Shown in pieces: positions 1-64,000 of a DNA stretch of 64,000 nt. Both the position numbers and the translations under genes were made by a program. Under the pieces are notes generated by a model, which ran no database searches, was not told the DNA's origin, and worked only from the letters and a program-made list of their open reading frames with translations. Each line of letters opens with the position of its first letter. Positions within the stretch are counted from its first letter, which is position 1. This DNA comes from Sphingobium sp. EP60837. Lineage in GTDB: Bacteria > Pseudomonadota > Alphaproteobacteria > Sphingomonadales > Sphingomonadaceae. The stretch spans positions 550,001 through 614,000 of the forward strand of contig NZ_CP015987.1 in the NCBI RefSeq assembly GCF_001658005.1, written 5' to 3'.

Positions 1-805
1 TGGACAGCACCCAGGCGAGGCACAGCTGCGCCGCGGAGCAGCCCGCTTCGTCGGCCACGGCCCGCAGCTTCTCATAAAGCGCAAGATTATGCCCAAGATG
101 CGGCGGCAGGAATCGCGGCATGTCGGCGCGCATGTCGCCCTCGCCCACGCCATCATCATTGATTCGCCCCGCGAGAAGCCCGCGGCCCAGAGGCGAAAAG
201 GCGACAAAGCCGATCCCCAACTCCTTGCACGCATCCAGCACGGCGATTTCGGGATTGCGCGTCCAGGGCGAATATTCGGTCTGTACCGCCGCAATGGGAT
301 GCACCGCATGCGCCCGCTTTATCGTCGCGGCCGACATCTCGGACAAGCCGATCGCCCGGATCTTGCCCGCCTCCACCGCGCGCGCCATCGCGCCCATCGA
401 TTCTTCGATCGGCACCTTCGCATCCAGGCGGTGCATATAATAAAGATCAATATGATCGACCTGCAGCCGCCGCAACGCATCGTCCAGCACCCGCGTGATC
501 GCTTGCGGAGAGCCGTCCAGCCCCCTCTTGCCGTCCACCTCGGCCAGCACGCATTTGCTCGCCAGCGTAAATTCATTGCGACGGTGCATCAAAGTGCGCC
601 CCAGCAATTCCTCATTGCGGCCGAATCCATAAATCGCCGCAGTGTCAAAGAAGGTCACGCCTGATTCGAGCGCATGCAAGAGCAGCCGCTCGGCCTGTGC
701 TGTATCAGGCCGCGGCAGATAGCCATGGCTAAGGTTCATGCACCCCAGCCCGATGGCGGAAACGGTGAGCGGGCCGATCTGGCGCACGGGCAGTGGACAC
801 GGCAT
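1..805 (-). CDS. Aldo/keto reductase (C-terminus beyond window)
   Basis: The minus strand is open from the ATG at 805 to the window edge, so the C-terminus is missing. The translation opens MPCPLPVRQIGPLTVSAIGL, followed by GCMNLSHGY, FFDTAAIYG (catalytic Asp and Tyr region of the family), LASK, and HIDLYYMHRLD. This is the TIM-barrel NADPH-dependent aldo/keto reductase fold, subgroup of AKR11/13-like oxidoreductases. Substrate cannot be told. It is divergently oriented from parA and probably not functionally related to it. Other starts upstream are possible, but 805 gives the usual short N-terminus. Confidence 0.9.
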   Translation of the reverse strand, partial: MPCPLPVRQIGPLTVSAIGLGCMNLSHGYLPRPDTAQAERLLLHALESGVTFFDTAAIYGFGRNEELLGRTLMHRRNEFTLASKCVLAEVDGKRGLDGSPQAITRVLDDALRRLQVDHIDLYYMHRLDAKVPIEESMGAMARAVEAGKIRAIGLSEMSAATIKRAHAVHPIAAVQTEYSPWTRNPEIAVLDACKELGIGFVAFSPLGRGLLAGRINDDGVGEGDMRADMPRFLPPHLGHNLALYEKLRAVADEAGCSAAQLCLAWVLS

Positions 806-937
806 GGCTTTTGCGAAAACCCCCGACTAAAGATAAGCAGACGCTATTTAGCCCCACCTTATTCCTTAGCTTCGCTCCCCATGCAACATCATCCTCTCGC
901 CCCTTCTGCAGGATAAGCGCATCATTAATCGGCGCTG

Positions 938-964
938 ATTGCAGAATTGAAGTATTTCTGCGAT
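938..964. promoter_or_regulatory. Inverted repeat upstream of parA, candidate operator
   Basis: GCAGAA (941-946) and TTCTGC (956-961) are exact inverted arms separated by 9 bases, and the symmetry extends outward imperfectly (ATT against GAT). A further TTCTGC lies at 904-909. It sits 45 bases before the parA start. ParA proteins with an N-terminal HTH commonly repress their own operon from such a site; that role here is inference. Confidence 0.45.
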
Positions 965-1006
965 AGCATTGCGAATTGAGCTTCAACTTCCTGTTTAGGG
1001 GCGGAA

Positions 1007-2203
1007 ATGAACGCAGTTGTGGACCAGATCGGCGACCTGGCCGAAGCCGGCGAAAAGATGGTCGAAAGGCTGCGGCGCAAGGCTTTTCTGCCCGACAGCC
1101 GCAAGGAACTCAATGTCCGCTTCGGCATAGCGGAGGCGGCGCAACTGCTCGGCTGTTCCACGAATCGGATTCGCATGGCGGAGGAGGATGGCCGCCTCCC
1201 CCCTGCCCCGCCGACGGAAAATGGTCGCCGTCCCGGCTATAATGTCGAAGAGCTGCTGAACATGCGGCAAGTATTGGGCGCTTCGCCCGAACGCGCCCCG
1301 CTGGACATTCCCGCGATCATTGCCGTGCAGAATTTCAAGGGTGGCGTCGGCAAATCAACGGTCACCACCCATCTCGCCCATTATTTCGCAGTGCAGGGCT
1401 ATCGTGTGCTAGTCGTCGATTGCGACAGCCAGGCGACCACCACGACGCTGTTCGGCTTCAACCCGCACTTCAACATTCAGCGGGAAGAGACGCTTTATCC
1501 CTATCTGTCCATCGATCCGACGCAGGTCGATCTTCTCTATGCGGTCAAGCACACCGCTTGGCCCAATGTCGATCTGATCCCTTCGAACCTTGAACTGTTC
1601 GACGTCGAATATGAGCTGGCGGCGGCGGGCAGCGATGGCGGCTCCGTCCTTGCCGCGCGCTTCCGTAAGCTGAAGCAGGGACTCATGGACTTGGCCCGCC
1701 ATTATGACGTCGTCCTGCTCGATCCGCCGCCAGCGCTCGGCACCATCAGCCTCGCGGTTATGCAGGCGGCCAACGCGCTATTGGTGCCGCTGGCCGCGAC
1801 CACGCCTGACTTTTGTTCGACCGTCCAGTTCCTCTCGATGATGGACCAGGTGATCAATCAGCTGCAGACGGCGGGGATTGAGGTCGATTATCAATTCGTC
1901 CGCCTGCTCTGCTCGAAATTCGACAGCAATGATCCCAGCCATTCGATGGTCCGCGCAATCATGGAGCAGAGCTTTGGCCCTGCCCTCCTCCCCATCCCGA
2001 TCCTCGACAGCGCGGAAATCAGCCACGCGGCGCTGCGCATGATGACGGTCTATGAACTGGAACGGCCGATCGGCACGCCCCGCACGCACAAGCGTTGCCG
2101 CGCCAATCTCGACGAAGCCATGGGCCAGATTGAGGCGCTTGTCCGCCAGGGCTGGGGCCGCGTCGCCCCCGCCCGGGAAGAGGATATCGTCAATGCGGCC
2201 TGA
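1007..2203 (+). CDS. parA: ParA-type plasmid partition ATPase with N-terminal HTH
   Basis: This 398-aa protein is a Walker-type ParA ATPase that drives plasmid or chromid segregation with the ParB encoded just downstream. Residues about 40-90 form a MerR-like helix-turn-helix (AAQLLGCSTNRIRMAEEDG), as in large type Ia ParA proteins that autoregulate. The deviant Walker A motif KGGVGKST is at 111-118, followed by LVVDCDSQAT near 135-144 and VVLLDPPPALG near 235. The length matches type Ia ParA. The start has a GGGGCGG ribosome site just upstream. An inverted repeat precedes the gene and a tandem repeat follows it, both candidates for partition or autoregulation sites. Confidence 0.95.
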   Translation: MNAVVDQIGDLAEAGEKMVERLRRKAFLPDSRKELNVRFGIAEAAQLLGCSTNRIRMAEEDGRLPPAPPTENGRRPGYNVEELLNMRQVLGASPERAPLDIPAIIAVQNFKGGVGKSTVTTHLAHYFAVQGYRVLVVDCDSQATTTTLFGFNPHFNIQREETLYPYLSIDPTQVDLLYAVKHTAWPNVDLIPSNLELFDVEYELAAAGSDGGSVLAARFRKLKQGLMDLARHYDVVLLDPPPALGTISLAVMQAANALLVPLAATTPDFCSTVQFLSMMDQVINQLQTAGIEVDYQFVRLLCSKFDSNDPSHSMVRAIMEQSFGPALLPIPILDSAEISHAALRMMTVYELERPIGTPRTHKRCRANLDEAMGQIEALVRQGWGRVAPAREEDIVNAA

Positions 2204-2247
2204 GCCTTTCGTGACGGGGAGACCAAAATCGCCTCTGTCTTACATGG

Positions 2248-2269
2248 ATATGTTCCCCATATGTTCCCC
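2248..2269. repeat. Tandem 11-bp repeat between parA and parB
   Basis: ATATGTTCCCC occurs twice with no gap (2248-2258 and 2259-2269), a period of one DNA turn, in the 86-base parA-parB gap. Each copy contains GTTCCCC, close to one arm of the parS-like palindrome at 3468 (GTTTCCCC). It may be an accessory ParB or ParA contact, or a regulator of parB. Confidence 0.5.
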
Positions 2270-2289
2270 GCGAACTGGAGGACAGGCTC

Positions 2290-3387
2290 ATGGCGCGTAA
2301 GCAATCGGATTATCTGGCGGCGCTGCTGGCCGACGAGGCGGAAGGCGCTGCCACCGCCCCCGTGGTGGAAAGCCCGCCTGCGGTGGAGGACGAGCCAGCC
2401 CCCTCCCCTGCCCCTGTTGCTCCGCCGCGTGCCGATCGAGCGCGCGGCGCGACGCTGCTGGGCCGTGAAACCGCGCTCGCCCGCTTGGCGTCGGGCGAAG
2501 TACGGCAAGTGACGCAATTGCTGCTCGATCCGGGAAAGGTCCGCATCTGGCGCGGCAATGCGCGGCTTTACCAGCATCTTACCGAGGAAAATTGCCGCGA
2601 ATTGATCGACTCGATCATCGCCGAAGGGGGGCAGAAAGTCCCCGCCGTCGTGCGCCGCGTCGAAGGCGATCCCGATCATGATTATGAGGTGATCGCAGGC
2701 ACGCGCCGCCATTTCTCGATCAGCTGGCTGCGCGCGCACAGCTATCCTGAAATGATGTTCGTGGCGCAGGTCGCGCAATTGGATGACGAGGCGGCTTTCC
2801 GCCTCGCCGACCTGGAAAATCGCGCGCGCAAGGACGTCACCGATCTCGAGAGGGCGCGCAACTATGCCGAAGCGCTCGGCGCTCATTATGGCAGCCACCT
2901 CACGCGCATGGCCGAACGGCTGAAGCTCTCCAAGGGCTGGCTTAGCAAGATGATCAAGGTCGCGGGCATCCCCGACGACATCATCGACGCTTTCCCCTCG
3001 CCCGGCGACGTGCAGCTGAAGCCTGCCTATCCGCTGGCGCAGGCGCTCGACGACCACAGCGCCGCAACGGTCATTCATGCCGAAGCCGCCCAGCTAGCCA
3101 CGACACAACGGGAACGGCGTGCCGCAGGCGCGCCTCCGATCCCGGCGGCCGAGATATTGAAGCGACTGCTCGACGCCCCGCGCGCCGCCGTGTTGCAGCC
3201 GAAGGAAGAGCCGTTCACCTGGGTCACCCGCTATGGCCGCCCTGCCCTCACCGTCCAGTCGGTTAATCGCCAAGGCGTCACCATCCGCTTCCACGCGGGC
3301 TCGGGCGCTGACATGGAAACGCTCGGCCAGGCGCTGCGCGACGCACTTGACCATTTGGAGCGCCAGGGATTGGGCTTGCAGCAGTGA
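2290..3387 (+). CDS. parB: ParB/RepB-family partition protein
   Basis: A 365-aa centromere-binding protein partnering ParA. After a proline/alanine-rich acidic N-terminus (residues about 15-55, probably the ParA-contact region), the ParB/Srx-like CTPase domain shows VPAVVRR and the box II motif GTRRH at 137-141, where canonical proteins have GERR. A helix-turn-helix region follows (RMAERLKLSKGWLSKMIKVA, about 206-225). The C-terminal part, about 300-365, may dimerise. Start ATG 2290 has GGAGGACAGG upstream. It lies 86 bases after parA and is probably cotranscribed with it. The two perfect palindromes immediately downstream are its likely binding sites. Confidence 0.93.
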   Translation: MARKQSDYLAALLADEAEGAATAPVVESPPAVEDEPAPSPAPVAPPRADRARGATLLGRETALARLASGEVRQVTQLLLDPGKVRIWRGNARLYQHLTEENCRELIDSIIAEGGQKVPAVVRRVEGDPDHDYEVIAGTRRHFSISWLRAHSYPEMMFVAQVAQLDDEAAFRLADLENRARKDVTDLERARNYAEALGAHYGSHLTRMAERLKLSKGWLSKMIKVAGIPDDIIDAFPSPGDVQLKPAYPLAQALDDHSAATVIHAEAAQLATTQRERRAAGAPPIPAAEILKRLLDAPRAAVLQPKEEPFTWVTRYGRPALTVQSVNRQGVTIRFHAGSGADMETLGQALRDALDHLERQGLGLQQ

Positions 3388-3467
3388 CGCGCTCGGGGGG
3401 GCATCGCAACATGGCCTATCTTCGCTCCCTTCGCTTACGGGAGGCGATTAAGGGAAACCGTCTCTGT

Positions 3468-3483
3468 GTTTCCCCGGGGAAAC
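3468..3483. other. parS-like centromere palindrome, copy 1
   Basis: GTTTCCCCGGGGAAAC is a perfect 16-bp palindrome. It keeps the GTTTC/GAAAC outer arms of the common parS site but has a CCCGGG-type core instead of ACGT. It lies 80 bases after parB and is repeated 56 bases later. Confidence 0.75.
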
Positions 3484-3523
3484 AGCTCGGGGGCAGCACG
3501 CCTCCCCTCCCCTTTTCCACCTC

Positions 3524-3539
3524 GTTTCCCCGGGGAAAC
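3524..3539. other. parS-like centromere palindrome, copy 2
   Basis: A second exact copy of GTTTCCCCGGGGAAAC, 35 bases before the repA start. Two identical palindromes in the parB-repA gap fit a plasmid centromere. ParB spreading from here could also affect repA transcription (inference). Confidence 0.75.
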
Positions 3540-3574
3540 AACGCAGGCTTTACGCCGCAGACTGTCGGCCGCCC

Positions 3575-4780
3575 ATGACCCGCACCAGCAGGACGGAGCT
3601 AAACGACCAGTTCGAACTGTTCCTTCCCTATATTGCGGACATGCCGCTGCGCGATCAGCGGGAGATGATGGAGCGGCCCTTTTTCAGCCTAGCCAAGTCG
3701 AAACGCGTCAAGCCGATCGACTACACCTCCCCGGACGGCAAGGCATGGGTCCATGTCTCGGCCAATCCTGATTATGGCATGGCTACGATCTGGGACGCCG
3801 ACATCCTTATCTATTGCGCGTCCGTCCTCGCCGACATGGCCCGCCGGGGCGCCAACGACATTCCGCGCAAGCTGCATCTCATGCCTTATGATCTGCTGCG
3901 CGCCATTCATCGTCCGACCACCGGCCGCGCCTATGAGTTGCTGGGCCAGTCGCTCGACCGACTCGTCTCCACCACGATCAAAACCAACATACGCGCTGAA
4001 AACCGCCGCGAAGCGACCTTCAGCTGGCTCGATGGCTGGACCCAGTTAGTTGACGAGCGCACCGAACGGTCGCGCGGCATGACCATCGAACTGAGCAACT
4101 GGTTCTATGAAGGCGTGCTGATGCAAGGCGGCGTCTTATCCATCGATCGCGCCTATTTCGACCTAACCGGGGGGCGCGAACGCTGGCTCTACAAGGTCGC
4201 GCGCAAACATGCCGGCGGGGCAGGGGAGGGGGGGTTCGCCATCTCCATGCCCACCCTGTTCGAGAAATCCGGTGCGGAAGGCGCCTATCGCCGCTTCAAG
4301 TTCGAGATCGCCAAGATCGCCGAGCGGGATCCGTTGCCCGGCTACACGCTCGAGCTTGAACAGCTGGACGGCAAGCGCGAACCGTCGGTCCGTATGCGCC
4401 GCCGCCCGGCGGAACCGCAGTCCGGCGCTGCACGATCAATGGCTCCGGCGCGCAGCACTCCCGTTCATCCGACAAAGTCCGACGGCGCGGCGACTCTGAC
4501 TCTCGACGCTCCGACCGGAGAGGCCGAACCCCTGTTTGACGCGCGCGATGTCATCCGCCGTACGCTGACCGGCCTCTCTACCAAGGCCAGCGCAGGCGAA
4601 CTGACCGACGCGACGCTTGCTACGCTTCGCGCCGAGTGTCCCGGTTGGGACTATCAATCGCTCCATCAGGATTTCCGCAACTGGCTGGATGCCGATCCCA
4701 CGCGCACGCCGGTCAATTATCAAAAAGCCTTTATCGGCTTCGTGCGCCGCTTCCACGAAAAGAACCGTCACCGGCTCTGA
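3575..4780 (+). CDS. repA: Replication initiator protein A (RepA/RPA family)
   Basis: This 401-aa protein resembles the replication initiator protein A family of alphaproteobacterial plasmids. The conserved N-terminal block is visible: FELFLPYIADMPLRDQREMM, MERPFFSLAK, then WVHVSANPDYGMATIWDADI and LHLMPYDLLRAIHRPTTGR. The middle (about 90-270) should hold the winged-helix DNA-binding units. A variable Pro/Ala-rich linker at about 275-320 precedes a C-terminal helical domain. It is expected to bind the iterons at 4846-5106 directly downstream and start replication. Gene order parA-parB-parS-repA-iterons is a complete basic replicon. Confidence 0.9.
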   Translation: MTRTSRTELNDQFELFLPYIADMPLRDQREMMERPFFSLAKSKRVKPIDYTSPDGKAWVHVSANPDYGMATIWDADILIYCASVLADMARRGANDIPRKLHLMPYDLLRAIHRPTTGRAYELLGQSLDRLVSTTIKTNIRAENRREATFSWLDGWTQLVDERTERSRGMTIELSNWFYEGVLMQGGVLSIDRAYFDLTGGRERWLYKVARKHAGGAGEGGFAISMPTLFEKSGAEGAYRRFKFEIAKIAERDPLPGYTLELEQLDGKREPSVRMRRRPAEPQSGAARSMAPARSTPVHPTKSDGAATLTLDAPTGEAEPLFDARDVIRRTLTGLSTKASAGELTDATLATLRAECPGWDYQSLHQDFRNWLDADPTRTPVNYQKAFIGFVRRFHEKNRHRL

Positions 4781-4845
4781 TCTGCCGTCCCTTGGACTAC
4801 ATCCCATCTCAAATGTTGCCCCTAAGCGGCATCTGCACCCTCACT

Positions 4846-5106
4846 GTTCCCGAAGTGTCGGTTCACCCCTCTTGATGCTCACGGTGGGGAAGGGTGGCAG
4901 AGCCGCGCGCCAATCTAGTCCACAGCTTTTGAACGACATTCCAAGGTCGATCGATGGAACTGATTCAACCATCGCCGCGCCACCCACCTCAATTGGCAAG
5001 CTTCGACATTCCGGGAACACGCTACGCACCTTCGGGAACGCTCTCCCGACATTTCAGGAACGGTACACCCGACACTCCGGGAACGGAAATACGATCCTTT
5101 AGGAAC
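4846..5106. other. Iteron cluster, probable replication origin (oriV)
   Basis: Five direct 14-bp repeats start at 5005, 5026, 5048, 5071 and 5093 (spacing 21, 22, 23, 22). Best copies are GACATTCCGGGAAC and GACACTCCGGGAAC; the others are GCACCTTCGGGAAC, GACATTTCAGGAAC and GATCCTTTAGGAAC. A sixth copy lies inverted at 4846-4859 (GTTCCCGAAGTGTC). Two-turn spacing places all direct copies on the same helix face, as in plasmid iterons bound by a Rep protein. A weak DnaA-box-like TAGTCCACA lies near 4915. The array follows repA directly. Confidence 0.8.
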
Positions 5107-5162
5107 AGGGCAGTCTTCCCGACTCGCGCATTCCCGCGCTTTTCTCGGTGATTCCGGCCGCG

Positions 5163-5199
5163 TAACTCTCTAACTTTCTTAGAAACTTTATAACTAAGG
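5163..5199. other. A+T-rich stretch beside the iterons
   Basis: After the last iteron comes a stretch unusually rich in A and T for this GC-rich window (AACTCTCTAACTTTCTTAG, then AAACTTTATAACTAAG). It is a plausible DNA-unwinding element of the origin. The rest of the 4781-5260 gap has no gene I can support. Confidence 0.5.
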
Positions 5200-5260
5200 G
5201 GGAGAGCCATCTTTTTTGGAAGAGGAGATAAGGCATTGTTTCAAACGGCCTGCCCGCCAC

Positions 5261-6208
5261 TCATGTTCCGCGCGGCGACAGTCCTTCTGCCAGTTGCTCC
5301 ACCTGCAGGACCAACTTCGTAGCCCCCTGGTGTGAAATGCCAAGCAGCCGGGCAACTGCCGTCTTGCTGAGGCCCGGATAAGCCAAGCTCAGCCGCATCA
5401 GGAGCGGCGCTTTGCTTCTCTTCGTGACCTGTAATTCCGATGGCAGTTTCTTCAACCGCGTCTCAAGCCGATCCAGTTCCGCCAAGCCCGCTTGCGCCTG
5501 CCGCCCGATCATCGCTGCCAATTGCCCTGTCAGCGTCTCCACATCCGCGCCTGGGAAGCGCGGCAGTTCGACAAAGGAGGGAAATCGCCGCAGCGCCAGC
5601 CCCGCCGCCTCGAGCGCCGCCGGCACATGCGCCGCCACCACCCATCCCAGATCCGACCGGCGGGGATCAAGGCGTAGTTGCCGCCCGTCAGCCGTCGTCA
5701 GCAGCTGCCCGCCACTCACCGGGGCCGCCAAACTGCTCCTGGCAGCGATGAGGCGCTCCGCAACGCTCTCCAGCCCCGTAATAGGGTAGGGGGCCTCCAC
5801 CAGCGCCTGAACCGCCCTCCAGGCCGGGCCAAAGCGCACCAGATCGTCCGGCGCCCATAATTCTGCCTCCTTCCGATCGTCCAACAGCAGGCGGGATATG
5901 TTCAGCGTTGCGCGCGCGATCGGATCCCGCTGGCTTTCCGTCGCAGACAGTGCGAAGTGGACGAGCGCCGCGATCGACAGCGGGTCGTTCAATCCCTCGC
6001 TATGCCGGGGCGGCAGCGTCCGTCCGCAAATCCAATCCTGTAGCTCCTTAACCCCGATCGGCACGGACGCGACAGTCGCCAACATGGCCGCCCCTTTCAG
6101 CCGCGCTCTTGCCAGCCAAATGTCCGCGGCTGCACTGTTGGCTAGCCGCCCATCAAGCCTCCCGAGCAATAGCAAAGCCTGTTCGGACGATGAGGAAAAA
6201 CCCAGCAT
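5261..6208 (-). CDS. HTH protein, DUF1612-like plasmid family
   Basis: A 315-aa protein whose C-terminus carries a clear helix-turn-helix (GLSKTAVARLLGISHQGATK, about residues 278-297). The N-terminal two thirds resembles the DUF1612/HTH_13 proteins often carried on rhizobial and sphingomonad plasmids, which have blocks like LQDWICGRTLPPRHSEGLND. No enzymatic motif is visible. It faces repA across the origin. Function is unknown; a regulator of replicon genes is possible. The family name is from recall of conserved blocks and should be checked by profile search. Confidence 0.75.
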   Translation of the reverse strand: MLGFSSSSEQALLLLGRLDGRLANSAAADIWLARARLKGAAMLATVASVPIGVKELQDWICGRTLPPRHSEGLNDPLSIAALVHFALSATESQRDPIARATLNISRLLLDDRKEAELWAPDDLVRFGPAWRAVQALVEAPYPITGLESVAERLIAARSSLAAPVSGGQLLTTADGRQLRLDPRRSDLGWVVAAHVPAALEAAGLALRRFPSFVELPRFPGADVETLTGQLAAMIGRQAQAGLAELDRLETRLKKLPSELQVTKRSKAPLLMRLSLAYPGLSKTAVARLLGISHQGATKLVLQVEQLAEGLSPRGT

Positions 6209-6661
6209 TTCCCTGCCTTAGCGGCATATGGCGTCCAACTAAAGAGATAGGTTGGTTGGATCGTCTTTTTCTGGTCCCTCGGGCTGTCGCTCGGACCAAA
6301 GCGCCCGCGTCCGAGACAAAAGAGGAGAAGAAGACGGCCGCGGGCCCACAATGCTTTGAAAGTTAACCATAAAATTCATTATTTTCGTTAGACCGCAGAA
6401 CCAATGGGCGACTTTGGAGTTGTGCAGATGGATCGATCTCGAAAAAGGCAAACCGATGGTGACATCGGGACGCAAAGTCTCCGGCCTTGGTTGCAAGGTA
6501 GCGGGGCTACCGAAGGAGCCGAGGTTCAGGTGATTTGTGCAGTGCCCGTCGCCATTCATGAATAGATAACGCGCCGCGTCCTGCACGCCTTCTGATTGTT
6601 CGCTCCCGTTCGCGTGGCCGCCGTCTGCCCGCAGAACTGCCGGTTCAGAAGGAGAAGGCTG
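6209..6661. other. Intergenic region without a supported gene
   Basis: About 450 bases separate two divergent genes. Open frames here have no convincing start or recognisable protein. The stretch 6358-6392 is A+T-rich and could hold promoters. The only clear signal is the ribosome site AGAAGGAGAAGG just before the ATG at 6662. Confidence 0.5.
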
Positions 6662-7807
6662 ATGCTAGAGGGACATTCCTATGATCGAACATCGCGCCGT
6701 GGCGCGTTCCTGACCCTTACCGCCTGTTCCGCCGCCATGCTGCTGCTCAGCGCCTGCGAAAGTACGGGCGGCACCCGCTTCAGCAGCGTCGGCGCGGGCA
6801 CGCCCGGCTCGGGCGCGGGCGGAAGTGCTGGCGGCGGCGGAACGGGCAGCAGCGGGGGCGGCTCCGGCACCGATGGCGGCGCTGACACCGGCACCGGAGG
6901 CGCGGGAACAGGTGGCGGAACCGGAACCGGTGGAGCCGGCTCCGGGGGAAGCGGATCCGGGTCAGGTTCCACCGGCTCGGGCGGCACGCTCGGCGCCGCA
7001 CTTCAGCAGGTGTCCCCGGTCTTGGTGACCGCAGGCAATGCCGTGCTCGGCGTTTCGGACGGGCAGGGCAGCGTAACCACGCCCATCGCGACGGCCGTCC
7101 CGCTGCTTCAGCCGGTGACTGGCACCATCACGCGCGTTCTGGACGACACAGGAACGGTGCTGGTCGATGCAGGCCAGGGCCGCACTCTCCTGCTGCAGGG
7201 CGCGCAGGGCGTGGTCGGCGATCTCGTCAGCATCGATGTCGGCGGCCAGACGGTGATCCAGGGTCTCGACGGCACCCCCGGCGCGATCGGCGCGGGCGTG
7301 CTCGGGAGCACGCAGCCTGTAGGCACCGTGGCGAGCGTCAGCGCCCTTAACGCGGGCAATACCGTGCTGGCGTCCGTCAACGGTATCGCCGATGTGCAGG
7401 TCACCAACGTCAGCGCGCCGACAGGCGGCATCGCGACGAACCTGCTCGACGTAGCCCTGGGCGGCAATCAACTGATCGGAACGGGCAGCCCCGCCGCCAT
7501 CCAGGCCAATGTCCTGCCAGGCGGATTGCCCACCACCGGCGCAGGCGGCACGGGCGGTCTGCTCGCGCCGGTTGAATCGGTGGTCAACGGGGTAACCTCC
7601 ACCACCTCCGGCCTTACCTCGAGCGCTCAGCAGGTGGGGGGCGAAGCGCTCGCGCCGATTGGCGTAGCAGCGGGCGCAACGGCAGGCGGAACCAGCGCCG
7701 GAGCAGGCGCGACAGCCTCGCCCGGCGGCGTCCTCACGCCAGTGACGGGAACCGTGTCGGGCACCCTCAACAGCCTGACCGGCGGTCTCGGCCTCACCAA
7801 TCCCTGA
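6662..7807 (+). CDS. Glycine-rich secreted lipoprotein
   Basis: The ATG at 6662 follows AAGGAGAAGG, so this start is preferred over the upstream frame from 6596. The 381-aa product has a lipoprotein signal ending in the lipobox LSAC (Cys32). Residues about 38-118 are almost entirely Gly with Ser, Thr, Ala and Asp. Two similar blocks follow, about 120-210 and 215-290, with VTGTITRVLDDTGTVLVDAG and related text. Similar proteins are often labelled collagen-like or hypothetical. The next gene is an FhaC/ShlB-type transporter 65 bases away, so this may be its substrate or partner (inference). Confidence 0.8.
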   Translation: MLEGHSYDRTSRRGAFLTLTACSAAMLLLSACESTGGTRFSSVGAGTPGSGAGGSAGGGGTGSSGGGSGTDGGADTGTGGAGTGGGTGTGGAGSGGSGSGSGSTGSGGTLGAALQQVSPVLVTAGNAVLGVSDGQGSVTTPIATAVPLLQPVTGTITRVLDDTGTVLVDAGQGRTLLLQGAQGVVGDLVSIDVGGQTVIQGLDGTPGAIGAGVLGSTQPVGTVASVSALNAGNTVLASVNGIADVQVTNVSAPTGGIATNLLDVALGGNQLIGTGSPAAIQANVLPGGLPTTGAGGTGGLLAPVESVVNGVTSTTSGLTSSAQQVGGEALAPIGVAAGATAGGTSAGAGATASPGGVLTPVTGTVSGTLNSLTGGLGLTNP

Positions 7808-7815
7808 TCGATGAT

Positions 7816-7841
7816 CCGGAGGCGCTCCCACGCGCCTCCGG
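7816..7841 (+). terminator. Hairpin between lipoprotein and transporter genes
   Basis: CCGGAGGCG (7816-7824) and CGCCTCCGG (7833-7841) form a perfect 9-bp stem with an 8-base loop, followed by a pyrimidine-rich tract. It begins 8 bases after the upstream stop codon. It may partly terminate or stabilise the upstream message and so set the ratio of the two products. Confidence 0.5.
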
Positions 7842-7872
7842 CTCCCCCTTTCTTCTCCCCAGGACATCGCTG

Positions 7873-9474
7873 ATGACGGCTGCGCTCCTCTCCGCCGCTG
7901 CGCCGCTCCTGCTGGCCGCGCAATCCTCGCCTGCGCTGCTTGCGCCCCCGCTGATCGAGCAGGCCACCCAACCCGCGTCCAAGGAAGCGGCCGAGCCCCA
8001 GGCCACGCCGCCCACCGGCAATCTGGTCGCCGTTCAGGCCGGTGACCCCGCCACGATCATCCGGGGCATCGACTTCATCGGTGTACAAGCGCCCGAGCCG
8101 GTCGCGGCCGCCGCCCGCACCTATCTGGGGAAACCCGCCTCGGCCGAAAATCTCAAAACGCTGGCTGAGGCCATTTCAGCCGCCTATGCGAAAAGCGGCA
8201 TCGCCCTCTACACCGTCGCCATTCCTCAGCAGGACCTGTCCGCCGGACGGGTAAAGCTGCTGCTGGCGGAGGGCTTTGTCGAGGATATCGTTTATCCCAA
8301 GGGCGCCAGCCCGCTCATCCGCACCTATGCGGAAAGACTGCGCGCCGAAAAGCCGCTGACCCGCCGCGCGCTTGAACGCTATCTGTCCCTGATGCGCGAC
8401 ATTCCCGGCGCGAAGGTGGAGGTAGGGCTGCTGCGCGGCGCGACCGCCGGAGGCGTTCGCCTGTCGGTCACGCCCCAGCGCAAATATAGCGATTTCAGCT
8501 TCGGCATCGACAACCGCACCCAGGCAGGGCTCGGCACCGGCCAGCTCCGCGCCTCGGGCCAGCTTTACAGCCTGCTGCGCGACGGCGACCGCACTGACAT
8601 CACGCTGCTCGCCGCCACAGACCTCAAACGCTACCGCTATGCAGGGATCAGCCACCAGACGCCGATCGGCTCTGACGGCCTGACCTTGGGCCTGACCGCA
8701 TCCCATCTGGACACAAGGCTCAAGAATTTCCCCATAACTGGCGAGGCTTGGACGCTGGGCGCATCGCTCAGCTACCCGATCATCCGGGGCTATAAGCGCA
8801 ACCTGACCGTCAGCGCCGGGCTGGACGGCCTCAACAGCGACGCGGCCTTGCTCGGGTCGGTAGTGTCATCCGACCATATCCGCGCGGCGCGTGCGGCGGC
8901 AGGCTATTCGATGATCGGCAAGAAAAGCCTGTTCAGCGCATCGCTGGGCGTCAGCCGGGGCCTCGACATTCTGGGCGCGCGGGGGACGCCGGGCTTCACC
9001 GCTACCGTCTTCACCAAATTCACGGGCCGCATGGGTTATGACCGGATGCTCGGCAAACGCTTCGTCGGCCGGTTGCGAATGGCGGGCCAATATAGCGCGG
9101 ACCGCCTGTCGGGAAATGAGCGATTCGCCATAGGCGGCCTTGAATTCGGCCGCGCATTCGACACCGCAGTGTTGAGCGGCGACCGGGGCGCGGCGGGTTC
9201 GCTGGAACTCGCCTGGCGGCCCGATATCGCGGCCAAGCTCAAGGACAGCGAAGTCTATGGCTTCGTCGATGGCGCAAAGATCCATGTCCTCGAACGCGCG
9301 ACACTGGCATCCGCCAGCTATGACCTGGCGTCGGCAGGCGGCGGCTTGCGGATCGCCTATAATCCATACGCCTCGCTCAGCCTGGAAGGCGCGAAGGTGA
9401 TCGACCGGGCCTATCTAGGCGGCGATCGCGGCTGGCGGTTCAACATCGGCTGGCATCTGAAGTTTCGCCGCTAA
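7873..9474 (+). CDS. ShlB/FhaC/HecB-family outer-membrane transporter
   Basis: A 533-aa Omp85-superfamily transporter of two-partner secretion type. Residues 1-17 look like a short signal peptide (MTAALLSAAAPLLLAA). A POTRA region follows, about 55-195 (ENLKTLAEAISAAYAKSGIA, then SAGRVKLLLAEGFVEDIVY), then the barrel, with SFGIDNRTQAGLGTGQLRAS, repeated amphipathic strands and the terminal FNIGWHLKFRR. Start has AGGA eight bases upstream. The expected large exoprotein partner is absent next to it; the neighbour is a glycine-rich lipoprotein instead. Confidence 0.88.
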   Translation: MTAALLSAAAPLLLAAQSSPALLAPPLIEQATQPASKEAAEPQATPPTGNLVAVQAGDPATIIRGIDFIGVQAPEPVAAAARTYLGKPASAENLKTLAEAISAAYAKSGIALYTVAIPQQDLSAGRVKLLLAEGFVEDIVYPKGASPLIRTYAERLRAEKPLTRRALERYLSLMRDIPGAKVEVGLLRGATAGGVRLSVTPQRKYSDFSFGIDNRTQAGLGTGQLRASGQLYSLLRDGDRTDITLLAATDLKRYRYAGISHQTPIGSDGLTLGLTASHLDTRLKNFPITGEAWTLGASLSYPIIRGYKRNLTVSAGLDGLNSDAALLGSVVSSDHIRAARAAAGYSMIGKKSLFSASLGVSRGLDILGARGTPGFTATVFTKFTGRMGYDRMLGKRFVGRLRMAGQYSADRLSGNERFAIGGLEFGRAFDTAVLSGDRGAAGSLELAWRPDIAAKLKDSEVYGFVDGAKIHVLERATLASASYDLASAGGGLRIAYNPYASLSLEGAKVIDRAYLGGDRGWRFNIGWHLKFRR

Positions 9475-9508
9475 TCGTAAAGAGCATGATCCTTTGTAGC
9501 GTCTCGTC

Positions 9509-9529
9509 ACCCCGGACCTGTTCCGGGGT
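9509..9529. repeat. REP-like hairpin
   Basis: ACCCCGGA and TCCGGGGT form an 8-bp stem within GTCACCCCGGACCTGTTCC. The same motif, slightly varied, recurs at 60177-60260. It lies 35 bases after the transporter stop and could also terminate transcription. Confidence 0.6.
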
Positions 9530-9631
9530 CCCGCTTCTTCTCCGACATTGCCAAGCCCGGGTGACGGACAGGCTTGATGCCGCCATAACAGACGCGGGCA
9601 ATAATATTTGCCTCACTATCGGGAGGGTGTG

Positions 9632-9998
9632 ATGGAGGCGTATCGGGGATCATGCCACTGTGGCGCAGTGCGATTTTCGATCCAGAACGATCCAGACTAT
9701 TCGGGTGCACTGCGATTGCTCACTGTGCCGGCGGCATGTTTCGGTGATGTTTCGCTGTGATGAGGCCGATCTGCAAATCCTCTCGGGGCAGGACGCGCTC
9801 AGCACCTACCAGTTCAATACGCGTGTAGCGGTGCATTATTTCTGCCGCCATTGCGGCGTCTATACATTCCACAAGATGCGGAAACTGCCCGATAAATATG
9901 GCGTCAAAGGGATCAAAAGCGTGAAGGGGCTTAGGGTTTGGCAGTCCCAACCTAGTGAGTTTAGCGCCTGCTCCCTCCACCCCGTTCCTCCTGAGTAG
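9632..9998 (+). pseudogene. GFA-family zinc protein, frameshifted
   Basis: The ATG at 9632 starts MEAYRGSCHCGAVRFSIQND, the N-terminus of glutathione-dependent formaldehyde-activating (GFA) domain proteins, but this frame stops early. The family continues in another frame from about 9690: HCDCSLCRRH, then FCRHCGVYTFHKMRK. The zinc cysteines CHCG, CDCSLC and CRHCG are all present but split by a frameshift near 9675-9695. After DKYG the usual C-terminal block is lost too, suggesting a second lesion. It probably makes no intact protein. Confidence 0.75.
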
Positions 9999-10203
9999 TC
10001 GCTGACGAAGTCGAAGCGACGTATCGAGGGATTATGCGCCACGCGTGATGCTTCGATACAGGTCTTCGCTAACCTAAGCGCGCTGCTCTACCCGAATTTC
10101 CCGTCACTCCAGCGGAAGCTGGGGCCTCGTACTGGGCAGGGCCTCCATCTGTTGATCCCAGCTTGCGCTGAGATCACGTTGAGGCGGGTCGGCCAAGCTG
10201 GCC
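9999..10203. repeat. Intergenic region with degenerate inverted repeats
   Basis: No gene is visible. It contains CTTCGATACAGGTCTTCG and an inverted GTCGAAGCGACGTATCG earlier (about 10009-10026), and GTCACTCCAGCGGAAGCTGG with a downstream partner near 10160. These look like dispersed sphingomonad palindromic elements. Confidence 0.45.
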
Positions 10204-10713
10204 CTAAAGCGCCGCCCTCCAATGCTCATTAAGCGGCCCATCCGCCCCCGCGATCGGATCGGACGCGGGGAAGGGCAGGGCGGCCATCCTCTCCCGCGCC
10301 ACAGGATCGGGAGCGTTCCGGCAAATGTCCCACTTCTGCCCGTCCGGATAGCCCCCGACGACCAGGAAATCCTCGCTGCTCTCCAGCGAGCAATGGCCCG
10401 TTCCTGTCGGCAGCAGCAGCGCGTCGCCTGCGCTCACCTTCACCTCGCGCCCACCTGGTCCACCGATCATCAGCCGCGCGGAGCCGGCGGCGATCCCCAG
10501 CACTTCATGCGCGGTCGAATGATAATGATGATAATCATAGATGCCATCGCGCCACTGCGCGGGCCAGCCATGGCGGGCGAAGGCGTCCTCGAACGCGCTG
10601 GCCGTTTCTTCGCAGGATGCCGGGGCGAGCGCACGCCGGTAGAGGATGACCGGCAACCGTCCGTTGTTCGGCACCCAATCATGTTCGGCCATCAAATAGG
10701 TTTCAACCTGCAC
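10204..10713 (-). CDS. YjlB-like cupin-domain protein
   Basis: A 169-aa cupin. GTG at 10713 is chosen because AAGGAGG lies 5 bases upstream; the frame stays open back to 10899 without such a signal. The sequence follows the YjlB family: WVPNNGRLPVILYRRA, WRDGIYDYHHYHSTAHEVLG (metal-binding His cluster, about 55-74), then KVSAGDALLLPTGTGH. These are small beta-barrel proteins of unsettled biochemical role. It is divergent from htpG, whose start lies 147 bases away. Confidence 0.88.
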   Translation of the reverse strand: MQVETYLMAEHDWVPNNGRLPVILYRRALAPASCEETASAFEDAFARHGWPAQWRDGIYDYHHYHSTAHEVLGIAAGSARLMIGGPGGREVKVSAGDALLLPTGTGHCSLESSEDFLVVGGYPDGQKWDICRNAPDPVARERMAALPFPASDPIAGADGPLNEHWRAAL

Positions 10714-10859
10714 CCATGCCTCCTTCGTTAATCGGGGGTGAAAGCGCCGGACCGGGCATGTCGATCCATCGGCCATCCTTATTTGCCGAACTTGAAAGCG
10801 GCGGCCGCCCACGCCATCTGTCCGGCGGCCAAATTCACAGGAGGGCATGAAAGACCGCC

Positions 10860-12740
10860 ATGACGAACCCGACCGACGTTGCTCCGGAAACCCGCCCATT
10901 CGAGGCGGACGTAGCCAAATTGCTGCACCTGATGGTGCATTCGGTGTATTCGGACAAGGATGTGTTCCTGCGCGAACTCATCTCCAACGCTGCCGACGCG
11001 TGCGAAAAGCTGCGCTATGAAAGCCTGAGCGATCCCGCCCTGGCCGCCAGCGAGGGCGCGAAGGTCACCGTCACGCTCGATCCCGACGCCCGGCAGATCA
11101 TCGTTGAAGATAATGGCATCGGCATGAGCGAGGCGGAACTGGCCGAAGCGCTCGGCACCATTGCGCGGTCGGGGACGAAGGCGTTCATGGACCGCATCGC
11201 CTCCGCGAAGGAGGCGGAAGGCACCCAGCTCATCGGCCAGTTCGGCGTCGGTTTCTATTCCGCCTTCATGGTCGCCGATCGCGTGGACGTCTTCTCGCGC
11301 CGCGCGGGGTCCGATCAGGCCGCGCATTGGTCGTCGGATGGGCTTGGCGCCTACAGCGTTCAGCCCGCCGATGTGGCCCAAGCGCCCGACCATGGCACGC
11401 GTGTCATCCTGCACCTGAAGGATGACGCCGCCTCCTACACCGAACGCTATCGCACGCAGCAGATCATCAAGGATCAGTCGGGCCATGTCCCGGTGCCGAT
11501 CTTCCTCAAGGAAAAGCCCGATGCGGAAGCGGAGCAGGTCGCCGACGGCGCGGCGCTCTGGACCAAGCCCAAGAGCGAGATCAGCGCCGAAGAATATACT
11601 GACTTCTACCGCAGCGTGGCGGGCCAGTTCGACCAGCCCGCGCTGACGCTGCATTACCGGGCGGAGGGGCTGCATGAATATGCGGTGCTCGCCTTCATTC
11701 CCGAAATGAAGCCCTTCGACCTGTTCGATCCTGACCGGACAGGCCGCATGAAGCTCTATGTCCGCCGCGTCTTCATCACAGACGAGGCCGAAATCCTGCC
11801 GCGTTACCTGCGCTTCGTACGCGGCCTCGTCGATTCCAGCGACCTGCCGCTCAACGTCTCGCGCGAAATGATCCAGCAGAGCCCGGTCCTTGCCGCGATC
11901 CAGAAGGGGGTCAGCAACCGCATCCTGTCCGAACTGGAAAAGCTCTCCGCCAATGACGGGGAAGCCTATATCAAATTCTGGGACAATTTTGGCGCGGTCC
12001 TGAAGGAAGGGCTTTATGAGGACTTCGCCCGCCGCGAGCAGCTGCTTGGCCTCGCCCGCTTCAAATCCACGGTCTCCGGCGAAGGCTGGCGCTCGCTGAA
12101 GGATTATGCGGAAGGGATGAAGGAGAACCAGACGGCGATCTATTATGCCACCGGCTCCGATCTCGACCGCCTGGCCTCTTCGCCGCAACTGGAAGGTTTC
12201 CGGGCGCGCGGGATCGAGGTGCTGCTCCTCACCGATCAGGTGGACAGCTTCTGGGTCTCCGCTGGCGTCGATTATGATGGAAAGCCGTTCAAGTCGGTGA
12301 CGCAGGGTCTCGCGGACCTTGGCCTCATCCCCCTGGGCGAAGGGGAAACGGCCGCGCCCGCCGCTTCGGAAGAAGTGACCGGCTTCATCACCTTCGCCAA
12401 GGATCTGCTGAAGGATGAGGTGTCCGACGTTCGCGCCTCGGAGCGTTTGACCGAAAGCCCGGTCTGCCTGGTCGCGGCCGAACATGGCATGGACCGCCAG
12501 CTTGAAAAGCTGCTCGCGGCTGCCGGTCGCGGCGGCGCGGCCTCCGCTCCGGTGCTGGAACTCAATCCCCGGCACGCTCTCATCGCGAAGCTGAGCGCGC
12601 TTCAGGATGACTCTGCCCTGCGCGAGGATGCCGCCAGGCTGCTGCTGGACGAAGCCCGCATCGCCGATGGCGAACTGCCCGCCGATCCGCGCGCCTTTGC
12701 CGAACGGCTCGGCCGGGTGATGGCCCGGGCGCTCGGCTGA
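10860..12740 (+). CDS. htpG: Molecular chaperone HtpG (Hsp90)
   Basis: A 626-aa bacterial Hsp90, the normal length. The N-terminal GHKL ATPase signatures are all visible: ELISNAADACEKL (about 40-52), DNGIGM (about 87-92), IARSGTKAF (about 101-109) and GQFGVGFYSAFMVAD (about 124-138). The middle-domain catalytic arginine region LPLNVSREMIQQS is near 330-342. It is a cytosolic ATP-dependent folding chaperone induced by stress. A strong convergent hairpin follows at 12749. Confidence 0.97.
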   Translation: MTNPTDVAPETRPFEADVAKLLHLMVHSVYSDKDVFLRELISNAADACEKLRYESLSDPALAASEGAKVTVTLDPDARQIIVEDNGIGMSEAELAEALGTIARSGTKAFMDRIASAKEAEGTQLIGQFGVGFYSAFMVADRVDVFSRRAGSDQAAHWSSDGLGAYSVQPADVAQAPDHGTRVILHLKDDAASYTERYRTQQIIKDQSGHVPVPIFLKEKPDAEAEQVADGAALWTKPKSEISAEEYTDFYRSVAGQFDQPALTLHYRAEGLHEYAVLAFIPEMKPFDLFDPDRTGRMKLYVRRVFITDEAEILPRYLRFVRGLVDSSDLPLNVSREMIQQSPVLAAIQKGVSNRILSELEKLSANDGEAYIKFWDNFGAVLKEGLYEDFARREQLLGLARFKSTVSGEGWRSLKDYAEGMKENQTAIYYATGSDLDRLASSPQLEGFRARGIEVLLLTDQVDSFWVSAGVDYDGKPFKSVTQGLADLGLIPLGEGETAAPAASEEVTGFITFAKDLLKDEVSDVRASERLTESPVCLVAAEHGMDRQLEKLLAAAGRGGAASAPVLELNPRHALIAKLSALQDDSALREDAARLLLDEARIADGELPADPRAFAERLGRVMARALG

Positions 12741-12748
12741 TCCATAAT

Positions 12749-12774
12749 GGCTGGCCCGGTTCGCCGGGCCAGCC
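12749..12774. terminator. Bidirectional hairpin terminator
   Basis: GGCTGGCCCGG and CCGGGCCAGCC form a perfect 11-bp stem with a TTCG tetraloop, between the converging htpG and DUF4440-like genes. There is no long T tract on either side. Confidence 0.75.
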
Positions 12775-12776
12775 CA

Positions 12777-13172
12777 TCAGGCCATGGTCACGAAAATCTC
12801 CGCTTCGATCATCCAATCCCCGCCAATATTGCGCCATTTCGCACTATAGGTGCCCGACGCTACCGGCGTACCCGACTCCGCCGCCACCCCCGTCCATTCT
12901 CCATGCTCCAGCGCGATCGGCTCGACGGGGGAGGGGAGGATGCTCGTCGGCGTCCGCGTATAGATGGTGCGATCGGGCGCCGCGAACTCCTGCTTCCACG
13001 CCAAAAGCTGCGCTTTCCGGCCGGAAAGCACCGCACTGTCGCTGCCGGTAACAAGGACCGCGTCCTGCGCCAGCAGCGGGCCGATGGCGGTCAGGTCACC
13101 TTCCGCCAGCGCTCTATTGAACGCGGCGCGGCGCAGGCGGATGGCAAGGTCTATGGATGGGTCCACGAGCAT
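12777..13172 (-). CDS. NTF2-like/DUF4440 protein
   Basis: A 131-aa small alpha+beta protein of the SnoaL/NTF2-like superfamily, DUF4440 type: LAEGDLTAIGPLLAQDAVLV, then GEWTGVAAESGTPVASGTYS and a terminal WMIEAEIFVTMA. Ligand or reaction is unknown. A GTG at 13166 with AGGA seven bases upstream is an alternative start. Confidence 0.8.
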   Translation of the reverse strand: MLVDPSIDLAIRLRRAAFNRALAEGDLTAIGPLLAQDAVLVTGSDSAVLSGRKAQLLAWKQEFAAPDRTIYTRTPTSILPSPVEPIALEHGEWTGVAAESGTPVASGTYSAKWRNIGGDWMIEAEIFVTMA

Positions 13173-13300
13173 ATCCTATTTGATCCTAATTGACGGATAT
13201 GCCCGCCATTCCGTCCCAGGCAAGTTTAACTCGCTACTTCATTCTTGAAAAACCGGCCGCCGCCCTTTCGCATCATTTCGGCGGACCTTCGCTAGAGCTG

Positions 13301-13325
13301 GGAACGCAGCCCCGCCAAGGCCGTT
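13301..13325 (+). promoter_or_regulatory. EcfG-type general stress promoter
   Basis: GGAAC (13301-13305), a 16-base spacer and CGTT (13322-13325) match the alphaproteobacterial EcfG sigma consensus exactly. It is 33 bases upstream of the ATG at 13358. Confidence 0.7.
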
Positions 13326-13357
13326 AGCTCCCCGGAACACAGCATAGGAGGCGGATC

Positions 13358-13861
13358 ATGGATGCCCGGCGTGTTAGTCTTAGCCTTGGTCTATTTTCGA
13401 TCGCTCTCGGCGTCGTGGAAGTCGCCGCGACCCGCCGCATCGCCCGCGCCTTGGGCAATGATCATCGTATAGGCCGCGCTACGTTGCGAGCCTTCGGCGC
13501 ACGCGAAATGCTGGCGGGTGCAGGATTGCTCGCCGCTCCCGCCCATTCGACCCTTGTCTGGAACCGTGTTGCAGGCGACGCTCTGGACCTCGCCGCGCTT
13601 GGCCTCGCGGCCCGCAACGCCCCGCGGCATCGGGCGGTATGGGGCGCCATCGCCTTTGTCGCGGGAGCGACGGTGATCGACGCACTGGTCGCACGCGCGC
13701 TGGACAAAAGCACCGGCAGCGCCTTTCCAGCCCGAAGGGCGGCGAGATCATGGGGCGAGAGGTCATGGACCAACCCCGCTGCTCATTCAGATCGTCACCC
13801 CACAACGATCGAGCCGGACGAAATGCCCTTCATCCGCGCGCCCGAAGTGACCCATCATTGA
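13358..13861 (+). CDS. Membrane protein, cyclase/dehydrase N-terminal-like
   Basis: A 167-aa protein with three or four hydrophobic segments (LSLGLFSIALGVVEVAA; EMLAGAGLLAA; DLAALGLAA; AVWGAIAFVAGATVIDALVA). The opening resembles the membrane part of alphaproteobacterial cyclase/dehydrase proteins, with LGLFSIALGVVEVAATRRIA, ARALG, then LRAFGAREMLAGAGLL and RVAGDALDLA. The usual C-terminal SRPBCC domain is absent; instead there is a short polar tail. A full SRPBCC protein is encoded separately at 25417. An exact EcfG promoter and TAGGAGG precede it. Confidence 0.75.
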   Translation: MDARRVSLSLGLFSIALGVVEVAATRRIARALGNDHRIGRATLRAFGAREMLAGAGLLAAPAHSTLVWNRVAGDALDLAALGLAARNAPRHRAVWGAIAFVAGATVIDALVARALDKSTGSAFPARRAARSWGERSWTNPAAHSDRHPTTIEPDEMPFIRAPEVTHH

Positions 13862-13874
13862 CAGGATGATCATC

Positions 13875-14177
13875 ATGATCCGCAAGCTTGCCCTTCTCGC
13901 CGGAGCCGGGTTCATCGCCAAGAAGCTGCTCGACCGCTCGCGCGCAGATATGCCTTCCCCAAGCCAAAGCAGCACTCGGCTCCAGCCCCAGGCAGGGCCA
14001 TCCACGGCCTCAGGAGGGCATGTTCCCTCCGATCTGCAAGGCGGCAGTCATCCCGACGGGACGGTGCGGGCGGAAGAACATTATCGTCCTGATCCCACCG
14101 CGCCAGTGCCGCCTGAAGACCGCGAAAGCTTGCGTCCGGTGACGGCTCCGGCCCCCCGCGATCCCCCCGGCCGCTGA
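13875..14177 (+). CDS. Small hypothetical, hydrophobic N-terminus and Pro-rich tail
   Basis: A 100-aa product beginning MIRKLALLAGAGFIAKKLLD, one short membrane-anchor-like segment followed by a disordered tail rich in Pro, Ser and Gly. The start at 13875 is favoured by AGGA at 13863; the ATG at 13866 is in the same frame. It lies 13 bases after the preceding gene and probably shares its EcfG promoter. I recognise no family. Confidence 0.65.
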   Translation: MIRKLALLAGAGFIAKKLLDRSRADMPSPSQSSTRLQPQAGPSTASGGHVPSDLQGGSHPDGTVRAEEHYRPDPTAPVPPEDRESLRPVTAPAPRDPPGR

Positions 14178-14194
14178 CGCGCTTTCACCAGGAT

Positions 14195-14220
14195 GCAACT
14201 GGCGGCGATCCCCCGGCGTT
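14195..14220 (+). promoter_or_regulatory. Possible EcfG-type promoter before the kaiC-like gene
   Basis: GCAAC (one mismatch to GGAAC), a 17-base spacer and an exact CGTT at 14217-14220, 109 bases before the ATG. This is a weaker match than at 13301 and 25258. Confidence 0.35.
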
Positions 14221-14328
14221 ATGTGCGCATGGCAACCAATGCGGCGCGTGCCTTCGGGTGATGATAGGCGGTAGATCTTCCTATGGTGATCGATATGCTG
14301 ACGGCCGTACTGAGGGAGGTGCGGCTGA

Positions 14329-15831
14329 ATGACGGGAATTTTCGATCGGATTTCGACGGGCAATAAAGGGCTGGATTCCGTGTTGGGCGGCGGACTGCCG
14401 GCGAAGCGACTATATCTGATCGAGGGGGCTCCGGGATCGGGCAAGACGACCTTGGCGCTGCAGTTCCTGCTGGAAGGCGTGAAGGCAGGCGAACCGGTCC
14501 TCTATGTCACACTTTCGGAAACGAGCGAGGAATTATCCGTAGTGGCCGCCTCCCACGGCTGGAGTCTGGATAATGTGAACCTGTTCGAACTGGCCTCCGC
14601 CGATTCCGTGCTAGGCGTCGGCCGCGATCAATCCATCCTTCATAGCTGGGAAATGGAGCTGGGCGGGATCATCGAACTGATTCGCGAAGAGGTAGGACGG
14701 GTAAAGCCCGCCCGGGTCGTGTTCGATAGCCTTTCCGAACTGCGGTTATTGGCGCAAGATCCGCTGCGCTACCGCCGCCAACTGCTATTCCTCAAACAAT
14801 TCTTCGCGCGGATAGATACTACCGTTCTGCTCGTCGATGACCTCACGGGCGGGTCTGGTGTGCGCGATAATCATCTCCACAGCCTGTGCCATGGCGTCGT
14901 CACGTTGGAGCGGCTGACACTAGATTTCGGCGCTGCGCGGCGGCGGATGCAGATCCAGAAGATGCGCGGCGTCGATTTTGTCGCGGGCTATCATGACATG
15001 ATCATTCGCAAGGGCGGCATAGATATTTTCCCCCGCCTGATCGCCGCCGACCATCACTCGACCTTCGTAGGCGAGCCGGTGCCAAGCAAGATCGCGGCTC
15101 TGGACGCGATATTGGGCGGAGGCCCGGCCCGCGGCACCAGCACTTTGATCAGCGGGCCCGCTGGCGCAGGTAAGACTACGCTGGCGCTGCAATATTTGAT
15201 CGCAGCATGCGAACGGGGCGAAAATGCCGTCATCTACCAATTTGACGAACGTGTTGGCACGCTGATCGGCCGAGCCCGCCATTTCGGCATGGATCTTCAG
15301 GCGTTCATGGACGAGGGCAGGCTGGTGATCCGACAGGTCGATCCGGCGGAAATCACGCCGGGCGAATTTGCCGCCATGGTTCGGCAGGCGGTGGAGCAGG
15401 GGGACGCGCGCATCGTCCTGATCGACAGCCTCAACGGCTATGTCGCATCCATGCCGGAAGAGCAGCAGTTGATCCTGCAACTGCATGAACTGCTGTCCTA
15501 TCTCAGCCACCGTGGCGTCGTGACCTTGCTGGTTAATCCGCAACAGGGCTTTTTCGGGACGATGAGCACCAATGGGCTAAATGTGTCCTACATCGCTGAC
15601 ATCGTCATCCTGCTGCGCTTCTTCGAGGCGGATGGGCGGATCCGAAAGGCGCTGTCGGTGGTCAAGAACCGCAGCGGCCCGCATGAGGATGCGATCCGCG
15701 AATTGCGTATCGATACCCAGGGTATCCGGGTCGGCGCCCCGCTGTCCGACTTCAGGGGCGTTCTGACGGGAACGCCGGAATATCTCGGCTCCACAACGCC
15801 GCTGATGGACGACCGGCCGGGCCGTGCATAA
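14329..15831 (+). CDS. KaiC-like double RecA-domain ATPase
   Basis: A 500-aa protein with two tandem RecA-type ATPase domains, as in the circadian protein KaiC. Walker A motifs are GAPGSGKTT (about 33-41) and GPAGAGKTT (276-284); Walker B-like strands are ARVVFDSLSELR and IVLIDSLNGY. The opening ISTGNKGLDSVLGGGLP is characteristic. No kaiA or kaiB is nearby. The start is preceded by GGGAGG. Its last 8 bases overlap the next gene, a hybrid histidine kinase, so the pair is probably translated together and works as one signalling unit. Confidence 0.93.
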   Translation: MTGIFDRISTGNKGLDSVLGGGLPAKRLYLIEGAPGSGKTTLALQFLLEGVKAGEPVLYVTLSETSEELSVVAASHGWSLDNVNLFELASADSVLGVGRDQSILHSWEMELGGIIELIREEVGRVKPARVVFDSLSELRLLAQDPLRYRRQLLFLKQFFARIDTTVLLVDDLTGGSGVRDNHLHSLCHGVVTLERLTLDFGAARRRMQIQKMRGVDFVAGYHDMIIRKGGIDIFPRLIAADHHSTFVGEPVPSKIAALDAILGGGPARGTSTLISGPAGAGKTTLALQYLIAACERGENAVIYQFDERVGTLIGRARHFGMDLQAFMDEGRLVIRQVDPAEITPGEFAAMVRQAVEQGDARIVLIDSLNGYVASMPEEQQLILQLHELLSYLSHRGVVTLLVNPQQGFFGTMSTNGLNVSYIADIVILLRFFEADGRIRKALSVVKNRSGPHEDAIRELRIDTQGIRVGAPLSDFRGVLTGTPEYLGSTTPLMDDRPGRA

Positions 15832-17911
15832 GCCCACATCTTCGGGCCTGCGGGTCCTTGTCAGTGCACCCTATGGCAGCGACGCGGAAAGCGCCGCCCA
15901 GCTGCTGCGCGGCGAAGGGCAGCGCGTCCTTGTCTGCCCCACTTTGCACGACATAGCCGAAGCGATCGACGAACAGGCGGGCGTCGTGCTGGTCACCGAA
16001 GAGGCGCTGTTCGCCGACCTGGGGCCGCTGCACCGCGCGCTGGAGGCGCAACCCGCCTGGTCCGACGTGCCCTTCATCCTGCTTGCAGGAAGACAGGCGG
16101 GCCGCCTGTCTTCCAGTGAGGCGGTGCGGCGGCGATTGCCTGAGAATGCCCTGAGCGTCATTTTGTTGGAACGGCCGGTCAGCGGTGAATCCTTGGTGAG
16201 CGCGGTCGCTTCGGCGATGCGCGCGCGGCAGAAGCAATTGCAGATCCGCGACCAGTTGGCCGCTCTGGATGCGGAGCGGAGCCGGCTGAATGCGCTGCTG
16301 GACAATCTGCCTGTCGGTGTCGGCTTTGTCGATCGCGACGGCAATACCCTTTTGTCCAATCCCGCCTTTCTCCGGTTTCTACCGAGCGGCGAAATACCCG
16401 CGCGCTTGCCCGATGCGGAGCAGCAGTGGGAGGGCTATGATGAAGAGGGGGGCCGCATCACCCGCGACCGCTTCGTCACCCCCCGTGCGCTCAAGGGCGA
16501 GCATGTGACGGGCGTTGAGTTTCTGCACCATCCGCCCACTGGAAAACCCGTCTGGACGCGGGTAAGCGGCGTGCCGCTGCGCGACGCCAGCGGCACGGTG
16601 ACGGGCGCCATTTCCGTGATCGTCGATATCGATGAACAAAAGCGCGGGCAGCAGGCGCTTGCGCAAGCGGCGCAGCGGCTGGAGCAGGAGGTCGATGCCC
16701 GGACGCTCGAACTGCGCGAAGCGCTCGCGCGGCTTGAAGCCGAGGCTGAAGATCGCGCGCGCGCCGAAGAGGCCCTGCGCCAGGCGCAGAAGATGGAGGC
16801 GGTGGGTCAGCTGACGGGCGGCATCGCACATGACTTCAACAATATGCTGACCGGCATTATCGGCGCGATCGACATATTGAAGCGGCGGATCGCCAACGGC
16901 CGGCTGGAGGATCTCGATCGCTTCATGGACGCAGCCAGCACTTCAGCGCAGCGCGCCGCAGCGCTGACGGCGCGGCTGTTGGCCTTCTCGCGGCGGCAGT
17001 CACTCGACAGCAAACCAACCGACATCGGCAACCTTGTCCATTCGCTGGAAGATCTGCTGCGGCGCACGATGAGTGAATCGATCGAGGTACAGATCGTATC
17101 GGCGACTTCATTGCCGCCAGCCCTGGTCGACGCTAACCAGCTGGAAAGCGCCATCATCAACCTGGCGATCAACGCCCGCGATGCGATGCCTGATGGCGGG
17201 CGTTTGACGTTGGCCTGTGAGGAACAGGAGCTGGACGCGGCCTTCTGCGTGCGCAACCTGGGCGTCACGCCGGGCCGCTATGTGGTGGTTGCGGTGTCGG
17301 ACACGGGCGTGGGTATGGATGCGGCAACCTTAGACAAGGTGTTCGACCCCTTCTTCACAACCAAGCCAATCGGCCAAGGAACCGGGCTTGGGCTGTCAAT
17401 GGTCTATGGCTTTGCAAAACAGTCGAACGGACTGGTCCGCATCCACTCGACGTTGGGCGAGGGCACATCGGTCAAGATTTTTCTGCCGGTCGCTGATGCA
17501 GAACCCGAAGAGCAAACCGCGGAAAGCGCGCCGATCCATCATGGCGACGGGCAATCGGTGCTGCTTGTGGAAGATGATGAATCCGTGCGGCTGCTGGTGC
17601 GCGACGTACTTGAAGAGCTGGGTTACAAGGCGACCGAAGCGCCCGATGGGCAGCAGGCAGTGCGCATATTGGAGGATGGGCAACGGTTCGATCTCATGAT
17701 TTCCGACGTCGGGCTGCCGGGGATGAACGGTAGGCAACTGGCGGAGATTGCGCGCGAGCATCTTCCCGATCTGCCCATCCTGTTCATCACTGGCTATGCC
17801 GAAAGCGCTGCGGTGCGTGGCGGCTTCCTGTCGAACAACATGCAGATGATTACCAAGCCGTTCCAGATCGAGATGCTCTCCGCCCGTATCCGGGAGATGC
17901 TGGAGAGCTGA
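15824..17911 (+). CDS. Hybrid sensor histidine kinase (PAS-HisKA-HATPase-REC)
   Basis: A 695-aa soluble kinase. Residues about 8-130 look like a degenerate receiver (LRVLVSAPYG, VVLVTEEALF, VPFILLAGR). A PAS domain covers about 150-270 (LDNLPVGVGFVDRDGNTLLS), then a coiled coil. The phosphoacceptor box GGIAHDFNNML has His336. The ATPase N, G1 and G2 boxes are NLAINARDAMPDGG, SDTGVGMD and GQGTGLGLSMV. A C-terminal receiver (SVLLVEDDESVRLL) carries the phosphorylatable Asp628 in ISDVGLPGMNG. No membrane segment is seen, so input is cytoplasmic, probably through the KaiC-like partner with which it overlaps. Confidence 0.93.
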   Translation: MHKPTSSGLRVLVSAPYGSDAESAAQLLRGEGQRVLVCPTLHDIAEAIDEQAGVVLVTEEALFADLGPLHRALEAQPAWSDVPFILLAGRQAGRLSSSEAVRRRLPENALSVILLERPVSGESLVSAVASAMRARQKQLQIRDQLAALDAERSRLNALLDNLPVGVGFVDRDGNTLLSNPAFLRFLPSGEIPARLPDAEQQWEGYDEEGGRITRDRFVTPRALKGEHVTGVEFLHHPPTGKPVWTRVSGVPLRDASGTVTGAISVIVDIDEQKRGQQALAQAAQRLEQEVDARTLELREALARLEAEAEDRARAEEALRQAQKMEAVGQLTGGIAHDFNNMLTGIIGAIDILKRRIANGRLEDLDRFMDAASTSAQRAAALTARLLAFSRRQSLDSKPTDIGNLVHSLEDLLRRTMSESIEVQIVSATSLPPALVDANQLESAIINLAINARDAMPDGGRLTLACEEQELDAAFCVRNLGVTPGRYVVVAVSDTGVGMDAATLDKVFDPFFTTKPIGQGTGLGLSMVYGFAKQSNGLVRIHSTLGEGTSVKIFLPVADAEPEEQTAESAPIHHGDGQSVLLVEDDESVRLLVRDVLEELGYKATEAPDGQQAVRILEDGQRFDLMISDVGLPGMNGRQLAEIAREHLPDLPILFITGYAESAAVRGGFLSNNMQMITKPFQIEMLSARIREMLES

Positions 17912-17976
17912 GACTTTGCGACATCTTTCCTGCGACCAACTGCGCGCTGGGACGTTAACAGGCTAAGGAGCAGGAT

Positions 17977-18348
17977 ATGGCCGTCACTGGATGGAAACTG
18001 GATGAGACGGAGCGTCCCGGTTTATTGGAGCAGATCCCGCCGCTTTGGCCCGATGTCATCGCCGATCATATCACGCTGGACGCCAATGCGGCCGCGGACG
18101 ACCCACCTCCGCCAGCTGAGTCGGCCGAGATCATTGGCAGCATCAGCGATGGCGAGGGACTGCAAGCGTTGATCGTCGCGGTAGGCGGCGTTACTGGCCG
18201 GCCCGATGGCGGCACCTATCACATCACCTGGTCGCTTGACCGCAGCAGGGGCCGGGAGGCGGTGCAGAGCAATGAGGTGATCGCTGATCTGGGATGGCGG
18301 CGATTGCCCGAGCCGGTGCCGATCCGCATCATTCCCGCCCGGTTCTAG
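17977..18348 (+). CDS. Hypothetical protein
   Basis: A 123-aa protein with AAGGAG six to seven bases before its ATG. Visible parts are an acidic N-terminal half rich in Pro (DDPPPPAESAE) and a beta-rich C-terminal half (ALIVAVGGVTGRPDGGTYHI, TWSLDRSRGREAVQSNEV). No family, signal peptide or membrane segment is recognised. It lies between the histidine kinase and the erythromycin-esterase homologue on the same strand. Confidence 0.7.
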   Translation: MAVTGWKLDETERPGLLEQIPPLWPDVIADHITLDANAAADDPPPPAESAEIIGSISDGEGLQALIVAVGGVTGRPDGGTYHITWSLDRSRGREAVQSNEVIADLGWRRLPEPVPIRIIPARF

Positions 18349-18405
18349 ACTATGCGGCTGTTCCTGCTGGGCGAGCGGGTGCGAGCCGAAGTAAAGGACT
18401 GAGAG

Positions 18406-19722
18406 ATGAAGGATGCTGCTTCACTCCTGCCGATGATCGCAGTGGCCGCTGAACCGCTTCCGGACTTCAGCGACCCGGCTTTCGGGGCGCTGTTCGATCG
18501 CTTTGCGGATCGGCGCGTCGTGCTGCTGGGCGAGGCGAGCCATGGAACAAGTGAATTCTATCAGGCTCGCGCTGCCATCACCCGACATCTGATCGCCCAT
18601 CATGGGTTCACGATCGTCGGGGTCGAAGCGGATTGGCCCGACGCGGCACGGGTCGATCATTATGTCCGTCATCGGGCGGGCGAGAGGGGAGGGACGGAGA
18701 AACCTTTCCAGCGCTTCCCGACCTGGATGTGGCGCAACACCGACATACAGGCGCTGATCCACTGGATGCACGACCATAATGGTAGGATTGCGGCGATCGA
18801 GGAGCGAGCCGGTTTTTACGGGCTCGACATTTACAATATGTCCGGGTCGATTGGAGCGGTGCTGGACTATCTTGACCGGGTCGATCCAGAAGCAGCAGCG
18901 GTGGCGCGCGAACGCTATGGCTGCCTGACCCCTTGGCAGAGTGATCCGGCCACTTACGGCCGCGCGGCGCTATCGCGCGGCTATGCCCAATGCGAGGCAG
19001 CGGTGATCGAACAATGCCAGTCCTTGCTGCGCAAGGAGCTGGATTATGCGCAGAAGGGCGGCGATGATTTCTTGGACGCGGCGCAAAATGCGCGGCTGAT
19101 CGCGTCGGCCGAACGCTATTACCGGATTATGTATTATGGCGGCGCGGAAAGCTGGAACTTGCGCGACACCCATATGTTCGAGACGCTCGAAAATCTGCTG
19201 GAGGCCAAGGGGCCGGACGCGAAGGCGATCGTCTGGGCGCATAATAGCCATATCGGCGACGCGCGTCATACCGACATGGGCGCAACGCGGGACGAACTCA
19301 ACATCGGCCAGTTGTGCCGGGAGCGTTTCGGCTCGGGCGTTGCGTTGATTGGCTTTGGCACCCATGGAGGCACGGTAGCGGCGGCCACCGACTGGGACGG
19401 CGATATGGAAGTGAAGCGGGTCAATCCCTCGCGAGCTGACAGCTATGAACGACTATTCCATGACAGCGGACTGTCGCGCTTTTTGTTGGACCTGACACCC
19501 GGTCGTCATGAGATGTTGCGCCGCAGCCTGTCCGAGCCGCGCCTCGAGCGGTTCATCGGCGTCATCTACCGGCCCGAAACCGAGCTTTGGAGCCATTATA
19601 GCCAAGCCAATATCGCTGAGCAGTTCGATGCTTTCGTCTGGTTCGACGAGACACGTGCGGTAACCCCGCTGGGGCCGGAGCATCATCGCGGCGTGCCGGA
19701 AACCTATCCCTTTGGAGAGTGA
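18406..19722 (+). CDS. Erythromycin esterase family protein
   Basis: A 438-aa member of the EreA/EreB-like superfamily. Conserved blocks are VVLLGEASHGTSEFYQARAA (about 45-64; active-site Glu-His), VGVEADWPDAARVDHYVRH, and AIVWAHNSHIGDARHTDMG with its conserved His. Ere enzymes open the macrolide lactone, but most chromosomal or stress-locus homologues have no shown drug role, so resistance should not be assumed. Start has AAAGGA upstream. It converges on the small gene ending at 19733. Confidence 0.9.
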   Translation: MKDAASLLPMIAVAAEPLPDFSDPAFGALFDRFADRRVVLLGEASHGTSEFYQARAAITRHLIAHHGFTIVGVEADWPDAARVDHYVRHRAGERGGTEKPFQRFPTWMWRNTDIQALIHWMHDHNGRIAAIEERAGFYGLDIYNMSGSIGAVLDYLDRVDPEAAAVARERYGCLTPWQSDPATYGRAALSRGYAQCEAAVIEQCQSLLRKELDYAQKGGDDFLDAAQNARLIASAERYYRIMYYGGAESWNLRDTHMFETLENLLEAKGPDAKAIVWAHNSHIGDARHTDMGATRDELNIGQLCRERFGSGVALIGFGTHGGTVAAATDWDGDMEVKRVNPSRADSYERLFHDSGLSRFLLDLTPGRHEMLRRSLSEPRLERFIGVIYRPETELWSHYSQANIAEQFDAFVWFDETRAVTPLGPEHHRGVPETYPFGE

Positions 19723-19732
19723 TAGAGGCCAT

Positions 19733-19924
19733 TTAGTAGTTCGACTGGCCTTGATAATTTTCGGCGACGTTATTCCCTGCTTCCTGATTTTCCTGCAGCT
19801 CTTCCCCATGCCAGATGTTGCGGGCGAAGAAGATGATCAGGATGATCGCGGCGATTACCAGAAGGACCAGCACGGCCGCCTTCCCTGGCTTGCGGGGCGG
19901 CGGCGGCGGTTCGGCGCGGTTCAT
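19733..19924 (-). CDS. Small single-pass membrane protein
   Basis: A 63-aa product with a Pro-rich cytoplasmic-type N-terminus (RAEPPPPPRKPGK), one strong transmembrane helix (AAVLVLLVIAAIILIIFFA) and an acidic/Asn tail. It starts 6 bases after the DUF3606 gene stop and is the last gene of a three-gene operon beginning at 20669. No family recognised. Confidence 0.7.
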   Translation of the reverse strand: MNRAEPPPPPRKPGKAAVLVLLVIAAIILIIFFARNIWHGEELQENQEAGNNVAENYQGQSNY

Positions 19925-19930
19925 AAGTAG

Positions 19931-20137
19931 TCAGCGGTTCCGGTCGAGATAATCGGCCACGGCGTTGACGTTGTGACCAACCCGTTCGACCGCATCCTCA
20001 AGCAATTGCCGGGAAGTCTGGAAGCGCTGCGACCAATATTGCACTTCCAGATCTGATTTGATCGACACATGTTTGAGGTCGCGGGGTACGGGTGGCGCCC
20101 GGTCGTCAAGCCGCGGTTGTATGTTCAAACTGGTCAT
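19931..20137 (-). CDS. DUF3606-like small protein
   Basis: A 68-aa protein. ATG 20137 is supported by AGGAA eight bases upstream. The sequence DLEVQYWSQRF, then LLEDAVERVGHNVNAVADYL, matches the DUF3606 pattern: a conserved tryptophan, a helix, then VGxxxxxVxxYL. These are small stress-associated proteins of unknown role. It sits 22 bases after the DUF4142 gene. Confidence 0.75.
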   Translation of the reverse strand: MTSLNIQPRLDDRAPPVPRDLKHVSIKSDLEVQYWSQRFQTSRQLLEDAVERVGHNVNAVADYLDRNR

Positions 20138-20159
20138 GGCGGTTAGTTCCTGCGCTGTA

Positions 20160-20669
20160 TCAGTCCTTATGCTTCGCACTGTCATGTGTGCCGCCGCTGT
20201 CCAGCATCTGGAGGTGATGTTGGACGACCGGCACGATCTGAGCGGCGGCCGCCTTTAGCGGCGCAGCGGAGCCGGTCGAGGCATAGCCCTGATGCAGGGC
20301 CAGTGCTTCCTTATGGGCTGCCTTTTGCTGCTGCCAATAAAGCTGGTCGCGGCCCTTGCCGCTTGCGTCGGTCAGCGCTGCGATCTTGCTCTTCTGGTCA
20401 GCGCTCATCTGCGGGGGAGCAGCCTTGACCCCTGCCTTGAGAGCTGCGGCCTTGACCATGGCGGTGCTCTTGGCGTGGTCGCGCACCATCATTGTGGCGA
20501 AGGAGCGAACCTTGGCATCCTTTGTCGTGCGCAGGACAAGCTTGCTGGAAGTCTGCTCGAAAAGGTCCCCCGCGCCAGCTGTGGCCACGTAGGTCGACGG
20601 GGTTTGGGCATAGGCCGCAATGGGCACGGCAGCAAGCAAGGATGCAATGATCAGCGATGTTTTGGGCAT
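20160..20669 (-). CDS. DUF4142 secreted protein
   Basis: A 169-aa periplasmic helical protein. The signal peptide MPKTSLIIASLLAAVPIAAY is followed by AQ. The DUF4142 core is visible: YVATAGAGDLFEQTSSKLVL, RSFATMMVRDHAKSTAMV (the conserved M-DH), then a terminal HHLQML. This ferritin-like fold family is common in stress loci. ATG 20669 is preferred because GAGAGGAG lies six bases upstream; the adjacent ATG 20672 is possible. Confidence 0.88.
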   Translation of the reverse strand: MPKTSLIIASLLAAVPIAAYAQTPSTYVATAGAGDLFEQTSSKLVLRTTKDAKVRSFATMMVRDHAKSTAMVKAAALKAGVKAAPPQMSADQKSKIAALTDASGKGRDQLYWQQQKAAHKEALALHQGYASTGSAAPLKAAAAQIVPVVQHHLQMLDSGGTHDSAKHKD

Positions 20670-20691
20670 CATGAACTCCTCTCGGCGGTAG

Positions 20692-20716
20692 AGCGAGTTA
20701 CGGGAAATGATGTTCC
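20692..20716 (-). promoter_or_regulatory. Possible EcfG-type promoter before the DUF4142 operon
   Basis: On the minus strand GGAAC (20716-20712), 16 bases, then CGCT (20695-20692), one mismatch to CGTT. It is 22 bases upstream of the DUF4142 start. Confidence 0.45.
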
Positions 20717-20788
20717 AGAGGCTGCGAGGAAAGTTCATAACCTGCATTATTGACCGCCGGATTCATTGCAAGCTTGCCCATTGGCGCA

Positions 20789-20813
20789 GGAACCAGAGCA
20801 GGGCCTCATCGGT
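20789..20813 (+). promoter_or_regulatory. Possible EcfG-type promoter before katE
   Basis: GGAAC (20789-20793), a 16-base spacer and CGGT (20810-20813), one mismatch to CGTT, 61 bases before the katE ATG. Confidence 0.45.
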
Positions 20814-20874
20814 CTGGGCAGGGAGAGGGGAAGCCTTCCCCGCGCTGAAACCATCTGCATCAGGAGAGCTTCGC

Positions 20875-23049
20875 ATGGCCCGGAAGATCGGTGAGGACAA
20901 GGGTGCCAAAAGTGCTGCCCGCGAATTCGAGACCCAAACAGGCGCCGGGGGCGAACTGCATCAAATCGCGGGATCGTCGGGCGATGTCCTAACGACGCAG
21001 CAAGGGGTACCGATCGCCGACGACCAGAACAGCCTGCGGGTGGGAGAGCGCGGCCCGACGCTGCTGGAGGATTTCCACTTTCGCGAGAAAATCTTCCATT
21101 TTGACCATGAACGTATTCCGGAGCGTGTCGTGCATGCCCGCGGCTTTGGCGTGCACGGCACCTTCACCCTGAACGAGAGTCTGGAGGAGTTCACGACCGC
21201 TAAGGTGCTGACCGAAGTCGGCGAGAAGACGCCGATGTTCGTGCGCTTTTCGACGGTGGTCGGCAACAAGGGGTCCTTTGATCTCGCCCGCGATGTGCGT
21301 GGGTTCGCCGCCAAATTCTATACCAAGGAAGGCAATTGGGACATTGTCGCCAACAATATCCCGGTCTTCTTCATCCAAGATGCGATCAAATTTCCCGATC
21401 TGGTTCATGCCGCCAAGCAGACGCCTGATCGCGGTTTTCCCCAGGCGCAGACCGCCCATGACAATTTCTGGGACTTCATCAGCCTGACGCCGGAATCAAT
21501 GCATATGATCATGTGGGTCATGTCCGACCGGGCTATCCCGCGGTCCTTCCGCTTCATGGAAGGGTTTGGCGTCCACAGTTTCCGCCTGATCAACGCTGAA
21601 GGGAAGGGCAGCTTCGTCAAATTCCATTTCAAGCCTAAGCAGGGTCTGCAGTCGGTGATGTGGAACGAGGCGCTTAAGATCAACGGCGCGGACCCTGATT
21701 TCCACCGCCGCGACCTGTGGGATGCGATTGATCTCGGCAGCCCGCCTGAATGGGACTTTGGCGTGCAGATTTTCGACGATGATTTCGCCGACCAGTTCGA
21801 GTTCGACGTGTTGGACCCGACCAAGATCATTCCCGAGGAGCAAGTGCCGGTGCGCCTCATCGGCAGCTTCGTCTTAGATGCGCGGGTCGAAAATTTCTTC
21901 GCCGAAACCGAACAGGTGGCTTTCTGCACGCAAAATGTCGTGCCGGGGATCGGATTTTCTAATGATCCGCTGCTTCAGGGCCGCAATTTCTCCTATCTTG
22001 ACACGCAGCTGAAGCGGCTTGGATCGCCCAACTTCACGCACATTCCGATCAACGCCCCCCGTGGCTGCCCAGTGCATAATTTTCAGCAGGACGGCCATAT
22101 GGCGATGAGCAATCCCAAGGGCCGGGTGAATTACGAGCCCAATAGCTGGGGCGGCCCGCGTGAGTCTCCCGATCGCGGCTATCGCCATTTCGCGGCAGGC
22201 GAAGCAGGACCAAAGCTGCAGATCCGCTCGCCCAGCTTCAACGATCATTACAGCCAGGCGCGGCAATTCTTCATCAGCCAGACGCCGATCGAACAGAAGC
22301 ATATCGGCGATGCCTTGGTGTTCGAGCTGTCGAAATGCGAGCGCATCGACATAAGGCAGAAGATGGTCGCGCATCTGCGCAATATCGACGAAAAGCTGGC
22401 GACGGTGGTCGCAGGCGGCCTGGGCCTGTCCAAACTACCTGATCCCGCCCCGGCCGCCGCCGCGCCGCGAACCGACCTGCCGCCCTCGGAGGCGCTCAGC
22501 ATCGTCCGCAACGGCCCGGAAAGTTTCGCTGGCCGCAAGCTCGGCATATTGGTCAGCGATGGCGCGCCGGTCGCGTTGGTGAAGGCGCTGACCCAGGAGG
22601 TGAAGCAGCTTGGCGCCGTCTATGAAATCATCGCGCCGAAAATCGCGGGCGCGGTGCTAGACGATGGCACTTTAGTCGAAGGGAAGCAGAAGATCGATGG
22701 CGGCCCTTCGGTTCTTTACGACGCCGTCGCTCTCATCCTCTCCTCTGATGGCGCAGCGCAGTTGGCGCAGGACAAGGCGGCCAAGGATTTCGTCAGCGAC
22801 GCTTACGCCCATTGCAAGTTCATTGCCTATGTCGATGACGCGCTGCCGCTGATTGATCGTGCGGGGGTCAGCGAAGCTGACATGGACGAAGGGTTGGTGC
22901 GGTTGGAAGGACCAGAAGATGTCACCCCTTTCCTCGCGCTCTGCGGGCAACTGCGGCTGTGGGATCGGGAGTTCAAGGTGGACCTGGACGCTGCAGGATT
23001 CCTCGCCAGCCAGAAGAACGGGTCGACTGATCAGGATCAGGAAAAGTAA
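20875..23049 (+). CDS. katE: Large-subunit monofunctional catalase
   Basis: A 724-aa heme catalase of the HPII (clade 2) type, converting hydrogen peroxide to water and oxygen. ATG 20875 has AGGAGA upstream; the frame extends to 20707 without support. The catalytic His87 is in [14 protein letters not shown] and the heme-ligand tyrosine region is [18 protein letters not shown]. From about residue 540 a class-I glutamine-amidotransferase/DJ-1-like domain follows ([20 protein letters not shown]), diagnostic of the large subunit class. It is divergent from the DUF4142 operon. Confidence 0.96.
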
Positions 23050-23188
23050 AGCTAAAATTAACGGCGGACCATTTTGTCGATGAAGACGCTCATTTCATCG
23101 TAAGTTTAATAAGTTGTCCAACATGGATAAAGTCCCGCTTAAGTAGGTTGGGTATGTTGTTGAAGGGGGCTTAAACAGGGAATCGTCC

Positions 23189-23827
23189 ATGTTAGGCCAG
23201 TTTGCTGCAAGCGAAACGCATTGCCATTTTCGCCCGCACCAGTTTCTGGCTCGGGAGGATGAACAGCCCGACGCGATCTATCGGATCGATGAGGGCTGGG
23301 CCTGCCGTTACAGGCTGTTGCCGGACGGGCGCAGGCAGATCACCGGCCTGTTTCTGCCGGGAGACATTTGCGAGCCGCATTGGGCACTGGGCAAGCGGCC
23401 TTCGCAGCCGATCGTAGCCCTTACTAACGTGAGGGCTACCAATCTGCCCTCGAGCCCTCATGGTGTCCTGCCAGCGGAAAGCCAGCAAGCCTGTTGGAAA
23501 GGCCTGGCGGACATGATCGAGCGACAGACCAATTGGTTGGTGACGCTGGGACGCAAGACCGCGATAGAACGGCTGGCCCATCTTCTGTTGGAGTTGTTCG
23601 AACGGATGCGCTCGTCGGGCCTCAGTTATGGGCAGCAATGCGCCATGCCGCTGACGCAGATGGAGATTGCTGACATGACAGGCCTGACGCCTGTGCATGT
23701 CAACCGTACGCTGCAGACGATGCGGCAGCGGGGGCTGGTGGAGTTGCAGTCCAAATGGCTGCGCATCCCGGATCTGGCGGCGCTACGGGATGCGGCGGCG
23801 CTCACGAGCAATGAGGTTTTGGCTTAA
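23189..23827 (+). CDS. Crp/Fnr-family transcription regulator
   Basis: A 212-aa regulator. The N-terminal cupin-like effector domain has DAIYRIDEGWACRYRLLPDG and RRQITGLFLPGDICEPHW. The C-terminal winged helix has PLTQMEIADMTGLTPVHVNR and TLQTMRQRGLVEL. There is no FNR cysteine set for an Fe-S cluster and no clear cAMP-binding GELAL-RxA signature, so the ligand is unknown. It follows katE on the same strand by 139 bases. Confidence 0.9.
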   Translation: MLGQFAASETHCHFRPHQFLAREDEQPDAIYRIDEGWACRYRLLPDGRRQITGLFLPGDICEPHWALGKRPSQPIVALTNVRATNLPSSPHGVLPAESQQACWKGLADMIERQTNWLVTLGRKTAIERLAHLLLELFERMRSSGLSYGQQCAMPLTQMEIADMTGLTPVHVNRTLQTMRQRGLVELQSKWLRIPDLAALRDAAALTSNEVLA

Positions 23828-23870
23828 GGTCTGCGCTAAGACGGGCAATAATTCCCAGTTCGCCCGAACG

Positions 23871-23890
23871 GAGGGCTGCCAGCCCTCTTT
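23871..23890. terminator. Bidirectional hairpin terminator
   Basis: GAGGGCT, a GCC loop and AGCCCTC, followed by TTT, between the converging Crp/Fnr and hydrophilic-protein genes. Confidence 0.7.
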
Positions 23891-23901
23891 ACAAATCGTC
23901 T

Positions 23902-24138
23902 TCAGGGTTTTTGCGCACCTTCATGATCGGACTGTGTGCCTGTGTCTGGTTGCACCTTGTCCTGCTTTGTCACGCGCGTGGGTCCAGGATGGCCGCCTCG
24001 CGCAGTCTTTTCCTCGTCGCGTGAGCCGATGTCGCGTGCGGTGTTGCCGCCTGCCGCGCCGCCCTGACCGGGTGCGGCCGGATCGTCATGCAGGTCGCTG
24101 TCGTCGCGGCCTTCACTGCGATTTTGGTTCTCGATCAT
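23902..24138 (-). CDS. Small hydrophilic disordered protein
   Basis: A 78-aa product from ATG 24138 (GGCAGGA upstream), rich in Asp, Gly, Arg and Gln (MIENQNRSEGRDDSDLHDDP, later GGNTARDIGSRDEEKTARGG). It has no hydrophobic core and is probably intrinsically disordered. It is the last gene of the hemerythrin operon and overlaps the previous gene by 26 bases. Confidence 0.6.
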   Translation of the reverse strand: MIENQNRSEGRDDSDLHDDPAAPGQGGAAGGNTARDIGSRDEEKTARGGHPGPTRVTKQDKVQPDTGTQSDHEGAQKP

Positions 24139-24379
24139 CGTCCTGCCCTTGCTGTGCGTTCCCGCCCGAGACGGGATCGCTGTCAAAATCTTCGGGATTT
24201 CCGCCTCCGCCCGCACCAGCGCCGCTTCCCTCCACCACGCCTGACCCAGGGCGCGCGCGGTGTCCGCGATTATCCTCCCGGCCGGTTGAGATAGGGAGTG
24301 GCTTGTCCGCTCGGATATCGGCGTCCTGATCGCCCTGGTAGATGGGGGGCAAGTCGCGAACTCGCTTGTCTTTAGTCAT
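24113..24379 (-). CDS. Small hydrophilic disordered protein
   Basis: An 88-aa product beginning MTKDKRVRDLPPIYQGDQDA, later Gly-rich (GSGVVEGSGAGAGGGGNPED) and acidic. Its ATG overlaps the preceding gene's stop (ATGACTAA, 8 bases), suggesting coupled translation. No family recognised. Confidence 0.6.
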   Translation of the reverse strand: MTKDKRVRDLPPIYQGDQDADIRADKPLPISTGREDNRGHRARPGSGVVEGSGAGAGGGGNPEDFDSDPVSGGNAQQGQDDDREPKSQ

Positions 24380-24632
24380 CGGCGCGGCGCGACTTTTCTC
24401 CTGCGCCCTCCTGCCCTGCACGGCTGTCATCCTCTTCGCCGCGGCGGGTCATGGTTTCAGGATTGTAGTTGGAGGGGATGGACCCGCCGCTGCGCGGGTC
24501 GCGCTCGGGCTCGCGGTCGAGCGTCGCGCTGGGACGGCGGGCGGCGCCCGGAGGCTGGTTCTCCGTCGAAATATTGGGATTGCGCGTCTGCTGCGTAGGC
24601 ACGTTGCGCTTGCTTCGGGTTGGGTCTGTCAT
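24372..24632 (-). CDS. Small hydrophilic disordered protein
   Basis: An 86-aa basic, Pro/Arg/Asn-rich protein (MTDPTRSKRNVPTQQTRNPN). AGGAG lies nine bases before the ATG. It follows the hemerythrin gene by 19 bases. Three consecutive proteins of this sort behind a stress promoter suggest desiccation- or osmotic-type protectants, but that is inference from composition only. Confidence 0.65.
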   Translation of the reverse strand: MTDPTRSKRNVPTQQTRNPNISTENQPPGAARRPSATLDREPERDPRSGGSIPSNYNPETMTRRGEEDDSRAGQEGAGEKSRRADD

Positions 24633-24651
24633 ATCGCTTCTCCTGGAGCGC

Positions 24652-25227
24652 TCAGGCGAGCTTCAGCCCCTCCTGGTTCATGCGGCGGGTGAGGGTTTCG
24701 TTTTCCTTTTCGCTGATCGCCTGCTTGAGACGAGGAAAGAGTTCCTGCTCCTCACGCCGGATATGCTCTTCGATATCGCGGCGGAATTGGGCGAGCTTGG
24801 CTTGGAAAGCGGTGTGGTCGCGGGTGAGGTCGGTCAGTTCGTAGAGATATTGCTTCACATAGCCATGGTCGGCGTTGAGCGCGTCGGCTTCTTCGCGCAT
24901 GCCTGCGGCGCGCATCGCAGCGTAGATGGCGTTCTCCTCCTCCATCGCATGCTTGCCGAGCGCATGCTTAAGCTGGGTCAACAGCATGCTGCGCCTGCCA
25001 TGCGCGGCCGGTCCCGCCTCACGCAGCTTGTCGAATAGCCCAAGCGCCATCTTGTGCTCCATCGCCAGGGCCTTGTCCCACTCGCCTGCTAGCGCGGTCG
25101 GGGCTTGGACAGCGAATTTGCGTCCGGCTGCCCCCAAGAGAGCAAGACCCGCGCCGATGCCCGCCCCGATCAAGGCTTCGCGGCTGGAGCCGTGGGTGAA
25201 ACGGTGAAGCGGTGCGTGCGCGCCCAT
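24652..25227 (-). CDS. Hemerythrin-domain protein
   Basis: A 191-aa protein. ATG 25227 has AAGGAGG seven bases upstream. A hydrophobic N-terminal segment (EALIGAGIGAGLALLGAA, about 16-33) may anchor it. The four-helix hemerythrin-like bundle has histidines and acids in ALAMEHKMALGLFD, HALGKHAMEEENAIYAAM, NADHGYVKQYLYEL and DIEEHIRREEQELFPRLK, the pattern of a di-iron site. Such domains bind oxygen, sense iron or handle oxidants; the specific role is unknown. It heads a four-gene operon. Confidence 0.88.
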   Translation of the reverse strand: MGAHAPLHRFTHGSSREALIGAGIGAGLALLGAAGRKFAVQAPTALAGEWDKALAMEHKMALGLFDKLREAGPAAHGRRSMLLTQLKHALGKHAMEEENAIYAAMRAAGMREEADALNADHGYVKQYLYELTDLTRDHTAFQAKLAQFRRDIEEHIRREEQELFPRLKQAISEKENETLTRRMNQEGLKLA

Positions 25228-25257
25228 GATGATCCTCCTTTGCCTGAATGGTCCGAC

Positions 25258-25282
25258 AACGAGCCTCGCGCAGCCCCGTTCC
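25258..25282 (-). promoter_or_regulatory. EcfG-type general stress promoter for the hemerythrin operon
   Basis: On the minus strand GGAAC (25282-25278), a 16-base spacer and CGTT (25261-25258), an exact match. It lies 30 bases upstream of the hemerythrin ATG. Confidence 0.75.
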
Positions 25283-25351
25283 ACCGTGTTTGGAAGACAG
25301 GAGAAAGCCCCTAACGCAGGTTAACGAGGCGCGATTTTTGGTCGGGAAAGC

Positions 25352-25376
25352 GGAACGGCGCATGGCCGTGCTGGTT
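25352..25376 (+). promoter_or_regulatory. Possible EcfG-type promoter before the SRPBCC operon
   Basis: GGAAC (25352-25356), a 16-base spacer and GGTT (25373-25376), one mismatch, 40 bases before the ATG at 25417. It is divergent from the exact promoter at 25258. Confidence 0.45.
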
Positions 25377-25416
25377 GGCGAGGGATCAGGACAGACCCCA
25401 AAGAGAGGAGCGCAGC

Positions 25417-26010
25417 ATGGGTGACATAAGGACCCCAAGCCAGCAGGACGACGCGCCGCCCGTCACCGCCAAGCAGGCGGAAAAGCAGGAGCAGGCCAAG
25501 GACGGGATCCCGCAGGCCGAGGGCAGCGACATCAGCGCGAAGACGGTGACGATCAATCGGCCCAGGCAGGAAATCTATGACTTCTGGCGCGACTTTTCGA
25601 ACCTGGCGCAGGTGATGGACAATGTCATCGCCATCGATACGTTGGATGAGCGGCGGTCGCATTGGACGGTCAAGGCGCCGGGTGGCGGCACCGTCGAATG
25701 GACTTCGTTAGTGACCGAGGACCGGCCGGGCGAACTGATCGCCTGGATGTCCGAAGAAGGCGCTGATGTGGCCAATAGCGGGCGTATCGAATTTCGTGAC
25801 GCGCCGGGTGGGCGCGGCACATGGGTGACCGCGACCATCCTCTATGATCCGCCGGCGGGCGTCATCGGCAAGGTCATCGCCAAGATGTTCCAGCGTGAAC
25901 CGCACACCCAGGCGCGCCGCGACCTGCGGCGGCTAAAGCAGCTCATGGAAACCGGGGAAATCGCCACGGCCGCCCGGACGATGGCGCAATATGAGGAGGA
26001 GCAGAACTGA
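25417..26010 (+). CDS. SRPBCC-family protein (cyclase/dehydrase type)
   Basis: A 197-aa protein. ATG 25417 has AGAGGAG upstream. A polar N-terminus (1-50) precedes the lipid- or ligand-binding SRPBCC domain: [40 protein letters not shown], then [20 protein letters not shown]. Ligand unknown. The TGA stop overlaps the next ATG by one base (TGATG), so it is translated with the alcohol dehydrogenase. Confidence 0.87.
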
Positions 26011-27203
26011 TGCGCGCGCTCACCTGGCATGGAAAGCATGACGTCCGCGTGGACACTGTGGACGACCCCGAAATCATCAACCCGCGCGATGCGATCATCA
26101 AGATCACATCAACCGCCATCTGCGGATCCGACCTGCATTTATATGACGCCTATATCCCCACCATGGAGAAAGGCGACATATTGGGCCATGAGTTCATGGG
26201 CGAAGTAGTCGAGGTCGGGGCGAAATCCACGCTGCAGAAAGGGCAGCGGGTCGTGGTACCCTTCACGATCAGCTGCGGGGGCTGCTTCCATTGCGAAAAG
26301 CATCAATATTCCGCCTGTGAAAACGGCCTGCCCGCCGAGAATCAGGAGATCGCCCAGACGCTCTATGGCCATCCTATGGCTGGGCTGTTTGGTTATAGCC
26401 ATATGACCGGCGGCTATGCGGGCGGGCAGGCGGAATATGTACGCGTGCCCTTTTCCGACGTCGGGCCGATCGTGATCCCCGACGGGGTGGATGACGACAA
26501 GGTGCTGTTCCTGTCCGACATTCTGCCGACCGGATGGATGGCTGCGGAGAATGCCGACATAGAGGCTGGAGATACGGTCGCCGTCTGGGGTTGCGGCCCT
26601 GTCGGGCTGTTCGCCGTGCAATCGGCTTTCCTGATGGGCGCTGAGCGGGTGATCGCGATCGATCATTTCCCCCGCCGCCTGGAATTGGCGCGCCGTTTTG
26701 GCGCGGAGACGATCAATTATGAGGAAAGCAAGACCTATGACGCGCTGATGGAAATGACCGGCGGCATCGGGCCAGACGCCTGCATCGATTCGGTTGGGCT
26801 AGAAGCGCATGGCCTGTTTGCTGACAATGTAATCGATCAGATCAAGGTATCGACCTTCCTTGGCACCGATCGCGCCCATTCGATCCGCCAGGCGATTATC
26901 GCCTGCCGCAAGGGCGGACGCGTGTCGATGCCAGCGGTTTATGGCGGCATGGTCGATAAATTCCCGCTTGGCGCCTTCATGCAAAAGGGGCTCACGCTGA
27001 AGACCGGCCAGACTCATGTGCAACATTATATGCCGGCCCTGCTGAACGCGATCATGGAAGGCAAGATCGATACGACCTTCCTCATCAGCCATCGCCTGCC
27101 GCTGGAACAGGCGGCGGAGGGATATCGCATGTTCCATGACAAGCAGAATGAAGTGACCAAGATCGTACTGAAGCCCGGCATGGATCCGGCGCTGCCGGCC
27201 TGA
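26010..27203 (+). CDS. Zinc-dependent medium-chain alcohol dehydrogenase
   Basis: A 397-aa MDR enzyme close to the glutathione-independent formaldehyde dehydrogenase-like group. Catalytic zinc Cys is in [12 protein letters not shown] (about 38) and the His-Glu in LGHEFMGEV. The structural zinc cysteines are [15 protein letters not shown]. The NAD-binding motif is [10 protein letters not shown] (about 198). The actual substrate is unclear. It sits in an operon with SRPBCC and SDR genes. Confidence 0.93.
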
Positions 27204-27217
27204 AGAGGAGAAGGACC

Positions 27218-28003
27218 ATGGCTTCACGCAAACTCGCGATTGTGACCGGCGCATCGACCGGCATCGGCTTTGAACTCGCCCATGTGGCGGCGCAGGAAGG
27301 ATGCGACCTGCTGGTCGTCGCCGACGAGCCGCTGATCGAGGCGGCGGCGAGAGATTTCGCGCGGCATGGCACAGTCGTGCAATCGGTGGAGGCCGACCTT
27401 TCCACCTTCGAAGGTGTGGATCGGCTGCTCGCGGCGGCGGGGGGACGACAAATCGACCTGCTGTTCGCCAACGCCGGGCGTGGCATCGGGCACAGCTTCC
27501 TCGAACAAGATGTCGCGACCTGGCGGCGCGTGATCGACACTAATATCACCGGAACGCTCTACCTGCTGCAGAAGGTGCTGCGGCAAATGGTGGCGCGTAA
27601 TGAAGGGAAGGTGCTGATCACCGGCTCTATTGCAGGCTTCATTCCGGGGGCCTTTCATGCCGTCTATAACGGCACCAAGGCTTTCATTGACAGCTTTGCG
27701 GACGCGATCCGCAACGAGATCAAGGAAAGCGACGGCGTGACCATCACCAATCTGATGCCAGGGGCGACCGATACCGAATTTTTCGAGCGCGCCGACATGT
27801 TGGATACCAAGGTCGGCACGATGGAAAAGGACGACCCGGCCAAGGTTGCGCGTGACGGCTGGGACGCGCTCATTGCAGGCAAAGCGCATATCGTGTCGGG
27901 CTGGAAGAACAAGATCCAGGCGGCGGCCGCTCATGTCGCCCCCGCCGGCGTCCTGGCGGAATTCCATCGCAAGCAGGCGGAGCCGGGAACAGGCGAAGAG
28001 TGA
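27218..28003 (+). CDS. Short-chain dehydrogenase/reductase
   Basis: A 261-aa classical SDR. The cofactor motif is TGASTGIG (about 10-17), then NAG, and the catalytic Ser-Tyr-Lys appear in ITGSIAGF and YNGTKAF. The downstream MPGATDTEFF block resembles uncharacterised SDRs in oxidative-stress loci. AGAGGAGAAGG precedes the ATG. It is the third gene after SRPBCC and MDR, 14 bases downstream. Confidence 0.92.
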   Translation: MASRKLAIVTGASTGIGFELAHVAAQEGCDLLVVADEPLIEAAARDFARHGTVVQSVEADLSTFEGVDRLLAAAGGRQIDLLFANAGRGIGHSFLEQDVATWRRVIDTNITGTLYLLQKVLRQMVARNEGKVLITGSIAGFIPGAFHAVYNGTKAFIDSFADAIRNEIKESDGVTITNLMPGATDTEFFERADMLDTKVGTMEKDDPAKVARDGWDALIAGKAHIVSGWKNKIQAAAAHVAPAGVLAEFHRKQAEPGTGEE

Positions 28004-28197
28004 TACCGAACTGATGTCCTCTTCCGCCTGTGTCCTGTTGACGCCCCTTCGATAGCCCCAGGCGGATGAGTGAGGAAAGATCGCTGAGGTTAAAGAGAAG
28101 GGCCTTGCGGCGCACGCGCGTCCCGCTATGAAGAGCGCGCTGGGTCGCGCCGAGGGGGGCTCGCACGGACAGATCCGGCGAGGCTGGGGGATAAGCC

Positions 28198-31100
28198 TTG
28201 AGCGCTGTTTGGAAAATTGGTCGCATACTGGCCGGGCTTGGCGCCTTGGGCCTGTCTTCCTTGTTGTCGGCGCAGGGCAGCGGTGATCGACCGCTATTGC
28301 AGGACAGTTTCCGGATCGGCAGCGGAGGCGGTGCGCTGTGCCAAGCGCAGAGCGCCAACGGCGATCCTGCCGCCCGCACCATGTTCGATCGCGCCTGGAC
28401 GGTCGTCTGCCGTGACTCGGCTCGGCCGGTGGGGCAGCTCTATGCGCTTCGCCAGGGCGCGGGCGATAGCGACGACATTATCCTGCGACGGCTGGCCGCC
28501 TCGCGCGGCGCTGCAGTGAATTGCAGCGGGGCGGGCGGTGTGACGCTGCCAGATGTGGGACAGGTCACGGTGCGCAACTGCAGCAGCCAGGCGGGCGTCT
28601 ATCGCATAGTGACGGTGGCGCGCGGCAAGACGCTTTATGCGGCGCAGGGTTTTGCGCCTTATGCGAGCGCCCTGGATCTGGGCCTGCGTATTGTGGCCCT
28701 TGGGCGCACGGTGCCGGGCAAGCTGGACATCGTTACGACAGGCGGAGGCAATGGCGCGGCCTTCGCGCGGATGCAGGCGGCGTCACTCGACCCGCAGACC
28801 GTGTTGGCGGAGGGTTATCGCCGCAATGCCTCGGGCAATTATGCCGAAGCCGCCGAATTTTTCGACAGCCTGACCGACCGGCTGGCGCGCGATCCGGACG
28901 CGAATGCGATGAGCCCGGTTGAACGGGCGAACCGGGCGCATGAATATTTGGTCAATCATGGGCTGCAGCTGTCTAATCTTGGCCTGTTCGATCAGGCCGA
29001 TGCCGCCTTCGCGCAGGCGCGCGCAATTCCCACGGCTGACCCGGTGCAGCTGCGCCTCCGCCGCAATTTTGAAGCGGTGCATCATCTCAATCAGCAGGAT
29101 CTGCAAGGCGCGCTTGGCTTGTTGGACCAGTCGCCAGAAGGTGGCGTGGCGGTCGGCGCAGGCGACGACGGTGCGGTGATGCTGTCCAGCGACGTCGCGG
29201 CGGAATTGAGCAGCGGCGCGTCCGGAGCACGGGCGCTCGGCGTACGGCAGGATGCGAAGCTCGCTCCGGGCGAGCGCGCAGCGATCCTCGATGCGCAGGC
29301 GCAGCAGTTGCGCGGCACGATTCTGCGCTTGTCGGGCAAGCCACGCGAGGCGCGCGCGGTGCTGGCCCAGGCGCTGGCCGATGCGCAGCGCATCCGCGAC
29401 GGACGCGTGACGTCGATCACTCGCCTGCGCGCCCAACTGCTGGGCGAGATCGCGCTGACGCAGGAGGCCGAGGGCGATTTCGGAGGCGCGGAGGCGCGGC
29501 TCCACCAGGCTGTCACCTTGATCGCAGCGCAATATCCCGAAACGTTGGCGCTGAACGGCGCGCGGGCGCGCTTGGGCGCTTTCCTGGTACGGCGCGGACG
29601 GACACAAGAGGCGCTGAAAACCTATCGCGCGATCATGGCGTCCACGGTTGCGGGCCGGGGCACGCTGACGGCGATGGTGAACCAGTTGCAGCCCTATTTC
29701 ACGTTGCTGGCGGCGGAGATGCCCAGACGGCCCGAACTGGCGGCGGACCTGTTCGAGGCATCGCAGCTGCTAGTGCGGCCTGGTGCTGCCGAAACGCTGG
29801 AGCTGCTGAGCCGGGAATTGTCGGCTGGCGATGGAGAAGCGGCGCGGCTGTTTCGCCAGTCGGTCTCCCTCTCACGCGACGTCGAGCGCGGCCGCATCGC
29901 GCTCGCCCAACTACGCGAGGCTGGCAAGGACGACAGCGCCACACGGGAAGAAGTCGCGCGGCGGCAGGCGGAGCTTGATGCTCTCTCTAGCGACCAGGCG
30001 GCGACGCTGACAGCGCTGGCCGCCTATCCACAATATCGTGCGGTGAGCCCGCAGGTGTTGACGCTGGACGAGATGCGGGCAACGCTTAAGAGCGGGGAGG
30101 GCTATTACAAGCTCGCCCAGCTTGGCGACGCGCTTTACGGGCTATGGATCGATGCGCAGGGGGCGACCGGCTTCCGTTTGGGAACGAGCGCCAGCGAGGT
30201 GGCGCGCAAGGTCGCGGCGCTGCGCGAGACGATCTCGATCGCAGTAGGTGGCGTGCAGACCACCTATGCGTTGGACCTGCCCGTGGCGCGCAGCCTCTAT
30301 CTTGACCTCTTCGGCCCGGTTGATCAGCGGCTGAAGAGCGTTGGCCATCTGATCTTCGAGCCCGACGGCGCGATGCTGCAGCTGCCGGTCAACCTCCTGG
30401 TGGCGAGCCAATCCGGTGTGGATGCCTATGAAGCGCGGGTGGCGAAGGGGGGCGACGAGTTTGATTTTCGCGGCGTCGATTGGCTAGGGCGCGATCATGC
30501 GGTGAGCACGGCACTGTCAGCGCGGGCTTTTCGTGATGCACGGCTGACCGCGCCGTCAGGCGCGGCGCAAAGCTATATTGGTTTTGGCGACAATGTGCCG
30601 CTCGCAGGGCTCAAGCTGGCAGCGTTGACGCGCGGCGCCTTGCCCGGCGTCGGCGAGGATTGCGGCTGGTCGCCTGCGCAATGGAACCATCCTATCCCGG
30701 CGACCGAATTGCGGCGGGCGGCGCAGGCCATCGGCGGGCAGGGCAGCGAGCTGGTGACCGGCGGTGCCTTCACCGATGCGGCGGTTATGGGACGCGGCGA
30801 CCTTGACCATTTCCGCATCCTCCATTTCGCGACCCACGGCCTGGTAACGCCGCCACGTGCGGGATGCCCCGCGCGCCCGGCGCTGCTGACGAGCTTTGCC
30901 CCGAGCGGCGCTTCGGACGGGCTGCTGCAATTTGGCGAGATTTTCGACCTGCGGCTGAACGCCGATCTCGTGGTGCTGTCGGCTTGCGACACGGCCGGTG
31001 CGGCGGGCGCCGAAACGACGCGGGCGGCCGGGCTTTCCAGCGGCGGCGGGGCGCTGGACGGTCTGGTGCGCGCCTTTATCGGGGCGGGGAGCCGGTCGGT

Positions 31101-31314
31101 GATCGCCAGCCATTGGCCCGCGCCGGAGGAATATCGGGCGACCGAACGGCTGATGAGCGGACTGTTCGCCGCCGCGCCGAATGAGCCGGTCGCCGAGGCA
31201 TTGCGGGCGACGCAGGTCAAATTGATGGACGATGCCGATACGTCGCATCCCTTTTACTGGTCCGGCTTTGCGGTCATCGGCGATGGCGCGCGCCCCTTGA
31301 TCGCCCAGCGGTGA
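28198..31314 (+). CDS. CHAT-domain peptidase-like protein with TPR region
   Basis: A 1038-aa protein read from TTG 28198 (GGGGGAT upstream). A hydrophobic N-terminus (about 7-25, LAGLGALGLSSLLSAQ) looks like a signal peptide. Residues about 200-560 are helical TPR-like repeats. The C-terminal CHAT domain, a caspase-like clan CD fold, shows the His-Cys pair His880 (HFATHG) and Cys930 (SACDTAG), then GLVRAFIGAGSRSVIASHWP. CHAT proteins are proteases or inactive relatives. It heads a long operon with two-partner secretion genes 4 bases from the next start, so it might process the exoprotein (inference). Confidence 0.9.
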   Translation: MSAVWKIGRILAGLGALGLSSLLSAQGSGDRPLLQDSFRIGSGGGALCQAQSANGDPAARTMFDRAWTVVCRDSARPVGQLYALRQGAGDSDDIILRRLAASRGAAVNCSGAGGVTLPDVGQVTVRNCSSQAGVYRIVTVARGKTLYAAQGFAPYASALDLGLRIVALGRTVPGKLDIVTTGGGNGAAFARMQAASLDPQTVLAEGYRRNASGNYAEAAEFFDSLTDRLARDPDANAMSPVERANRAHEYLVNHGLQLSNLGLFDQADAAFAQARAIPTADPVQLRLRRNFEAVHHLNQQDLQGALGLLDQSPEGGVAVGAGDDGAVMLSSDVAAELSSGASGARALGVRQDAKLAPGERAAILDAQAQQLRGTILRLSGKPREARAVLAQALADAQRIRDGRVTSITRLRAQLLGEIALTQEAEGDFGGAEARLHQAVTLIAAQYPETLALNGARARLGAFLVRRGRTQEALKTYRAIMASTVAGRGTLTAMVNQLQPYFTLLAAEMPRRPELAADLFEASQLLVRPGAAETLELLSRELSAGDGEAARLFRQSVSLSRDVERGRIALAQLREAGKDDSATREEVARRQAELDALSSDQAATLTALAAYPQYRAVSPQVLTLDEMRATLKSGEGYYKLAQLGDALYGLWIDAQGATGFRLGTSASEVARKVAALRETISIAVGGVQTTYALDLPVARSLYLDLFGPVDQRLKSVGHLIFEPDGAMLQLPVNLLVASQSGVDAYEARVAKGGDEFDFRGVDWLGRDHAVSTALSARAFRDARLTAPSGAAQSYIGFGDNVPLAGLKLAALTRGALPGVGEDCGWSPAQWNHPIPATELRRAAQAIGGQGSELVTGGAFTDAAVMGRGDLDHFRILHFATHGLVTPPRAGCPARPALLTSFAPSGASDGLLQFGEIFDLRLNADLVVLSACDTAGAAGAETTRAAGLSSGGGALDGLVRAFIGAGSRSVIASHWPAPEEYRATERLMSGLFAAAPNEPVAEALRATQVKLMDDADTSHPFYWSGFAVIGDGARPLIAQR

Positions 31315-31318
31315 TTTG

Positions 31319-33361
31319 ATGGCGGCGCGGGCACTGCTGCGCCGGGGCGCACGCGTGGTGCAGGACGCGGGACGTTGGCGGCTAGCTGGAACAGCGCTGC
31401 TGTTGATGCTTGCACTCTTCGTGGCTGGATGGGATTGGACACGGCCCCTGGGTGGCGCGGGGTCGCAGCGCGAGATTGCGACGGCGGATGCCGAGCGCGG
31501 GCTGTATGACTGGCGGGCGGCCACCTTTGCGCCGCGCGTGGGTCAGGACCAGCGAGTGGTGATGGTCGTTTATGACGACCAGACCCTGATCGCGACGCGC
31601 AAGCGATCACCGCTCGATCGCGGGTTGTTGGCGCGGGCTCTGCGCAATCTGGATGCGATGGGCGCGAAGTCGATCGGCATCGATATCCTGTTCGATCAGC
31701 CGCAGGACGAGGATGCGCAACTGATTGCGGCGCTTCATGGGATGCGCACGCCGGTTTGGCTGGGCTACGCCAATATCGGCGACAATCGCGAACAGATCAT
31801 CTTTGAGCAGCAGCAATATCTCGACCGCTTCCTTACAAGGGCGCGCACCGATCGTGTCCGGCCTGCGAGCATCAGACTGGAGACCGACGCTGACAATGTC
31901 GCACGTAGCTGGCCCCGGCCGTTGGCAGGGCAGCCCCCGCTGCTATCGCTCGCGATGCAGCCTTCGCCGCGCTTTACCGATTATCGCGGCGCGATCCGCT
32001 TCCGCATGCCGCTGGCCCAAGCGGACGGGGCGGAGGAGCCGGTGATCCCTAGCCTGCAGATCGATCTGCTTGCTGACTCCGCCATGACCGCCGCGCTCGC
32101 ACCGATGGTGAAGGGGCGGCATGTGCTGATCGGCGGGGACATTGTCGATATCGACCAGTTCGAAACGCCGCTGTCGGGCAGGCAGGCGAAATCGACGATG
32201 ATCGGTCTTGAAGTCCATGCGACGATGCTGACGCAGTTGCTGGATGAAGCACTGCTGCCGGCGATTCCGGGATGGGCAATGTGGGCGGCAGCGGCGCTGG
32301 TGGTGCTGACGGCGGGGCTCACCAGCTTGGCGGAACTGCGCTGGTTCTGGCTTGTGCCCGCGCTGGTCGTGCAGGCTGGGGCGATTGTGGGCGCGCCGCT
32401 CTGGCTGCAGGCGCGCGGATGGGACACGAAGGGGTTGCCGGCCGCTGGTTGGGCGCTGGGCTGGGTGATCGCTTTTGCGGCTGTGAGCGCGGCGGCACGC
32501 GCGGTGACGTCGCAGCAGCGCCGCTTTGCGCAGGCGGCCCTTGGCAAATATCTGCCGCGCGACATAGCGGCGCAAATATTGGGTGACCCCGAGAAGCTCG
32601 CGCTGCACGGGGAAAAGCGGCCGATCTTCACCCTGTTTACTGATCTCGAGGGCTTTACCAAGCTTAGCCATGCCATCGCGCCGGAGATGGTGGCGCAATT
32701 GCTCAACCGCTATCTCGACATGTTGAGCGACGTCGTGCTGGCCCATGGCGGGACGATTGACAAATTCGTAGGCGATGCCGTCGTCGCCTTTTGGGGCGCG
32801 CCGATCGCGCGTGACGATGACGGACGCAAGGCGGCGCTGGCCGCCTATGCGATGTGGCAGGCGGGGGAGACGTTCCGCCGCGACCTGCCGCCGGGCGTCC
32901 CACCGATCGGGCGGACGCGCGTGGGGCTGCATCATGGCGATGCGATCGTCGGCAATTTCGGCGGAGAGGGACGGATCCAATATACTGCTCTTGGCGACAG
33001 CATGAATACGGCGGCTCGGCTTGAATCGGCGAACAAGGCGCTGGAGACGGCTGTGCTGGTGTCGCGCGAGGCGATGGAGCGGTCCGGCCTCAACTGGTGG
33101 CGGCCCATGGGGCGCGTAAGGCTGCGCGGACGGGCCACGCCAGTTGATCTGTTCGAGCCCGCGCCGGATTTCCCTGGCGAGGATCGCGCCCTGCTGGAGC
33201 AGGCTCTGGCCGCTTTTGACACCGAAGATGTGGAAGCGCGCGCGGCGGCGCTGGGGCAGTTGAAAGCGTTGGCAGACCGCTACCCGGAGGATGCGGCGCT
33301 CGCCAATCTGGTGTATCGCTATGAATATATTGGGGATGGAGAAATTTATGGTCTGGGCTAA
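31319..33361 (+). CDS. CHASE2-domain class III nucleotide cyclase
   Basis: A 680-aa membrane cyclase. ATG 31319 is used; a TTG sits one codon before. An N-terminal membrane helix (about 20-40) leads to an extracytoplasmic CHASE2 sensor (about 45-315; VVMVVYDDQTL, SIGIDILFDQP). Three further helices lie at about 318-395. The cyclase domain (about 430-600) has metal-binding FTDLEGFTKLS (Asp442) and KFVGDAVVAFWG (second Asp), then YTALGDSMNTAARLE. Product may be cAMP or cGMP. CHASE2 senses an unknown periplasmic signal. Two neighbouring genes encode a cyclic-nucleotide-binding protein and a CpdA-like phosphodiesterase. Confidence 0.93.
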   Translation: MAARALLRRGARVVQDAGRWRLAGTALLLMLALFVAGWDWTRPLGGAGSQREIATADAERGLYDWRAATFAPRVGQDQRVVMVVYDDQTLIATRKRSPLDRGLLARALRNLDAMGAKSIGIDILFDQPQDEDAQLIAALHGMRTPVWLGYANIGDNREQIIFEQQQYLDRFLTRARTDRVRPASIRLETDADNVARSWPRPLAGQPPLLSLAMQPSPRFTDYRGAIRFRMPLAQADGAEEPVIPSLQIDLLADSAMTAALAPMVKGRHVLIGGDIVDIDQFETPLSGRQAKSTMIGLEVHATMLTQLLDEALLPAIPGWAMWAAAALVVLTAGLTSLAELRWFWLVPALVVQAGAIVGAPLWLQARGWDTKGLPAAGWALGWVIAFAAVSAAARAVTSQQRRFAQAALGKYLPRDIAAQILGDPEKLALHGEKRPIFTLFTDLEGFTKLSHAIAPEMVAQLLNRYLDMLSDVVLAHGGTIDKFVGDAVVAFWGAPIARDDDGRKAALAAYAMWQAGETFRRDLPPGVPPIGRTRVGLHHGDAIVGNFGGEGRIQYTALGDSMNTAARLESANKALETAVLVSREAMERSGLNWWRPMGRVRLRGRATPVDLFEPAPDFPGEDRALLEQALAAFDTEDVEARAAALGQLKALADRYPEDAALANLVYRYEYIGDGEIYGLG

Positions 33362-34067
33362 GCGGGCGGCGGCGCTGGGCGTGGCGGCTATATTGGGCGT
33401 GGCGGGGCCTGCGCTGGCGGAGACTTTGGTGGTGCGCGCGTCCGGACCTTCGGCGCGGAATTATCCGCCGGGTGCGAAGCTGGCCGATGGCGGATCGCTG
33501 CTGTTGAAGGCGGGGGATGTGGTGACGCTGCTGGATGCCAAGGGCACGCGAACGCTGCGCGGGCCAGGACGCTTTGGCGTGACGGCGGCGGCGAGCGCTG
33601 CGCTTGCCAGCAATGTGACGCTCGCGGCGCTGCTCGACACGAAGCGCGTGCGACGGGCAAGGACCGGCGCGGTCCGCGGTGCGCTCGGCGAAGCGCCTGC
33701 CGTGGCGAAGCGGCCCAATTTGTGGCTTGTTGATATTGCGCAGCCGGGCGCCCTGTGCGTCGCTGATCCGCCTGCGGTTCGCCTGTGGCGCGTTGATGCA
33801 ACCAAGCCGCTGAGCCTGCGCATCAGCGGCGGGGGCGTACAGGCGGCGGCGAGCTTTGCGGCGGGCGAGACCATCGCTGCCTGGCCCGCTACGCTGCCGG
33901 TGAAGGATGGCGCGTCCTATCGCCTGGAGGCTGGCGGACGGTCCAGCGATATCCGTTTTGCGCTCCTGAACGCGGCCGATATCGGACTGGATGGGACGGC
34001 GGCGGCGCTGATCGCGCATGGTTGTCAGGCGCAGCTTGACCTGTTGGTCGAAACGGCAGCGCGTTAG
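33348..34067 (+). CDS. Secreted FecR-like protein
   Basis: A 239-aa protein from ATG 33348, supported by GGAG seven bases upstream; it overlaps the cyclase gene by 14 bases. Residues 1-24 form a signal peptide (WAKRAAALGVAAILGVAGPA, then LAETL). The mature N-terminus (YPPGAKLADGGSLLLKAGDV, VTLLDAKGTRTLRGPGRFGV) resembles the periplasmic FecR fold. The rest is beta-rich. There is no anti-sigma domain and no sigma factor gene beside it. Function in the secretion locus is unknown. Confidence 0.75.
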   Translation: MVWAKRAAALGVAAILGVAGPALAETLVVRASGPSARNYPPGAKLADGGSLLLKAGDVVTLLDAKGTRTLRGPGRFGVTAAASAALASNVTLAALLDTKRVRRARTGAVRGALGEAPAVAKRPNLWLVDIAQPGALCVADPPAVRLWRVDATKPLSLRISGGGVQAAASFAAGETIAAWPATLPVKDGASYRLEAGGRSSDIRFALLNAADIGLDGTAAALIAHGCQAQLDLLVETAAR

Positions 34068-34182
34068 GACTTGATAGCCGGGCCGGGGAAGTGCAGAGCG
34101 CCTGCACCTGGACGGTCGCAGCGATGGGGATGACAGGCCACAAGGCCGCTTCTCCGGCACGGTTGGGGGAAATGGGACGTCT

Positions 34183-35964
34183 ATGGGCTTGCTGGGGGCA
34201 GGGGCAATCACTTTCACGAAGCGCGCGCGGTTGGCGTTGGCTTTGACGGCGGTCGTGCCGGTGGCGGCAATGTCGCAGGTCGCGCCGCGCGCGCCGACGC
34301 GCGAGGAACTGTCACCGGCCGAGCGGCAAGGGGACGTCGCGCCGCAGGGAAGCCGACTGACGGTCGAAGGCGGGGTTGAACGTGCGCCTTGTTCGCTCGC
34401 CGATCCGCGCTTTGCCAATGTGACGGTGAACTTCGCCGCTGTGCAGTTTGACGGGCTGCGCGGAGTAGAGCCCGACGTGTTGAAGGACAGCTGGATCGAT
34501 CTGGCTGGCAGCGACGTGCCGATCGCCAGCCTGTGCGAAGTGCGGGATCGCGCGGCGACGGCGCTGCGCCAGATGGGCTATCTCGCCGCGGTGCAGGTGC
34601 CCCCCCAGCGGATCGAAAAGGGCGGCACGATCCGCTTCGACATATTGATGGCGCGGCTCGTTGCGATCGAGGTGCGCGGCGACGCAGGCAATAGCGAGCG
34701 GCTGATCGCGGCGCATATGGAGGCGCTGAAAGGACAGCCGCTGTTCAACGTGCATGAGGCGGAACGGCATTTGCTGCTGGCGCGCGACCTGCCCGGCTAT
34801 GACGTGCGGTTGGCGCTGCGCCCGGCGGGAACTGCGCCCGGCGAGGTGGTGGGTGAGGTCACGGTCGTGCGCCGCCGGGTGGAAATGGACGTCAATGTCC
34901 AGAATTTTGGTAGCAGGGCGGTAGGGCGCTTTGGCGGGCTGGCGCGGGTGCGCTTCAATGACCTGACGGGCATGGGCGACAGCACGGTACTGAGCCTCTT
35001 CAACACCGCGCAGCCTGACGAACAGACGGTGCTGCAGGCGGGGCATAGCATGGCGCTGGGCGGCGACGGGCTGCGCCTGTCGGGGGACTTTACCTACGCC
35101 TGGACCAGGCCGGACATTGACGGGTTGGACCTGTCATCAAAGACGATGATCGCGACCGCGGCGCTGTCCTACCCGCTGGTGCGGCGACAGGTGCATACAC
35201 TGCTGGCGAGCGGTGGGCTGGATGTGATCGACCAGGATCTTCGGATCGGCTCTGCGCCTTTGTCGCGCGATCGGCTGCGGGTGCTGTTCCTGCGGCTGGA
35301 GGGCGAGATGATCGATCCTGATAGTCTGATCAGCACGGCGGGCTATTCTGGGATCGAGCCGAAATGGCGGATGGGCGGCAATCTGGAACTGCGTCATGGC
35401 CTGGCGGGACTGGGGGCGAGTGAGGATTGCGGCAACGCGGCGACCTGCGTGCCGACGAGCCAGTTAGGCGGCGACGCGTCCGCCCTGGTCGTGCGAGCGG
35501 GGGTTCAGGCAGAGTATCGCCCGGCGCCGGCCCTGACCTTCGCATTGGCGCCGCGGGCGCAATATAGTCCGGATCAACTGCTGTCCTATGAGCAGATGAG
35601 CGCGGGCAACTATACGGTCGGGCGCGGTTATGATCCAGGCGCGTTGACTGGGGATAGCGGCGTGGGGGTCGCGGCGGAACTGCGCTATGGGCGGATCACG
35701 CCCAAGGGCCCGGGCGCGATCGCGTTGCAGCCTTTCCTCTTTTTCGATGCGGCGTGGGTTTGGCACCAGGGCAGCAGCTTTGCCGGGCTTGATCCGCAGA
35801 AGCTCTATTCAGTGGGCGGCGGGGTGCGGGCGACGTGGGACAATCATGCGCGGATCGACCTGACGCTGGCGACGCCGTTGCGGAAGGCGGCGTTCCAGAC
35901 GGAGCGGGGCGATACGCGGTTGCTGATGTCGGTGACGACGCGCATTCTGCCGTGGGGGCGGTGA
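34183..35964 (+). CDS. Two-partner secretion transporter (ShlB/FhaC/HecB family)
   Basis: A 593-aa outer-membrane TpsB. After a signal-like N-terminus (LALALTAVVPVAAMSQVAP) come two POTRA modules (about 80-240; VTVNFAAVQFDGLRGVEPDV, then TIRFDILMARLVAIEVRGDA) and the beta-barrel with VQNFGSRAVGRFGGLARVRF and GNYTVGRGYDPGALTGDSGV, the conserved VRGY-type loop. It should export the 2148-aa exoprotein whose ATG is 4 bases downstream. A second, unlinked TpsB is encoded at 7873. Confidence 0.93.
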   Translation: MGLLGAGAITFTKRARLALALTAVVPVAAMSQVAPRAPTREELSPAERQGDVAPQGSRLTVEGGVERAPCSLADPRFANVTVNFAAVQFDGLRGVEPDVLKDSWIDLAGSDVPIASLCEVRDRAATALRQMGYLAAVQVPPQRIEKGGTIRFDILMARLVAIEVRGDAGNSERLIAAHMEALKGQPLFNVHEAERHLLLARDLPGYDVRLALRPAGTAPGEVVGEVTVVRRRVEMDVNVQNFGSRAVGRFGGLARVRFNDLTGMGDSTVLSLFNTAQPDEQTVLQAGHSMALGGDGLRLSGDFTYAWTRPDIDGLDLSSKTMIATAALSYPLVRRQVHTLLASGGLDVIDQDLRIGSAPLSRDRLRVLFLRLEGEMIDPDSLISTAGYSGIEPKWRMGGNLELRHGLAGLGASEDCGNAATCVPTSQLGGDASALVVRAGVQAEYRPAPALTFALAPRAQYSPDQLLSYEQMSAGNYTVGRGYDPGALTGDSGVGVAAELRYGRITPKGPGAIALQPFLFFDAAWVWHQGSSFAGLDPQKLYSVGGGVRATWDNHARIDLTLATPLRKAAFQTERGDTRLLMSVTTRILPWGR

Positions 35965-35968
35965 AGTC

Positions 35969-38900
35969 ATGAACGAAATAGCGAGAAAAACGCGATTCAC
36001 GCTGCACTATCGTTACGTAAGTGTAATGGCTTTGGCGGTGGCTTGCTGCATGCCGTCGGTGTGGGGGCAGACAGGCTTTCAGGGCACTCCAACTGTGCAA
36101 GGGTTGGCGAATCCGGACCTTACGACGCCGGGGACCGTGGTGTTGCGCGATGCGGAGACCGTGATCAACTGGATCCCCAACGACACTTCGGGAACGGGAG
36201 TGATCGATTTCCTTCCGGCGGGGCAGACGCAGAAGTTCACGAACGAGGTTTCCGGCGTCAATGACTTCACGGTGCTGAACCGCATCCTGCCGGTGGACGG
36301 CAGCGGCATTTCCGTGTCGCGGGTGGTCGCGCTGAACGGGACGGTGCAGAGCGAGATCAACGGCGCTACGGGCGGCAAGGTCTGGTTCTATGCGCCCGGC
36401 GGTATCGTCGCGGGGGCGAGCAGCATTTTCAACGTCGGGTCGCTGCTGTTGACCAGTAACGACATCGACATGACCGGCGGCCTTTACGGCAGCGGCGGTG
36501 AGATCCGGTTCCGGGGGACTGCCGATGTCCTGACATCGGTGGAAGTGCGCAGCGGGGCGCAGATCAGCGCATTGTCTGGCGGCAGCTATGTCGCGCTGGT
36601 CGCGCCGCGGGTGGTGCAGGCGGGGACGGTGCAGGTCAATGGATCGGCCGCCTATGTTGCCGCTGAAGCGGCGGACATCACTATTAATGGCGGGCTGTTC
36701 GATATCAGCATCAGCGCGGGGACGACCGACGCTAATGGTGTGGTGCATACGGGAACGACCGAGCGGCCCGGCGCGACTGTCACGGATGCCCAGCATGTCT
36801 TCATGGTGGCGGTGCCCAAGAATAATGCGCTGACCATGCTGCTGTCGGGCAATGTCGGTTATGACGCAGCGAACAGCGCGGTGCAGACTAACAGCGGCGT
36901 GGTGCTGTCGGCGGGTTATGATGTGAGCGGCGGCGCCGTGGGCGTGCGCAATGCCACTGCCACCGGCGAGGCGAATATCGCCATCGGCAGCGGGACTTGG
37001 CAGCCCGATGTGAATGGGCAGGCGACAGGCGGCATCACGGTCCAGCCTGGCGCGGGCGCGGCGGGCTTTGCGGCCCTCAACCTGACGGCGGAAGGCGCGA
37101 TCGCTGTGCAGGCGGGCGTCGGTGGAACGGTCAGCGCATCTGGCAATATCGATTTGAAAGCGGCCGAGGCGGTAACGCTGCGCGCCGATCAGGGCGGCAG
37201 CATCAGCGTCGGCGGCAATTTGAATCTTTCCGCTGGAATGGCGGGCGCCGGCGGCAAGATCGACGTGTTGACCTATGGCGGCAGCGCGACGGCGGCTGGC
37301 AATGGGCAGATCAGCGTTACCGGATCGATGGTCCTGGATGCGAGCGCAACCGGCCTGGGCAGCGCCAATGCGCCGTTGCTGGCGGGCGGGGACGCGACCG
37401 GGGGCGAGATCAACGTCATCGCTAATGGCGGCTCGATCAGCGCGGCGAACCTTTCTGCCTATGCCGATGCGATCGGCGGGCTGGGCAGTGACAGTTCGGG
37501 CAATGCGACGGGCGGCTCCATCACCGTGTCGGCGCGAACCGCTGCTGGACCGAGCGCAGCGCTGGCGGGGACGATTGGTTTCGGCAGCATGTCGCTGAGT
37601 GCGTCGGCGGGGGTCGCCTTTTCGCCGCAGCCTGTCGCAGGCGGCAACGCCAATGGCGGAACGATCAACGTGTCGGCTGCTGGCGGCAGCGTCACGACCG
37701 GCTATATCGATCCAGCTGCTGATGGCGTAGGCGGCGATGCGACTGGCATAGGGGGAACAGGCAGCGGCGGCAGCATCACTCTGTCGGCGACCGCGCTAAA
37801 CGGATTGCGTGGCAGTTTCGCCGCCGATTGCACCTTATCTTGCAGCGTAACCGCCGATGGCCGGGGCGGCTATGGCCAGAATGGGGCGAATGCGGCAGGC
37901 GGGTCTATCCTGCTCTACGCTGCCGACGCGGATTTCGCGATGGACGGCCAACTGTATTTGCAGGCGAACGGCATTGGTGGCGGCACCGAGTTCTATGATG
38001 GCGTAGCGGGTCGAGGCGGTGACGGGCTGGGCGGCGCGATTGCCATTGAAAGTCGGGCCGGTGCAGCGGGCAGCGCCGATATGCGCTTTGGCACTATCTT
38101 CGCTTCCGCCGACGGCGCGTCCACAGAAGCGTCTTTCGGGTTTCGGGCGCTGAGTTCGGGAAATCTTTCGACGCTGAGTCTCGGGGGATCGGCCTTCAAT
38201 GAAGGCGATGGCGGGACCGGCACTGGCGGATCGGTAAATTTCCTGGTGGCGGGCGGCAGCATGACGGCGGCAAGCCTGTTGGGCGCCGCTGATGGTCGGG
38301 GTGGCGCTTCGTCCATCAATTGCCCGAGCTGCGGCGACGGCGTGACGCCGTTTCAGGCAGGCAGCGGCCAAGGGGGCACCGCGCAGTTTTTGATCACCGG
38401 CGGCAGCGCCACCATCGCGTCGTTGACGTTGGCGGCAGGCGGCATCGGCGGCGCGGGTGCGGCGGCGAGCGCGCCGGATGAGGTGTCCAGCATTGCGGGA
38501 CGCGGCACGGGCGGCACGGCGCAGCTGGAATCGCGCGGCGGCGTGCTGAACGCCGATGGGATCAGCATCGAGGCGAACGGCGCGGGCGGCGGCAGCGATT
38601 ATTATTCCTATTATTCCTACAGCGGCCCGAATGGCGCGGATGGCGGCGCAGGGATTGGGGGCACTGCCCGGCTGCTGATGGATGTGGGCGGGACTGGCCA
38701 GATCATCGTCAGCGAGGATGTCAGCATCAGGGCGCAGGGATTCGGCGGCGAGGGCGGCGTCGCCGGATCGGACGGGTCGGGCGGTTTTTACACAGCCGGT
38801 GCGGGCGGCAACGGCACAGGCGGCACCGCCGAGTTGACGCTGGCAAGCGGCGCGCTGACCACGCCGTCGCTGCTGGTGTCGGCGGCAGGTGCGGGCGGTA

Positions 38901-41900
38901 AGGGCGGCGACAATGACAGCGATGGGCCGGGCGGCGCTGCTGGCAATGGTATCGGCGGAACGGCGCGGGTCGCCTATTTGAGCGAAGGCCATGCCATCGG
39001 CGCGTTGACGGTGTCAGCGGATGGCGAAGGCGGCTTGGCCGGCATCAATGGCTATTATGACAGCTACTACGACATCTATACCTACGGCTCGGGCCAAGGC
39101 GGCGCGGGCGGTGCGGGGCAGGGCGGCCTTGCTGACCTGCTGATCGATGTCGATCCGAGCTTCGTGAGCCTGATCGTCAGCGCGGACGGATTTGGCAGCG
39201 TGGGCGCGGTCAGTGGAACGGGTGGCGCAGGCGGCGTCGGCACGGGCGGCGTCGCGGCGCTCAACATCGGCTTTGGCGCGACCAGCGTCAGCGGCGAACT
39301 GCGCGTGTCGGCCTCCGGCTTTGGCGGAGCGGGCGGCGCTGGCACGATCGGCGCTGGCGGGCGCGGCGGCGATGCGTTCGGCGGCAGCGCGACGCTGGGG
39401 CTGACCGGAGCCTCCACCTCGCTCGACGCGGGTGACATTGGGGTGCTTGCACAGGCGCTGGGCGGAATGGGTGGCGCAGCGGGGCTACAGAGTGGCCTTG
39501 GCCTGGCGGGCGCGGACGGCGGCGACGCAACGGGCGGCACGGCGCTGTTCGCGGTGAATGCGGGGGCGAGCGCCATCACCGGCGCGCTACTGACATTGAG
39601 CGGGGATGCGACCGGCGGCGCGGGATCGGCCGGACAGGACGGACCGGCCGGAGGCGCTGGCGGCAGTGGCGGGCAGGCGATCGGCGGGGCCGCGACGCTG
39701 CGCATCGACGGCGGGCGCTTGCGGGTGAACAGCAGCTTTTCGACGCTGCCCCCCTACAGCATCACGGCGGTGGGCAAGGGCGGCTCTGGTGCGAATGGCG
39801 GTGCGTCGATTTCGACAGGTGCCGCCGGTGCGGGCGGAAACGGCGGTTCGGGCGCGGGCGGCATCGCTTCGTTCGAGGCGAGCGATGCCGACTTCGTGCT
39901 GGGCGACCTTTCCATCATCGCCAGTGGCACGGCGGGACTGGGCGGCGCGGGCGGCGCGGACGGTCTGACGAGCGGGGGAACGGCGCGGCTGACCCATGGC
40001 GGCGGCGTGGTGCTGGGCGCGGGCGCGCAACGGTTTCTGGCGTCGCTGTCCATGACGGCGAATGGCATTGCGGGCGGGCGGATCAGCTTTGCCGACAGCA
40101 CGAGCGCGGCGGGCGGGGGCCTTCATGTCGCCGGGCCGATGACGCTGAGCGCGAGCGGAACGGTGGTTCCAGGCTTTACCGGCATCAGCTTCGCCGCTTC
40201 GGGCAACCCGGTGACCGTCGGCGGGACTGCCGACTTCATGACGCAGGGGCCGCTGGGCTTCGCCTTTGACGGCGGCGGCGCGCTGGCGGTGGCGGGCGCG
40301 CTGACGGGTTATTCCGGCATGGGCATCACGATCAGCCATGGCGCGCGACCGGCAGGGCTGGACAGCCTGTCTGCGGACAGCATCCTGCTGACCACGCCGG
40401 GCGGCATCAGTGTTGTGGGTGGGGCGCTGCGATCCGCGGCTTTGCTGACGATGCTGGCGGGAGGCGGCGATATTGCGCTGTCGGGCGGCAGCGCGCTGTC
40501 GGCGGGCGGCGATTTGCGGCTGTTCGCGCAAGGCAGCGTCGATGGCGCGGGCGGGGCGGTGAGCGCTGGCGGCCGGGCGGCGATCGGGCTTGGCGGGGCG
40601 GGCGCTATACGGCTCGCCAGCCTGTCGTCGGGCGGACTGCTCGACATGGCCGATGCGAGCGGCGCTGCGCTGGGCGGGACGGGCATCGCGATCGGCGGCG
40701 ACTTTGCCGTCAGCGGCGCGCTGACCATCGGCGCGGGCAGCGGGACCCTGTCAGCGGCCAGCATCGGCATCGGAACGCTGAATGCGGGGAGCCAGACGCT
40801 GACTGCGCCGGGCGGCGTGCAGATCGGCAGCGCGGTGATGGGCGGCAACCTGATCGTCAATGGCAGCTTGCAATTGGGCGGCGCGGATATTGGCGGCCTG
40901 TTGCAGCAGCGCGGGGCGGTGGCGGCCTTTGGCGGGACCGTTGCGGCCGGGTCGATCGACGTGGATGCGGGGAGCATCAGTGCCAATGGGCTGAATGCGC
41001 GAACGGGCGATCTGTTGTTGCGATCCGTAGCCGGGCTCAGCGTCGGTGACGCGCAGGCGGCGGGGAATGTCCTTCTGACGTCCAGCGCGGGTGGCCTGAC
41101 CATCGGCAATGCGATGGCCGGGGGGGCGCTGACGCTTGGCGGGATCGGGATCAGCGCGCAGCGGCTGGGTTCGGGCGGCGCGGCGCTGCTGGATGGGGGC
41201 GCGGGTGACCTGCTGGTCGGCGATATCGTCGCGCAGGGGCCGATTTCCGCCTTTGGCCGCAACATCAGCCTGGGGTCGAGCGGCGCGGTGACGATCGCCG
41301 ATGCGCTGGCGAGCGGCAATGTGCTGCTGAACGCGGCGGGCGTGGCGACGGTGGCGGGCCAGATCAGCGGGCAGGCGGTGACGATCGGGTCGAGCGATAT
41401 CGTCATCGGCGCGAACGGGCGGGTCGATGCGGCGGGGCTGCTGCGTTTCACCGCGCTGGGCGGCGCGGCGATCGGCGGCGGCGATGCGACGGCGGGCTAC
41501 AGCCTGTCGGCGGCGGAGTTGGGCCGGGTATCGGCAGGCGATATCGCAATCGATGCGGCGGGCGACGTCATTGTCCGCGACCTAACGATCGGCAGCGGCG
41601 TGCTAGCAAGCGGCGGTGTGCTGAGCATTACTTCGCCGGGGTTGTTGCGCGTGCAGGGCGCGGTGGCGCTGACCGGGCGCAGCGGGCAGGGCGGGCTGGC
41701 GCTGTCGGCTGGCCAGGCGGTGCAGGTGATCGCAGGACAGGGATCGATCGACATCAGCGACAGTAATGGCGGGCTGGGCGGGGTGTTGAGCATCGGCGCG
41801 CCGTCCATCTATGCCGCGACGCTGGCCGCGATCGCTGACGTTGAGGCGGCGGGATCGCTGGGCGCGCGTGAGTTGCGGCTGGCGCAGAATGACGGGCTGG

Positions 41901-42415
41901 CGCTGGACGCGGGGATGTTGCGGGCGGGGGCGATCCGGCTGCAGGCGAGCGATGGCGTCTATATCCAGAATAGCGGGCTTTCGAACGACTTTGCGGCGCG
42001 GCGCGGCTTTACCGCCAACAGCCTGACCATCATCGCCGGAAGCGGGCGGCCGCAGATCGCGATCAACGGGCGGCTGGCGACAAGCGCCGGGCTGTTTGCC
42101 ACGGGGCTGGACACGATCCCGCTGGTGGCGATCGACGGGCGCTATGCCGCGGGGTCGAAGATCAACGGCTGCTTCATCGGGAATGGCGCGTCCTGCACCG
42201 GGATCAGCGTCGATAGCCGGGACACGATCGATGGGTTGCTGGGCCCGGCGGTGTCGGTGACGCGGATCTTCCCGCTGACGCTGATCCAGCTGCGCGATGT
42301 GGTGACGCAGGGCTTTCCGCCGCTGATCGACGAGCCGGTGACGGGCGCGGGCAATGAGGATCTTTGGGACCGGCCGTGCGGCGGTCCCGGGGAGGAAGCC
42401 TGCGCGGCGCAATAA
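35969..42415 (+). CDS. Large filamentous-hemagglutinin-like exoprotein (TpsA)
   Basis: A 2148-aa secreted protein. Signal peptide at about 12-34 (VSVMALAVACCMPSVWGQ). The N-terminal TPS secretion domain spans about 35-290: INWIPNDTSGTGVIDFLPAG, VLNRILPVDGSGISV, and SIFNVGSLLLTSNDI. Then come long beta-helix-type repeats; from about 740 to 1340 they are Gly/Ala-rich with the pattern GGxGxGGTAxL alternating with short strands (LxVSAxGxGG). The C-terminus has two cysteines eight residues apart (CFIGNGASC) and a last pair (CGGPGEEAC). It is probably a cell-surface or released fibre or adhesin. The overall G+C and Gly codon load is high. Confidence 0.92.
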   Translation: MNEIARKTRFTLHYRYVSVMALAVACCMPSVWGQTGFQGTPTVQGLANPDLTTPGTVVLRDAETVINWIPNDTSGTGVIDFLPAGQTQKFTNEVSGVNDFTVLNRILPVDGSGISVSRVVALNGTVQSEINGATGGKVWFYAPGGIVAGASSIFNVGSLLLTSNDIDMTGGLYGSGGEIRFRGTADVLTSVEVRSGAQISALSGGSYVALVAPRVVQAGTVQVNGSAAYVAAEAADITINGGLFDISISAGTTDANGVVHTGTTERPGATVTDAQHVFMVAVPKNNALTMLLSGNVGYDAANSAVQTNSGVVLSAGYDVSGGAVGVRNATATGEANIAIGSGTWQPDVNGQATGGITVQPGAGAAGFAALNLTAEGAIAVQAGVGGTVSASGNIDLKAAEAVTLRADQGGSISVGGNLNLSAGMAGAGGKIDVLTYGGSATAAGNGQISVTGSMVLDASATGLGSANAPLLAGGDATGGEINVIANGGSISAANLSAYADAIGGLGSDSSGNATGGSITVSARTAAGPSAALAGTIGFGSMSLSASAGVAFSPQPVAGGNANGGTINVSAAGGSVTTGYIDPAADGVGGDATGIGGTGSGGSITLSATALNGLRGSFAADCTLSCSVTADGRGGYGQNGANAAGGSILLYAADADFAMDGQLYLQANGIGGGTEFYDGVAGRGGDGLGGAIAIESRAGAAGSADMRFGTIFASADGASTEASFGFRALSSGNLSTLSLGGSAFNEGDGGTGTGGSVNFLVAGGSMTAASLLGAADGRGGASSINCPSCGDGVTPFQAGSGQGGTAQFLITGGSATIASLTLAAGGIGGAGAAASAPDEVSSIAGRGTGGTAQLESRGGVLNADGISIEANGAGGGSDYYSYYSYSGPNGADGGAGIGGTARLLMDVGGTGQIIVSEDVSIRAQGFGGEGGVAGSDGSGGFYTAGAGGNGTGGTAELTLASGALTTPSLLVSAAGAGGKGGDNDSDGPGGAAGNGIGGTARVAYLSEGHAIGALTVSADGEGGLAGINGYYDSYYDIYTYGSGQGGAGGAGQGGLADLLIDVDPSFVSLIVSADGFGSVGAVSGTGGAGGVGTGGVAALNIGFGATSVSGELRVSASGFGGAGGAGTIGAGGRGGDAFGGSATLGLTGASTSLDAGDIGVLAQALGGMGGAAGLQSGLGLAGADGGDATGGTALFAVNAGASAITGALLTLSGDATGGAGSAGQDGPAGGAGGSGGQAIGGAATLRIDGGRLRVNSSFSTLPPYSITAVGKGGSGANGGASISTGAAGAGGNGGSGAGGIASFEASDADFVLGDLSIIASGTAGLGGAGGADGLTSGGTARLTHGGGVVLGAGAQRFLASLSMTANGIAGGRISFADSTSAAGGGLHVAGPMTLSASGTVVPGFTGISFAASGNPVTVGGTADFMTQGPLGFAFDGGGALAVAGALTGYSGMGITISHGARPAGLDSLSADSILLTTPGGISVVGGALRSAALLTMLAGGGDIALSGGSALSAGGDLRLFAQGSVDGAGGAVSAGGRAAIGLGGAGAIRLASLSSGGLLDMADASGAALGGTGIAIGGDFAVSGALTIGAGSGTLSAASIGIGTLNAGSQTLTAPGGVQIGSAVMGGNLIVNGSLQLGGADIGGLLQQRGAVAAFGGTVAAGSIDVDAGSISANGLNARTGDLLLRSVAGLSVGDAQAAGNVLLTSSAGGLTIGNAMAGGALTLGGIGISAQRLGSGGAALLDGGAGDLLVGDIVAQGPISAFGRNISLGSSGAVTIADALASGNVLLNAAGVATVAGQISGQAVTIGSSDIVIGANGRVDAAGLLRFTALGGAAIGGGDATAGYSLSAAELGRVSAGDIAIDAAGDVIVRDLTIGSGVLASGGVLSITSPGLLRVQGAVALTGRSGQGGLALSAGQAVQVIAGQGSIDISDSNGGLGGVLSIGAPSIYAATLAAIADVEAAGSLGARELRLAQNDGLALDAGMLRAGAIRLQASDGVYIQNSGLSNDFAARRGFTANSLTIIAGSGRPQIAINGRLATSAGLFATGLDTIPLVAIDGRYAAGSKINGCFIGNGASCTGISVDSRDTIDGLLGPAVSVTRIFPLTLIQLRDVVTQGFPPLIDEPVTGAGNEDLWDRPCGGPGEEACAAQ

Positions 42416-42491
42416 GCGGAAAAAGGGGCAGAAACGGATTGAAAGGGCGCGGCGGACGCGGCAAGAGCGTCGCGCGCAGGGGGGCGTGTAG

Positions 42492-43883
42492 ATGGGGGAC
42501 GTAACAGGCGACAGGATGGGCAAGCGGGCGGCCGGCGTGATGCTGGCGGCGGCGATGCTGCTCGTGCTGTTGCTGCTGGGCGGCCTGTCGGAAAGCGGCC
42601 TGCGCGCGGCGGATGCGTCTGGAGGGCGCGGGTTCGTGGGCGTCGCTTCCTGCGCGGGATCGACTTGTCACGGCCGGATGGAAGGCGACGGCAAGGTCGT
42701 GCGCCAGGACGAGCTGATGCGCTGGCAGGAGCCTTCAACGCCCGGCGGCGCACATAGCCGCGCCTTTGCGGTGCTTGGTGGCGCGCGGGGGCGACAGATC
42801 GCGGCGACGCTGGGGCTGGGCGATCCCACGGCAGCGCCCGCGTGCCTGGGGTGCCATTCTACTCCGGCGGCGGCGCGGGGCTCGCGTTTTCTGGCGAGCG
42901 ACGGCGTGGGGTGCGAGGCATGCCATGGCGCGGCGGGTGGCTGGATTGCGGGCCACTATGCGGTGGGGGCGAGCCATGCGGGAAATATTGCGGCGGGGAT
43001 GATACCGCTGGAGAAGCCGCAGGCGCGCGCCTGGGTCTGTCTGGATTGCCATTTCGGCAGCCATCGGGCGGGGCAGTTCGTGGACCATCGGATGATGGCG
43101 GCGGGGCATCCGCGCGTTTCGTTCGAGCTGGACCTTTTTTCCTCGATGCAGGCGCATCATGACGAGGATGCGGACTATGCGCGGCGCAAGGGGCGGACGG
43201 ACAGCCTGAAATTCTGGGCGGTGGGGCAGGCGATGGCGGTGGAACGCGCGCTGACGCTTTACGCATCGTCGAAGGGGAGCGAGGGCGCTTTCCCGGAATT
43301 CTACTTCTTCGATTGCCAGAGCTGCCATCGCCGCATCTATGACCAAGCGGAGCGGAGCAAGACGTGGGAGGCGAACCCCGGACGCCCGATCCCGGCGGGG
43401 ATGCCGCCCTTCAATGACGAGAATATGATCCTGCTGTCGGCGGCTGCGCGGGTGGCCGCGCCGGGCCTGGAGGGGCGGTTCGATGCGGACAGCCGCGCCT
43501 TCCATGCGGCGATCGCGACGGATCGGCGGGCGGCGGTGGCGGCTGCGGGCAAGCTGGCGGCGAGCGCGCGGGCGCTGGGCGACGCTTTTGCGGGCGGGGG
43601 CATGAAAGGCGACATGGCCTTCGCCATCGTGCAGCAGATTGCGGGCGGAGCGATTGCCCCCCGCTTCACCGATTATGAAGGATCGGTGCAGGCGGTGATG
43701 GCGGTCGACACGCTGCTTAACAGCATGGTGAAGTCGGGCCAGGTGACCGTCGGCGCGGCGGCGGGCATCCGGTCGGACGTCAATCGCGCCTATGCGGCGG
43801 TGAAGGAACCGAACGGCTACCAACCCGCCGCTTTCCGGTCGGCGCTGGGCAGCGCCGCGCGCAGCATTGGATCGTTGCGGTGA
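42492..43883 (+). CDS. Secreted multiheme c-type cytochrome (c554-like)
   Basis: A 463-aa protein with a membrane/signal segment at about 16-35 (MLAAAMLLVLLLLGGL). Heme motifs are CLGCH, CEACH, CLDCH and CQSCH, plus CAGSTCH, a CX4CH spacing, at 54-60; this may be a fifth, unusual site. The layout resembles cytochrome c554-type domains. The C-terminal 160 residues have no heme motifs and are helical. It lies 76 bases after the exoprotein on the same strand, so heme protein and exoprotein are probably made together. Confidence 0.9.
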   Translation: MGDVTGDRMGKRAAGVMLAAAMLLVLLLLGGLSESGLRAADASGGRGFVGVASCAGSTCHGRMEGDGKVVRQDELMRWQEPSTPGGAHSRAFAVLGGARGRQIAATLGLGDPTAAPACLGCHSTPAAARGSRFLASDGVGCEACHGAAGGWIAGHYAVGASHAGNIAAGMIPLEKPQARAWVCLDCHFGSHRAGQFVDHRMMAAGHPRVSFELDLFSSMQAHHDEDADYARRKGRTDSLKFWAVGQAMAVERALTLYASSKGSEGAFPEFYFFDCQSCHRRIYDQAERSKTWEANPGRPIPAGMPPFNDENMILLSAAARVAAPGLEGRFDADSRAFHAAIATDRRAAVAAAGKLAASARALGDAFAGGGMKGDMAFAIVQQIAGGAIAPRFTDYEGSVQAVMAVDTLLNSMVKSGQVTVGAAAGIRSDVNRAYAAVKEPNGYQPAAFRSALGSAARSIGSLR

Positions 43884-44095
43884 GGGCTGAGCGGCATGGG
43901 TTGGTCAGGCTGCTGACGGGCGCTGGCGCAGATCATGTGGTCCTGCGCCCGAAAGTGCGGGATGGCGTCGCCATCTGCGCGGCGGCGAAGGTTCGGCCCG
44001 ACTTCCGCGGTCATAACGCAGCAGATCGGGGAGCCGGGCGGCAACCCGGTGGGGTTTCGGGTAGCGCGCTTCGCGGCGCTGGGGTTCTACGATGA
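43880..44095 (+). CDS. Possible small coupled ORF
   Basis: A GTG at 43880 overlaps the stop of the cytochrome gene (GTGA) and its own TGA overlaps the next ATG (ATGA), giving a 71-aa basic product (RAERHGLVRLLTGAGADHVV). The double 4-base overlap is the argument for it. The sequence is not recognisable, has no clear ribosome site and may be chance in GC-rich DNA. Confidence 0.3.
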   Translation: MRAERHGLVRLLTGAGADHVVLRPKVRDGVAICAAAKVRPDFRGHNAADRGAGRQPGGVSGSALRGAGVLR

Positions 44096-46068
44096 GAGCA
44101 TTGAGGCGCAGGCTTAGCGCGTTTGCGGCTCTGTCGGCGCTGATGCTGTCGTCGTGCGGCGGGGGCGGGGGCGGTGGAAGCGGTGGGAGCGGGGGAAGTC
44201 CTACGCCGACGCCGACACCCACGGCGACCCGGCTCTATGCCGATCCGGCGCAGGAGGCGTTGAGCGTCGCTGATGTCGAGAGCGTCGTCGGCCATGCCGT
44301 GGCGGAGGCGCAGGCGCGCAGCCTGCCTGCGGTGATCGCCGTCACCGACCGGGTCGGCAATGTGCTGGCCGTGTTCCGGATGAATGGCGCGCGGGCCAGC
44401 GCGACGACCAGCGCCGCGCCGAATGGCCAAAATCTCGACGCGCAGAATTTGACCGTCCCGGCCGAAGCGGGCGCGATTTCCAAGGCTATTACCGGCGCCT
44501 ATCTGTCGAGTGGCGGCAACGCCTTTTCGACGCGCACGGCAAGCATGATCGTGCAGGCGCATTTTCCGCCCGCCCCCAATACGGTGGGCCTCGAAAGCGG
44601 GCCGCTGTTCGGGGTGCAGTTCAGCCAGCTGCCCTGTTCGGACCTGTCGGCGCGCTTCATGTCGTCAGGCGCGCAGGCGATGATCGGGCCGAAGCGATCG
44701 CCGCTCGGGCTGGCGGCCGATCCGGGCGGCTTTCCACTTTACAAAAATGGCGTCGTGGTGGGCGGCATCGGCGTGATGGCGGATGGGGTCTATGGTTCCG
44801 ATCCTAACGTTACCGATACGGACAATGATCCGGAAGAATATATCGCGCTGGCCGGGACCTTGGGCTTTGAAGCGCCCGACAGCATCCGCGCGAACCGCAT
44901 TTTCGTGGACGGGACATCGCTGCGCTATTCGGACGCCGCCTATTCGGGGCTGATGGGGAGTGGCGCGGTGAGCTTTGCCGCGATCAACGGCAGCGTCGGG
45001 AACCTGGTGGCGGTGCGCGGCTATTATGGCGAGCCCGCGCCGATGGTCCTGGCGGGTGTCGCCTATGGCAGCGAGGCTTCGGGCGTGCGAGCGTCGCGGG
45101 CGGGGGAATTTTCCAATCGTGACGCCTTCGTGCTGACGGACGGGTCGGGGAATAATCGCTTCCCGGTGCGGGCGGCGACCGATGCGGGGGATGTGGCGCA
45201 GCCCTTAAGCGCGGCCGAGGTGACGGCGGTGCTGGAGGAGGCCTTCGCCATCATGAGCCGGGCGCGGGCGCAGATCCGGCAGCCGCTCGACAGCCGGGCG
45301 CAGGTGACCATCAGCGTGGTGGACACGCGCGGCGCGGCGCTGGGAATCGTGCGATCGCCCGACGCGCCGATCTTCGGCACGGATGTCAGCCTGCAGAAGG
45401 CGCGGACGGCGGCCTTCTTCTCGGGCGCGCATGCCGCGCCGGACCTGCTGGCGAGCAGCAGTGCGGATGTGGCGGCTTTTGTGGGGAAAGCGCGGACCTT
45501 CCTCAACGATCCGGCGGCGCTGACGGGCAAGACTGCTTACTCCGACCGAGGCCATGGACTGCTGTCGCGGCCCTATTTCCCCGATGGCGAGGTGGGGCGC
45601 CCCAATGGGCCGTTCTCCCGCCCGATCGCCCAGTTCAATCCCTTTTCGACCGGCCTGCAGTCGGCGTTGGTGGTAGGCGATCTCGCCGCGCATCTGGCCT
45701 ATGTGACCGGCGCGAGCGCGTCCGACACGCCGCAGCGCTGTTCGGCGGTGACGGGGGTCGGCGCGGCCAACCGCATCCAGAACGGCATCCAGATCTTTCC
45801 GGGATCGGTGCCCATCTATCGCGGCAATGTGCTGGTCGGCGCGATCGGCGTGTCGGGCGACGGCATTGATCAGGATGATATGATCAGCTTCTTAGGCACG
45901 CATAATGGCGGGCAGCGCAGTGGCGGTATCGGCAATGCCCCGGCGGCGATCCGGTCGGATCAGATTGTCGTGGACCTTGGTAATGAATCGGTGCGGCTGC
46001 GCTATGTCCAGTGCCCGATTGCGCCATTTCTCGGCACCTCATCTCAAGATGTTTGCAGGGGACTGTGA
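44092..46068 (+). CDS. Lipoprotein with two GlcG/HbpS heme-binding-like domains
   Basis: A 658-aa protein. The signal peptide ends in lipobox LSSC (about Cys22), followed by a Gly run and a (Thr-Pro)n linker. Two GlcG/HbpS-like domains follow, about 50-300 (VESVVGHAVAEAQARSLPAV, IAVTDRVGNVLAVFRMNG) and about 365-640 (VTISVVDTRGAALGIVRSPD). The family binds heme or cobalamin-like ligands and is common beside cytochromes. The domain pair with linker insertions is larger than single HbpS (about 150 aa each). It is likely to be membrane-anchored and facing the periplasm or surface. Confidence 0.85.
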   Translation: MRALRRRLSAFAALSALMLSSCGGGGGGGSGGSGGSPTPTPTPTATRLYADPAQEALSVADVESVVGHAVAEAQARSLPAVIAVTDRVGNVLAVFRMNGARASATTSAAPNGQNLDAQNLTVPAEAGAISKAITGAYLSSGGNAFSTRTASMIVQAHFPPAPNTVGLESGPLFGVQFSQLPCSDLSARFMSSGAQAMIGPKRSPLGLAADPGGFPLYKNGVVVGGIGVMADGVYGSDPNVTDTDNDPEEYIALAGTLGFEAPDSIRANRIFVDGTSLRYSDAAYSGLMGSGAVSFAAINGSVGNLVAVRGYYGEPAPMVLAGVAYGSEASGVRASRAGEFSNRDAFVLTDGSGNNRFPVRAATDAGDVAQPLSAAEVTAVLEEAFAIMSRARAQIRQPLDSRAQVTISVVDTRGAALGIVRSPDAPIFGTDVSLQKARTAAFFSGAHAAPDLLASSSADVAAFVGKARTFLNDPAALTGKTAYSDRGHGLLSRPYFPDGEVGRPNGPFSRPIAQFNPFSTGLQSALVVGDLAAHLAYVTGASASDTPQRCSAVTGVGAANRIQNGIQIFPGSVPIYRGNVLVGAIGVSGDGIDQDDMISFLGTHNGGQRSGGIGNAPAAIRSDQIVVDLGNESVRLRYVQCPIAPFLGTSSQDVCRGL

Positions 46069-46070
46069 GC

Positions 46071-47909
46071 ATGGGGCTCGCCGCCTTCCTGCCGCTGTTC
46101 GCGCTCGCGCAGCCCGGCGAGCCGGTTCCGCCGCCGCCGCCCGACAATTGGGAAGAGATTTTGAACGCGCCCGAGGTCGGCGCGGACGAGCAGTCGATCG
46201 AAGGACGGCGGCGGCCCGGATATGAAGCGCCGCTGCCCGAGGCGGTGACGCAGGACAACAAGGGCGCTCTGCGCGCGCCGCCGCCCGAAGCCTTTCCGGT
46301 TGATCAGGTGCCGATCCCCGACCGCTGGCGGCTGATCGAGAGCCTTGGCGTGGTCAAGGAACGCTGGTTCGACCCCTATAATCAGAACACGCTGAAGGGC
46401 GACCGGCCGATCGACCGGGAGAAGGTGAAGTGGTTGCCTATCAAGGGCGACGACTGGTTCTTCGTCGTCAATGCCGTGAACGACACGGTCATCGAACCGC
46501 GCACCTTTCCCATTCCCGTCGGCGTGCAGACGACCGAGCGGCCTGGCAGCATCGATGTGTTCGGCACGGATGCGAGCTATGTGCTGAGCCAGACCTTCAT
46601 CGGCGGCGTGGCGCTGATCAAGGGGTCGACCGCGTTCAAGCCGCCCGAGATCGAGTATCGGCTGACGCTGGCGTATAACATCAATCATGTGAACGTGCCC
46701 GAACGGCGCGTGCTCTTCGTCGAGCCGTCCAAGCCGAGCCACCGCACCGACCATTTTCTGGGCGTGCAGGAATTGTTCGTCGATTATCACCTGGCGAACA
46801 CGTCGGACCGCTATGATTTCCGGTCGCTGCGCGTCGGCATCCAGCCTTTCCAGTCGGACTTTCGCGGCTTCCTGTTCAACGACCAGCAGCTTGGCATCCG
46901 CCTGTTCGGCAATCGCGACAATAACCGCTTCCAGTTCAATCTCGCGGCTTTCTGGCGGCTGGAAAAGGACACGAACAGCGGGCTCAACAGCGTGGTGCAG
47001 TCGCCGCGAAGGGATTGGGTGTTCCTCGCCAATCTCTACCGGCAGGATTTCCTGATCCCCGGCCTCACCAGCCAGATCACTGCCGTTTACAATATGAATC
47101 GGGAGGCCGGGCGGATCGAGGTTGACGATAATGGCTTCCCGGTGCGGCCCGCTTTGCTAGGCGACTTGCGCGGGCGGGATTATGACGTTGTGTACCTTGG
47201 TTATAATGCCGATGGGCGGCTTGGGCGGGTCAACCTGACCGCGTCGCTCTATGGGGCGCTGGGCGAGGATCGGAACAGCTTTTTCACGTCACGGCCTGCG
47301 CAGATCAGGGCGTTCTTCGCAGCGGCCGAGGCGAGCATCGACAAGGATTGGATGCGGTTCCGGCTGTCGGGGCTTTATGCCAGCGGCGATGGCGATCCTT
47401 ACGACGATCGCGAGAACGGCTTCGATGCGATATTCGAAAATCCGGTCTTTGCGGGTGCGGATACAAGCTATTGGATCAGGCAGACCATCCCCTTTGCGGG
47501 CGGCGGGCGCGTGATCGGGATCAGCGGCCGGAACGGCATCCTGAACTCGCTGCGGTCGTCCAAGGAGCAGGGCCAGTCCAACTTCAACAATCCTGGCACG
47601 ATGCTGCTGGGGGCGGGGGCGGATTTCGACCTGCTGCCTGAACTGCGGCTGTCGGCCAATGCGAACCATCTGTGGTTTGAAAATACCGCGACGTTGCAGG
47701 CGCTGCGGAACGAAGGGAGCATTCCCAAGGCGATCGGATGGGATTTGTCGACCGCCGCGATCTGGCGGCCGCATGCGAGCCAAAATATCGTGTTCCGGCT
47801 GTCGGGCGCGGCCCTGCTGCCGGGCGCGGGCTTTCGCGACCTTTTCACCAATAGCGAGCGTAACCGCGAATATTATTCGGTGCTCGGCAACTTGATCTTG
47901 AGTTATTGA
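46071..47909 (+). CDS. Outer-membrane beta-barrel protein
   Basis: A 612-aa protein. ATG 46071 has AGGGGA upstream; a GTG at 46065 overlaps the previous stop (GTGA) and is an alternative. A short signal (MGLAAFLPLFALAQ) is followed by a Pro-rich plug-like segment and many alternating strands (SLRVGIQPFQSDFRGFLFND, RLFGNRDNNRFQFNLAAFWR), ending in SVLGNLILSY, a typical C-terminal barrel strand. No exact family is recognised; it is not evidently TonB-dependent. Its stop overlaps the decaheme cytochrome start by one base, so it may be a sheath for that cytochrome (inference). Confidence 0.82.
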   Translation: MGLAAFLPLFALAQPGEPVPPPPPDNWEEILNAPEVGADEQSIEGRRRPGYEAPLPEAVTQDNKGALRAPPPEAFPVDQVPIPDRWRLIESLGVVKERWFDPYNQNTLKGDRPIDREKVKWLPIKGDDWFFVVNAVNDTVIEPRTFPIPVGVQTTERPGSIDVFGTDASYVLSQTFIGGVALIKGSTAFKPPEIEYRLTLAYNINHVNVPERRVLFVEPSKPSHRTDHFLGVQELFVDYHLANTSDRYDFRSLRVGIQPFQSDFRGFLFNDQQLGIRLFGNRDNNRFQFNLAAFWRLEKDTNSGLNSVVQSPRRDWVFLANLYRQDFLIPGLTSQITAVYNMNREAGRIEVDDNGFPVRPALLGDLRGRDYDVVYLGYNADGRLGRVNLTASLYGALGEDRNSFFTSRPAQIRAFFAAAEASIDKDWMRFRLSGLYASGDGDPYDDRENGFDAIFENPVFAGADTSYWIRQTIPFAGGGRVIGISGRNGILNSLRSSKEQGQSNFNNPGTMLLGAGADFDLLPELRLSANANHLWFENTATLQALRNEGSIPKAIGWDLSTAAIWRPHASQNIVFRLSGAALLPGAGFRDLFTNSERNREYYSVLGNLILSY

Positions 47910-50900
47910 TGCGCGCACTTTCCGCCCTTTTCCTGCTGATCCTCGCTGCGCTGGCGTTGCCTGTCGCCATCCTCAATGCGTCGGATGCAGAAAAGCCGGT
48001 CGAGCGCGTTTATGCGAAGACCGCGCCTGCGCCGATGAGCCAGACGGCGGAACAGGTCGCGGCGAAATCGGACGGTTGCTATAGCTGTCATACCAAAACC
48101 GACGAGCCGTCGATGCATGCAACTCCGGCAGTCATGTTGGGCTGCGTCGATTGCCATGGCGGCGATGCGACGGTTCGGGGCGACCCGAGCCATGGGTTCG
48201 AGGACGCGGCCTATGTGGCGGCGCGGGACAAGGCGCATGTGCTGCCGCGCTATCCGGGAAGCTGGCATTATCCCTCCTCCGCCAACCCCAAGCGGACCTA
48301 CACGCTGCTCAACAGGGAGGCGCCCGAATTCGTGCGCTTTGTGAACCCGAGCGATTATCGCGTGGCGCGGGAGGCTTGCGGGTCCTGCCATATGCAGACC
48401 ATCGAGGCGGCCGAGCGATCGCTGATGGCGTCGGGTGCGATGCTGTGGGGCGGGGCAGCTTATAATAACGGGATCGTGCCGTTCAAAAACTACATCTTCG
48501 GCGAGGCTTATACCAAGGATGGCAGACCTGCGAAGATCGTGTCGCCGGGATCGCCGCCGGGCACGCTGACGGCGGAGCAGAAGGCGCGCGGGGCGCTTAG
48601 CGAACTCTATCCGTTGCCCAACTGGCAGGTGACGCCGCCGGGCGATATCTTCCGCGTGTTCGAGCGGGGCGGGCGCAATATCGGAACGCAGTTTGCGGAG
48701 ATCGGGCTGCCCAATCCCACCGGATCGATCCAGAGGCTGGAGGAGCCGGGGCGGCCGGACCTGAAGCAGTCGAGCCGGGGGCCGGGGACGGGCCTTCGCG
48801 TCGCCATTCCGGTGCTGAACCTGCACAAAACCCGCCTCAACGACCCCTATATGTGGTTCATGGGGACCAATGATCAGCCGGGCGACTATCGCCATTCGGG
48901 CTGTTCGGGATGCCATGTCGTCTATGCCAATGACCGCGAGCCGCGCCACAGCCTGATCTATGCGCAATATGGGCGCGACGGGCAGTCGGCGACGGTGGAC
49001 CCGACGATCGCGGGGAAGCTGGCCCATGAGGATGGCGGTCACGGCGCGCTGAAGGGTGCGCATGGCGAGACGGTCAAGCCCGATCATCCCGTCGCTTTAG
49101 TCGAGGGAAGCGGCCCTCCGGCCGCAGGGGCCAAGGAAAGCGGGCACCCGATCCGGCACACATTCACGCGCGCCATCCCTACGGCGCAGTGCATGAACTG
49201 CCACATGCACCAGCCCAATATCTTCCTGAACAGCTATTTGGGCTACACCATGTGGGACTATGAGTCCGACGCTCCGTTGATGTGGCCGGAAAAGCAGAAA
49301 TATCCGACCGCCGCCGAAGTGCATCAGACGCTGGAGCGCAATCCGGAAGGGGCGGGGCCGAAGGGCAAATGGTCGGACCTCGATTTCCTGCGCAACGTCT
49401 ATGAGCTGAATGACAAGGCGAAGGATACGCAGTTCGCCGACTATCATGGCCATGGCTGGAACTTCCGGGGCGTGTTCAAGCGCGATCGGGAGGGCAATCT
49501 GCTCGACGCGGACGGCAAGATCGTGTCGAACGATGATCCGGAGAAATGGCGGAAAAAGGGCGAGGGCAAGTTCGTCCAACCCGGTGTGAACCCTGGCAAG
49601 ACCGTCCATATGATGGACATTCATGCGGAGAAGGGCCTGCAATGCGCGGATTGCCACTTTGCGCAGGACAGCCATGGCAACGGCTTCATCTATGGCGAGG
49701 TGGCGAACGCGATCGAGATCGGGTGCAAGGATTGCCATGGCACGGCGGATGCTTATCCCACGCTGCTGACCTCCGGGCCGGCGGCTCCGCCCAAGGGCAC
49801 AAACCTCGCGCTGCTGCGCAATCCTGATGGCAAGCGGCGGTTCGAGTGGTTCTATGACGCGAGCGGGCAGCGCAAGCTGATCCAGCGGTCGATCGTCGAT
49901 CCCAGCCTTGAGTGGGAGGTCAGCCTCGTCAAGGACAGCGTCGATCCGGCCAATCCGCACTTCAACGCCAAGGCGGCGCGCGCCAAGCTGATGAGCCGGT
50001 CGGGCGCGGAAGATGGCAGCTTCGCCTTTGGCCCCGGAATCGCGAAGGAAGACCGCGCGCATGGCGACGACAATATGGCCTGCTTCACCTGCCATCTGAG
50101 CTGGACGACCAGCTGCGGTGGCTGTCACCTGCCGATCGAGGCGAACTGGAAGACCACGCTCCACCATTTCGACGGAGAGGAGACGCGCAACTTCGCGACC
50201 TATAATCCGCAGGTCGCGCGGGACGAGATGTTCCAGCTTGGCAAGCATATGACGACCAAGGGGAATGAAACCGCTCCGGTGCGGTCGACGTCCGCGCTGG
50301 TGCTGTCGTCCACGAACATCAATCGCGAGCGCATCTATATCCAGCAGCCGCCAATTTCCGGGATCGGCTTTTCGTCCCAGGCCTTCGCGCCGCATTTCCC
50401 GCATACGGTGCGGAAAACGGAGACGAAGACCTGTTCGGACTGCCACCTGTCGGCGAAAGACGACAATAATGCGATCATGTCGCAGCTGTTGTTGCTCGGC
50501 ACCAATTATGTGAATTTTGTGGGGCTGAACGCCTGGACGGGGCTTGAAGGCGGGTTCGAGGCGATCCGCGTCACCGAATGGGACGAGCCGCAGGCGGTGA
50601 TCGGCAGTTACCTTCAGAAATATGCCTATCCCGATTATTGGAAGCTGCATGTCGAGCAGAACAAGCGCGAGCTGAAAAATTGGGTGCGGGGAAAGTTCTT
50701 TGACAAGAAGGCGTCGGGCGAAACCCGGCCGGTCGAGGAGTTCCGCAATGTCGTAAAGGGCACGGCGGGCCGCGTCGGCTGCCTGCAACTGCGCGGCGAA
50801 TATATGTTCGTGGCCGAAGGGAAGGGCGGCTTCCGCGTCTATGACGTGGCGTCGATCGCCAATAAGGGCTTTTCCGAGCCGATATTGAGCGGGCCTTTCT

Positions 50901-51928
50901 CGAAACTCGGCCATAATGCGAGCGTGGCGTCGAAGAATGCGACCTGCATGGCGCTCGCCACCAATCAGCCGGTTAATCCGCTGCGTAACACGAAGGAATT
51001 GCGCGCGATCAACCAGGAGCAGCCGTTCCTGCCGATCTACAGCTATGCGGCGGTGACGGACAGCGTCGAGGGGCTGATCATGGTCAATATCGAGACCATG
51101 GCCGATGGCGAATTCCGCAACAATTTCCTCAAGCGCGCGGTGACCTGGAACCCCGATGGTGTGCTGAAGGGCGCGCGGCATATCCAGCTGGCGGGGCAGA
51201 TCGCCTATATCACCGCTGATGTGGGGCTGGTGGTGGTGAACCTGTCCGATCCGCTGCATCCCAAGCTGGCGGCGGTGCGGCCCATGAAGGACGCGCGGGC
51301 GAGTGCGATCCAGTTCCGTTACCTGTGGGTGACGGATGCGGAGGGCCTGAAGCTGTTCGATGTGACGCGGCTGACCGACCCGGTGGCAGTGCCTTCGGCG
51401 ACCGTGCCGCTGGCCGATGCGCGGCGCATCTATCTGGCGCGCACCTATGCCTATGTCGCGGCCAAGACGGAGGGCCTCGCGATCATCAACATGACCAATC
51501 CGCTGCGGCCGAGCGTCTATGCGAAGGAGACGTTTGGCGGGCAGATGACGGATGTGGAGGATGTGATCGTCGGCACGACCAACGCCTCGCTCTTCGCCTA
51601 TGTCGCGGATGGGCGGAACGGCATGAAGGTGATCCAGCTCACCAGTCCCGCGAGCCAGCCCAATTTCTATGGCTTCTCCCCCGCGCCCAAGCCCGAGCTG
51701 ATCGCCTGGGCGCGCACGCCCTCGCCGGCGCTGGCGCTGTCCAAGGGCCTGGACCGCGACCGGGCGGTGGACGAGACGGGTGGGCAGATGGCGGTGTTCG
51801 GACGGATCGGATCGCGGCCCTTCACGCGGCCGGAAATGGAGCGGCTGTTCCTGAACGCCAAGGGCGTGCCTTACAAGGTCAGCGATGATGTGGACATGAA
51901 GGCGTGGCGGCCGCCGTTGCTGCGCTGA
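47909..51928 (+). CDS. Decaheme cytochrome c fused to LVIVD-type beta-propeller
   Basis: A 1339-aa secreted protein. Signal peptide at about 1-24 (MRALSALFLLILAALALPVA). Ten CXXCH heme motifs occur: CYSCH, CVDCH, CGSCH, CSGCH, CMNCH, CADCH, CKDCH, CFTCH, CGGCH and CSDCH. The C-terminal part, about 950-1270, has blade-like repeats (LRGEYMFVAEGKGGFRVYDV, IQLAGQIAYITADVGLVVVN, TYAYVAAKTEGLAIINMTNP) of the LVIVD family, seen in surface proteins. Fusion of a multiheme domain and a propeller suggests an extracellular or outer-membrane redox protein. TGATG overlap couples it to the beta-barrel gene. Confidence 0.93.
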   Translation: MRALSALFLLILAALALPVAILNASDAEKPVERVYAKTAPAPMSQTAEQVAAKSDGCYSCHTKTDEPSMHATPAVMLGCVDCHGGDATVRGDPSHGFEDAAYVAARDKAHVLPRYPGSWHYPSSANPKRTYTLLNREAPEFVRFVNPSDYRVAREACGSCHMQTIEAAERSLMASGAMLWGGAAYNNGIVPFKNYIFGEAYTKDGRPAKIVSPGSPPGTLTAEQKARGALSELYPLPNWQVTPPGDIFRVFERGGRNIGTQFAEIGLPNPTGSIQRLEEPGRPDLKQSSRGPGTGLRVAIPVLNLHKTRLNDPYMWFMGTNDQPGDYRHSGCSGCHVVYANDREPRHSLIYAQYGRDGQSATVDPTIAGKLAHEDGGHGALKGAHGETVKPDHPVALVEGSGPPAAGAKESGHPIRHTFTRAIPTAQCMNCHMHQPNIFLNSYLGYTMWDYESDAPLMWPEKQKYPTAAEVHQTLERNPEGAGPKGKWSDLDFLRNVYELNDKAKDTQFADYHGHGWNFRGVFKRDREGNLLDADGKIVSNDDPEKWRKKGEGKFVQPGVNPGKTVHMMDIHAEKGLQCADCHFAQDSHGNGFIYGEVANAIEIGCKDCHGTADAYPTLLTSGPAAPPKGTNLALLRNPDGKRRFEWFYDASGQRKLIQRSIVDPSLEWEVSLVKDSVDPANPHFNAKAARAKLMSRSGAEDGSFAFGPGIAKEDRAHGDDNMACFTCHLSWTTSCGGCHLPIEANWKTTLHHFDGEETRNFATYNPQVARDEMFQLGKHMTTKGNETAPVRSTSALVLSSTNINRERIYIQQPPISGIGFSSQAFAPHFPHTVRKTETKTCSDCHLSAKDDNNAIMSQLLLLGTNYVNFVGLNAWTGLEGGFEAIRVTEWDEPQAVIGSYLQKYAYPDYWKLHVEQNKRELKNWVRGKFFDKKASGETRPVEEFRNVVKGTAGRVGCLQLRGEYMFVAEGKGGFRVYDVASIANKGFSEPILSGPFSKLGHNASVASKNATCMALATNQPVNPLRNTKELRAINQEQPFLPIYSYAAVTDSVEGLIMVNIETMADGEFRNNFLKRAVTWNPDGVLKGARHIQLAGQIAYITADVGLVVVNLSDPLHPKLAAVRPMKDARASAIQFRYLWVTDAEGLKLFDVTRLTDPVAVPSATVPLADARRIYLARTYAYVAAKTEGLAIINMTNPLRPSVYAKETFGGQMTDVEDVIVGTTNASLFAYVADGRNGMKVIQLTSPASQPNFYGFSPAPKPELIAWARTPSPALALSKGLDRDRAVDETGGQMAVFGRIGSRPFTRPEMERLFLNAKGVPYKVSDDVDMKAWRPPLLR

Positions 51929-51952
51929 GCCGGGGTGGGCAGCCCGTGAGGG

Positions 51953-52066
51953 CTATGGTGTGAAGAGCCAGCCCCACAGCATCCAGCCTACACCCATGGT
52001 GAGGCCAATCAGCACGATCATGATGATGGCATCGAGCGCGGACAGATCATTGTCATTCCGAGCCAT
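51953..52066 (-). CDS. Small 37-aa membrane protein
   Basis: AGGAGG lies seven bases before the ATG at 52066. The product MARNDNDLSALDAIIMIVLI, then GLTMGVGWMLWGWLFTP, has one strong transmembrane helix and a polar N-terminus. Codon use and the ribosome site make it likely real. It resembles small respiratory-complex or stress membrane peptides in form only. It lies between the converging cytochrome cluster arms. Confidence 0.6.
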   Translation of the reverse strand: MARNDNDLSALDAIIMIVLIGLTMGVGWMLWGWLFTP

Positions 52067-52338
52067 GGGCGGCCTCCTGCAGCGCTCGCAAGATGCTGGC
52101 GCCGCGGTATGGCGAACCTATCATGTTTCGGGAGCGAAAGCGCGGACGAGCTAGGCGGCGCGCTGCTCGACCATATACGGCCCCAGCCCATCTGACAGAC
52201 ATATTCCCCGCGCATTGAGCCGAAGAGTCCATTAGGCCGCCGAAAGGGCCTATGGTATATTGACCTATCCCGGCTGAATTTTTCCAGACATGCCGTGACT
52301 GAGAGAGGCTTGTGCTCCCGTTTGGCGAGGAGAGCGAC
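52067..52338. other. Intergenic region without a recognised gene
   Basis: About 270 bases with no supported ORF. It includes GGCCGCCGAAAGGGCC (imperfect inverted repeat, near 52232-52247) followed by an A+T-rich TATGGTATATTGACC that may carry a promoter for the gene at 52339. Confidence 0.4.
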
Positions 52339-52692
52339 ATGTCCGTCTCACCCAATTCATCATCATCATCTTCATCACTCCGACAGCGCGATTTGCATGC
52401 CAATGTCGAGCGGCAGACACTTGCCCTGGGCGCCGCGCGAGAGCGAACATTTTGCGCAGATTCCTTCGCGCGGGAGCGGCGACTGGAAAGAGCAGTCGGC
52501 GCTTGGGAAAATGAGGGCGGCGCTGTGGCGGACGACGGCCCCCCAGCGACGACCGGCCGTCCGGCAAAGCTCAGCAGGTTGCGATTAACTGCCGATCTGT
52601 TTCGCGATGACACACTTTGGGGGGCGGTCATCGTGAACGGCTTGCTTCTTTTGCTTGCAGGGGCGGGACTGGCAGTTTGGCTGACCCATTGA
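52339..52692 (+). CDS. Small tail-anchored membrane protein
   Basis: A 117-aa product from ATG 52339 (GAGGAG upstream). A Ser-rich start (MSVSPNSSSSSSSLRQRD) and a charged middle precede one C-terminal transmembrane segment (VIVNGLLLLLAGAGLAVWL). Unrecognised. Confidence 0.6.
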   Translation: MSVSPNSSSSSSSLRQRDLHANVERQTLALGAARERTFCADSFARERRLERAVGAWENEGGAVADDGPPATTGRPAKLSRLRLTADLFRDDTLWGAVIVNGLLLLLAGAGLAVWLTH

Positions 52693-52742
52693 CGCCCGAG
52701 CCCTCGCGGACCTTAGCCGCTGCAATCAGAATGGAGCAAATG

Positions 52743-52928
52743 ATGAACGCTAGACCAACGGAATTGACGGCCACGGCATCGACCGCATCGGCAGGCGCGT
52801 TGGTCAGGCTGCAAAGATTGGAAGCGCTGCTTAATATCGCGCGCGAAAAACTCGCGCTGGGCGAAGCATTGTCGCGCGCCGATATGCAGCGATTGAACGC
52901 CGCGCTGGACGACATGGCGGCAAAGTAA
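52743..52928 (+). CDS. Small helical hypothetical protein
   Basis: A 61-aa product from ATG 52743, with GGAG six bases upstream; ATG 52740 is also possible. A Thr/Ala-rich N-terminus is followed by two amphipathic helices (LVRLQRLEALLNIAREKLAL and SRADMQRLNAALDDMAAK). It lies 50 bases after the tail-anchored protein gene. Confidence 0.55.
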   Translation: MNARPTELTATASTASAGALVRLQRLEALLNIAREKLALGEALSRADMQRLNAALDDMAAK

Positions 52929-52995
52929 GTGGACGGGCGCCGGTCGCAGGCGGGGCCGTTTAGGAGGCGCGACCTTTAGGCATGCAGAGGTCAGT

Positions 52996-53844
52996 TCAGG
53001 CGGGCCGTTCGTCCATCAGCATCCGCACGAGCGGCTGCATCGCTGCATCGAATTTCGCCAGAGTGGTATGATCCCCAGCCGTTTCGAAATGCGTGACGAG
53101 GCCCGCATCGGTCCAGCGGTGCAGGGCATAGGCGGGGGCGTCCGCTATGATCATGGGGCGGTTGTCGGGCGTATCGGGGTCCATCGGGCGCAGGTCTAGG
53201 GCGAGTTGCGGCGCTGTCGAAGAGCAGATGGCCACCGCCATACCCATCCACGGCGCGGTGATGGTGCGATGGAGATGGCCGCAGACCAGGGCGGTGATGT
53301 TGGGCCGGTCGGCGATCACGGCAGAGAAGCGCTGGACCCAGGGTTCCTCCGGGTGCGTGTTCATCCAGTCGATGCCCACCTCTACGGGGGGATGGTGCAT
53401 GACGATGAGGGTGGGCGTCTCTGCATCCTCATCGAGCCGAGCGGCCAGCCATGCCGCGCGCGCGTCGCAGAAGGCGCCGCCGTGGCGGCCGGTTTCCAGC
53501 GTGTCGAGGATTATGATCCGGCGGTGGTCCAATGGGACGACATAGTGGACGAAGCCGCCCTCTTGCGGCACGTGCGGAAAGATCGCGGCGAAATTGTCCC
53601 GGTCGTCATGATTGCCCATACATGGCCAGACGGGGAAGGGGCATTGGGCGAATGCCTCCGCCAGCGCGCGGTAGCTTTCAAGGTCGCCATGGTCGGTCAG
53701 GTCGCCGGTGGCGAGCAGCAGGTCAGGGCGGTTGGGGCCGTCGATCAGCGCGCCAAGGACCTGGTCGAGCCGCTGCCGGTTTAGTTCGGCGGGATTGCCG
53801 GGGTCGAAGCCGAGATGAATGTCCGTGACCTGTGCGATCAGCAT
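52996..53844 (-). CDS. CpdA-like metallophosphoesterase
   Basis: A 282-aa calcineurin-like phosphoesterase. ATG 53844 has AAAGGA upstream. All metal motifs are present: AQVTDIHLG, ATGDLTDHGD, CMGNHDD, VMHHPP and CGHLHR. The order and spacing are those of CpdA, the 3',5'-cAMP phosphodiesterase, though related enzymes act on other phosphodiesters. It is the last gene of the operon that begins with a cyclic-nucleotide-binding oxidoreductase, 16 bases after the FHA-cytochrome gene. With the cyclase at 31319 it could close a cAMP circuit. Confidence 0.9.
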   Translation of the reverse strand: MLIAQVTDIHLGFDPGNPAELNRQRLDQVLGALIDGPNRPDLLLATGDLTDHGDLESYRALAEAFAQCPFPVWPCMGNHDDRDNFAAIFPHVPQEGGFVHYVVPLDHRRIIILDTLETGRHGGAFCDARAAWLAARLDEDAETPTLIVMHHPPVEVGIDWMNTHPEEPWVQRFSAVIADRPNITALVCGHLHRTITAPWMGMAVAICSSTAPQLALDLRPMDPDTPDNRPMIIADAPAYALHRWTDAGLVTHFETAGDHTTLAKFDAAMQPLVRMLMDERPA

Positions 53845-53860
53845 GGTCCTTTTTCCCCCT

Positions 53861-55657
53861 TCAACTGTCGCGGCCGATCCGGCGCGGCCTGTCCGCCTGC
53901 TCTCGTCTGATGGTTTGATCGGCGGGCGTCCATGGAGCGCCGTCGCCGATATGATAGCTGTGGCACATGGCGCAGCTGGACGGCACATCCGCCTTCGACT
54001 TTTCGCCACCATGACAGGTGCGGCAGCTGTCGATGCCTGGCAGCAGTAGTTGCTTGGCGTCGTGCGACTTGGGCGCGGCGTGGCAGCTTTCGCAGCTCTC
54101 GGTGCTGTGCGCCTTATGATCGAACCAGCCTGTCATCATGTAGCGCATCGGCTGGTTTACGGGGGTGACGTGCCAGCCGCCAGCGCCGCTCGTGACAGTG
54201 TGGCAGTCGTAGCAGGCGCCGCCCTTCGAGAAGACAGCGCGGATCGCGTCGTCGGCGCGGGAGGGACGCGCGGCTGCTGCGCCGAAATAGGCGTGATAAA
54301 GGCGGCCCTGTGCATAGTCGCCGGGGCGGCGGCGGGCCATGCCGCCGAGCGCGATGGGATGGGCGGGGCCAGTGGAGCGGTAATAGGCGCGCAGGTCCGC
54401 GACCACCTGCTCGGGCTGGCCGTGGCGCAGGGTGCGGACAGTGCCGCCGATCGTTTCGAAGGCGAGGCTGTGGCAGGACTGGCAGTCGCGCTCCATGTCG
54501 ACCGGCAGGAAGCGCACGCCGTCGGCGGTGGGACGGTGGCAATCCTTGCAGGCGAGGGCGTCGCCATAACCATTCTGAGCCTTCAGTGACCGCGCCATGC
54601 GGGCGACGCCGCCGGTCTTCGAGAGATGGATGTCGTGGGGGAATTTGAGGCCGCTGTCGTCCGAGGGCCTGGCGTCCAGGCCGGCCCGGGTGAAGCTGGG
54701 ATGCTTGCCCGGATTATATTGGACGAGGGCGGAAAATTGCGGGTGGGCGGTGCCGAAGTCACTCGCGTTCGCGAGGTTTGTATCCTTCAGGCGATCTTTC
54801 AGCGTGCCGTGGCAGTCGGTGCAGAAAGCCTGGGGCGCGGGCTGCATGGGGCCTGCGCCTTCATGTTCGCGGTGACAATCGACGCAGGCGCCTTCCGGGG
54901 GCTTGCCGAAGGTGGCGGCGACGCTGGCGAGGAGCTTGCCGCCGATGCCGGGCTCGGCGCGGGCCATGGCGATGCGCGCGGCGGGGGCGTGGTCATGGAC
55001 CGACTTGTGGCAGGTCTGGCAGGCGGAATCGCGGACAGAGACGAACGCCTTTTGGTGGCAGGTCTCGCATTTGCCTTCGAGCGCGTGGTGGGCCTGGCTC
55101 AAGGGGCCGGAGGACCATGCGCCGTCGCCTTTGACGCTATAGATGTTGCGCGTGTCGGCGGCGGCGCGGGTGGCGTAGCTGTAGATCGGGATGGCGAGGA
55201 AGCCGATCAGGATCGCCAGCACCATGCCCCAGGCGGTCAGGCGCTTGGGCGGGAGGTGCCGCGCGAGCGAGAAGACTTTGGCCTCCTCCTTTTCCTCCGA
55301 GGCTTCGGACACGGCATCAACGCGGCGGATCGAAAGGATGGTTGCGCCATCCTCCTGCCCAACGGTGACGCGATGGCCGCCTAAGCGCAGTTCAGCGCCT
55401 TTGCTGGTGTCGATCTCGGCGGAGCGGGTCGTGCGGCCTTCGAGATCAAAGCCGAGCGCGCCGGTCGCGCGGACGCGGATCGTGCGGCCGTCGATCTGCT
55501 CGATGCGGGCGTGGTCTGGCTCCAGCGCGAGATCGGGCAGGTGTATGTCATTCGCGGCCGCGCGGCCGATCGATAGCTGGGGCTTGGCGAGCGTGGCGGT
55601 GCGGACGATCTCGCGGCCGTCTGCGGTGAGGCTGATCTGGCGGACTATGAAGTTCAT
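53861..55657 (-). CDS. FHA-domain transmembrane decaheme cytochrome
   Basis: A 598-aa protein from ATG 55657 (weak GGTGA upstream); a GTG at 55669 overlaps the upstream stop (GTGA) and is an alternative. An N-terminal FHA domain (1-105) has LSIGRAAANDIHLPD and the DHARIE strand, the phosphothreonine-binding layout. After an acidic linker, one transmembrane helix (about 141-162) leads to the periplasmic part with ten CXXCH motifs: CETCH, CQTCH, CVDCH, CTDCH, CKDCH, CQSCH, CYDCH, CESCH, CRTCH and CAMCH. This puts a cytoplasmic phosphopeptide reader on a periplasmic electron carrier. Confidence 0.93.
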   Translation of the reverse strand: MNFIVRQISLTADGREIVRTATLAKPQLSIGRAAANDIHLPDLALEPDHARIEQIDGRTIRVRATGALGFDLEGRTTRSAEIDTSKGAELRLGGHRVTVGQEDGATILSIRRVDAVSEASEEKEEAKVFSLARHLPPKRLTAWGMVLAILIGFLAIPIYSYATRAAADTRNIYSVKGDGAWSSGPLSQAHHALEGKCETCHQKAFVSVRDSACQTCHKSVHDHAPAARIAMARAEPGIGGKLLASVAATFGKPPEGACVDCHREHEGAGPMQPAPQAFCTDCHGTLKDRLKDTNLANASDFGTAHPQFSALVQYNPGKHPSFTRAGLDARPSDDSGLKFPHDIHLSKTGGVARMARSLKAQNGYGDALACKDCHRPTADGVRFLPVDMERDCQSCHSLAFETIGGTVRTLRHGQPEQVVADLRAYYRSTGPAHPIALGGMARRRPGDYAQGRLYHAYFGAAAARPSRADDAIRAVFSKGGACYDCHTVTSGAGGWHVTPVNQPMRYMMTGWFDHKAHSTESCESCHAAPKSHDAKQLLLPGIDSCRTCHGGEKSKADVPSSCAMCHSYHIGDGAPWTPADQTIRREQADRPRRIGRDS

Positions 55658-55665
55658 GGTCGCGC

Positions 55666-56541
55666 TCACCAGTAGAAAAAGACGCTGACGATATGCGCGG
55701 TGAGCGCGGCGAGCAGGGCGAAGGTGGCGGGCACATGGACGTAGAGCCAGATTTCCAGCAGCGCCTTCAATTTCAGGTGGCGGCGGAGGCGTGCGAGCAT
55801 GGCCTGCTTGCGTTCGAGCAGGGCGTCGATCTTTTCCAAGGGCTCCTTGCCAGTGTCGGGGTGGTCGGCGGTCCAGTAGCGCAGGGAGGCTTGGGCTTTC
55901 GCGGTGGCGCAGCGGGGGTGGCGGCCCGAGAGGCGGGCGATCAGGCTGCCGCCGAATGGATCATCGTCCAGTGACTGGCGCACGAGCGCCGCCTCCTCGT
56001 GGGGCAGGGGCTGGGCGGCGTCGTGCAACTGCCGGTCGATGGAGCGGATGGCCTCGAGCATCTGCACCTGCGTCATTTCCGCGCGGTTGTTGCTGAGCGC
56101 GGTGGGGAGCGTCGCATAGACGATGATGCCGAAGAGGCCCGAGAGGATGACTAGCATCATCAATACATAGGCAAGCGTGTGGACGTTCCACCCGAGCTGG
56201 AATCCGGTGTGCAACGTGCCGATGACAATGAGGCTGAGGCCGAGATAGACATGGGCGCTGGTCCATGCCTTCAAGGACCAGCGGCCGCGCGTCATGGCGC
56301 GTTTGCGCAAGCCAAGCAGGGTGAGCCAGAGGATTAGCCCGACGCCGATCGTGCCCATGGTGTAGCCGTACCAACTGCCGCCATTATGTCGTGGGGTCAC
56401 ATCGATCAGCAAATAACTGGCGATGGCGAGGATGCAGATGACGGTCGCGATCTTCAGCCAGCGGAAATTGGCGTGGCGCAGGAAGCCGTCATGCAGCACC
56501 TCGCCTTTCACACGGCGGGTTGCGGTTGCGCGCGTGGCCAT
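55666..56541 (-). CDS. Membrane cytochrome-b-like protein
   Basis: A 291-aa integral membrane protein with about five helices (about 29-47, 61-79, 93-113, 124-146 and 270-290). Histidines near helices (SAHVYLGLSLIVIGTLHTGF, VHTLAYVLMMLV, YVHVPATFALLAALTAH) could ligate heme b across the membrane. A charged soluble loop (about 150-250) separates helices four and five. It is coupled by TGATG to the upstream oxidoreductase gene and ends at the FHA-cytochrome start, so it probably passes electrons from the cytoplasmic FAD/Fe-S protein to the periplasmic hemes. Exact family not recognised. Confidence 0.8.
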   Translation of the reverse strand: MATRATATRRVKGEVLHDGFLRHANFRWLKIATVICILAIASYLLIDVTPRHNGGSWYGYTMGTIGVGLILWLTLLGLRKRAMTRGRWSLKAWTSAHVYLGLSLIVIGTLHTGFQLGWNVHTLAYVLMMLVILSGLFGIIVYATLPTALSNNRAEMTQVQMLEAIRSIDRQLHDAAQPLPHEEAALVRQSLDDDPFGGSLIARLSGRHPRCATAKAQASLRYWTADHPDTGKEPLEKIDALLERKQAMLARLRRHLKLKALLEIWLYVHVPATFALLAALTAHIVSVFFYW

Positions 56542-59066
56542 CAGCTGGCTTGCCCATCGAGGCGGGCGACGGTGAGGAAATCCTCGGGCGAGACGCGGAT
56601 GGCCGCACCGGTCGGGCAGGCGCGCACGCAGGCGGGGCCGCCGTCAATGCCGGAGCACATATCGCATTTGATGGCTTTTTTCGGCTTTTCGACGCCGGGC
56701 TTGGCGTGTTTGTAGCTCCACTTTTTGGAAGGTTCGCCGGGGCCGGGGCCAGCGCCGAAGAACATCCAGCTCAAGAGGCCTGGCTTCTTCGGCGGGACGC
56801 TGTCCATGCGAATCACGCCATAGGGGCAGTTGCGCTGGCAATTGCCGCAGCCGATGCAGGTGTCGTCGATGAAGACTTCGCCGTCCGGGCCGCGATGGAT
56901 AGCGTTGGGCGGGCAGTCGGCCATGCAGTGCGGATGCTCGCAATGGCGGCAGCTGGTTGGCACATGGAGATGGGCGTAGGTGCGTCCGGCTTCGCGATCG
57001 AGGCGGGAAAGCCCTTCATGGCTGTCAGCGCACGCCTTCTCACAATTGTCGCAACCGACGCAGAGATGTTCATCGATGAGGAGAACGTCAGTGGCTTCAC
57101 CGATGCCGTTGTCGACGAGGAATTTGGCCGTCTCGCTATACATGTCGACGACGGTCGAGAAGCTGTCTTTGCGGCTTTCGATGAAGGCGTTGACGTCCTG
57201 CCGCGCGGCCATGTCTCGGCGCGCGCGTTCGAGCAAGGCAGGCTTGGCGGCCATCAGGCGGGCGAAGGCGTCGCCATTCAATTTGATGACTTCGGATTTG
57301 ACGGTCGCTTTGACCGTGGCGGTGCGCGGGCCGCCAGCGATCAGCGCCATTTCGCCCACATAGGAACCGGCAGGGAGGTAGGAGAGGAAGACGTTTTTCC
57401 CGCCGATCTTCTTCTCCACGATCATGGAGCCGACGCGGATGACATAGATGTCGCTGCCGAGATCGCCTTCGGTGAGGATCGCTTCGCCTGCCTTCACGGT
57501 CTTGATTTCGGCGCTGTCGAGCACTTCGGCGAGGTCAGCCGGGGTCAGGCCCGCGCCGAATAGCTGGAGCAGCTGCCGCTCGGTCGAGATGCGGGTGATG
57601 GCGCGCTTGGCGGGCGGGTTCGAGGACATGAGCTTCAGCGCCGCGGTGCGCGACACTTCCACCATGATCGAGTCCGTGCCCGCCCGCACGGTCGAGCCGC
57701 GGCGGCGGCCCGAGATGAGGCCGACCTCGCCAAAAATCGAGCCCTGGTCGATGGCGACGTGGGTTTCGGAGGCGACTTCGACCGACGCTTGGCCATCAGC
57801 GATACCGAACAGCGAGGAGCCGGGGTCGTGCTTTTCGAAAATCACCTCGCCAGCACGATAGGCGCGGACTTCGCTGTCGAGCATGAACTCGCGCATCTGA
57901 AGAGGAGACAGCCCTTCCAGGATCGCAACGTTGGTGCGGAGATATTCGAGCCATTCCGCGACGCTCTTCTTGCCCGGTAACGCGGCGAATTTGGCGGCGA
58001 GGATGGGTTCGTCGGCGGGCTTCAGCTCTTCATTGCCGTTGATGAACTCGACGACGTCATAGCCCTGGTTCATGCAGTGCTTGATCAGCGGATAGCCCGC
58101 CAGCGCGCCGATGACGAAGATGCCGGGCGCGGTGCTTTCGAACATCGGTGAGAGCTTGGGGAAGGCCAGACGATCGCTGCTCGTGAATTCGATGCCGCAG
58201 CTTTCGACGAAGGCGCGCGGCGGGGCAGAGCCCATGCGGGCGATGATGCGGTCGCACTTCATCTTCACCTCGCCATCGCGGCTGTCGAGGGTGATGAAGC
58301 CCGGCTCGATCTTCGCCGTGGTGCTTTCGGTCATGATGGAGAGGCGGCCCGCCTCGGCAGCGGCCATCAGCGCCTTGACGTTGGCGGGCTTGGCGCTGGC
58401 GAATTCGGTCGAGCGGTTGAGGATGGTGACGCTGTTCCCCTGCGCCTCATCGGCGGCGAGGCCCATGGCGTTTTCGATGCCTGCGTCACCCGTGCCGACG
58501 ACGAAGATATGTTCGTCATTATATTCTGCGGGATCATCCAGCTGATATTGGACATGAGGCAGGTCCGCACCGGGAACGCGCATCAGGTTGGGATTTCCCT
58601 GCGTGCCGATTGCCATGATGACAGCGTCGGCGATGACTTCGCGGCCCCCGGTCAGTGTCAGGCGGTAGGGCGGGGCGAGGCGCTGGATTTCCGTGGTCGC
58701 GGTAGTGCCGTCGCGCTTGCGTTCGACGATCTTCTGGACGCTGCCGGGGATGGGATCGCCGGTGCCGGTGATCGCCTTCACCTCGGCATTATAGGCGACG
58801 TTGATGCCTTGCGCCGCGGCTTGCTCGTTCCAGCGGCCCAGGATCGCCTCGCGCTTACCAGCTTCGAAATCGAAATCGGAACGAAGCACGAGCTGGCTGG
58901 GCGTCGCCATCACATGCTTGCCCTTCTGATATTTGAAGATCGTGTCGGACAGATGGTCCGTCTTTTCGATCAGAAGATGCGACAGGCCCAGCTGCGCCGC
59001 GCGCGCGGCCGCGCTCATCCCCGCCGGTCCCGACCCGACGATCGCGATACGCACGCGGTCAGTCAC
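56541..59066 (-). CDS. FAD/NAD oxidoreductase fused to two cyclic-nucleotide-binding and ferredoxin domains
   Basis: An 841-aa soluble protein. Residues about 5-345 are a two-dinucleotide-binding oxidoreductase: VGSGPAGMSA (10-19) for FAD and VVGTGDAGIENA (189-200) for NAD(P). CNB domain 1 (about 385-490) has FGEVGLISGRRRGSTV; CNB domain 2 (about 507-620) has GEMALIAGGPRTATV (571-585), the cAMP phosphate-binding cassette with Arg581. The C-terminus holds four cysteine clusters for Fe-S centres: 669/672/675/679, 706/709/714/718, 737/740/743/747 and 801/804/813/817. It likely oxidises NAD(P)H in a cyclic-nucleotide-dependent way. First gene of its operon. Confidence 0.93.
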   Translation of the reverse strand: MTDRVRIAIVGSGPAGMSAAARAAQLGLSHLLIEKTDHLSDTIFKYQKGKHVMATPSQLVLRSDFDFEAGKREAILGRWNEQAAAQGINVAYNAEVKAITGTGDPIPGSVQKIVERKRDGTTATTEIQRLAPPYRLTLTGGREVIADAVIMAIGTQGNPNLMRVPGADLPHVQYQLDDPAEYNDEHIFVVGTGDAGIENAMGLAADEAQGNSVTILNRSTEFASAKPANVKALMAAAEAGRLSIMTESTTAKIEPGFITLDSRDGEVKMKCDRIIARMGSAPPRAFVESCGIEFTSSDRLAFPKLSPMFESTAPGIFVIGALAGYPLIKHCMNQGYDVVEFINGNEELKPADEPILAAKFAALPGKKSVAEWLEYLRTNVAILEGLSPLQMREFMLDSEVRAYRAGEVIFEKHDPGSSLFGIADGQASVEVASETHVAIDQGSIFGEVGLISGRRRGSTVRAGTDSIMVEVSRTAALKLMSSNPPAKRAITRISTERQLLQLFGAGLTPADLAEVLDSAEIKTVKAGEAILTEGDLGSDIYVIRVGSMIVEKKIGGKNVFLSYLPAGSYVGEMALIAGGPRTATVKATVKSEVIKLNGDAFARLMAAKPALLERARRDMAARQDVNAFIESRKDSFSTVVDMYSETAKFLVDNGIGEATDVLLIDEHLCVGCDNCEKACADSHEGLSRLDREAGRTYAHLHVPTSCRHCEHPHCMADCPPNAIHRGPDGEVFIDDTCIGCGNCQRNCPYGVIRMDSVPPKKPGLLSWMFFGAGPGPGEPSKKWSYKHAKPGVEKPKKAIKCDMCSGIDGGPACVRACPTGAAIRVSPEDFLTVARLDGQAS

Positions 59067-59209
59067 TTGATACCCCCCTCTTGCGAGATCACCCGCAGCC
59101 CCGGCAAATGCCCCTGCCGGTTTATGATGCGCGGATCAAGCCTTTGGGCACTCTATCAATTCCATCGCGTGACGCTAGAGAGCAGTTGGTGATTTGCGGG
59201 GGTGAGTAA

Positions 59210-60148
59210 GTGACGAAGCTGAGCGTGGGGCGCATGGCTCTTATTGGGGCGGCCGGGCTGGCGCTCGTGTCGGTGGGCTATAGCGTGCGGCGCGACAGGC
59301 CGCAGGAGAAGGAAAGCGCGGCGTCCGCGCCTTTCGCAGCGGCCGGGCAGCAGCCGTCCGATCCGGAGAGCGTCATTCGCGGCTTGCAGGACAGGGTGGG
59401 CGCCACTCCCAATGACGCGGAAGGCTGGCAGATGCTGGGCTGGGCCTATTTCGAGAGCGGACGGCATGCCGATGCCGCGCGGGCGTACCGGCGGGCGGTG
59501 AAGCTGGCGCCGGATAATGCGACCTTCTGGTCATCGCTGGGTGAAGCGGTGGTGATGGCGAGCGAGCGCGATCCCATGCCCAAGGAGGCGGCGGATGCGT
59601 TCCAAAAAGCGGTCAAGCTCGATCCCAAGGAACCGCGCGCGCGCTACTTCCAGGCGGTGCGCAAGGACCTGGCGAAGGATCATGAAGGCGCGATCCGCGA
59701 CTGGCTGGCGCTGCTGGCCGACACGCCGCCCGGCGCGCCATGGGAAGCGGATTTGCGCCGGACCATCGAGCAGGTGGGCAAGATCAATGGGGTTGAGGTC
59801 AAGGATAGGCTGGCGGCGGTAAAACAGGCCGCGCCGCATCCGCCCATCGGATCGGTGGCGACGGCGGCAATTCCTGGGCCTAGCCGGGAGCAGATGCAGG
59901 CGGCGGCGCAGCTTCCCAAGGGTCAGCAGGATGCGATGATCGAAAACATGGTGTCGGGGCTGGAGGGCAAGCTGAAGGCCAATCCCGGCAATATCGACGG
60001 ATGGATCATGTTGATGCGCAGCCGGATGACGCTGGGCGAGACGGCGAAAGCGCAAGCGGCCTTCGAGGCGGCGCGGAAGGCCAATCCGGGGCAGGCCGGG
60101 CGGTTGCGGGATGAGGCGCGGGTGCTTGGGGTGCCGGGGGTTTCATAA
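59210..60148 (+). CDS. CcmI/CycH-like cytochrome c maturation TPR protein
   Basis: A 312-aa protein from GTG 59210 (GGGGGTGAG upstream). An N-terminal membrane helix (MALIGAAGLALVSVGYSV) is followed by TPR repeats (NDAEGWQMLGWAYFESGRHA, DAARAYRRAVKLAPDNATFW). The C-terminal block IENMVSGLEGKLKANPGNID, GWIMLMRSRMTLGE is the periplasmic CcmI signature, which holds apocytochrome for heme ligation. No other ccm gene is in the window. It is divergent from the FAD/CNB operon, 143 bases apart, fitting a helper role for the multiheme cytochromes. Confidence 0.85.
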   Translation: MTKLSVGRMALIGAAGLALVSVGYSVRRDRPQEKESAASAPFAAAGQQPSDPESVIRGLQDRVGATPNDAEGWQMLGWAYFESGRHADAARAYRRAVKLAPDNATFWSSLGEAVVMASERDPMPKEAADAFQKAVKLDPKEPRARYFQAVRKDLAKDHEGAIRDWLALLADTPPGAPWEADLRRTIEQVGKINGVEVKDRLAAVKQAAPHPPIGSVATAAIPGPSREQMQAAAQLPKGQQDAMIENMVSGLEGKLKANPGNIDGWIMLMRSRMTLGETAKAQAAFEAARKANPGQAGRLRDEARVLGVPGVS

Positions 60149-60176
60149 AGGGGCGGGAGACTGTGCTTTCCTCGTC

Positions 60177-60260
60177 ACCCCGGAGTTGATCCGGGGTCTC
60201 ACTTACTTTCACCATCGGCGTTCATTTTAAACAAGCGGAACCCCGGGTCCAGCCCGGGGT
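60177..60260. repeat. Inverted pair of REP-like hairpins
   Basis: Hairpin 1 (60177-60197) has ACCCCGGA and a CCGGGGT arm; hairpin 2 (60240-60260) is ACCCCGGG with CCCGGGGT and reads GTCACC on the opposite strand. They face each other across 42 bases, a BIME-like pair. A single related hairpin is at 9509. Confidence 0.65.
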
Positions 60261-60342
60261 GACGGCAGCGGACAAGATATCAAGGCGGAAGAGGTAGCAG
60301 ACGCAGCGGAACACTCGCCACCTTCGCCCGTTGCAGTCTGAA

Positions 60343-61116
60343 ATGACAGCCGACCCAGCGATCTTCGACCCGCCGCCGGATTCGGTGGCTTTCTATACCG
60401 AGAGCCTCCAGCATCTGGTGGAGTCCGGTATCCCATTCATGCTGTCGGGCACCTATGCGCTGGGATGCCATACCGGGATCGTGCGGCCGACGAAGGATCT
60501 CGATGTCTTCTGCAAGGCCGGCGACGCGCCGCGCATCCTTTCTTATTTCAAGCATCTTGGACATGCGGTCGAGTTTGAGGATGAGCGGTGGATCGGGAAG
60601 GTCTGGAAGGACAAGAACTTCTTCGACGTGATCTATAACATCTCATCGGCCAGCGTGCCGGTGACCGAGGAATGGTTCCGCGATGCCGCTTATGCCGAGG
60701 TTTATGGCATAGAGGTTAGGATCACCCCGCCCACTGAATTCATCCTGTCCAAGATCTTTATCCAGGACCGCTATCGCTATGACGGCGCCGATGTCGTCCA
60801 CATGATCCTGAAACAGCATGAGCGGATCAACTGGCAATGGCTGCTCGATTCCATGGAGCTGCATTGGGAATTGCTGCTCATTCACCTGCTCAACTTTCGA
60901 TTCATCTACCCGACCGAACGGCATTGCGTCCCCTTATGGCTGTTCGAGGAGCTGCTGGGCCGCCTGCAGACACGGGCGGAACTGCCGGTGCCCAATATCC
61001 GGGTGTGCCGGGGGCGGCTGTTGTCCCCGCGCGACTATCTGATCGACATCACCGAATGGGGCTTCGCCGATGTGGTCGGCAAGGGTCTTGAGGAGAGCCA
61101 TGACCGGAACAAATGA
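60343..61116 (+). CDS. Nucleotidyltransferase-fold protein
   Basis: A 257-aa protein. The N-terminal part shows a nucleotidyltransferase core: FMLSGTYALGCHTGIVRPTK with DLDVFC (Asp52 and Asp54 as candidate metal ligands). The rest is helical, with EDERWIGKVWKDKNFFDVIY and TPPTEFILSKIFIQDRYRYD resembling the AbiEii/DUF1814-like group. ATG 60343 has no strong ribosome site. Its last 17 bases overlap the next gene, a metallophosphatase, so the two are coupled. Substrate unknown; tRNA or protein nucleotide transfer cannot be separated from sequence. Confidence 0.75.
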   Translation: MTADPAIFDPPPDSVAFYTESLQHLVESGIPFMLSGTYALGCHTGIVRPTKDLDVFCKAGDAPRILSYFKHLGHAVEFEDERWIGKVWKDKNFFDVIYNISSASVPVTEEWFRDAAYAEVYGIEVRITPPTEFILSKIFIQDRYRYDGADVVHMILKQHERINWQWLLDSMELHWELLLIHLLNFRFIYPTERHCVPLWLFEELLGRLQTRAELPVPNIRVCRGRLLSPRDYLIDITEWGFADVVGKGLEESHDRNK

Positions 61117-61843
61117 AGCCGCACGGAATGAGGGGCTGACGCTTGCGGCGATCGGCGACCTTCATGTCACAGACACGTCCGAACATCGTTACCGTGTGAT
61201 GTTCGAGGAGATTTCGGAAAAGGCGGACATATTGGCGCTGTGCGGGGACCTCACCAATTTCGGCAAGACGCGCGAGGCAGAGATTTTGGCCGAGGATCTG
61301 CGCGCCTGCTCCATCCCGATCGTCGCGGTGCTTGGCAATCATGATTATGAATGCGGCCAGCCCGAGGAGGTCTCGCGCATCCTGCATGGCGCGGGCGTCA
61401 CGGTGCTCGATGACCAGGCGGTGGAGATAAAGGGCGTCGGCTTTGCCGGGGTGAAGGGCTTTGTCGGCGGTTTCGGCCGGGGGGAGCTGGGCGCGTTTGG
61501 CGAGAAGGCCATTAAGACTTTCGTCGAGGAAGCGATCAACGAAGCGCGCAAGCTGGAAAATGCGTTGCGCTCGCTTCGAACCGACCGCTGCGTCGCAGTG
61601 CTGCATTATGCCCCGGTGGTCGATACGGTCGAAGGCGAGCCGCCGGAAATCTTTCCCTTTCTGGGTTCGTCCCGCTTGGCGGAGGCGATCGACCGGTTCG
61701 ACAATGTGCGCTTTGCCGTGCATGGACATGCCCATCGCGGCGCGTTCGAGGGACGGACGCCGCGCGGGGTGCCGGTGTACAATTGCGCGCAGTTCGTGGT
61801 GTCGGAGAAATTTGACCGGCCCTATGCGCTGATCGCGATCTGA
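61100..61843 (+). CDS. Metallophosphoesterase
   Basis: A 247-aa calcineurin-like phosphatase from ATG 61100 (GAGGAG upstream). Motifs are AAIGDLHVTD, ALCGDLTNFGK, VLGNHDYECG, VLHYAPVVD and VHGHAHRG. It differs from the CpdA-like protein at 52996 in all flanks. Overlap with the nucleotidyltransferase gene suggests one adds and the other removes a nucleotide or phosphate group from a common target (inference). Confidence 0.88.
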   Translation: MTGTNEAARNEGLTLAAIGDLHVTDTSEHRYRVMFEEISEKADILALCGDLTNFGKTREAEILAEDLRACSIPIVAVLGNHDYECGQPEEVSRILHGAGVTVLDDQAVEIKGVGFAGVKGFVGGFGRGELGAFGEKAIKTFVEEAINEARKLENALRSLRTDRCVAVLHYAPVVDTVEGEPPEIFPFLGSSRLAEAIDRFDNVRFAVHGHAHRGAFEGRTPRGVPVYNCAQFVVSEKFDRPYALIAI

Positions 61844-61989
61844 CCTACCCCGCCGTCGAGGCGATGGATGCTGAAACCGGGTCGAAGGGCGCGCAGCAAG
61901 TCTCACTTGAGCGGCTGATAGCTTTAGTCGCTCGGCATCTCAACTGATATAGTAGAGATATGATGAAGTTCCGCAGGATAGACTTCATA

Positions 61990-62645
61990 ATGCTCACGCA
62001 AGCCACCCTACCGCAACCATGCCCCACCATCCTGACCATTCCCGGCCTGCTGAACAGCGGGCCCGGGCATTGGCAGACGATTTGGGAAACCGAACTGCCC
62101 AACTGCCGCCGCGTCGAATTGGGCAGTTGGAACCGGCCGCATCGCAATAGCTGGGTCAGCAACCTCAATGAAGCGATCGCGCGGTGAAGGGGCCGGTGAT
62201 CCTGGCGGCGCACAGCCTGGGGTCCCATGCGGTCGCCTGGTGGGCGGCGCTGGAATGCCGGGAATGGAGCCACAAGATAGCGGGGTCGCTGCTGGTCGCA
62301 CCGCCCGAGGTCGATGTGGGCGGCATCGATTCCCGATTGCTGAGCTTTGCGCCCTCGCCCAAGGCGCTGCTCCCTTTCCCATCGATCGTCGTGGCGAGCC
62401 GCGATGATCCCTATATCCGGTTCGAGCGGGCGCGGCAGTTGGCGCGGTTCTGGGGCAGCCGCTTCGCTGATCCGGGACAGGCGGGCCACATCAACGCGGA
62501 CTCCGGCCTTGGCGAATGGCAGTTCGGGCAATTTCTCCTGACCCGCCTCAGCGGCGCGGGCGCTGCGGAGGATCAGCCAAGCCCTTGGGGCGCTGGATCG
62601 CAAGGGGAGAGCAGATTGGAACCCAAGGCCCAGTTCAACGCTTGA
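61990..62645 (+). pseudogene. RBBP9/YdeN-type serine hydrolase, frameshifted
   Basis: Two frames together make one alpha/beta hydrolase. The first, from ATG 61990, reads TILTIPGLLNSGPGHWQTIW and WNRPHRNSWVSNLNEAIAR, then stops at 62187. The second, from 62184, continues KGPVILAAHSLGSHAVAWWA with the nucleophile Ser, and AGHINADSGLGEW with the catalytic His. The stop and an in-frame GTG overlap as GTGA, so two coupled polypeptides are possible, but a single-base deletion near 62180 in a one-domain enzyme is likelier. Sequencing error cannot be excluded. Confidence 0.75.
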
Positions 62646-62681
62646 AGGCGGCAAGATACATGTATATCACCATCCACCATG

Positions 62682-64000
62682 ATGAAAACATATGTATCGT
62701 TAAGTCGGTTTGCGCTGGGTTGTATAGCCCTGTGCTGGAACGGAACCGGTTGGGCGGCCGCTGAAGGGGCAGGGTCGGCTTTCCGGTTGAGCGGCACTGT
62801 TCGCCTGCGTCATGAAATCATCTACGGGCAAGCGCGTGCAGGTTTCGATGCTGAAGATTCGCTGACGAATATTCGGACGCAGCTGCTGGCGGAATATCAG
62901 GCTGACGGATGGAGGCTAGGCGCGGAACTGTTTGACAGCCGTGCTTGGGGTGCTGACCCCGGAACGCCGATCTCGACCAATGAGGTCAATACGCTGGAGC
63001 TGGTGCAGGCTTATGCGGCGCGGGATTGGAAGGATCCGTTCGGCAGGGGAAGCAGCCTGGGCGTGACGCTGGGCCGGATGACGCTGAACCTGGGATCGCG
63101 GCGGCTGGTGGCGGCAGATGATTATCGCAACACGACCAATGGCTATACCGGCATCCGCACCGATCTGGCGGCGGCGAAGGGGTGGAAGGCGACCTTTATC
63201 TATACGCTGCCGCAAATGCGTCGGCCCGATGACGCGGAGGGCGTGCGGGATCATAAGGTGCGGCTCGACAAGGAGAGCTTTGACCTGGTGCTGTGGGGCG
63301 GGCTGGTCAGCAAGGCCAAGGCGCTCGGTCCGGTAATGGCGGAGGTCAGCTATTTCCACCTGGGTGAGCGTGACGCGCCGGGACGGCCGACGCGCGATCG
63401 GTCGTTGAATACGTTTGGCGGGCGGATCATGACCGATCCCGCGCCCGGGCGGTTAGACTATGAGGTAGAGGCTTTCTACCAATGGGGTGGCATCAATGCG
63501 TCGCTCGCGCTTACCGCCGTCCGGCAGGATGTCAGCGCCAGCTTCGTCCATGCCGATGTCGGCTACAGTCTAGCTGACAAGTGGAAAACACGCTTCTCGG
63601 TGGAGTTCGACCGGGCAAGCGGCGACAGGTCAGGCGGCAGCTATGGCCGGTTCGACACGCTGCTCGGCATGCGCCGTGCGGACTTCGCGCCCGCGGGCCT
63701 CTATAATGCCATCACCCGCGCCAACATCGTGACGCCGGGCGTGCGTGTGGAAGCGACCCCGGACAAGCGGCTGGACTGGTTCCTGTCCTACCGCGCCATG
63801 TGGCTGGACTCCGCGACCGACGGTTTCGCGACGACGGGCGTGCGCGACGCGAGCGGTCGGTCAGGGAGATTCGCCGGACATCAGGTTGAAGGGCGCATAC
63901 GCTATTGGCTGATCCCATCGCGGCTGCGGTTTGAATATGACGGGCTGCTGCTGGCAAAGGGCCGGTTCCTGCGTGACGCGCCCAATGCGCCGCCGAAGGA
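62682..64000 (+). CDS. Alginate-export-like outer-membrane porin (cut at window end)
   Basis: ATG 62682 opens a frame running to the window end, at least 439 aa. The signal peptide is MKTYVSLSRFALGCIALCWN followed by GTGWAAAEG. The beta-barrel strands include RLRHEIIYGQARAGFDAEDS, LRTQLLAEYQADGWRLGAEL-like text and LVLWGGLVSKAKALGPVMAE, typical of AlgE-like 18-strand porins (family of alginate export proteins). In sphingomonads such proteins usually take up or export small anions; alginate is not implied. A palindrome ATACATGTAT lies 17 bases upstream. Confidence 0.85.
   Translation, partial: MKTYVSLSRFALGCIALCWNGTGWAAAEGAGSAFRLSGTVRLRHEIIYGQARAGFDAEDSLTNIRTQLLAEYQADGWRLGAELFDSRAWGADPGTPISTNEVNTLELVQAYAARDWKDPFGRGSSLGVTLGRMTLNLGSRRLVAADDYRNTTNGYTGIRTDLAAAKGWKATFIYTLPQMRRPDDAEGVRDHKVRLDKESFDLVLWGGLVSKAKALGPVMAEVSYFHLGERDAPGRPTRDRSLNTFGGRIMTDPAPGRLDYEVEAFYQWGGINASLALTAVRQDVSASFVHADVGYSLADKWKTRFSVEFDRASGDRSGGSYGRFDTLLGMRRADFAPAGLYNAITRANIVTPGVRVEATPDKRLDWFLSYRAMWLDSATDGFATTGVRDASGRSGRFAGHQVEGRIRYWLIPSRLRFEYDGLLLAKGRFLRDAPNAPPK

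Follow-up and report, generated by a model that had tools for sequence, protein, structure and literature searches.

Porin-cytochrome electron pathways have been studied mainly in metal-respiring bacteria. Outer-membrane conduits of this kind are described as a multihaem periplasmic c-type cytochrome, an outer-membrane β-barrel, and an outer-membrane lipoprotein carrying a redox cofactor (PMC6148476). PCC4 is a porin-cytochrome type defined in silico (He et al. 2017, PMC5566968), with three periplasmic cytochromes of 4, 5, and 10 haems. The inner-membrane protein of PCC3 and PCC4 carries a signature of two WX3HX13H motifs and an SGXXG motif, and in PCC4 subgroup II a pfam13247 Fe-S gene lies upstream of it (PMC5566968). 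The extHIJKLMNOPQS cluster of Geobacter sulfurreducens combines a porin-like protein, several multihaem cytochromes, and a cytochrome b (PMC5877670). A brief 2026 report on Sterkfontein MAGs describes a "first group" of porin-cytochrome clusters, in which a 4-5 kbp decaheme gene adjoins the gene of a roughly 20-stranded porin; 7 of 11 also have a "ferredoxin-NADP reductase" gene nearby (PMC13264449).

The locus compared here with these systems lies at 28198-59066 of the window, the whole 64,000-nucleotide stretch of Sphingobium DNA that was analysed. A sequence-only reading had placed nine plus-strand genes in this interval, facing a four-gene minus-strand operon, and all 13 frames were confirmed at the coordinates of Table 1. 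Its tally of at least 24 CXXCH motifs also stands, the total being 4 + 10 + 10 = 24 besides one CX4CH in MHC1; 2000 shuffles per protein gave mean chance expectations of 0.004, 0.006, and 0.033 for the observed 4, 10, and 10. A gap of 208 bases separates two of the genes at 43884-44091. The open frame of the CpdA-like protein is over-long, extending to 54012, and its start was placed near 53844 because homology to the S. herbicidovorans protein begins there. Plasmid pMSHV of the soil strain S. herbicidovorans MH has the identical gene order and strands, with two small extra genes between the arms. We define the core as MHC1, the HbpS-like lipoprotein, the barrel, the LVIVD decaheme, the FAD/CNB/Fe-S protein, the cytochrome b, the FHA-decaheme, and the phosphodiesterase. 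The divergent TPR gene is found within the fetched regions of 47 of 49 mapped genomes, and its product may possibly have a role in cytochrome c assembly.

Table 1. Genes of the locus and one neighbour, with window coordinates and supporting matches.
Feature	Coordinates	Strand	Evidence
CHAT-domain protein (accessory module)	28198..31314	+	Pfam CHAT 6e-47
CHASE2 + class III nucleotide cyclase (accessory module)	31316..33361	+	Pfam CHASE2 2e-28, guanylate/adenylate cyclase 2e-13
"FecR-like" protein (name from the sequence-only reading)	33291..34067	+	no Pfam/NCBIfam match
TpsB (ShlB/FhaC) two-partner secretion transporter	34183..35964	+	Pfam ShlB 7e-17
Probable TpsA secreted exoprotein	35969..42415	+	adjoins TpsB; NCBIfam adhesin domain 5e-6
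MHC1, periplasmic c554-like cytochrome (core)	42492..43883	+	Pfam cytochrome c554 8e-8
Double HbpS/GlcG-like lipoprotein (core)	44092..46068	+	Pfam HbpS 4e-23
Outer-membrane beta-barrel (core)	46071..47909	+	~18 predicted strands; frame opens at 46011
LVIVD decaheme cytochrome, C-terminal beta-propeller-like repeats (core)	47906..51928	+	Pfam LVIVD 4e-12; 10 CXXCH
CpdA/SpdA-like cyclic-nucleotide phosphodiesterase (core in Sphingomonadales)	52996..53844	-	Metallophos 2e-17
FHA-decaheme: cytoplasmic FHA-like domain, one TM helix, periplasmic decaheme (core)	53861..55669	-	10 CXXCH
Membrane cytochrome b (core)	55666..56541	-	two WX3HX13H + SGXXG
FAD/CNB/Fe-S protein, cytoplasmic (core)	56541..59066	-	Pfam Pyr_redox, two cNMP_binding, Fer4
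TPR protein, divergent neighbour	59210..60148	+	CcmH/CycH/NrfG-like repeats

The two arms had been read as one system, and independent occurrence had been set beforehand as the observation that would count against this. It was not found: the LVIVD decaheme, the FAD/CNB/Fe-S protein, and the FHA-decaheme occur in an identical set of 51 of 236 Sphingomonadales genomes (raw counts, uncorrected for shared ancestry), and the remaining 185 have none of the three. In 8 genomes, a single contig carries both arms with roughly 89 kb to 2.2 Mb between them (G268 was excluded from the arm-adjacency count). Because the three markers share the same genomes even when far apart, it is strongly supported by genome comparison that the cytochrome/porin arm and the arm of FAD/CNB/Fe-S protein, cytochrome b, and FHA-decaheme belong to one system. 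A same-genus sample held both markers in full in 8 of 37 genomes. Regions were mapped for the window, 42 other carriers of the 51, and 7 same-genus carriers from the second sample, leaving out carriers G062, G063, G104, G113, G161, G229, G242, and G268. All eight core genes are present in each of the 49 further mapped genomes, except MHC1 in 48, the gap being G249, whose contig starts within that arm. A Sphingopyxis indica plasmid carries an LVIVD protein (69%) and, within the plasmid, no FAD/CNB match at 1e-100. Gene-tree distances for the LVIVD and FAD/CNB proteins correlate at 0.61 over all pairs and 0.87 in split genomes, figures that carry no weight without a species-tree control.

Distant proteobacterial loci were represented by the best 80 of at least 548 confirmed relatives, picked with a distant first sequence rather than at random, and 19 of these are cut by contig ends. 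The LVIVD decaheme is found in 55 of these best 80, and in 48 of the 55 the detected core genes stand on one strand in one fixed order: FAD/CNB, cytochrome b, FHA-decaheme, HbpS-like, barrel, LVIVD decaheme. Cytochrome b was seen in 66 of the 80 and the FHA-decaheme in 67, part of the shortfall arising because contigs end there; L222, with 8 kb downstream, has the FAD/CNB gene without either. In six loci (L227, L231, L240, L249, L265, and L269), the outer genes are instead found on the upstream side of the FAD/CNB gene. The inner module occurs without the LVIVD module in 4 of 9 FAD/CNB-positive genomes of a phylum sample and, at distant loci, in four that are PCC4-like and two others with ample downstream flank. 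A small secreted-looking protein (median 148 aa) is encoded in 14 of the best 80, in L200 after the FHA-decaheme, and other conserved unlabelled neighbours resemble local chromosomal synteny.

In the FAD/CNB/Fe-S protein, the 16 cysteines of four [4Fe-4S] clusters are identical across 129 aligned proteins, as are G446/E447/R456 and G571/E572/R581, the phosphate-binding residues of the two cNMP cassettes. It also matches PF13247 at 5e-11 and is predicted to be an NAD(P)H:FAD oxidoreductase joined to two cNMP-binding domains and a four-cluster ferredoxin. Cytochrome b has WX3HX13H at 93 and 265 and SGXXG at 134, with both histidine motifs kept in 107 of 109 homologues and SGXXG in 106 of 109; its Ni_hydr_CYTB match (4e-6) is below the Pfam cut-off. 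The 10 CXXCH of the FHA-decaheme are invariant among 10 aligned proteins, and its TM helix lies at 144-162. Its cytochrome c7/c3 and YscD/FHA matches fall below the Pfam cut-off, and its alignment profile matches solved FHA domains at 3.5e-10 at best. Canonical phosphothreonine-binding FHA domains have a conserved Arg, Ser, His, and Asn set; here, G35-R36 is invariant and H53 is present in 93% of 115 homologues, and the Ser position is unconserved. The phosphodiesterase matches NCBIfam SpdA (4e-40) and cAMP phosphodiesterase (7e-26), both under cut-off, and its metal-site residues are identical in 50 homologues. Judged by sequence, MHC1 and the FHA-decaheme supply the multihaem periplasmic c-type cytochrome of a conduit.

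The reading that we favour, with moderate confidence, is that the core genes together encode a single porin-cytochrome system for electron transfer across the envelope, with a PCC4-type inner module, a different outer module, and a putatively gated entry. The sequence-only reading had electrons pass from NAD(P)H through the inner membrane to the periplasm and surface; in line with it, we infer an order running from cytoplasmic FAD and four [4Fe-4S] clusters through di-haem b and a tethered decaheme to an outer-membrane module. NAD(P)H would reduce the FAD domain of the FAD/CNB/Fe-S protein, and electrons would then pass through the clusters to cytochrome b and across the inner membrane to the FHA-decaheme. 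This protein, with MHC1, would pass them to the barrel, lipoprotein, and LVIVD decaheme, from which they may reach an acceptor, whether at the outer membrane or further out.

The profile of MHC1 (4 CXXCH and 1 CX4CH) matches PDB 1bvb at 3e-6. The HbpS-like protein contains no CXXCH, and a crude pattern finds a lipobox-like motif in 82 of 107 homologues. The barrel element of a conduit is represented by a structure model with 18 strands, of moderate confidence, which among the VIA-align matches listed is nearest to AlgE/OprD-type channels; no known conduit or MtrB-type barrel is among those listed, which excludes nothing, and PDB sequences gave zero matches up to E 1. The LVIVD decaheme also matches cytochrome c3/c7. 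It has no lipobox in the window, and the crude pattern finds one in 9 of 102 homologues, so that its position at the surface is only putative. Its best match among PDB sequences, at E 0.45, is not usable, and the AlphaFold2 model built for residues 30-1229 is poor overall (mean pLDDT 40), with only the C-terminal propeller-like part good. LVIVD is mentioned in 19 of the PMC full texts searched; judged by title and start of abstract, none of these deals with this cytochrome, and no joint mention of LVIVD with a multiheme cytochrome was found there.

It is possible, if rather doubtful, that the barrel admits a soluble substrate and that the LVIVD decaheme is a substrate-specific periplasmic reductase fed by the inner module, by analogy with Geobacter, where a role in oxyanion uptake has been discussed for the ExtI porin. 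The channel-like barrel model and the scarcity of lipoboxes are in keeping with this, as is conservation, the LVIVD decaheme being the best-conserved component (median identity 57.5% in 55 distant loci from the best 80 of at least 548, versus 30.3% for the FHA-decaheme). Its closest named NCBIfam family is ExtM, of a selenite/tellurite operon, which all 9 of 9 members match weakly; at 65.5 bits against a curated cut-off of 800, it was rejected as an ExtM. However, an 18-strand barrel also serves the putative conduit ExtB (PMC6148476), PMC13264449 recognises porin-cytochrome complexes by a decaheme next to a porin, and no active site was identified.

The sequence-only reading had drawn the remaining plus-strand genes into the pathway, with the filament as scaffold or redox target. 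By sequence, TpsB has the POTRA and barrel of a two-partner secretion transporter, with its POTRA_2 match (1e-3) below the Pfam cut-off. The TpsA assignment is a probable one, the gene standing beside TpsB and having a weak NCBIfam filamentous-adhesin domain; its first 400 residues, searched up to E 1, gave no Pfam TPS match. TpsA contains no CXXCH, which rules it out as a redox protein and leaves the proposed role of the filament unsupported, and the "FecR-like" label found no family in Pfam or NCBIfam to back it. In the cyclase, D443, K483, D487, D561, N564, and R568 are identical in 20 aligned orthologues. Cyclase orthologues occur in 43 of 51 core carriers versus 8 of 185 other Sphingomonadales genomes; in 34 of the 43 carriers having both, the distance from the cyclase to an arm is no more than 32 kb.

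That the whole 31-kb row is one system, with secreted TpsA carrying or anchoring the cytochromes, appears unlikely. TpsA is enriched in core carriers (23 of 51 versus 3 of 185 others at a threshold of 1e-50) and lies within 32 kb of either arm in 16 of the 23; at looser thresholds, TPS genes turn up in 21 of 42 other-genus carriers, within the regions fetched, and where the arms are split, the neighbour of these genes is the LVIVD arm in certain genomes and in others the FAD arm. Against this, TpsA is missing at 1e-50 from 28 of 51 carriers and has no haem motif, TpsA and cyclase are present without the cytochromes in G005 and G201, and accessory genes are found without them in genus g34. Around the best 80 of at least 548 distant loci (with flanks of at most 10 kb and often less), the cyclase is near 9 and CHAT near 2 at E 1e-5 (9 and 1 at a stricter cut), with 0 matches to TpsA, TpsB, or the FecR-like protein. 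For these genes, the claim of a common system holds only in part. The TPS, CHAT, cyclase, and FecR-like genes form an accessory module that is associated with the core but separable from it, and that would lie outside the electron path.

Electron uptake of the sort proposed for PCC3/PCC4, in which the chain would run inward and oxidise Fe(II), Mn(II), or some other donor outside the cell, is quite improbable here. In PMC5566968, PCC3 and PCC4 are modelled as acting on extracellular donors, and the inner-membrane signature given there is present here; but at its inner end the chain has a flavoprotein of NAD(P)H type carrying four [4Fe-4S] clusters, more than a quinone-linked cytochrome b, and PMC13264449 suggests export for its clusters on the ground that most hosts looked heterotrophic. 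That the arms are two unrelated neighbouring operons, as their facing and probably separate transcription in Sphingobium might suggest, is scarcely credible, and is refuted as far as comparative genomics allows: the same 51 of 236 genomes hold both arms, however far apart these lie, and in most distant LVIVD loci (from the best 80 of at least 548) the genes form one row read in one direction.

Within the trans-envelope electron-transfer system that we prefer, the two cNMP-binding domains would make electron entry responsive to a cyclic nucleotide. The CHASE2-cyclase nearby is its probable source, and the phosphodiesterase of the operon would remove it. The invariance of the binding-cassette residues makes gating of the entry enzyme plausible. 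More tentatively, a second messenger may gate the pathway directly: an extracytoplasmic signal sensed by CHASE2 would be turned into cyclic nucleotide, which through the twin CNB domains would open or close export by the LVIVD decaheme and barrel, with the phosphodiesterase resetting the system. If it does so, electron export would be controlled at the protein level, beyond transcription alone, and a signal would be linked directly to respiration. Weighing against the preferred reading, the cyclase is near only the 9 distant loci noted above. No characterised conduit is known to have a cyclic-nucleotide switch on its electron entry enzyme.

What the locus probably represents is a widespread, little-described gene set that moves electrons from the cell interior out through both membranes. 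The hosts are soil, plant-associated, and marine Proteobacteria, their records being named Sphingobium, Novosphingobium, Sphingomonas, Lysobacterales, Nevskiaceae, Alcanivorax, and Rhodospirillales. With a defined electron entry enzyme and an apparent cyclic-nucleotide switch, the set could make extracellular or periplasmic reduction open to genetic testing in organisms that are not considered electroactive.

The kind of pathway is known, namely porin-cytochrome; what is new is a different outer module on a PCC4-type inner module. The sequence-only reading knew of no described system with this combination, but near relatives are in print, PCC4 (PMC5566968) and the "first group" (PMC13264449). 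With extABCD and other conduits, as outlined in PMC6148476, the locus shares a periplasmic multihaem cytochrome, a barrel modelled with 18 strands, and a putative outer-membrane lipoprotein, but the lipoprotein here is HbpS-like without CXXCH and the large decaheme lacks a lipobox in the window. The extHIJKLMNOPQS cluster, as described in PMC5877670, likewise has a porin-like protein, multihaem cytochromes, and a cytochrome b, and there is the weak ExtM match, but the matches here include neither a rhodanese nor a Rieske family, and electron entry is unlike that of the present system. As PCC4 is presented in PMC5566968, both have a porin and decaheme and tetrahaem-type periplasmic cytochromes, two WX3HX13H motifs and SGXXG are borne by the inner-membrane protein, here the cytochrome b, and a pfam13247-matching gene, here FAD/CNB/Fe-S, lies upstream of it. 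However, the haem set here is 4+1, 10, 10, not 4, 5, 10, the 5-haem cytochrome being replaced by the HbpS-like lipoprotein, another barrel, and the LVIVD decaheme. Loci L214, L218, and L248 join the same inner-module genes to a porin and a 5-haem cytochrome, as does L239, whose contig ends inside cytochrome b. Profile comparison found no relation between the barrel and the four porins of these loci, PCC4-like by layout only (probability 0.7%), nor between the LVIVD decaheme and their 5-haem protein. Because the cytochrome set and porin differ from those defining PCC4, the system is not filed under that type, and the terms "cyclic nucleotide" and "FHA" are absent from the main text of PMC5566968. 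The system also resembles the "first group": the LVIVD decaheme gene is 4,023 bases long and stands next to the barrel. The account of those clusters in PMC13264449 mentions neither cNMP domains nor co-occurrence tests; judged by their description, they are likely identical in type to the present system.

The core of the locus is a real and widespread predicted electron-transfer system encoded by two gene arms. The plus-strand arm contributes MHC1 (a multiheme cytochrome), an HbpS-like protein, a barrel and a decaheme LVIVD protein, and the facing arm contributes a FAD/CNB/Fe-S protein, a cytochrome b, an FHA-decaheme protein and a CpdA/SpdA-like phosphodiesterase. All frames listed in the sequence-only reading exist, their domains having been checked, and CXXCH counts of 4, 10 and 10 far exceed those of shuffled sequences. 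That reading placed both arms in one pathway and named their independent occurrence in most genomes beforehand as refuting; no such occurrence was seen among the Sphingomonadales sampled. Across an even set of 236 Sphingomonadales genomes from 69 genera, the LVIVD decaheme (E 1e-50), FAD/CNB/Fe-S protein (1e-100) and FHA-decaheme (1e-30) were each present in 51 genomes, the same 51 for every marker, spread over 19 genera. The arms lie within 40 kb of each other in 28 of the 49 carriers with coordinates compared, and the markers also coincide in the other 21, where the arms lie either on one contig at distances of ~89 kb to 2.2 Mb (8 carriers) or on separate contigs (13 carriers). The latter may reflect assembly breaks, as appears to be the case for carrier G194. 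All eight core genes were found in each of the 49 mapped genomes besides the window, save MHC1, found in 48. The genus of the window is probably Sphingobium, the source of the nearest named relative of the entry protein; within this genus, 8 of 37 genomes carry both markers. Another of its genomes, G016, retains only a fragment of the LVIVD decaheme and gives no hit to FAD/CNB at 1e-100, apparently a case of decay affecting the entire system.

Gene order is also largely kept outside the Sphingomonadales. Named genomes were scanned with an alignment headed by a distant member; this yielded at least 548 confirmed relatives, of which the best 80 (44-52% identity to the lead sequence) were analyzed. 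The LVIVD decaheme is present in 55 of these 80 loci, on the same strand as the FAD/CNB gene in 53, and in 48 of the 55 the detected genes keep the order FAD/CNB, cytochrome b, FHA-decaheme, HbpS-like, barrel, LVIVD. The outer genes lie 5' of the FAD/CNB gene in six loci (L227, L231, L240, L249, L265 and L269), and the arms are on opposite strands in L264. This last locus, from a Caulobacterales MAG, places the LVIVD, barrel, HbpS-like and MHC1 genes on one strand and the FAD/CNB, cytochrome b, FHA-decaheme and phosphodiesterase genes opposite, with a TPR gene nearby; carrying the Sphingomonadales gene set, it is possibly a bridge between the split and colinear forms. Among the 25 of the best 80 loci without the LVIVD gene, contig ends truncate 19, of which 8 show part of the outer module. 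Loci L214, L218, L239 and L248 encode a tetrahaem MHC1 together with a different porin and a cytochrome of five haems, and the LVIVD gene is absent from L243 and L268 despite 10 kb of downstream sequence. L222 has the FAD/CNB gene alone with 8 kb downstream. Among 299 genomes sampled across the phylum, the FAD/CNB protein (1e-60) occurs in 9 and the LVIVD protein (1e-30) in 5 of those 9. No full LVIVD protein was seen without the FAD/CNB protein in the genome samples, while the inner module (FAD/CNB, cytochrome b and FHA-decaheme) can serve other outer modules. Among plasmid records searched on their own, one from Sphingopyxis indica carries the LVIVD protein but shows no match to FAD/CNB. Records L229, L239 and L265, titled Klebsiella pneumoniae or Bordetella parapertussis, are metagenome bins with the system or its inner module, and we assume the titles to be wrong organism labels.

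The barrel was modeled with moderate confidence as 18 strands, similar to AlgE/OprD-type channels. The HbpS-like protein is lipoprotein-like in most cases and the LVIVD decaheme mostly is not. In the distant loci (the best 80 of at least 548 relatives), the LVIVD decaheme is closest to its window counterpart (median identity 57.5%), followed by the barrel (53.6%), the HbpS-like protein (48.7%), FAD/CNB (47.4%), cytochrome b (41.8%), MHC1 (36.4%, 18 loci) and the FHA-decaheme (30.3%). An outermost cytochrome as the best-conserved part would be unusual: for Desulfuromonadales, PMC6148476 reports the reverse, extracellular components that vary and periplasmic ones that are conserved. Its conservation points to a specific substrate, or to a fixed position within the periplasm or barrel.

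The entry enzyme, the FAD/CNB/Fe-S protein of 841 residues, is made up of a YpdA/ferredoxin-NADP-reductase-like flavoprotein, two cNMP-binding domains similar to the ones in PKA/PKG and CRP, and a ferredoxin with four clusters resembling HycB-type subunits of formate hydrogenlyase. Across 129 aligned proteins, that of the window among them, neither the 16 cluster cysteines nor the Gly-Glu and Arg of the two cNMP cassettes vary. Since neither a TM-like helix nor a DNA-binding domain match was found in this protein, a cyclic nucleotide would act on the enzyme itself. Some sources (P0015 and others) misleadingly name it 'cGMP-dependent protein kinase 2', probably because of its two cNMP domains. 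Five histidines of the cytochrome b are conserved at 99-100% in 109 homologues, four falling in two WX3HX13H motifs. The FHA-decaheme combines an FHA-like domain in the cytoplasm with a single TM helix and ten haem motifs; because the FHA serine varies, the role of the domain may be structural. In L189, a single frame (~1118 aa) fuses the FAD/CNB/Fe-S protein to the cytochrome b, resembling the Fe-S/IMP gene of Oceanospirillum beijerinckii mentioned in PMC5566968.

Joining the whole row into one system was right for the cytochrome/porin and FAD arms, and the TPS filament was an extension too far. Cyclase orthologues (1e-120) occur in 43 of 51 carriers versus 8 of 185 other Sphingomonadales, and lie within 32 kb of an arm in 34 of the 43. 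TpsA (1e-50) is found in 23 of 51 carriers (3 of 185 others), likewise within 32 kb of an arm in 16 of 23, and both genes also turn up where the cytochromes are absent (genome G005, genus g34). The Fisher values for these contrasts take no account of kinship. In several genera the cyclase and FecR-like genes sit 5' of MHC1 with no intervening TPS (G184, G194, G144, G252, G169 and G136). We read these accessory genes, enriched and often near the arms yet sometimes without cytochromes, as a signalling and surface-protein module that is often recruited. The metal- and purine-site residues of the cyclase, identical in 20 orthologues, are those expected for adenylate cyclase.

The window lies on a 1.13 Mb contig of a genome in four contigs, and its replication and partitioning genes suggest that this contig is a second replicon or megaplasmid. 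In 12 Sphingobium plasmid records, relatives sit on replicons of ~0.9-1.3 Mb. By RefSeq annotation, the locus genes of S. herbicidovorans pMSHV, conjugative by PLSDB typing, are identical in kind and order to those of the window; two small inter-arm genes of pMSHV have no counterpart in the window. Elsewhere in the window, a riboswitch precedes another two-partner secretion pair, which is possibly under c-di-GMP control.

Coordinates of the window and of features beside the core locus
Feature	Position	Observation
Window	G000:C2:550001-614000	
RepA (RPA family), ParA and ParB/SopB-like genes	window 1007-4780	
c-di-GMP-I-GGC riboswitch (RF03167), 403-aa protein gene, second TpsB/ShlB gene	window 6438-9474	riboswitch at 67 bits, directly 5' of the 403-aa protein gene; protein without Pfam match
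Second metallophosphoesterase	window 61100-61840	3' of TPR gene; 95% to pMSHV counterpart, which another ShlB gene follows
LVIVD decaheme remnant	G016:C19:28024-28365	114 C-terminal residues, 83% identical

The sequence-only reading knew of no described system with this combination, but the system is not wholly undescribed. PCC4, proposed in silico by He et al. 2017 (PMC5566968), combines a porin with periplasmic cytochromes of 4, 5 and 10 haems and an inner-membrane protein with two WX3HX13H motifs and SGXXG, one subgroup having a pfam13247 Fe-S gene upstream. The inner module here carries this signature, whereas the cytochrome set and porin depart from PCC4. A 2026 metagenome paper (PMC13264449) describes 11 clusters in which a decaheme gene of 4-5 kbp adjoins a ~20-strand porin, 7 of them with a ferredoxin-NADP reductase gene; matched by description rather than sequence, these are very probably clusters of the same kind. 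The nearest named family of the LVIVD decaheme is ExtM, although its score is far under the ExtM cut-off. Set against these partly known relatives, what is new, as far as the literature searched shows, is the full gene set, its exact co-occurrence, and an entry enzyme with twin cNMP-binding domains and predicted cyclase and phosphodiesterase partners.
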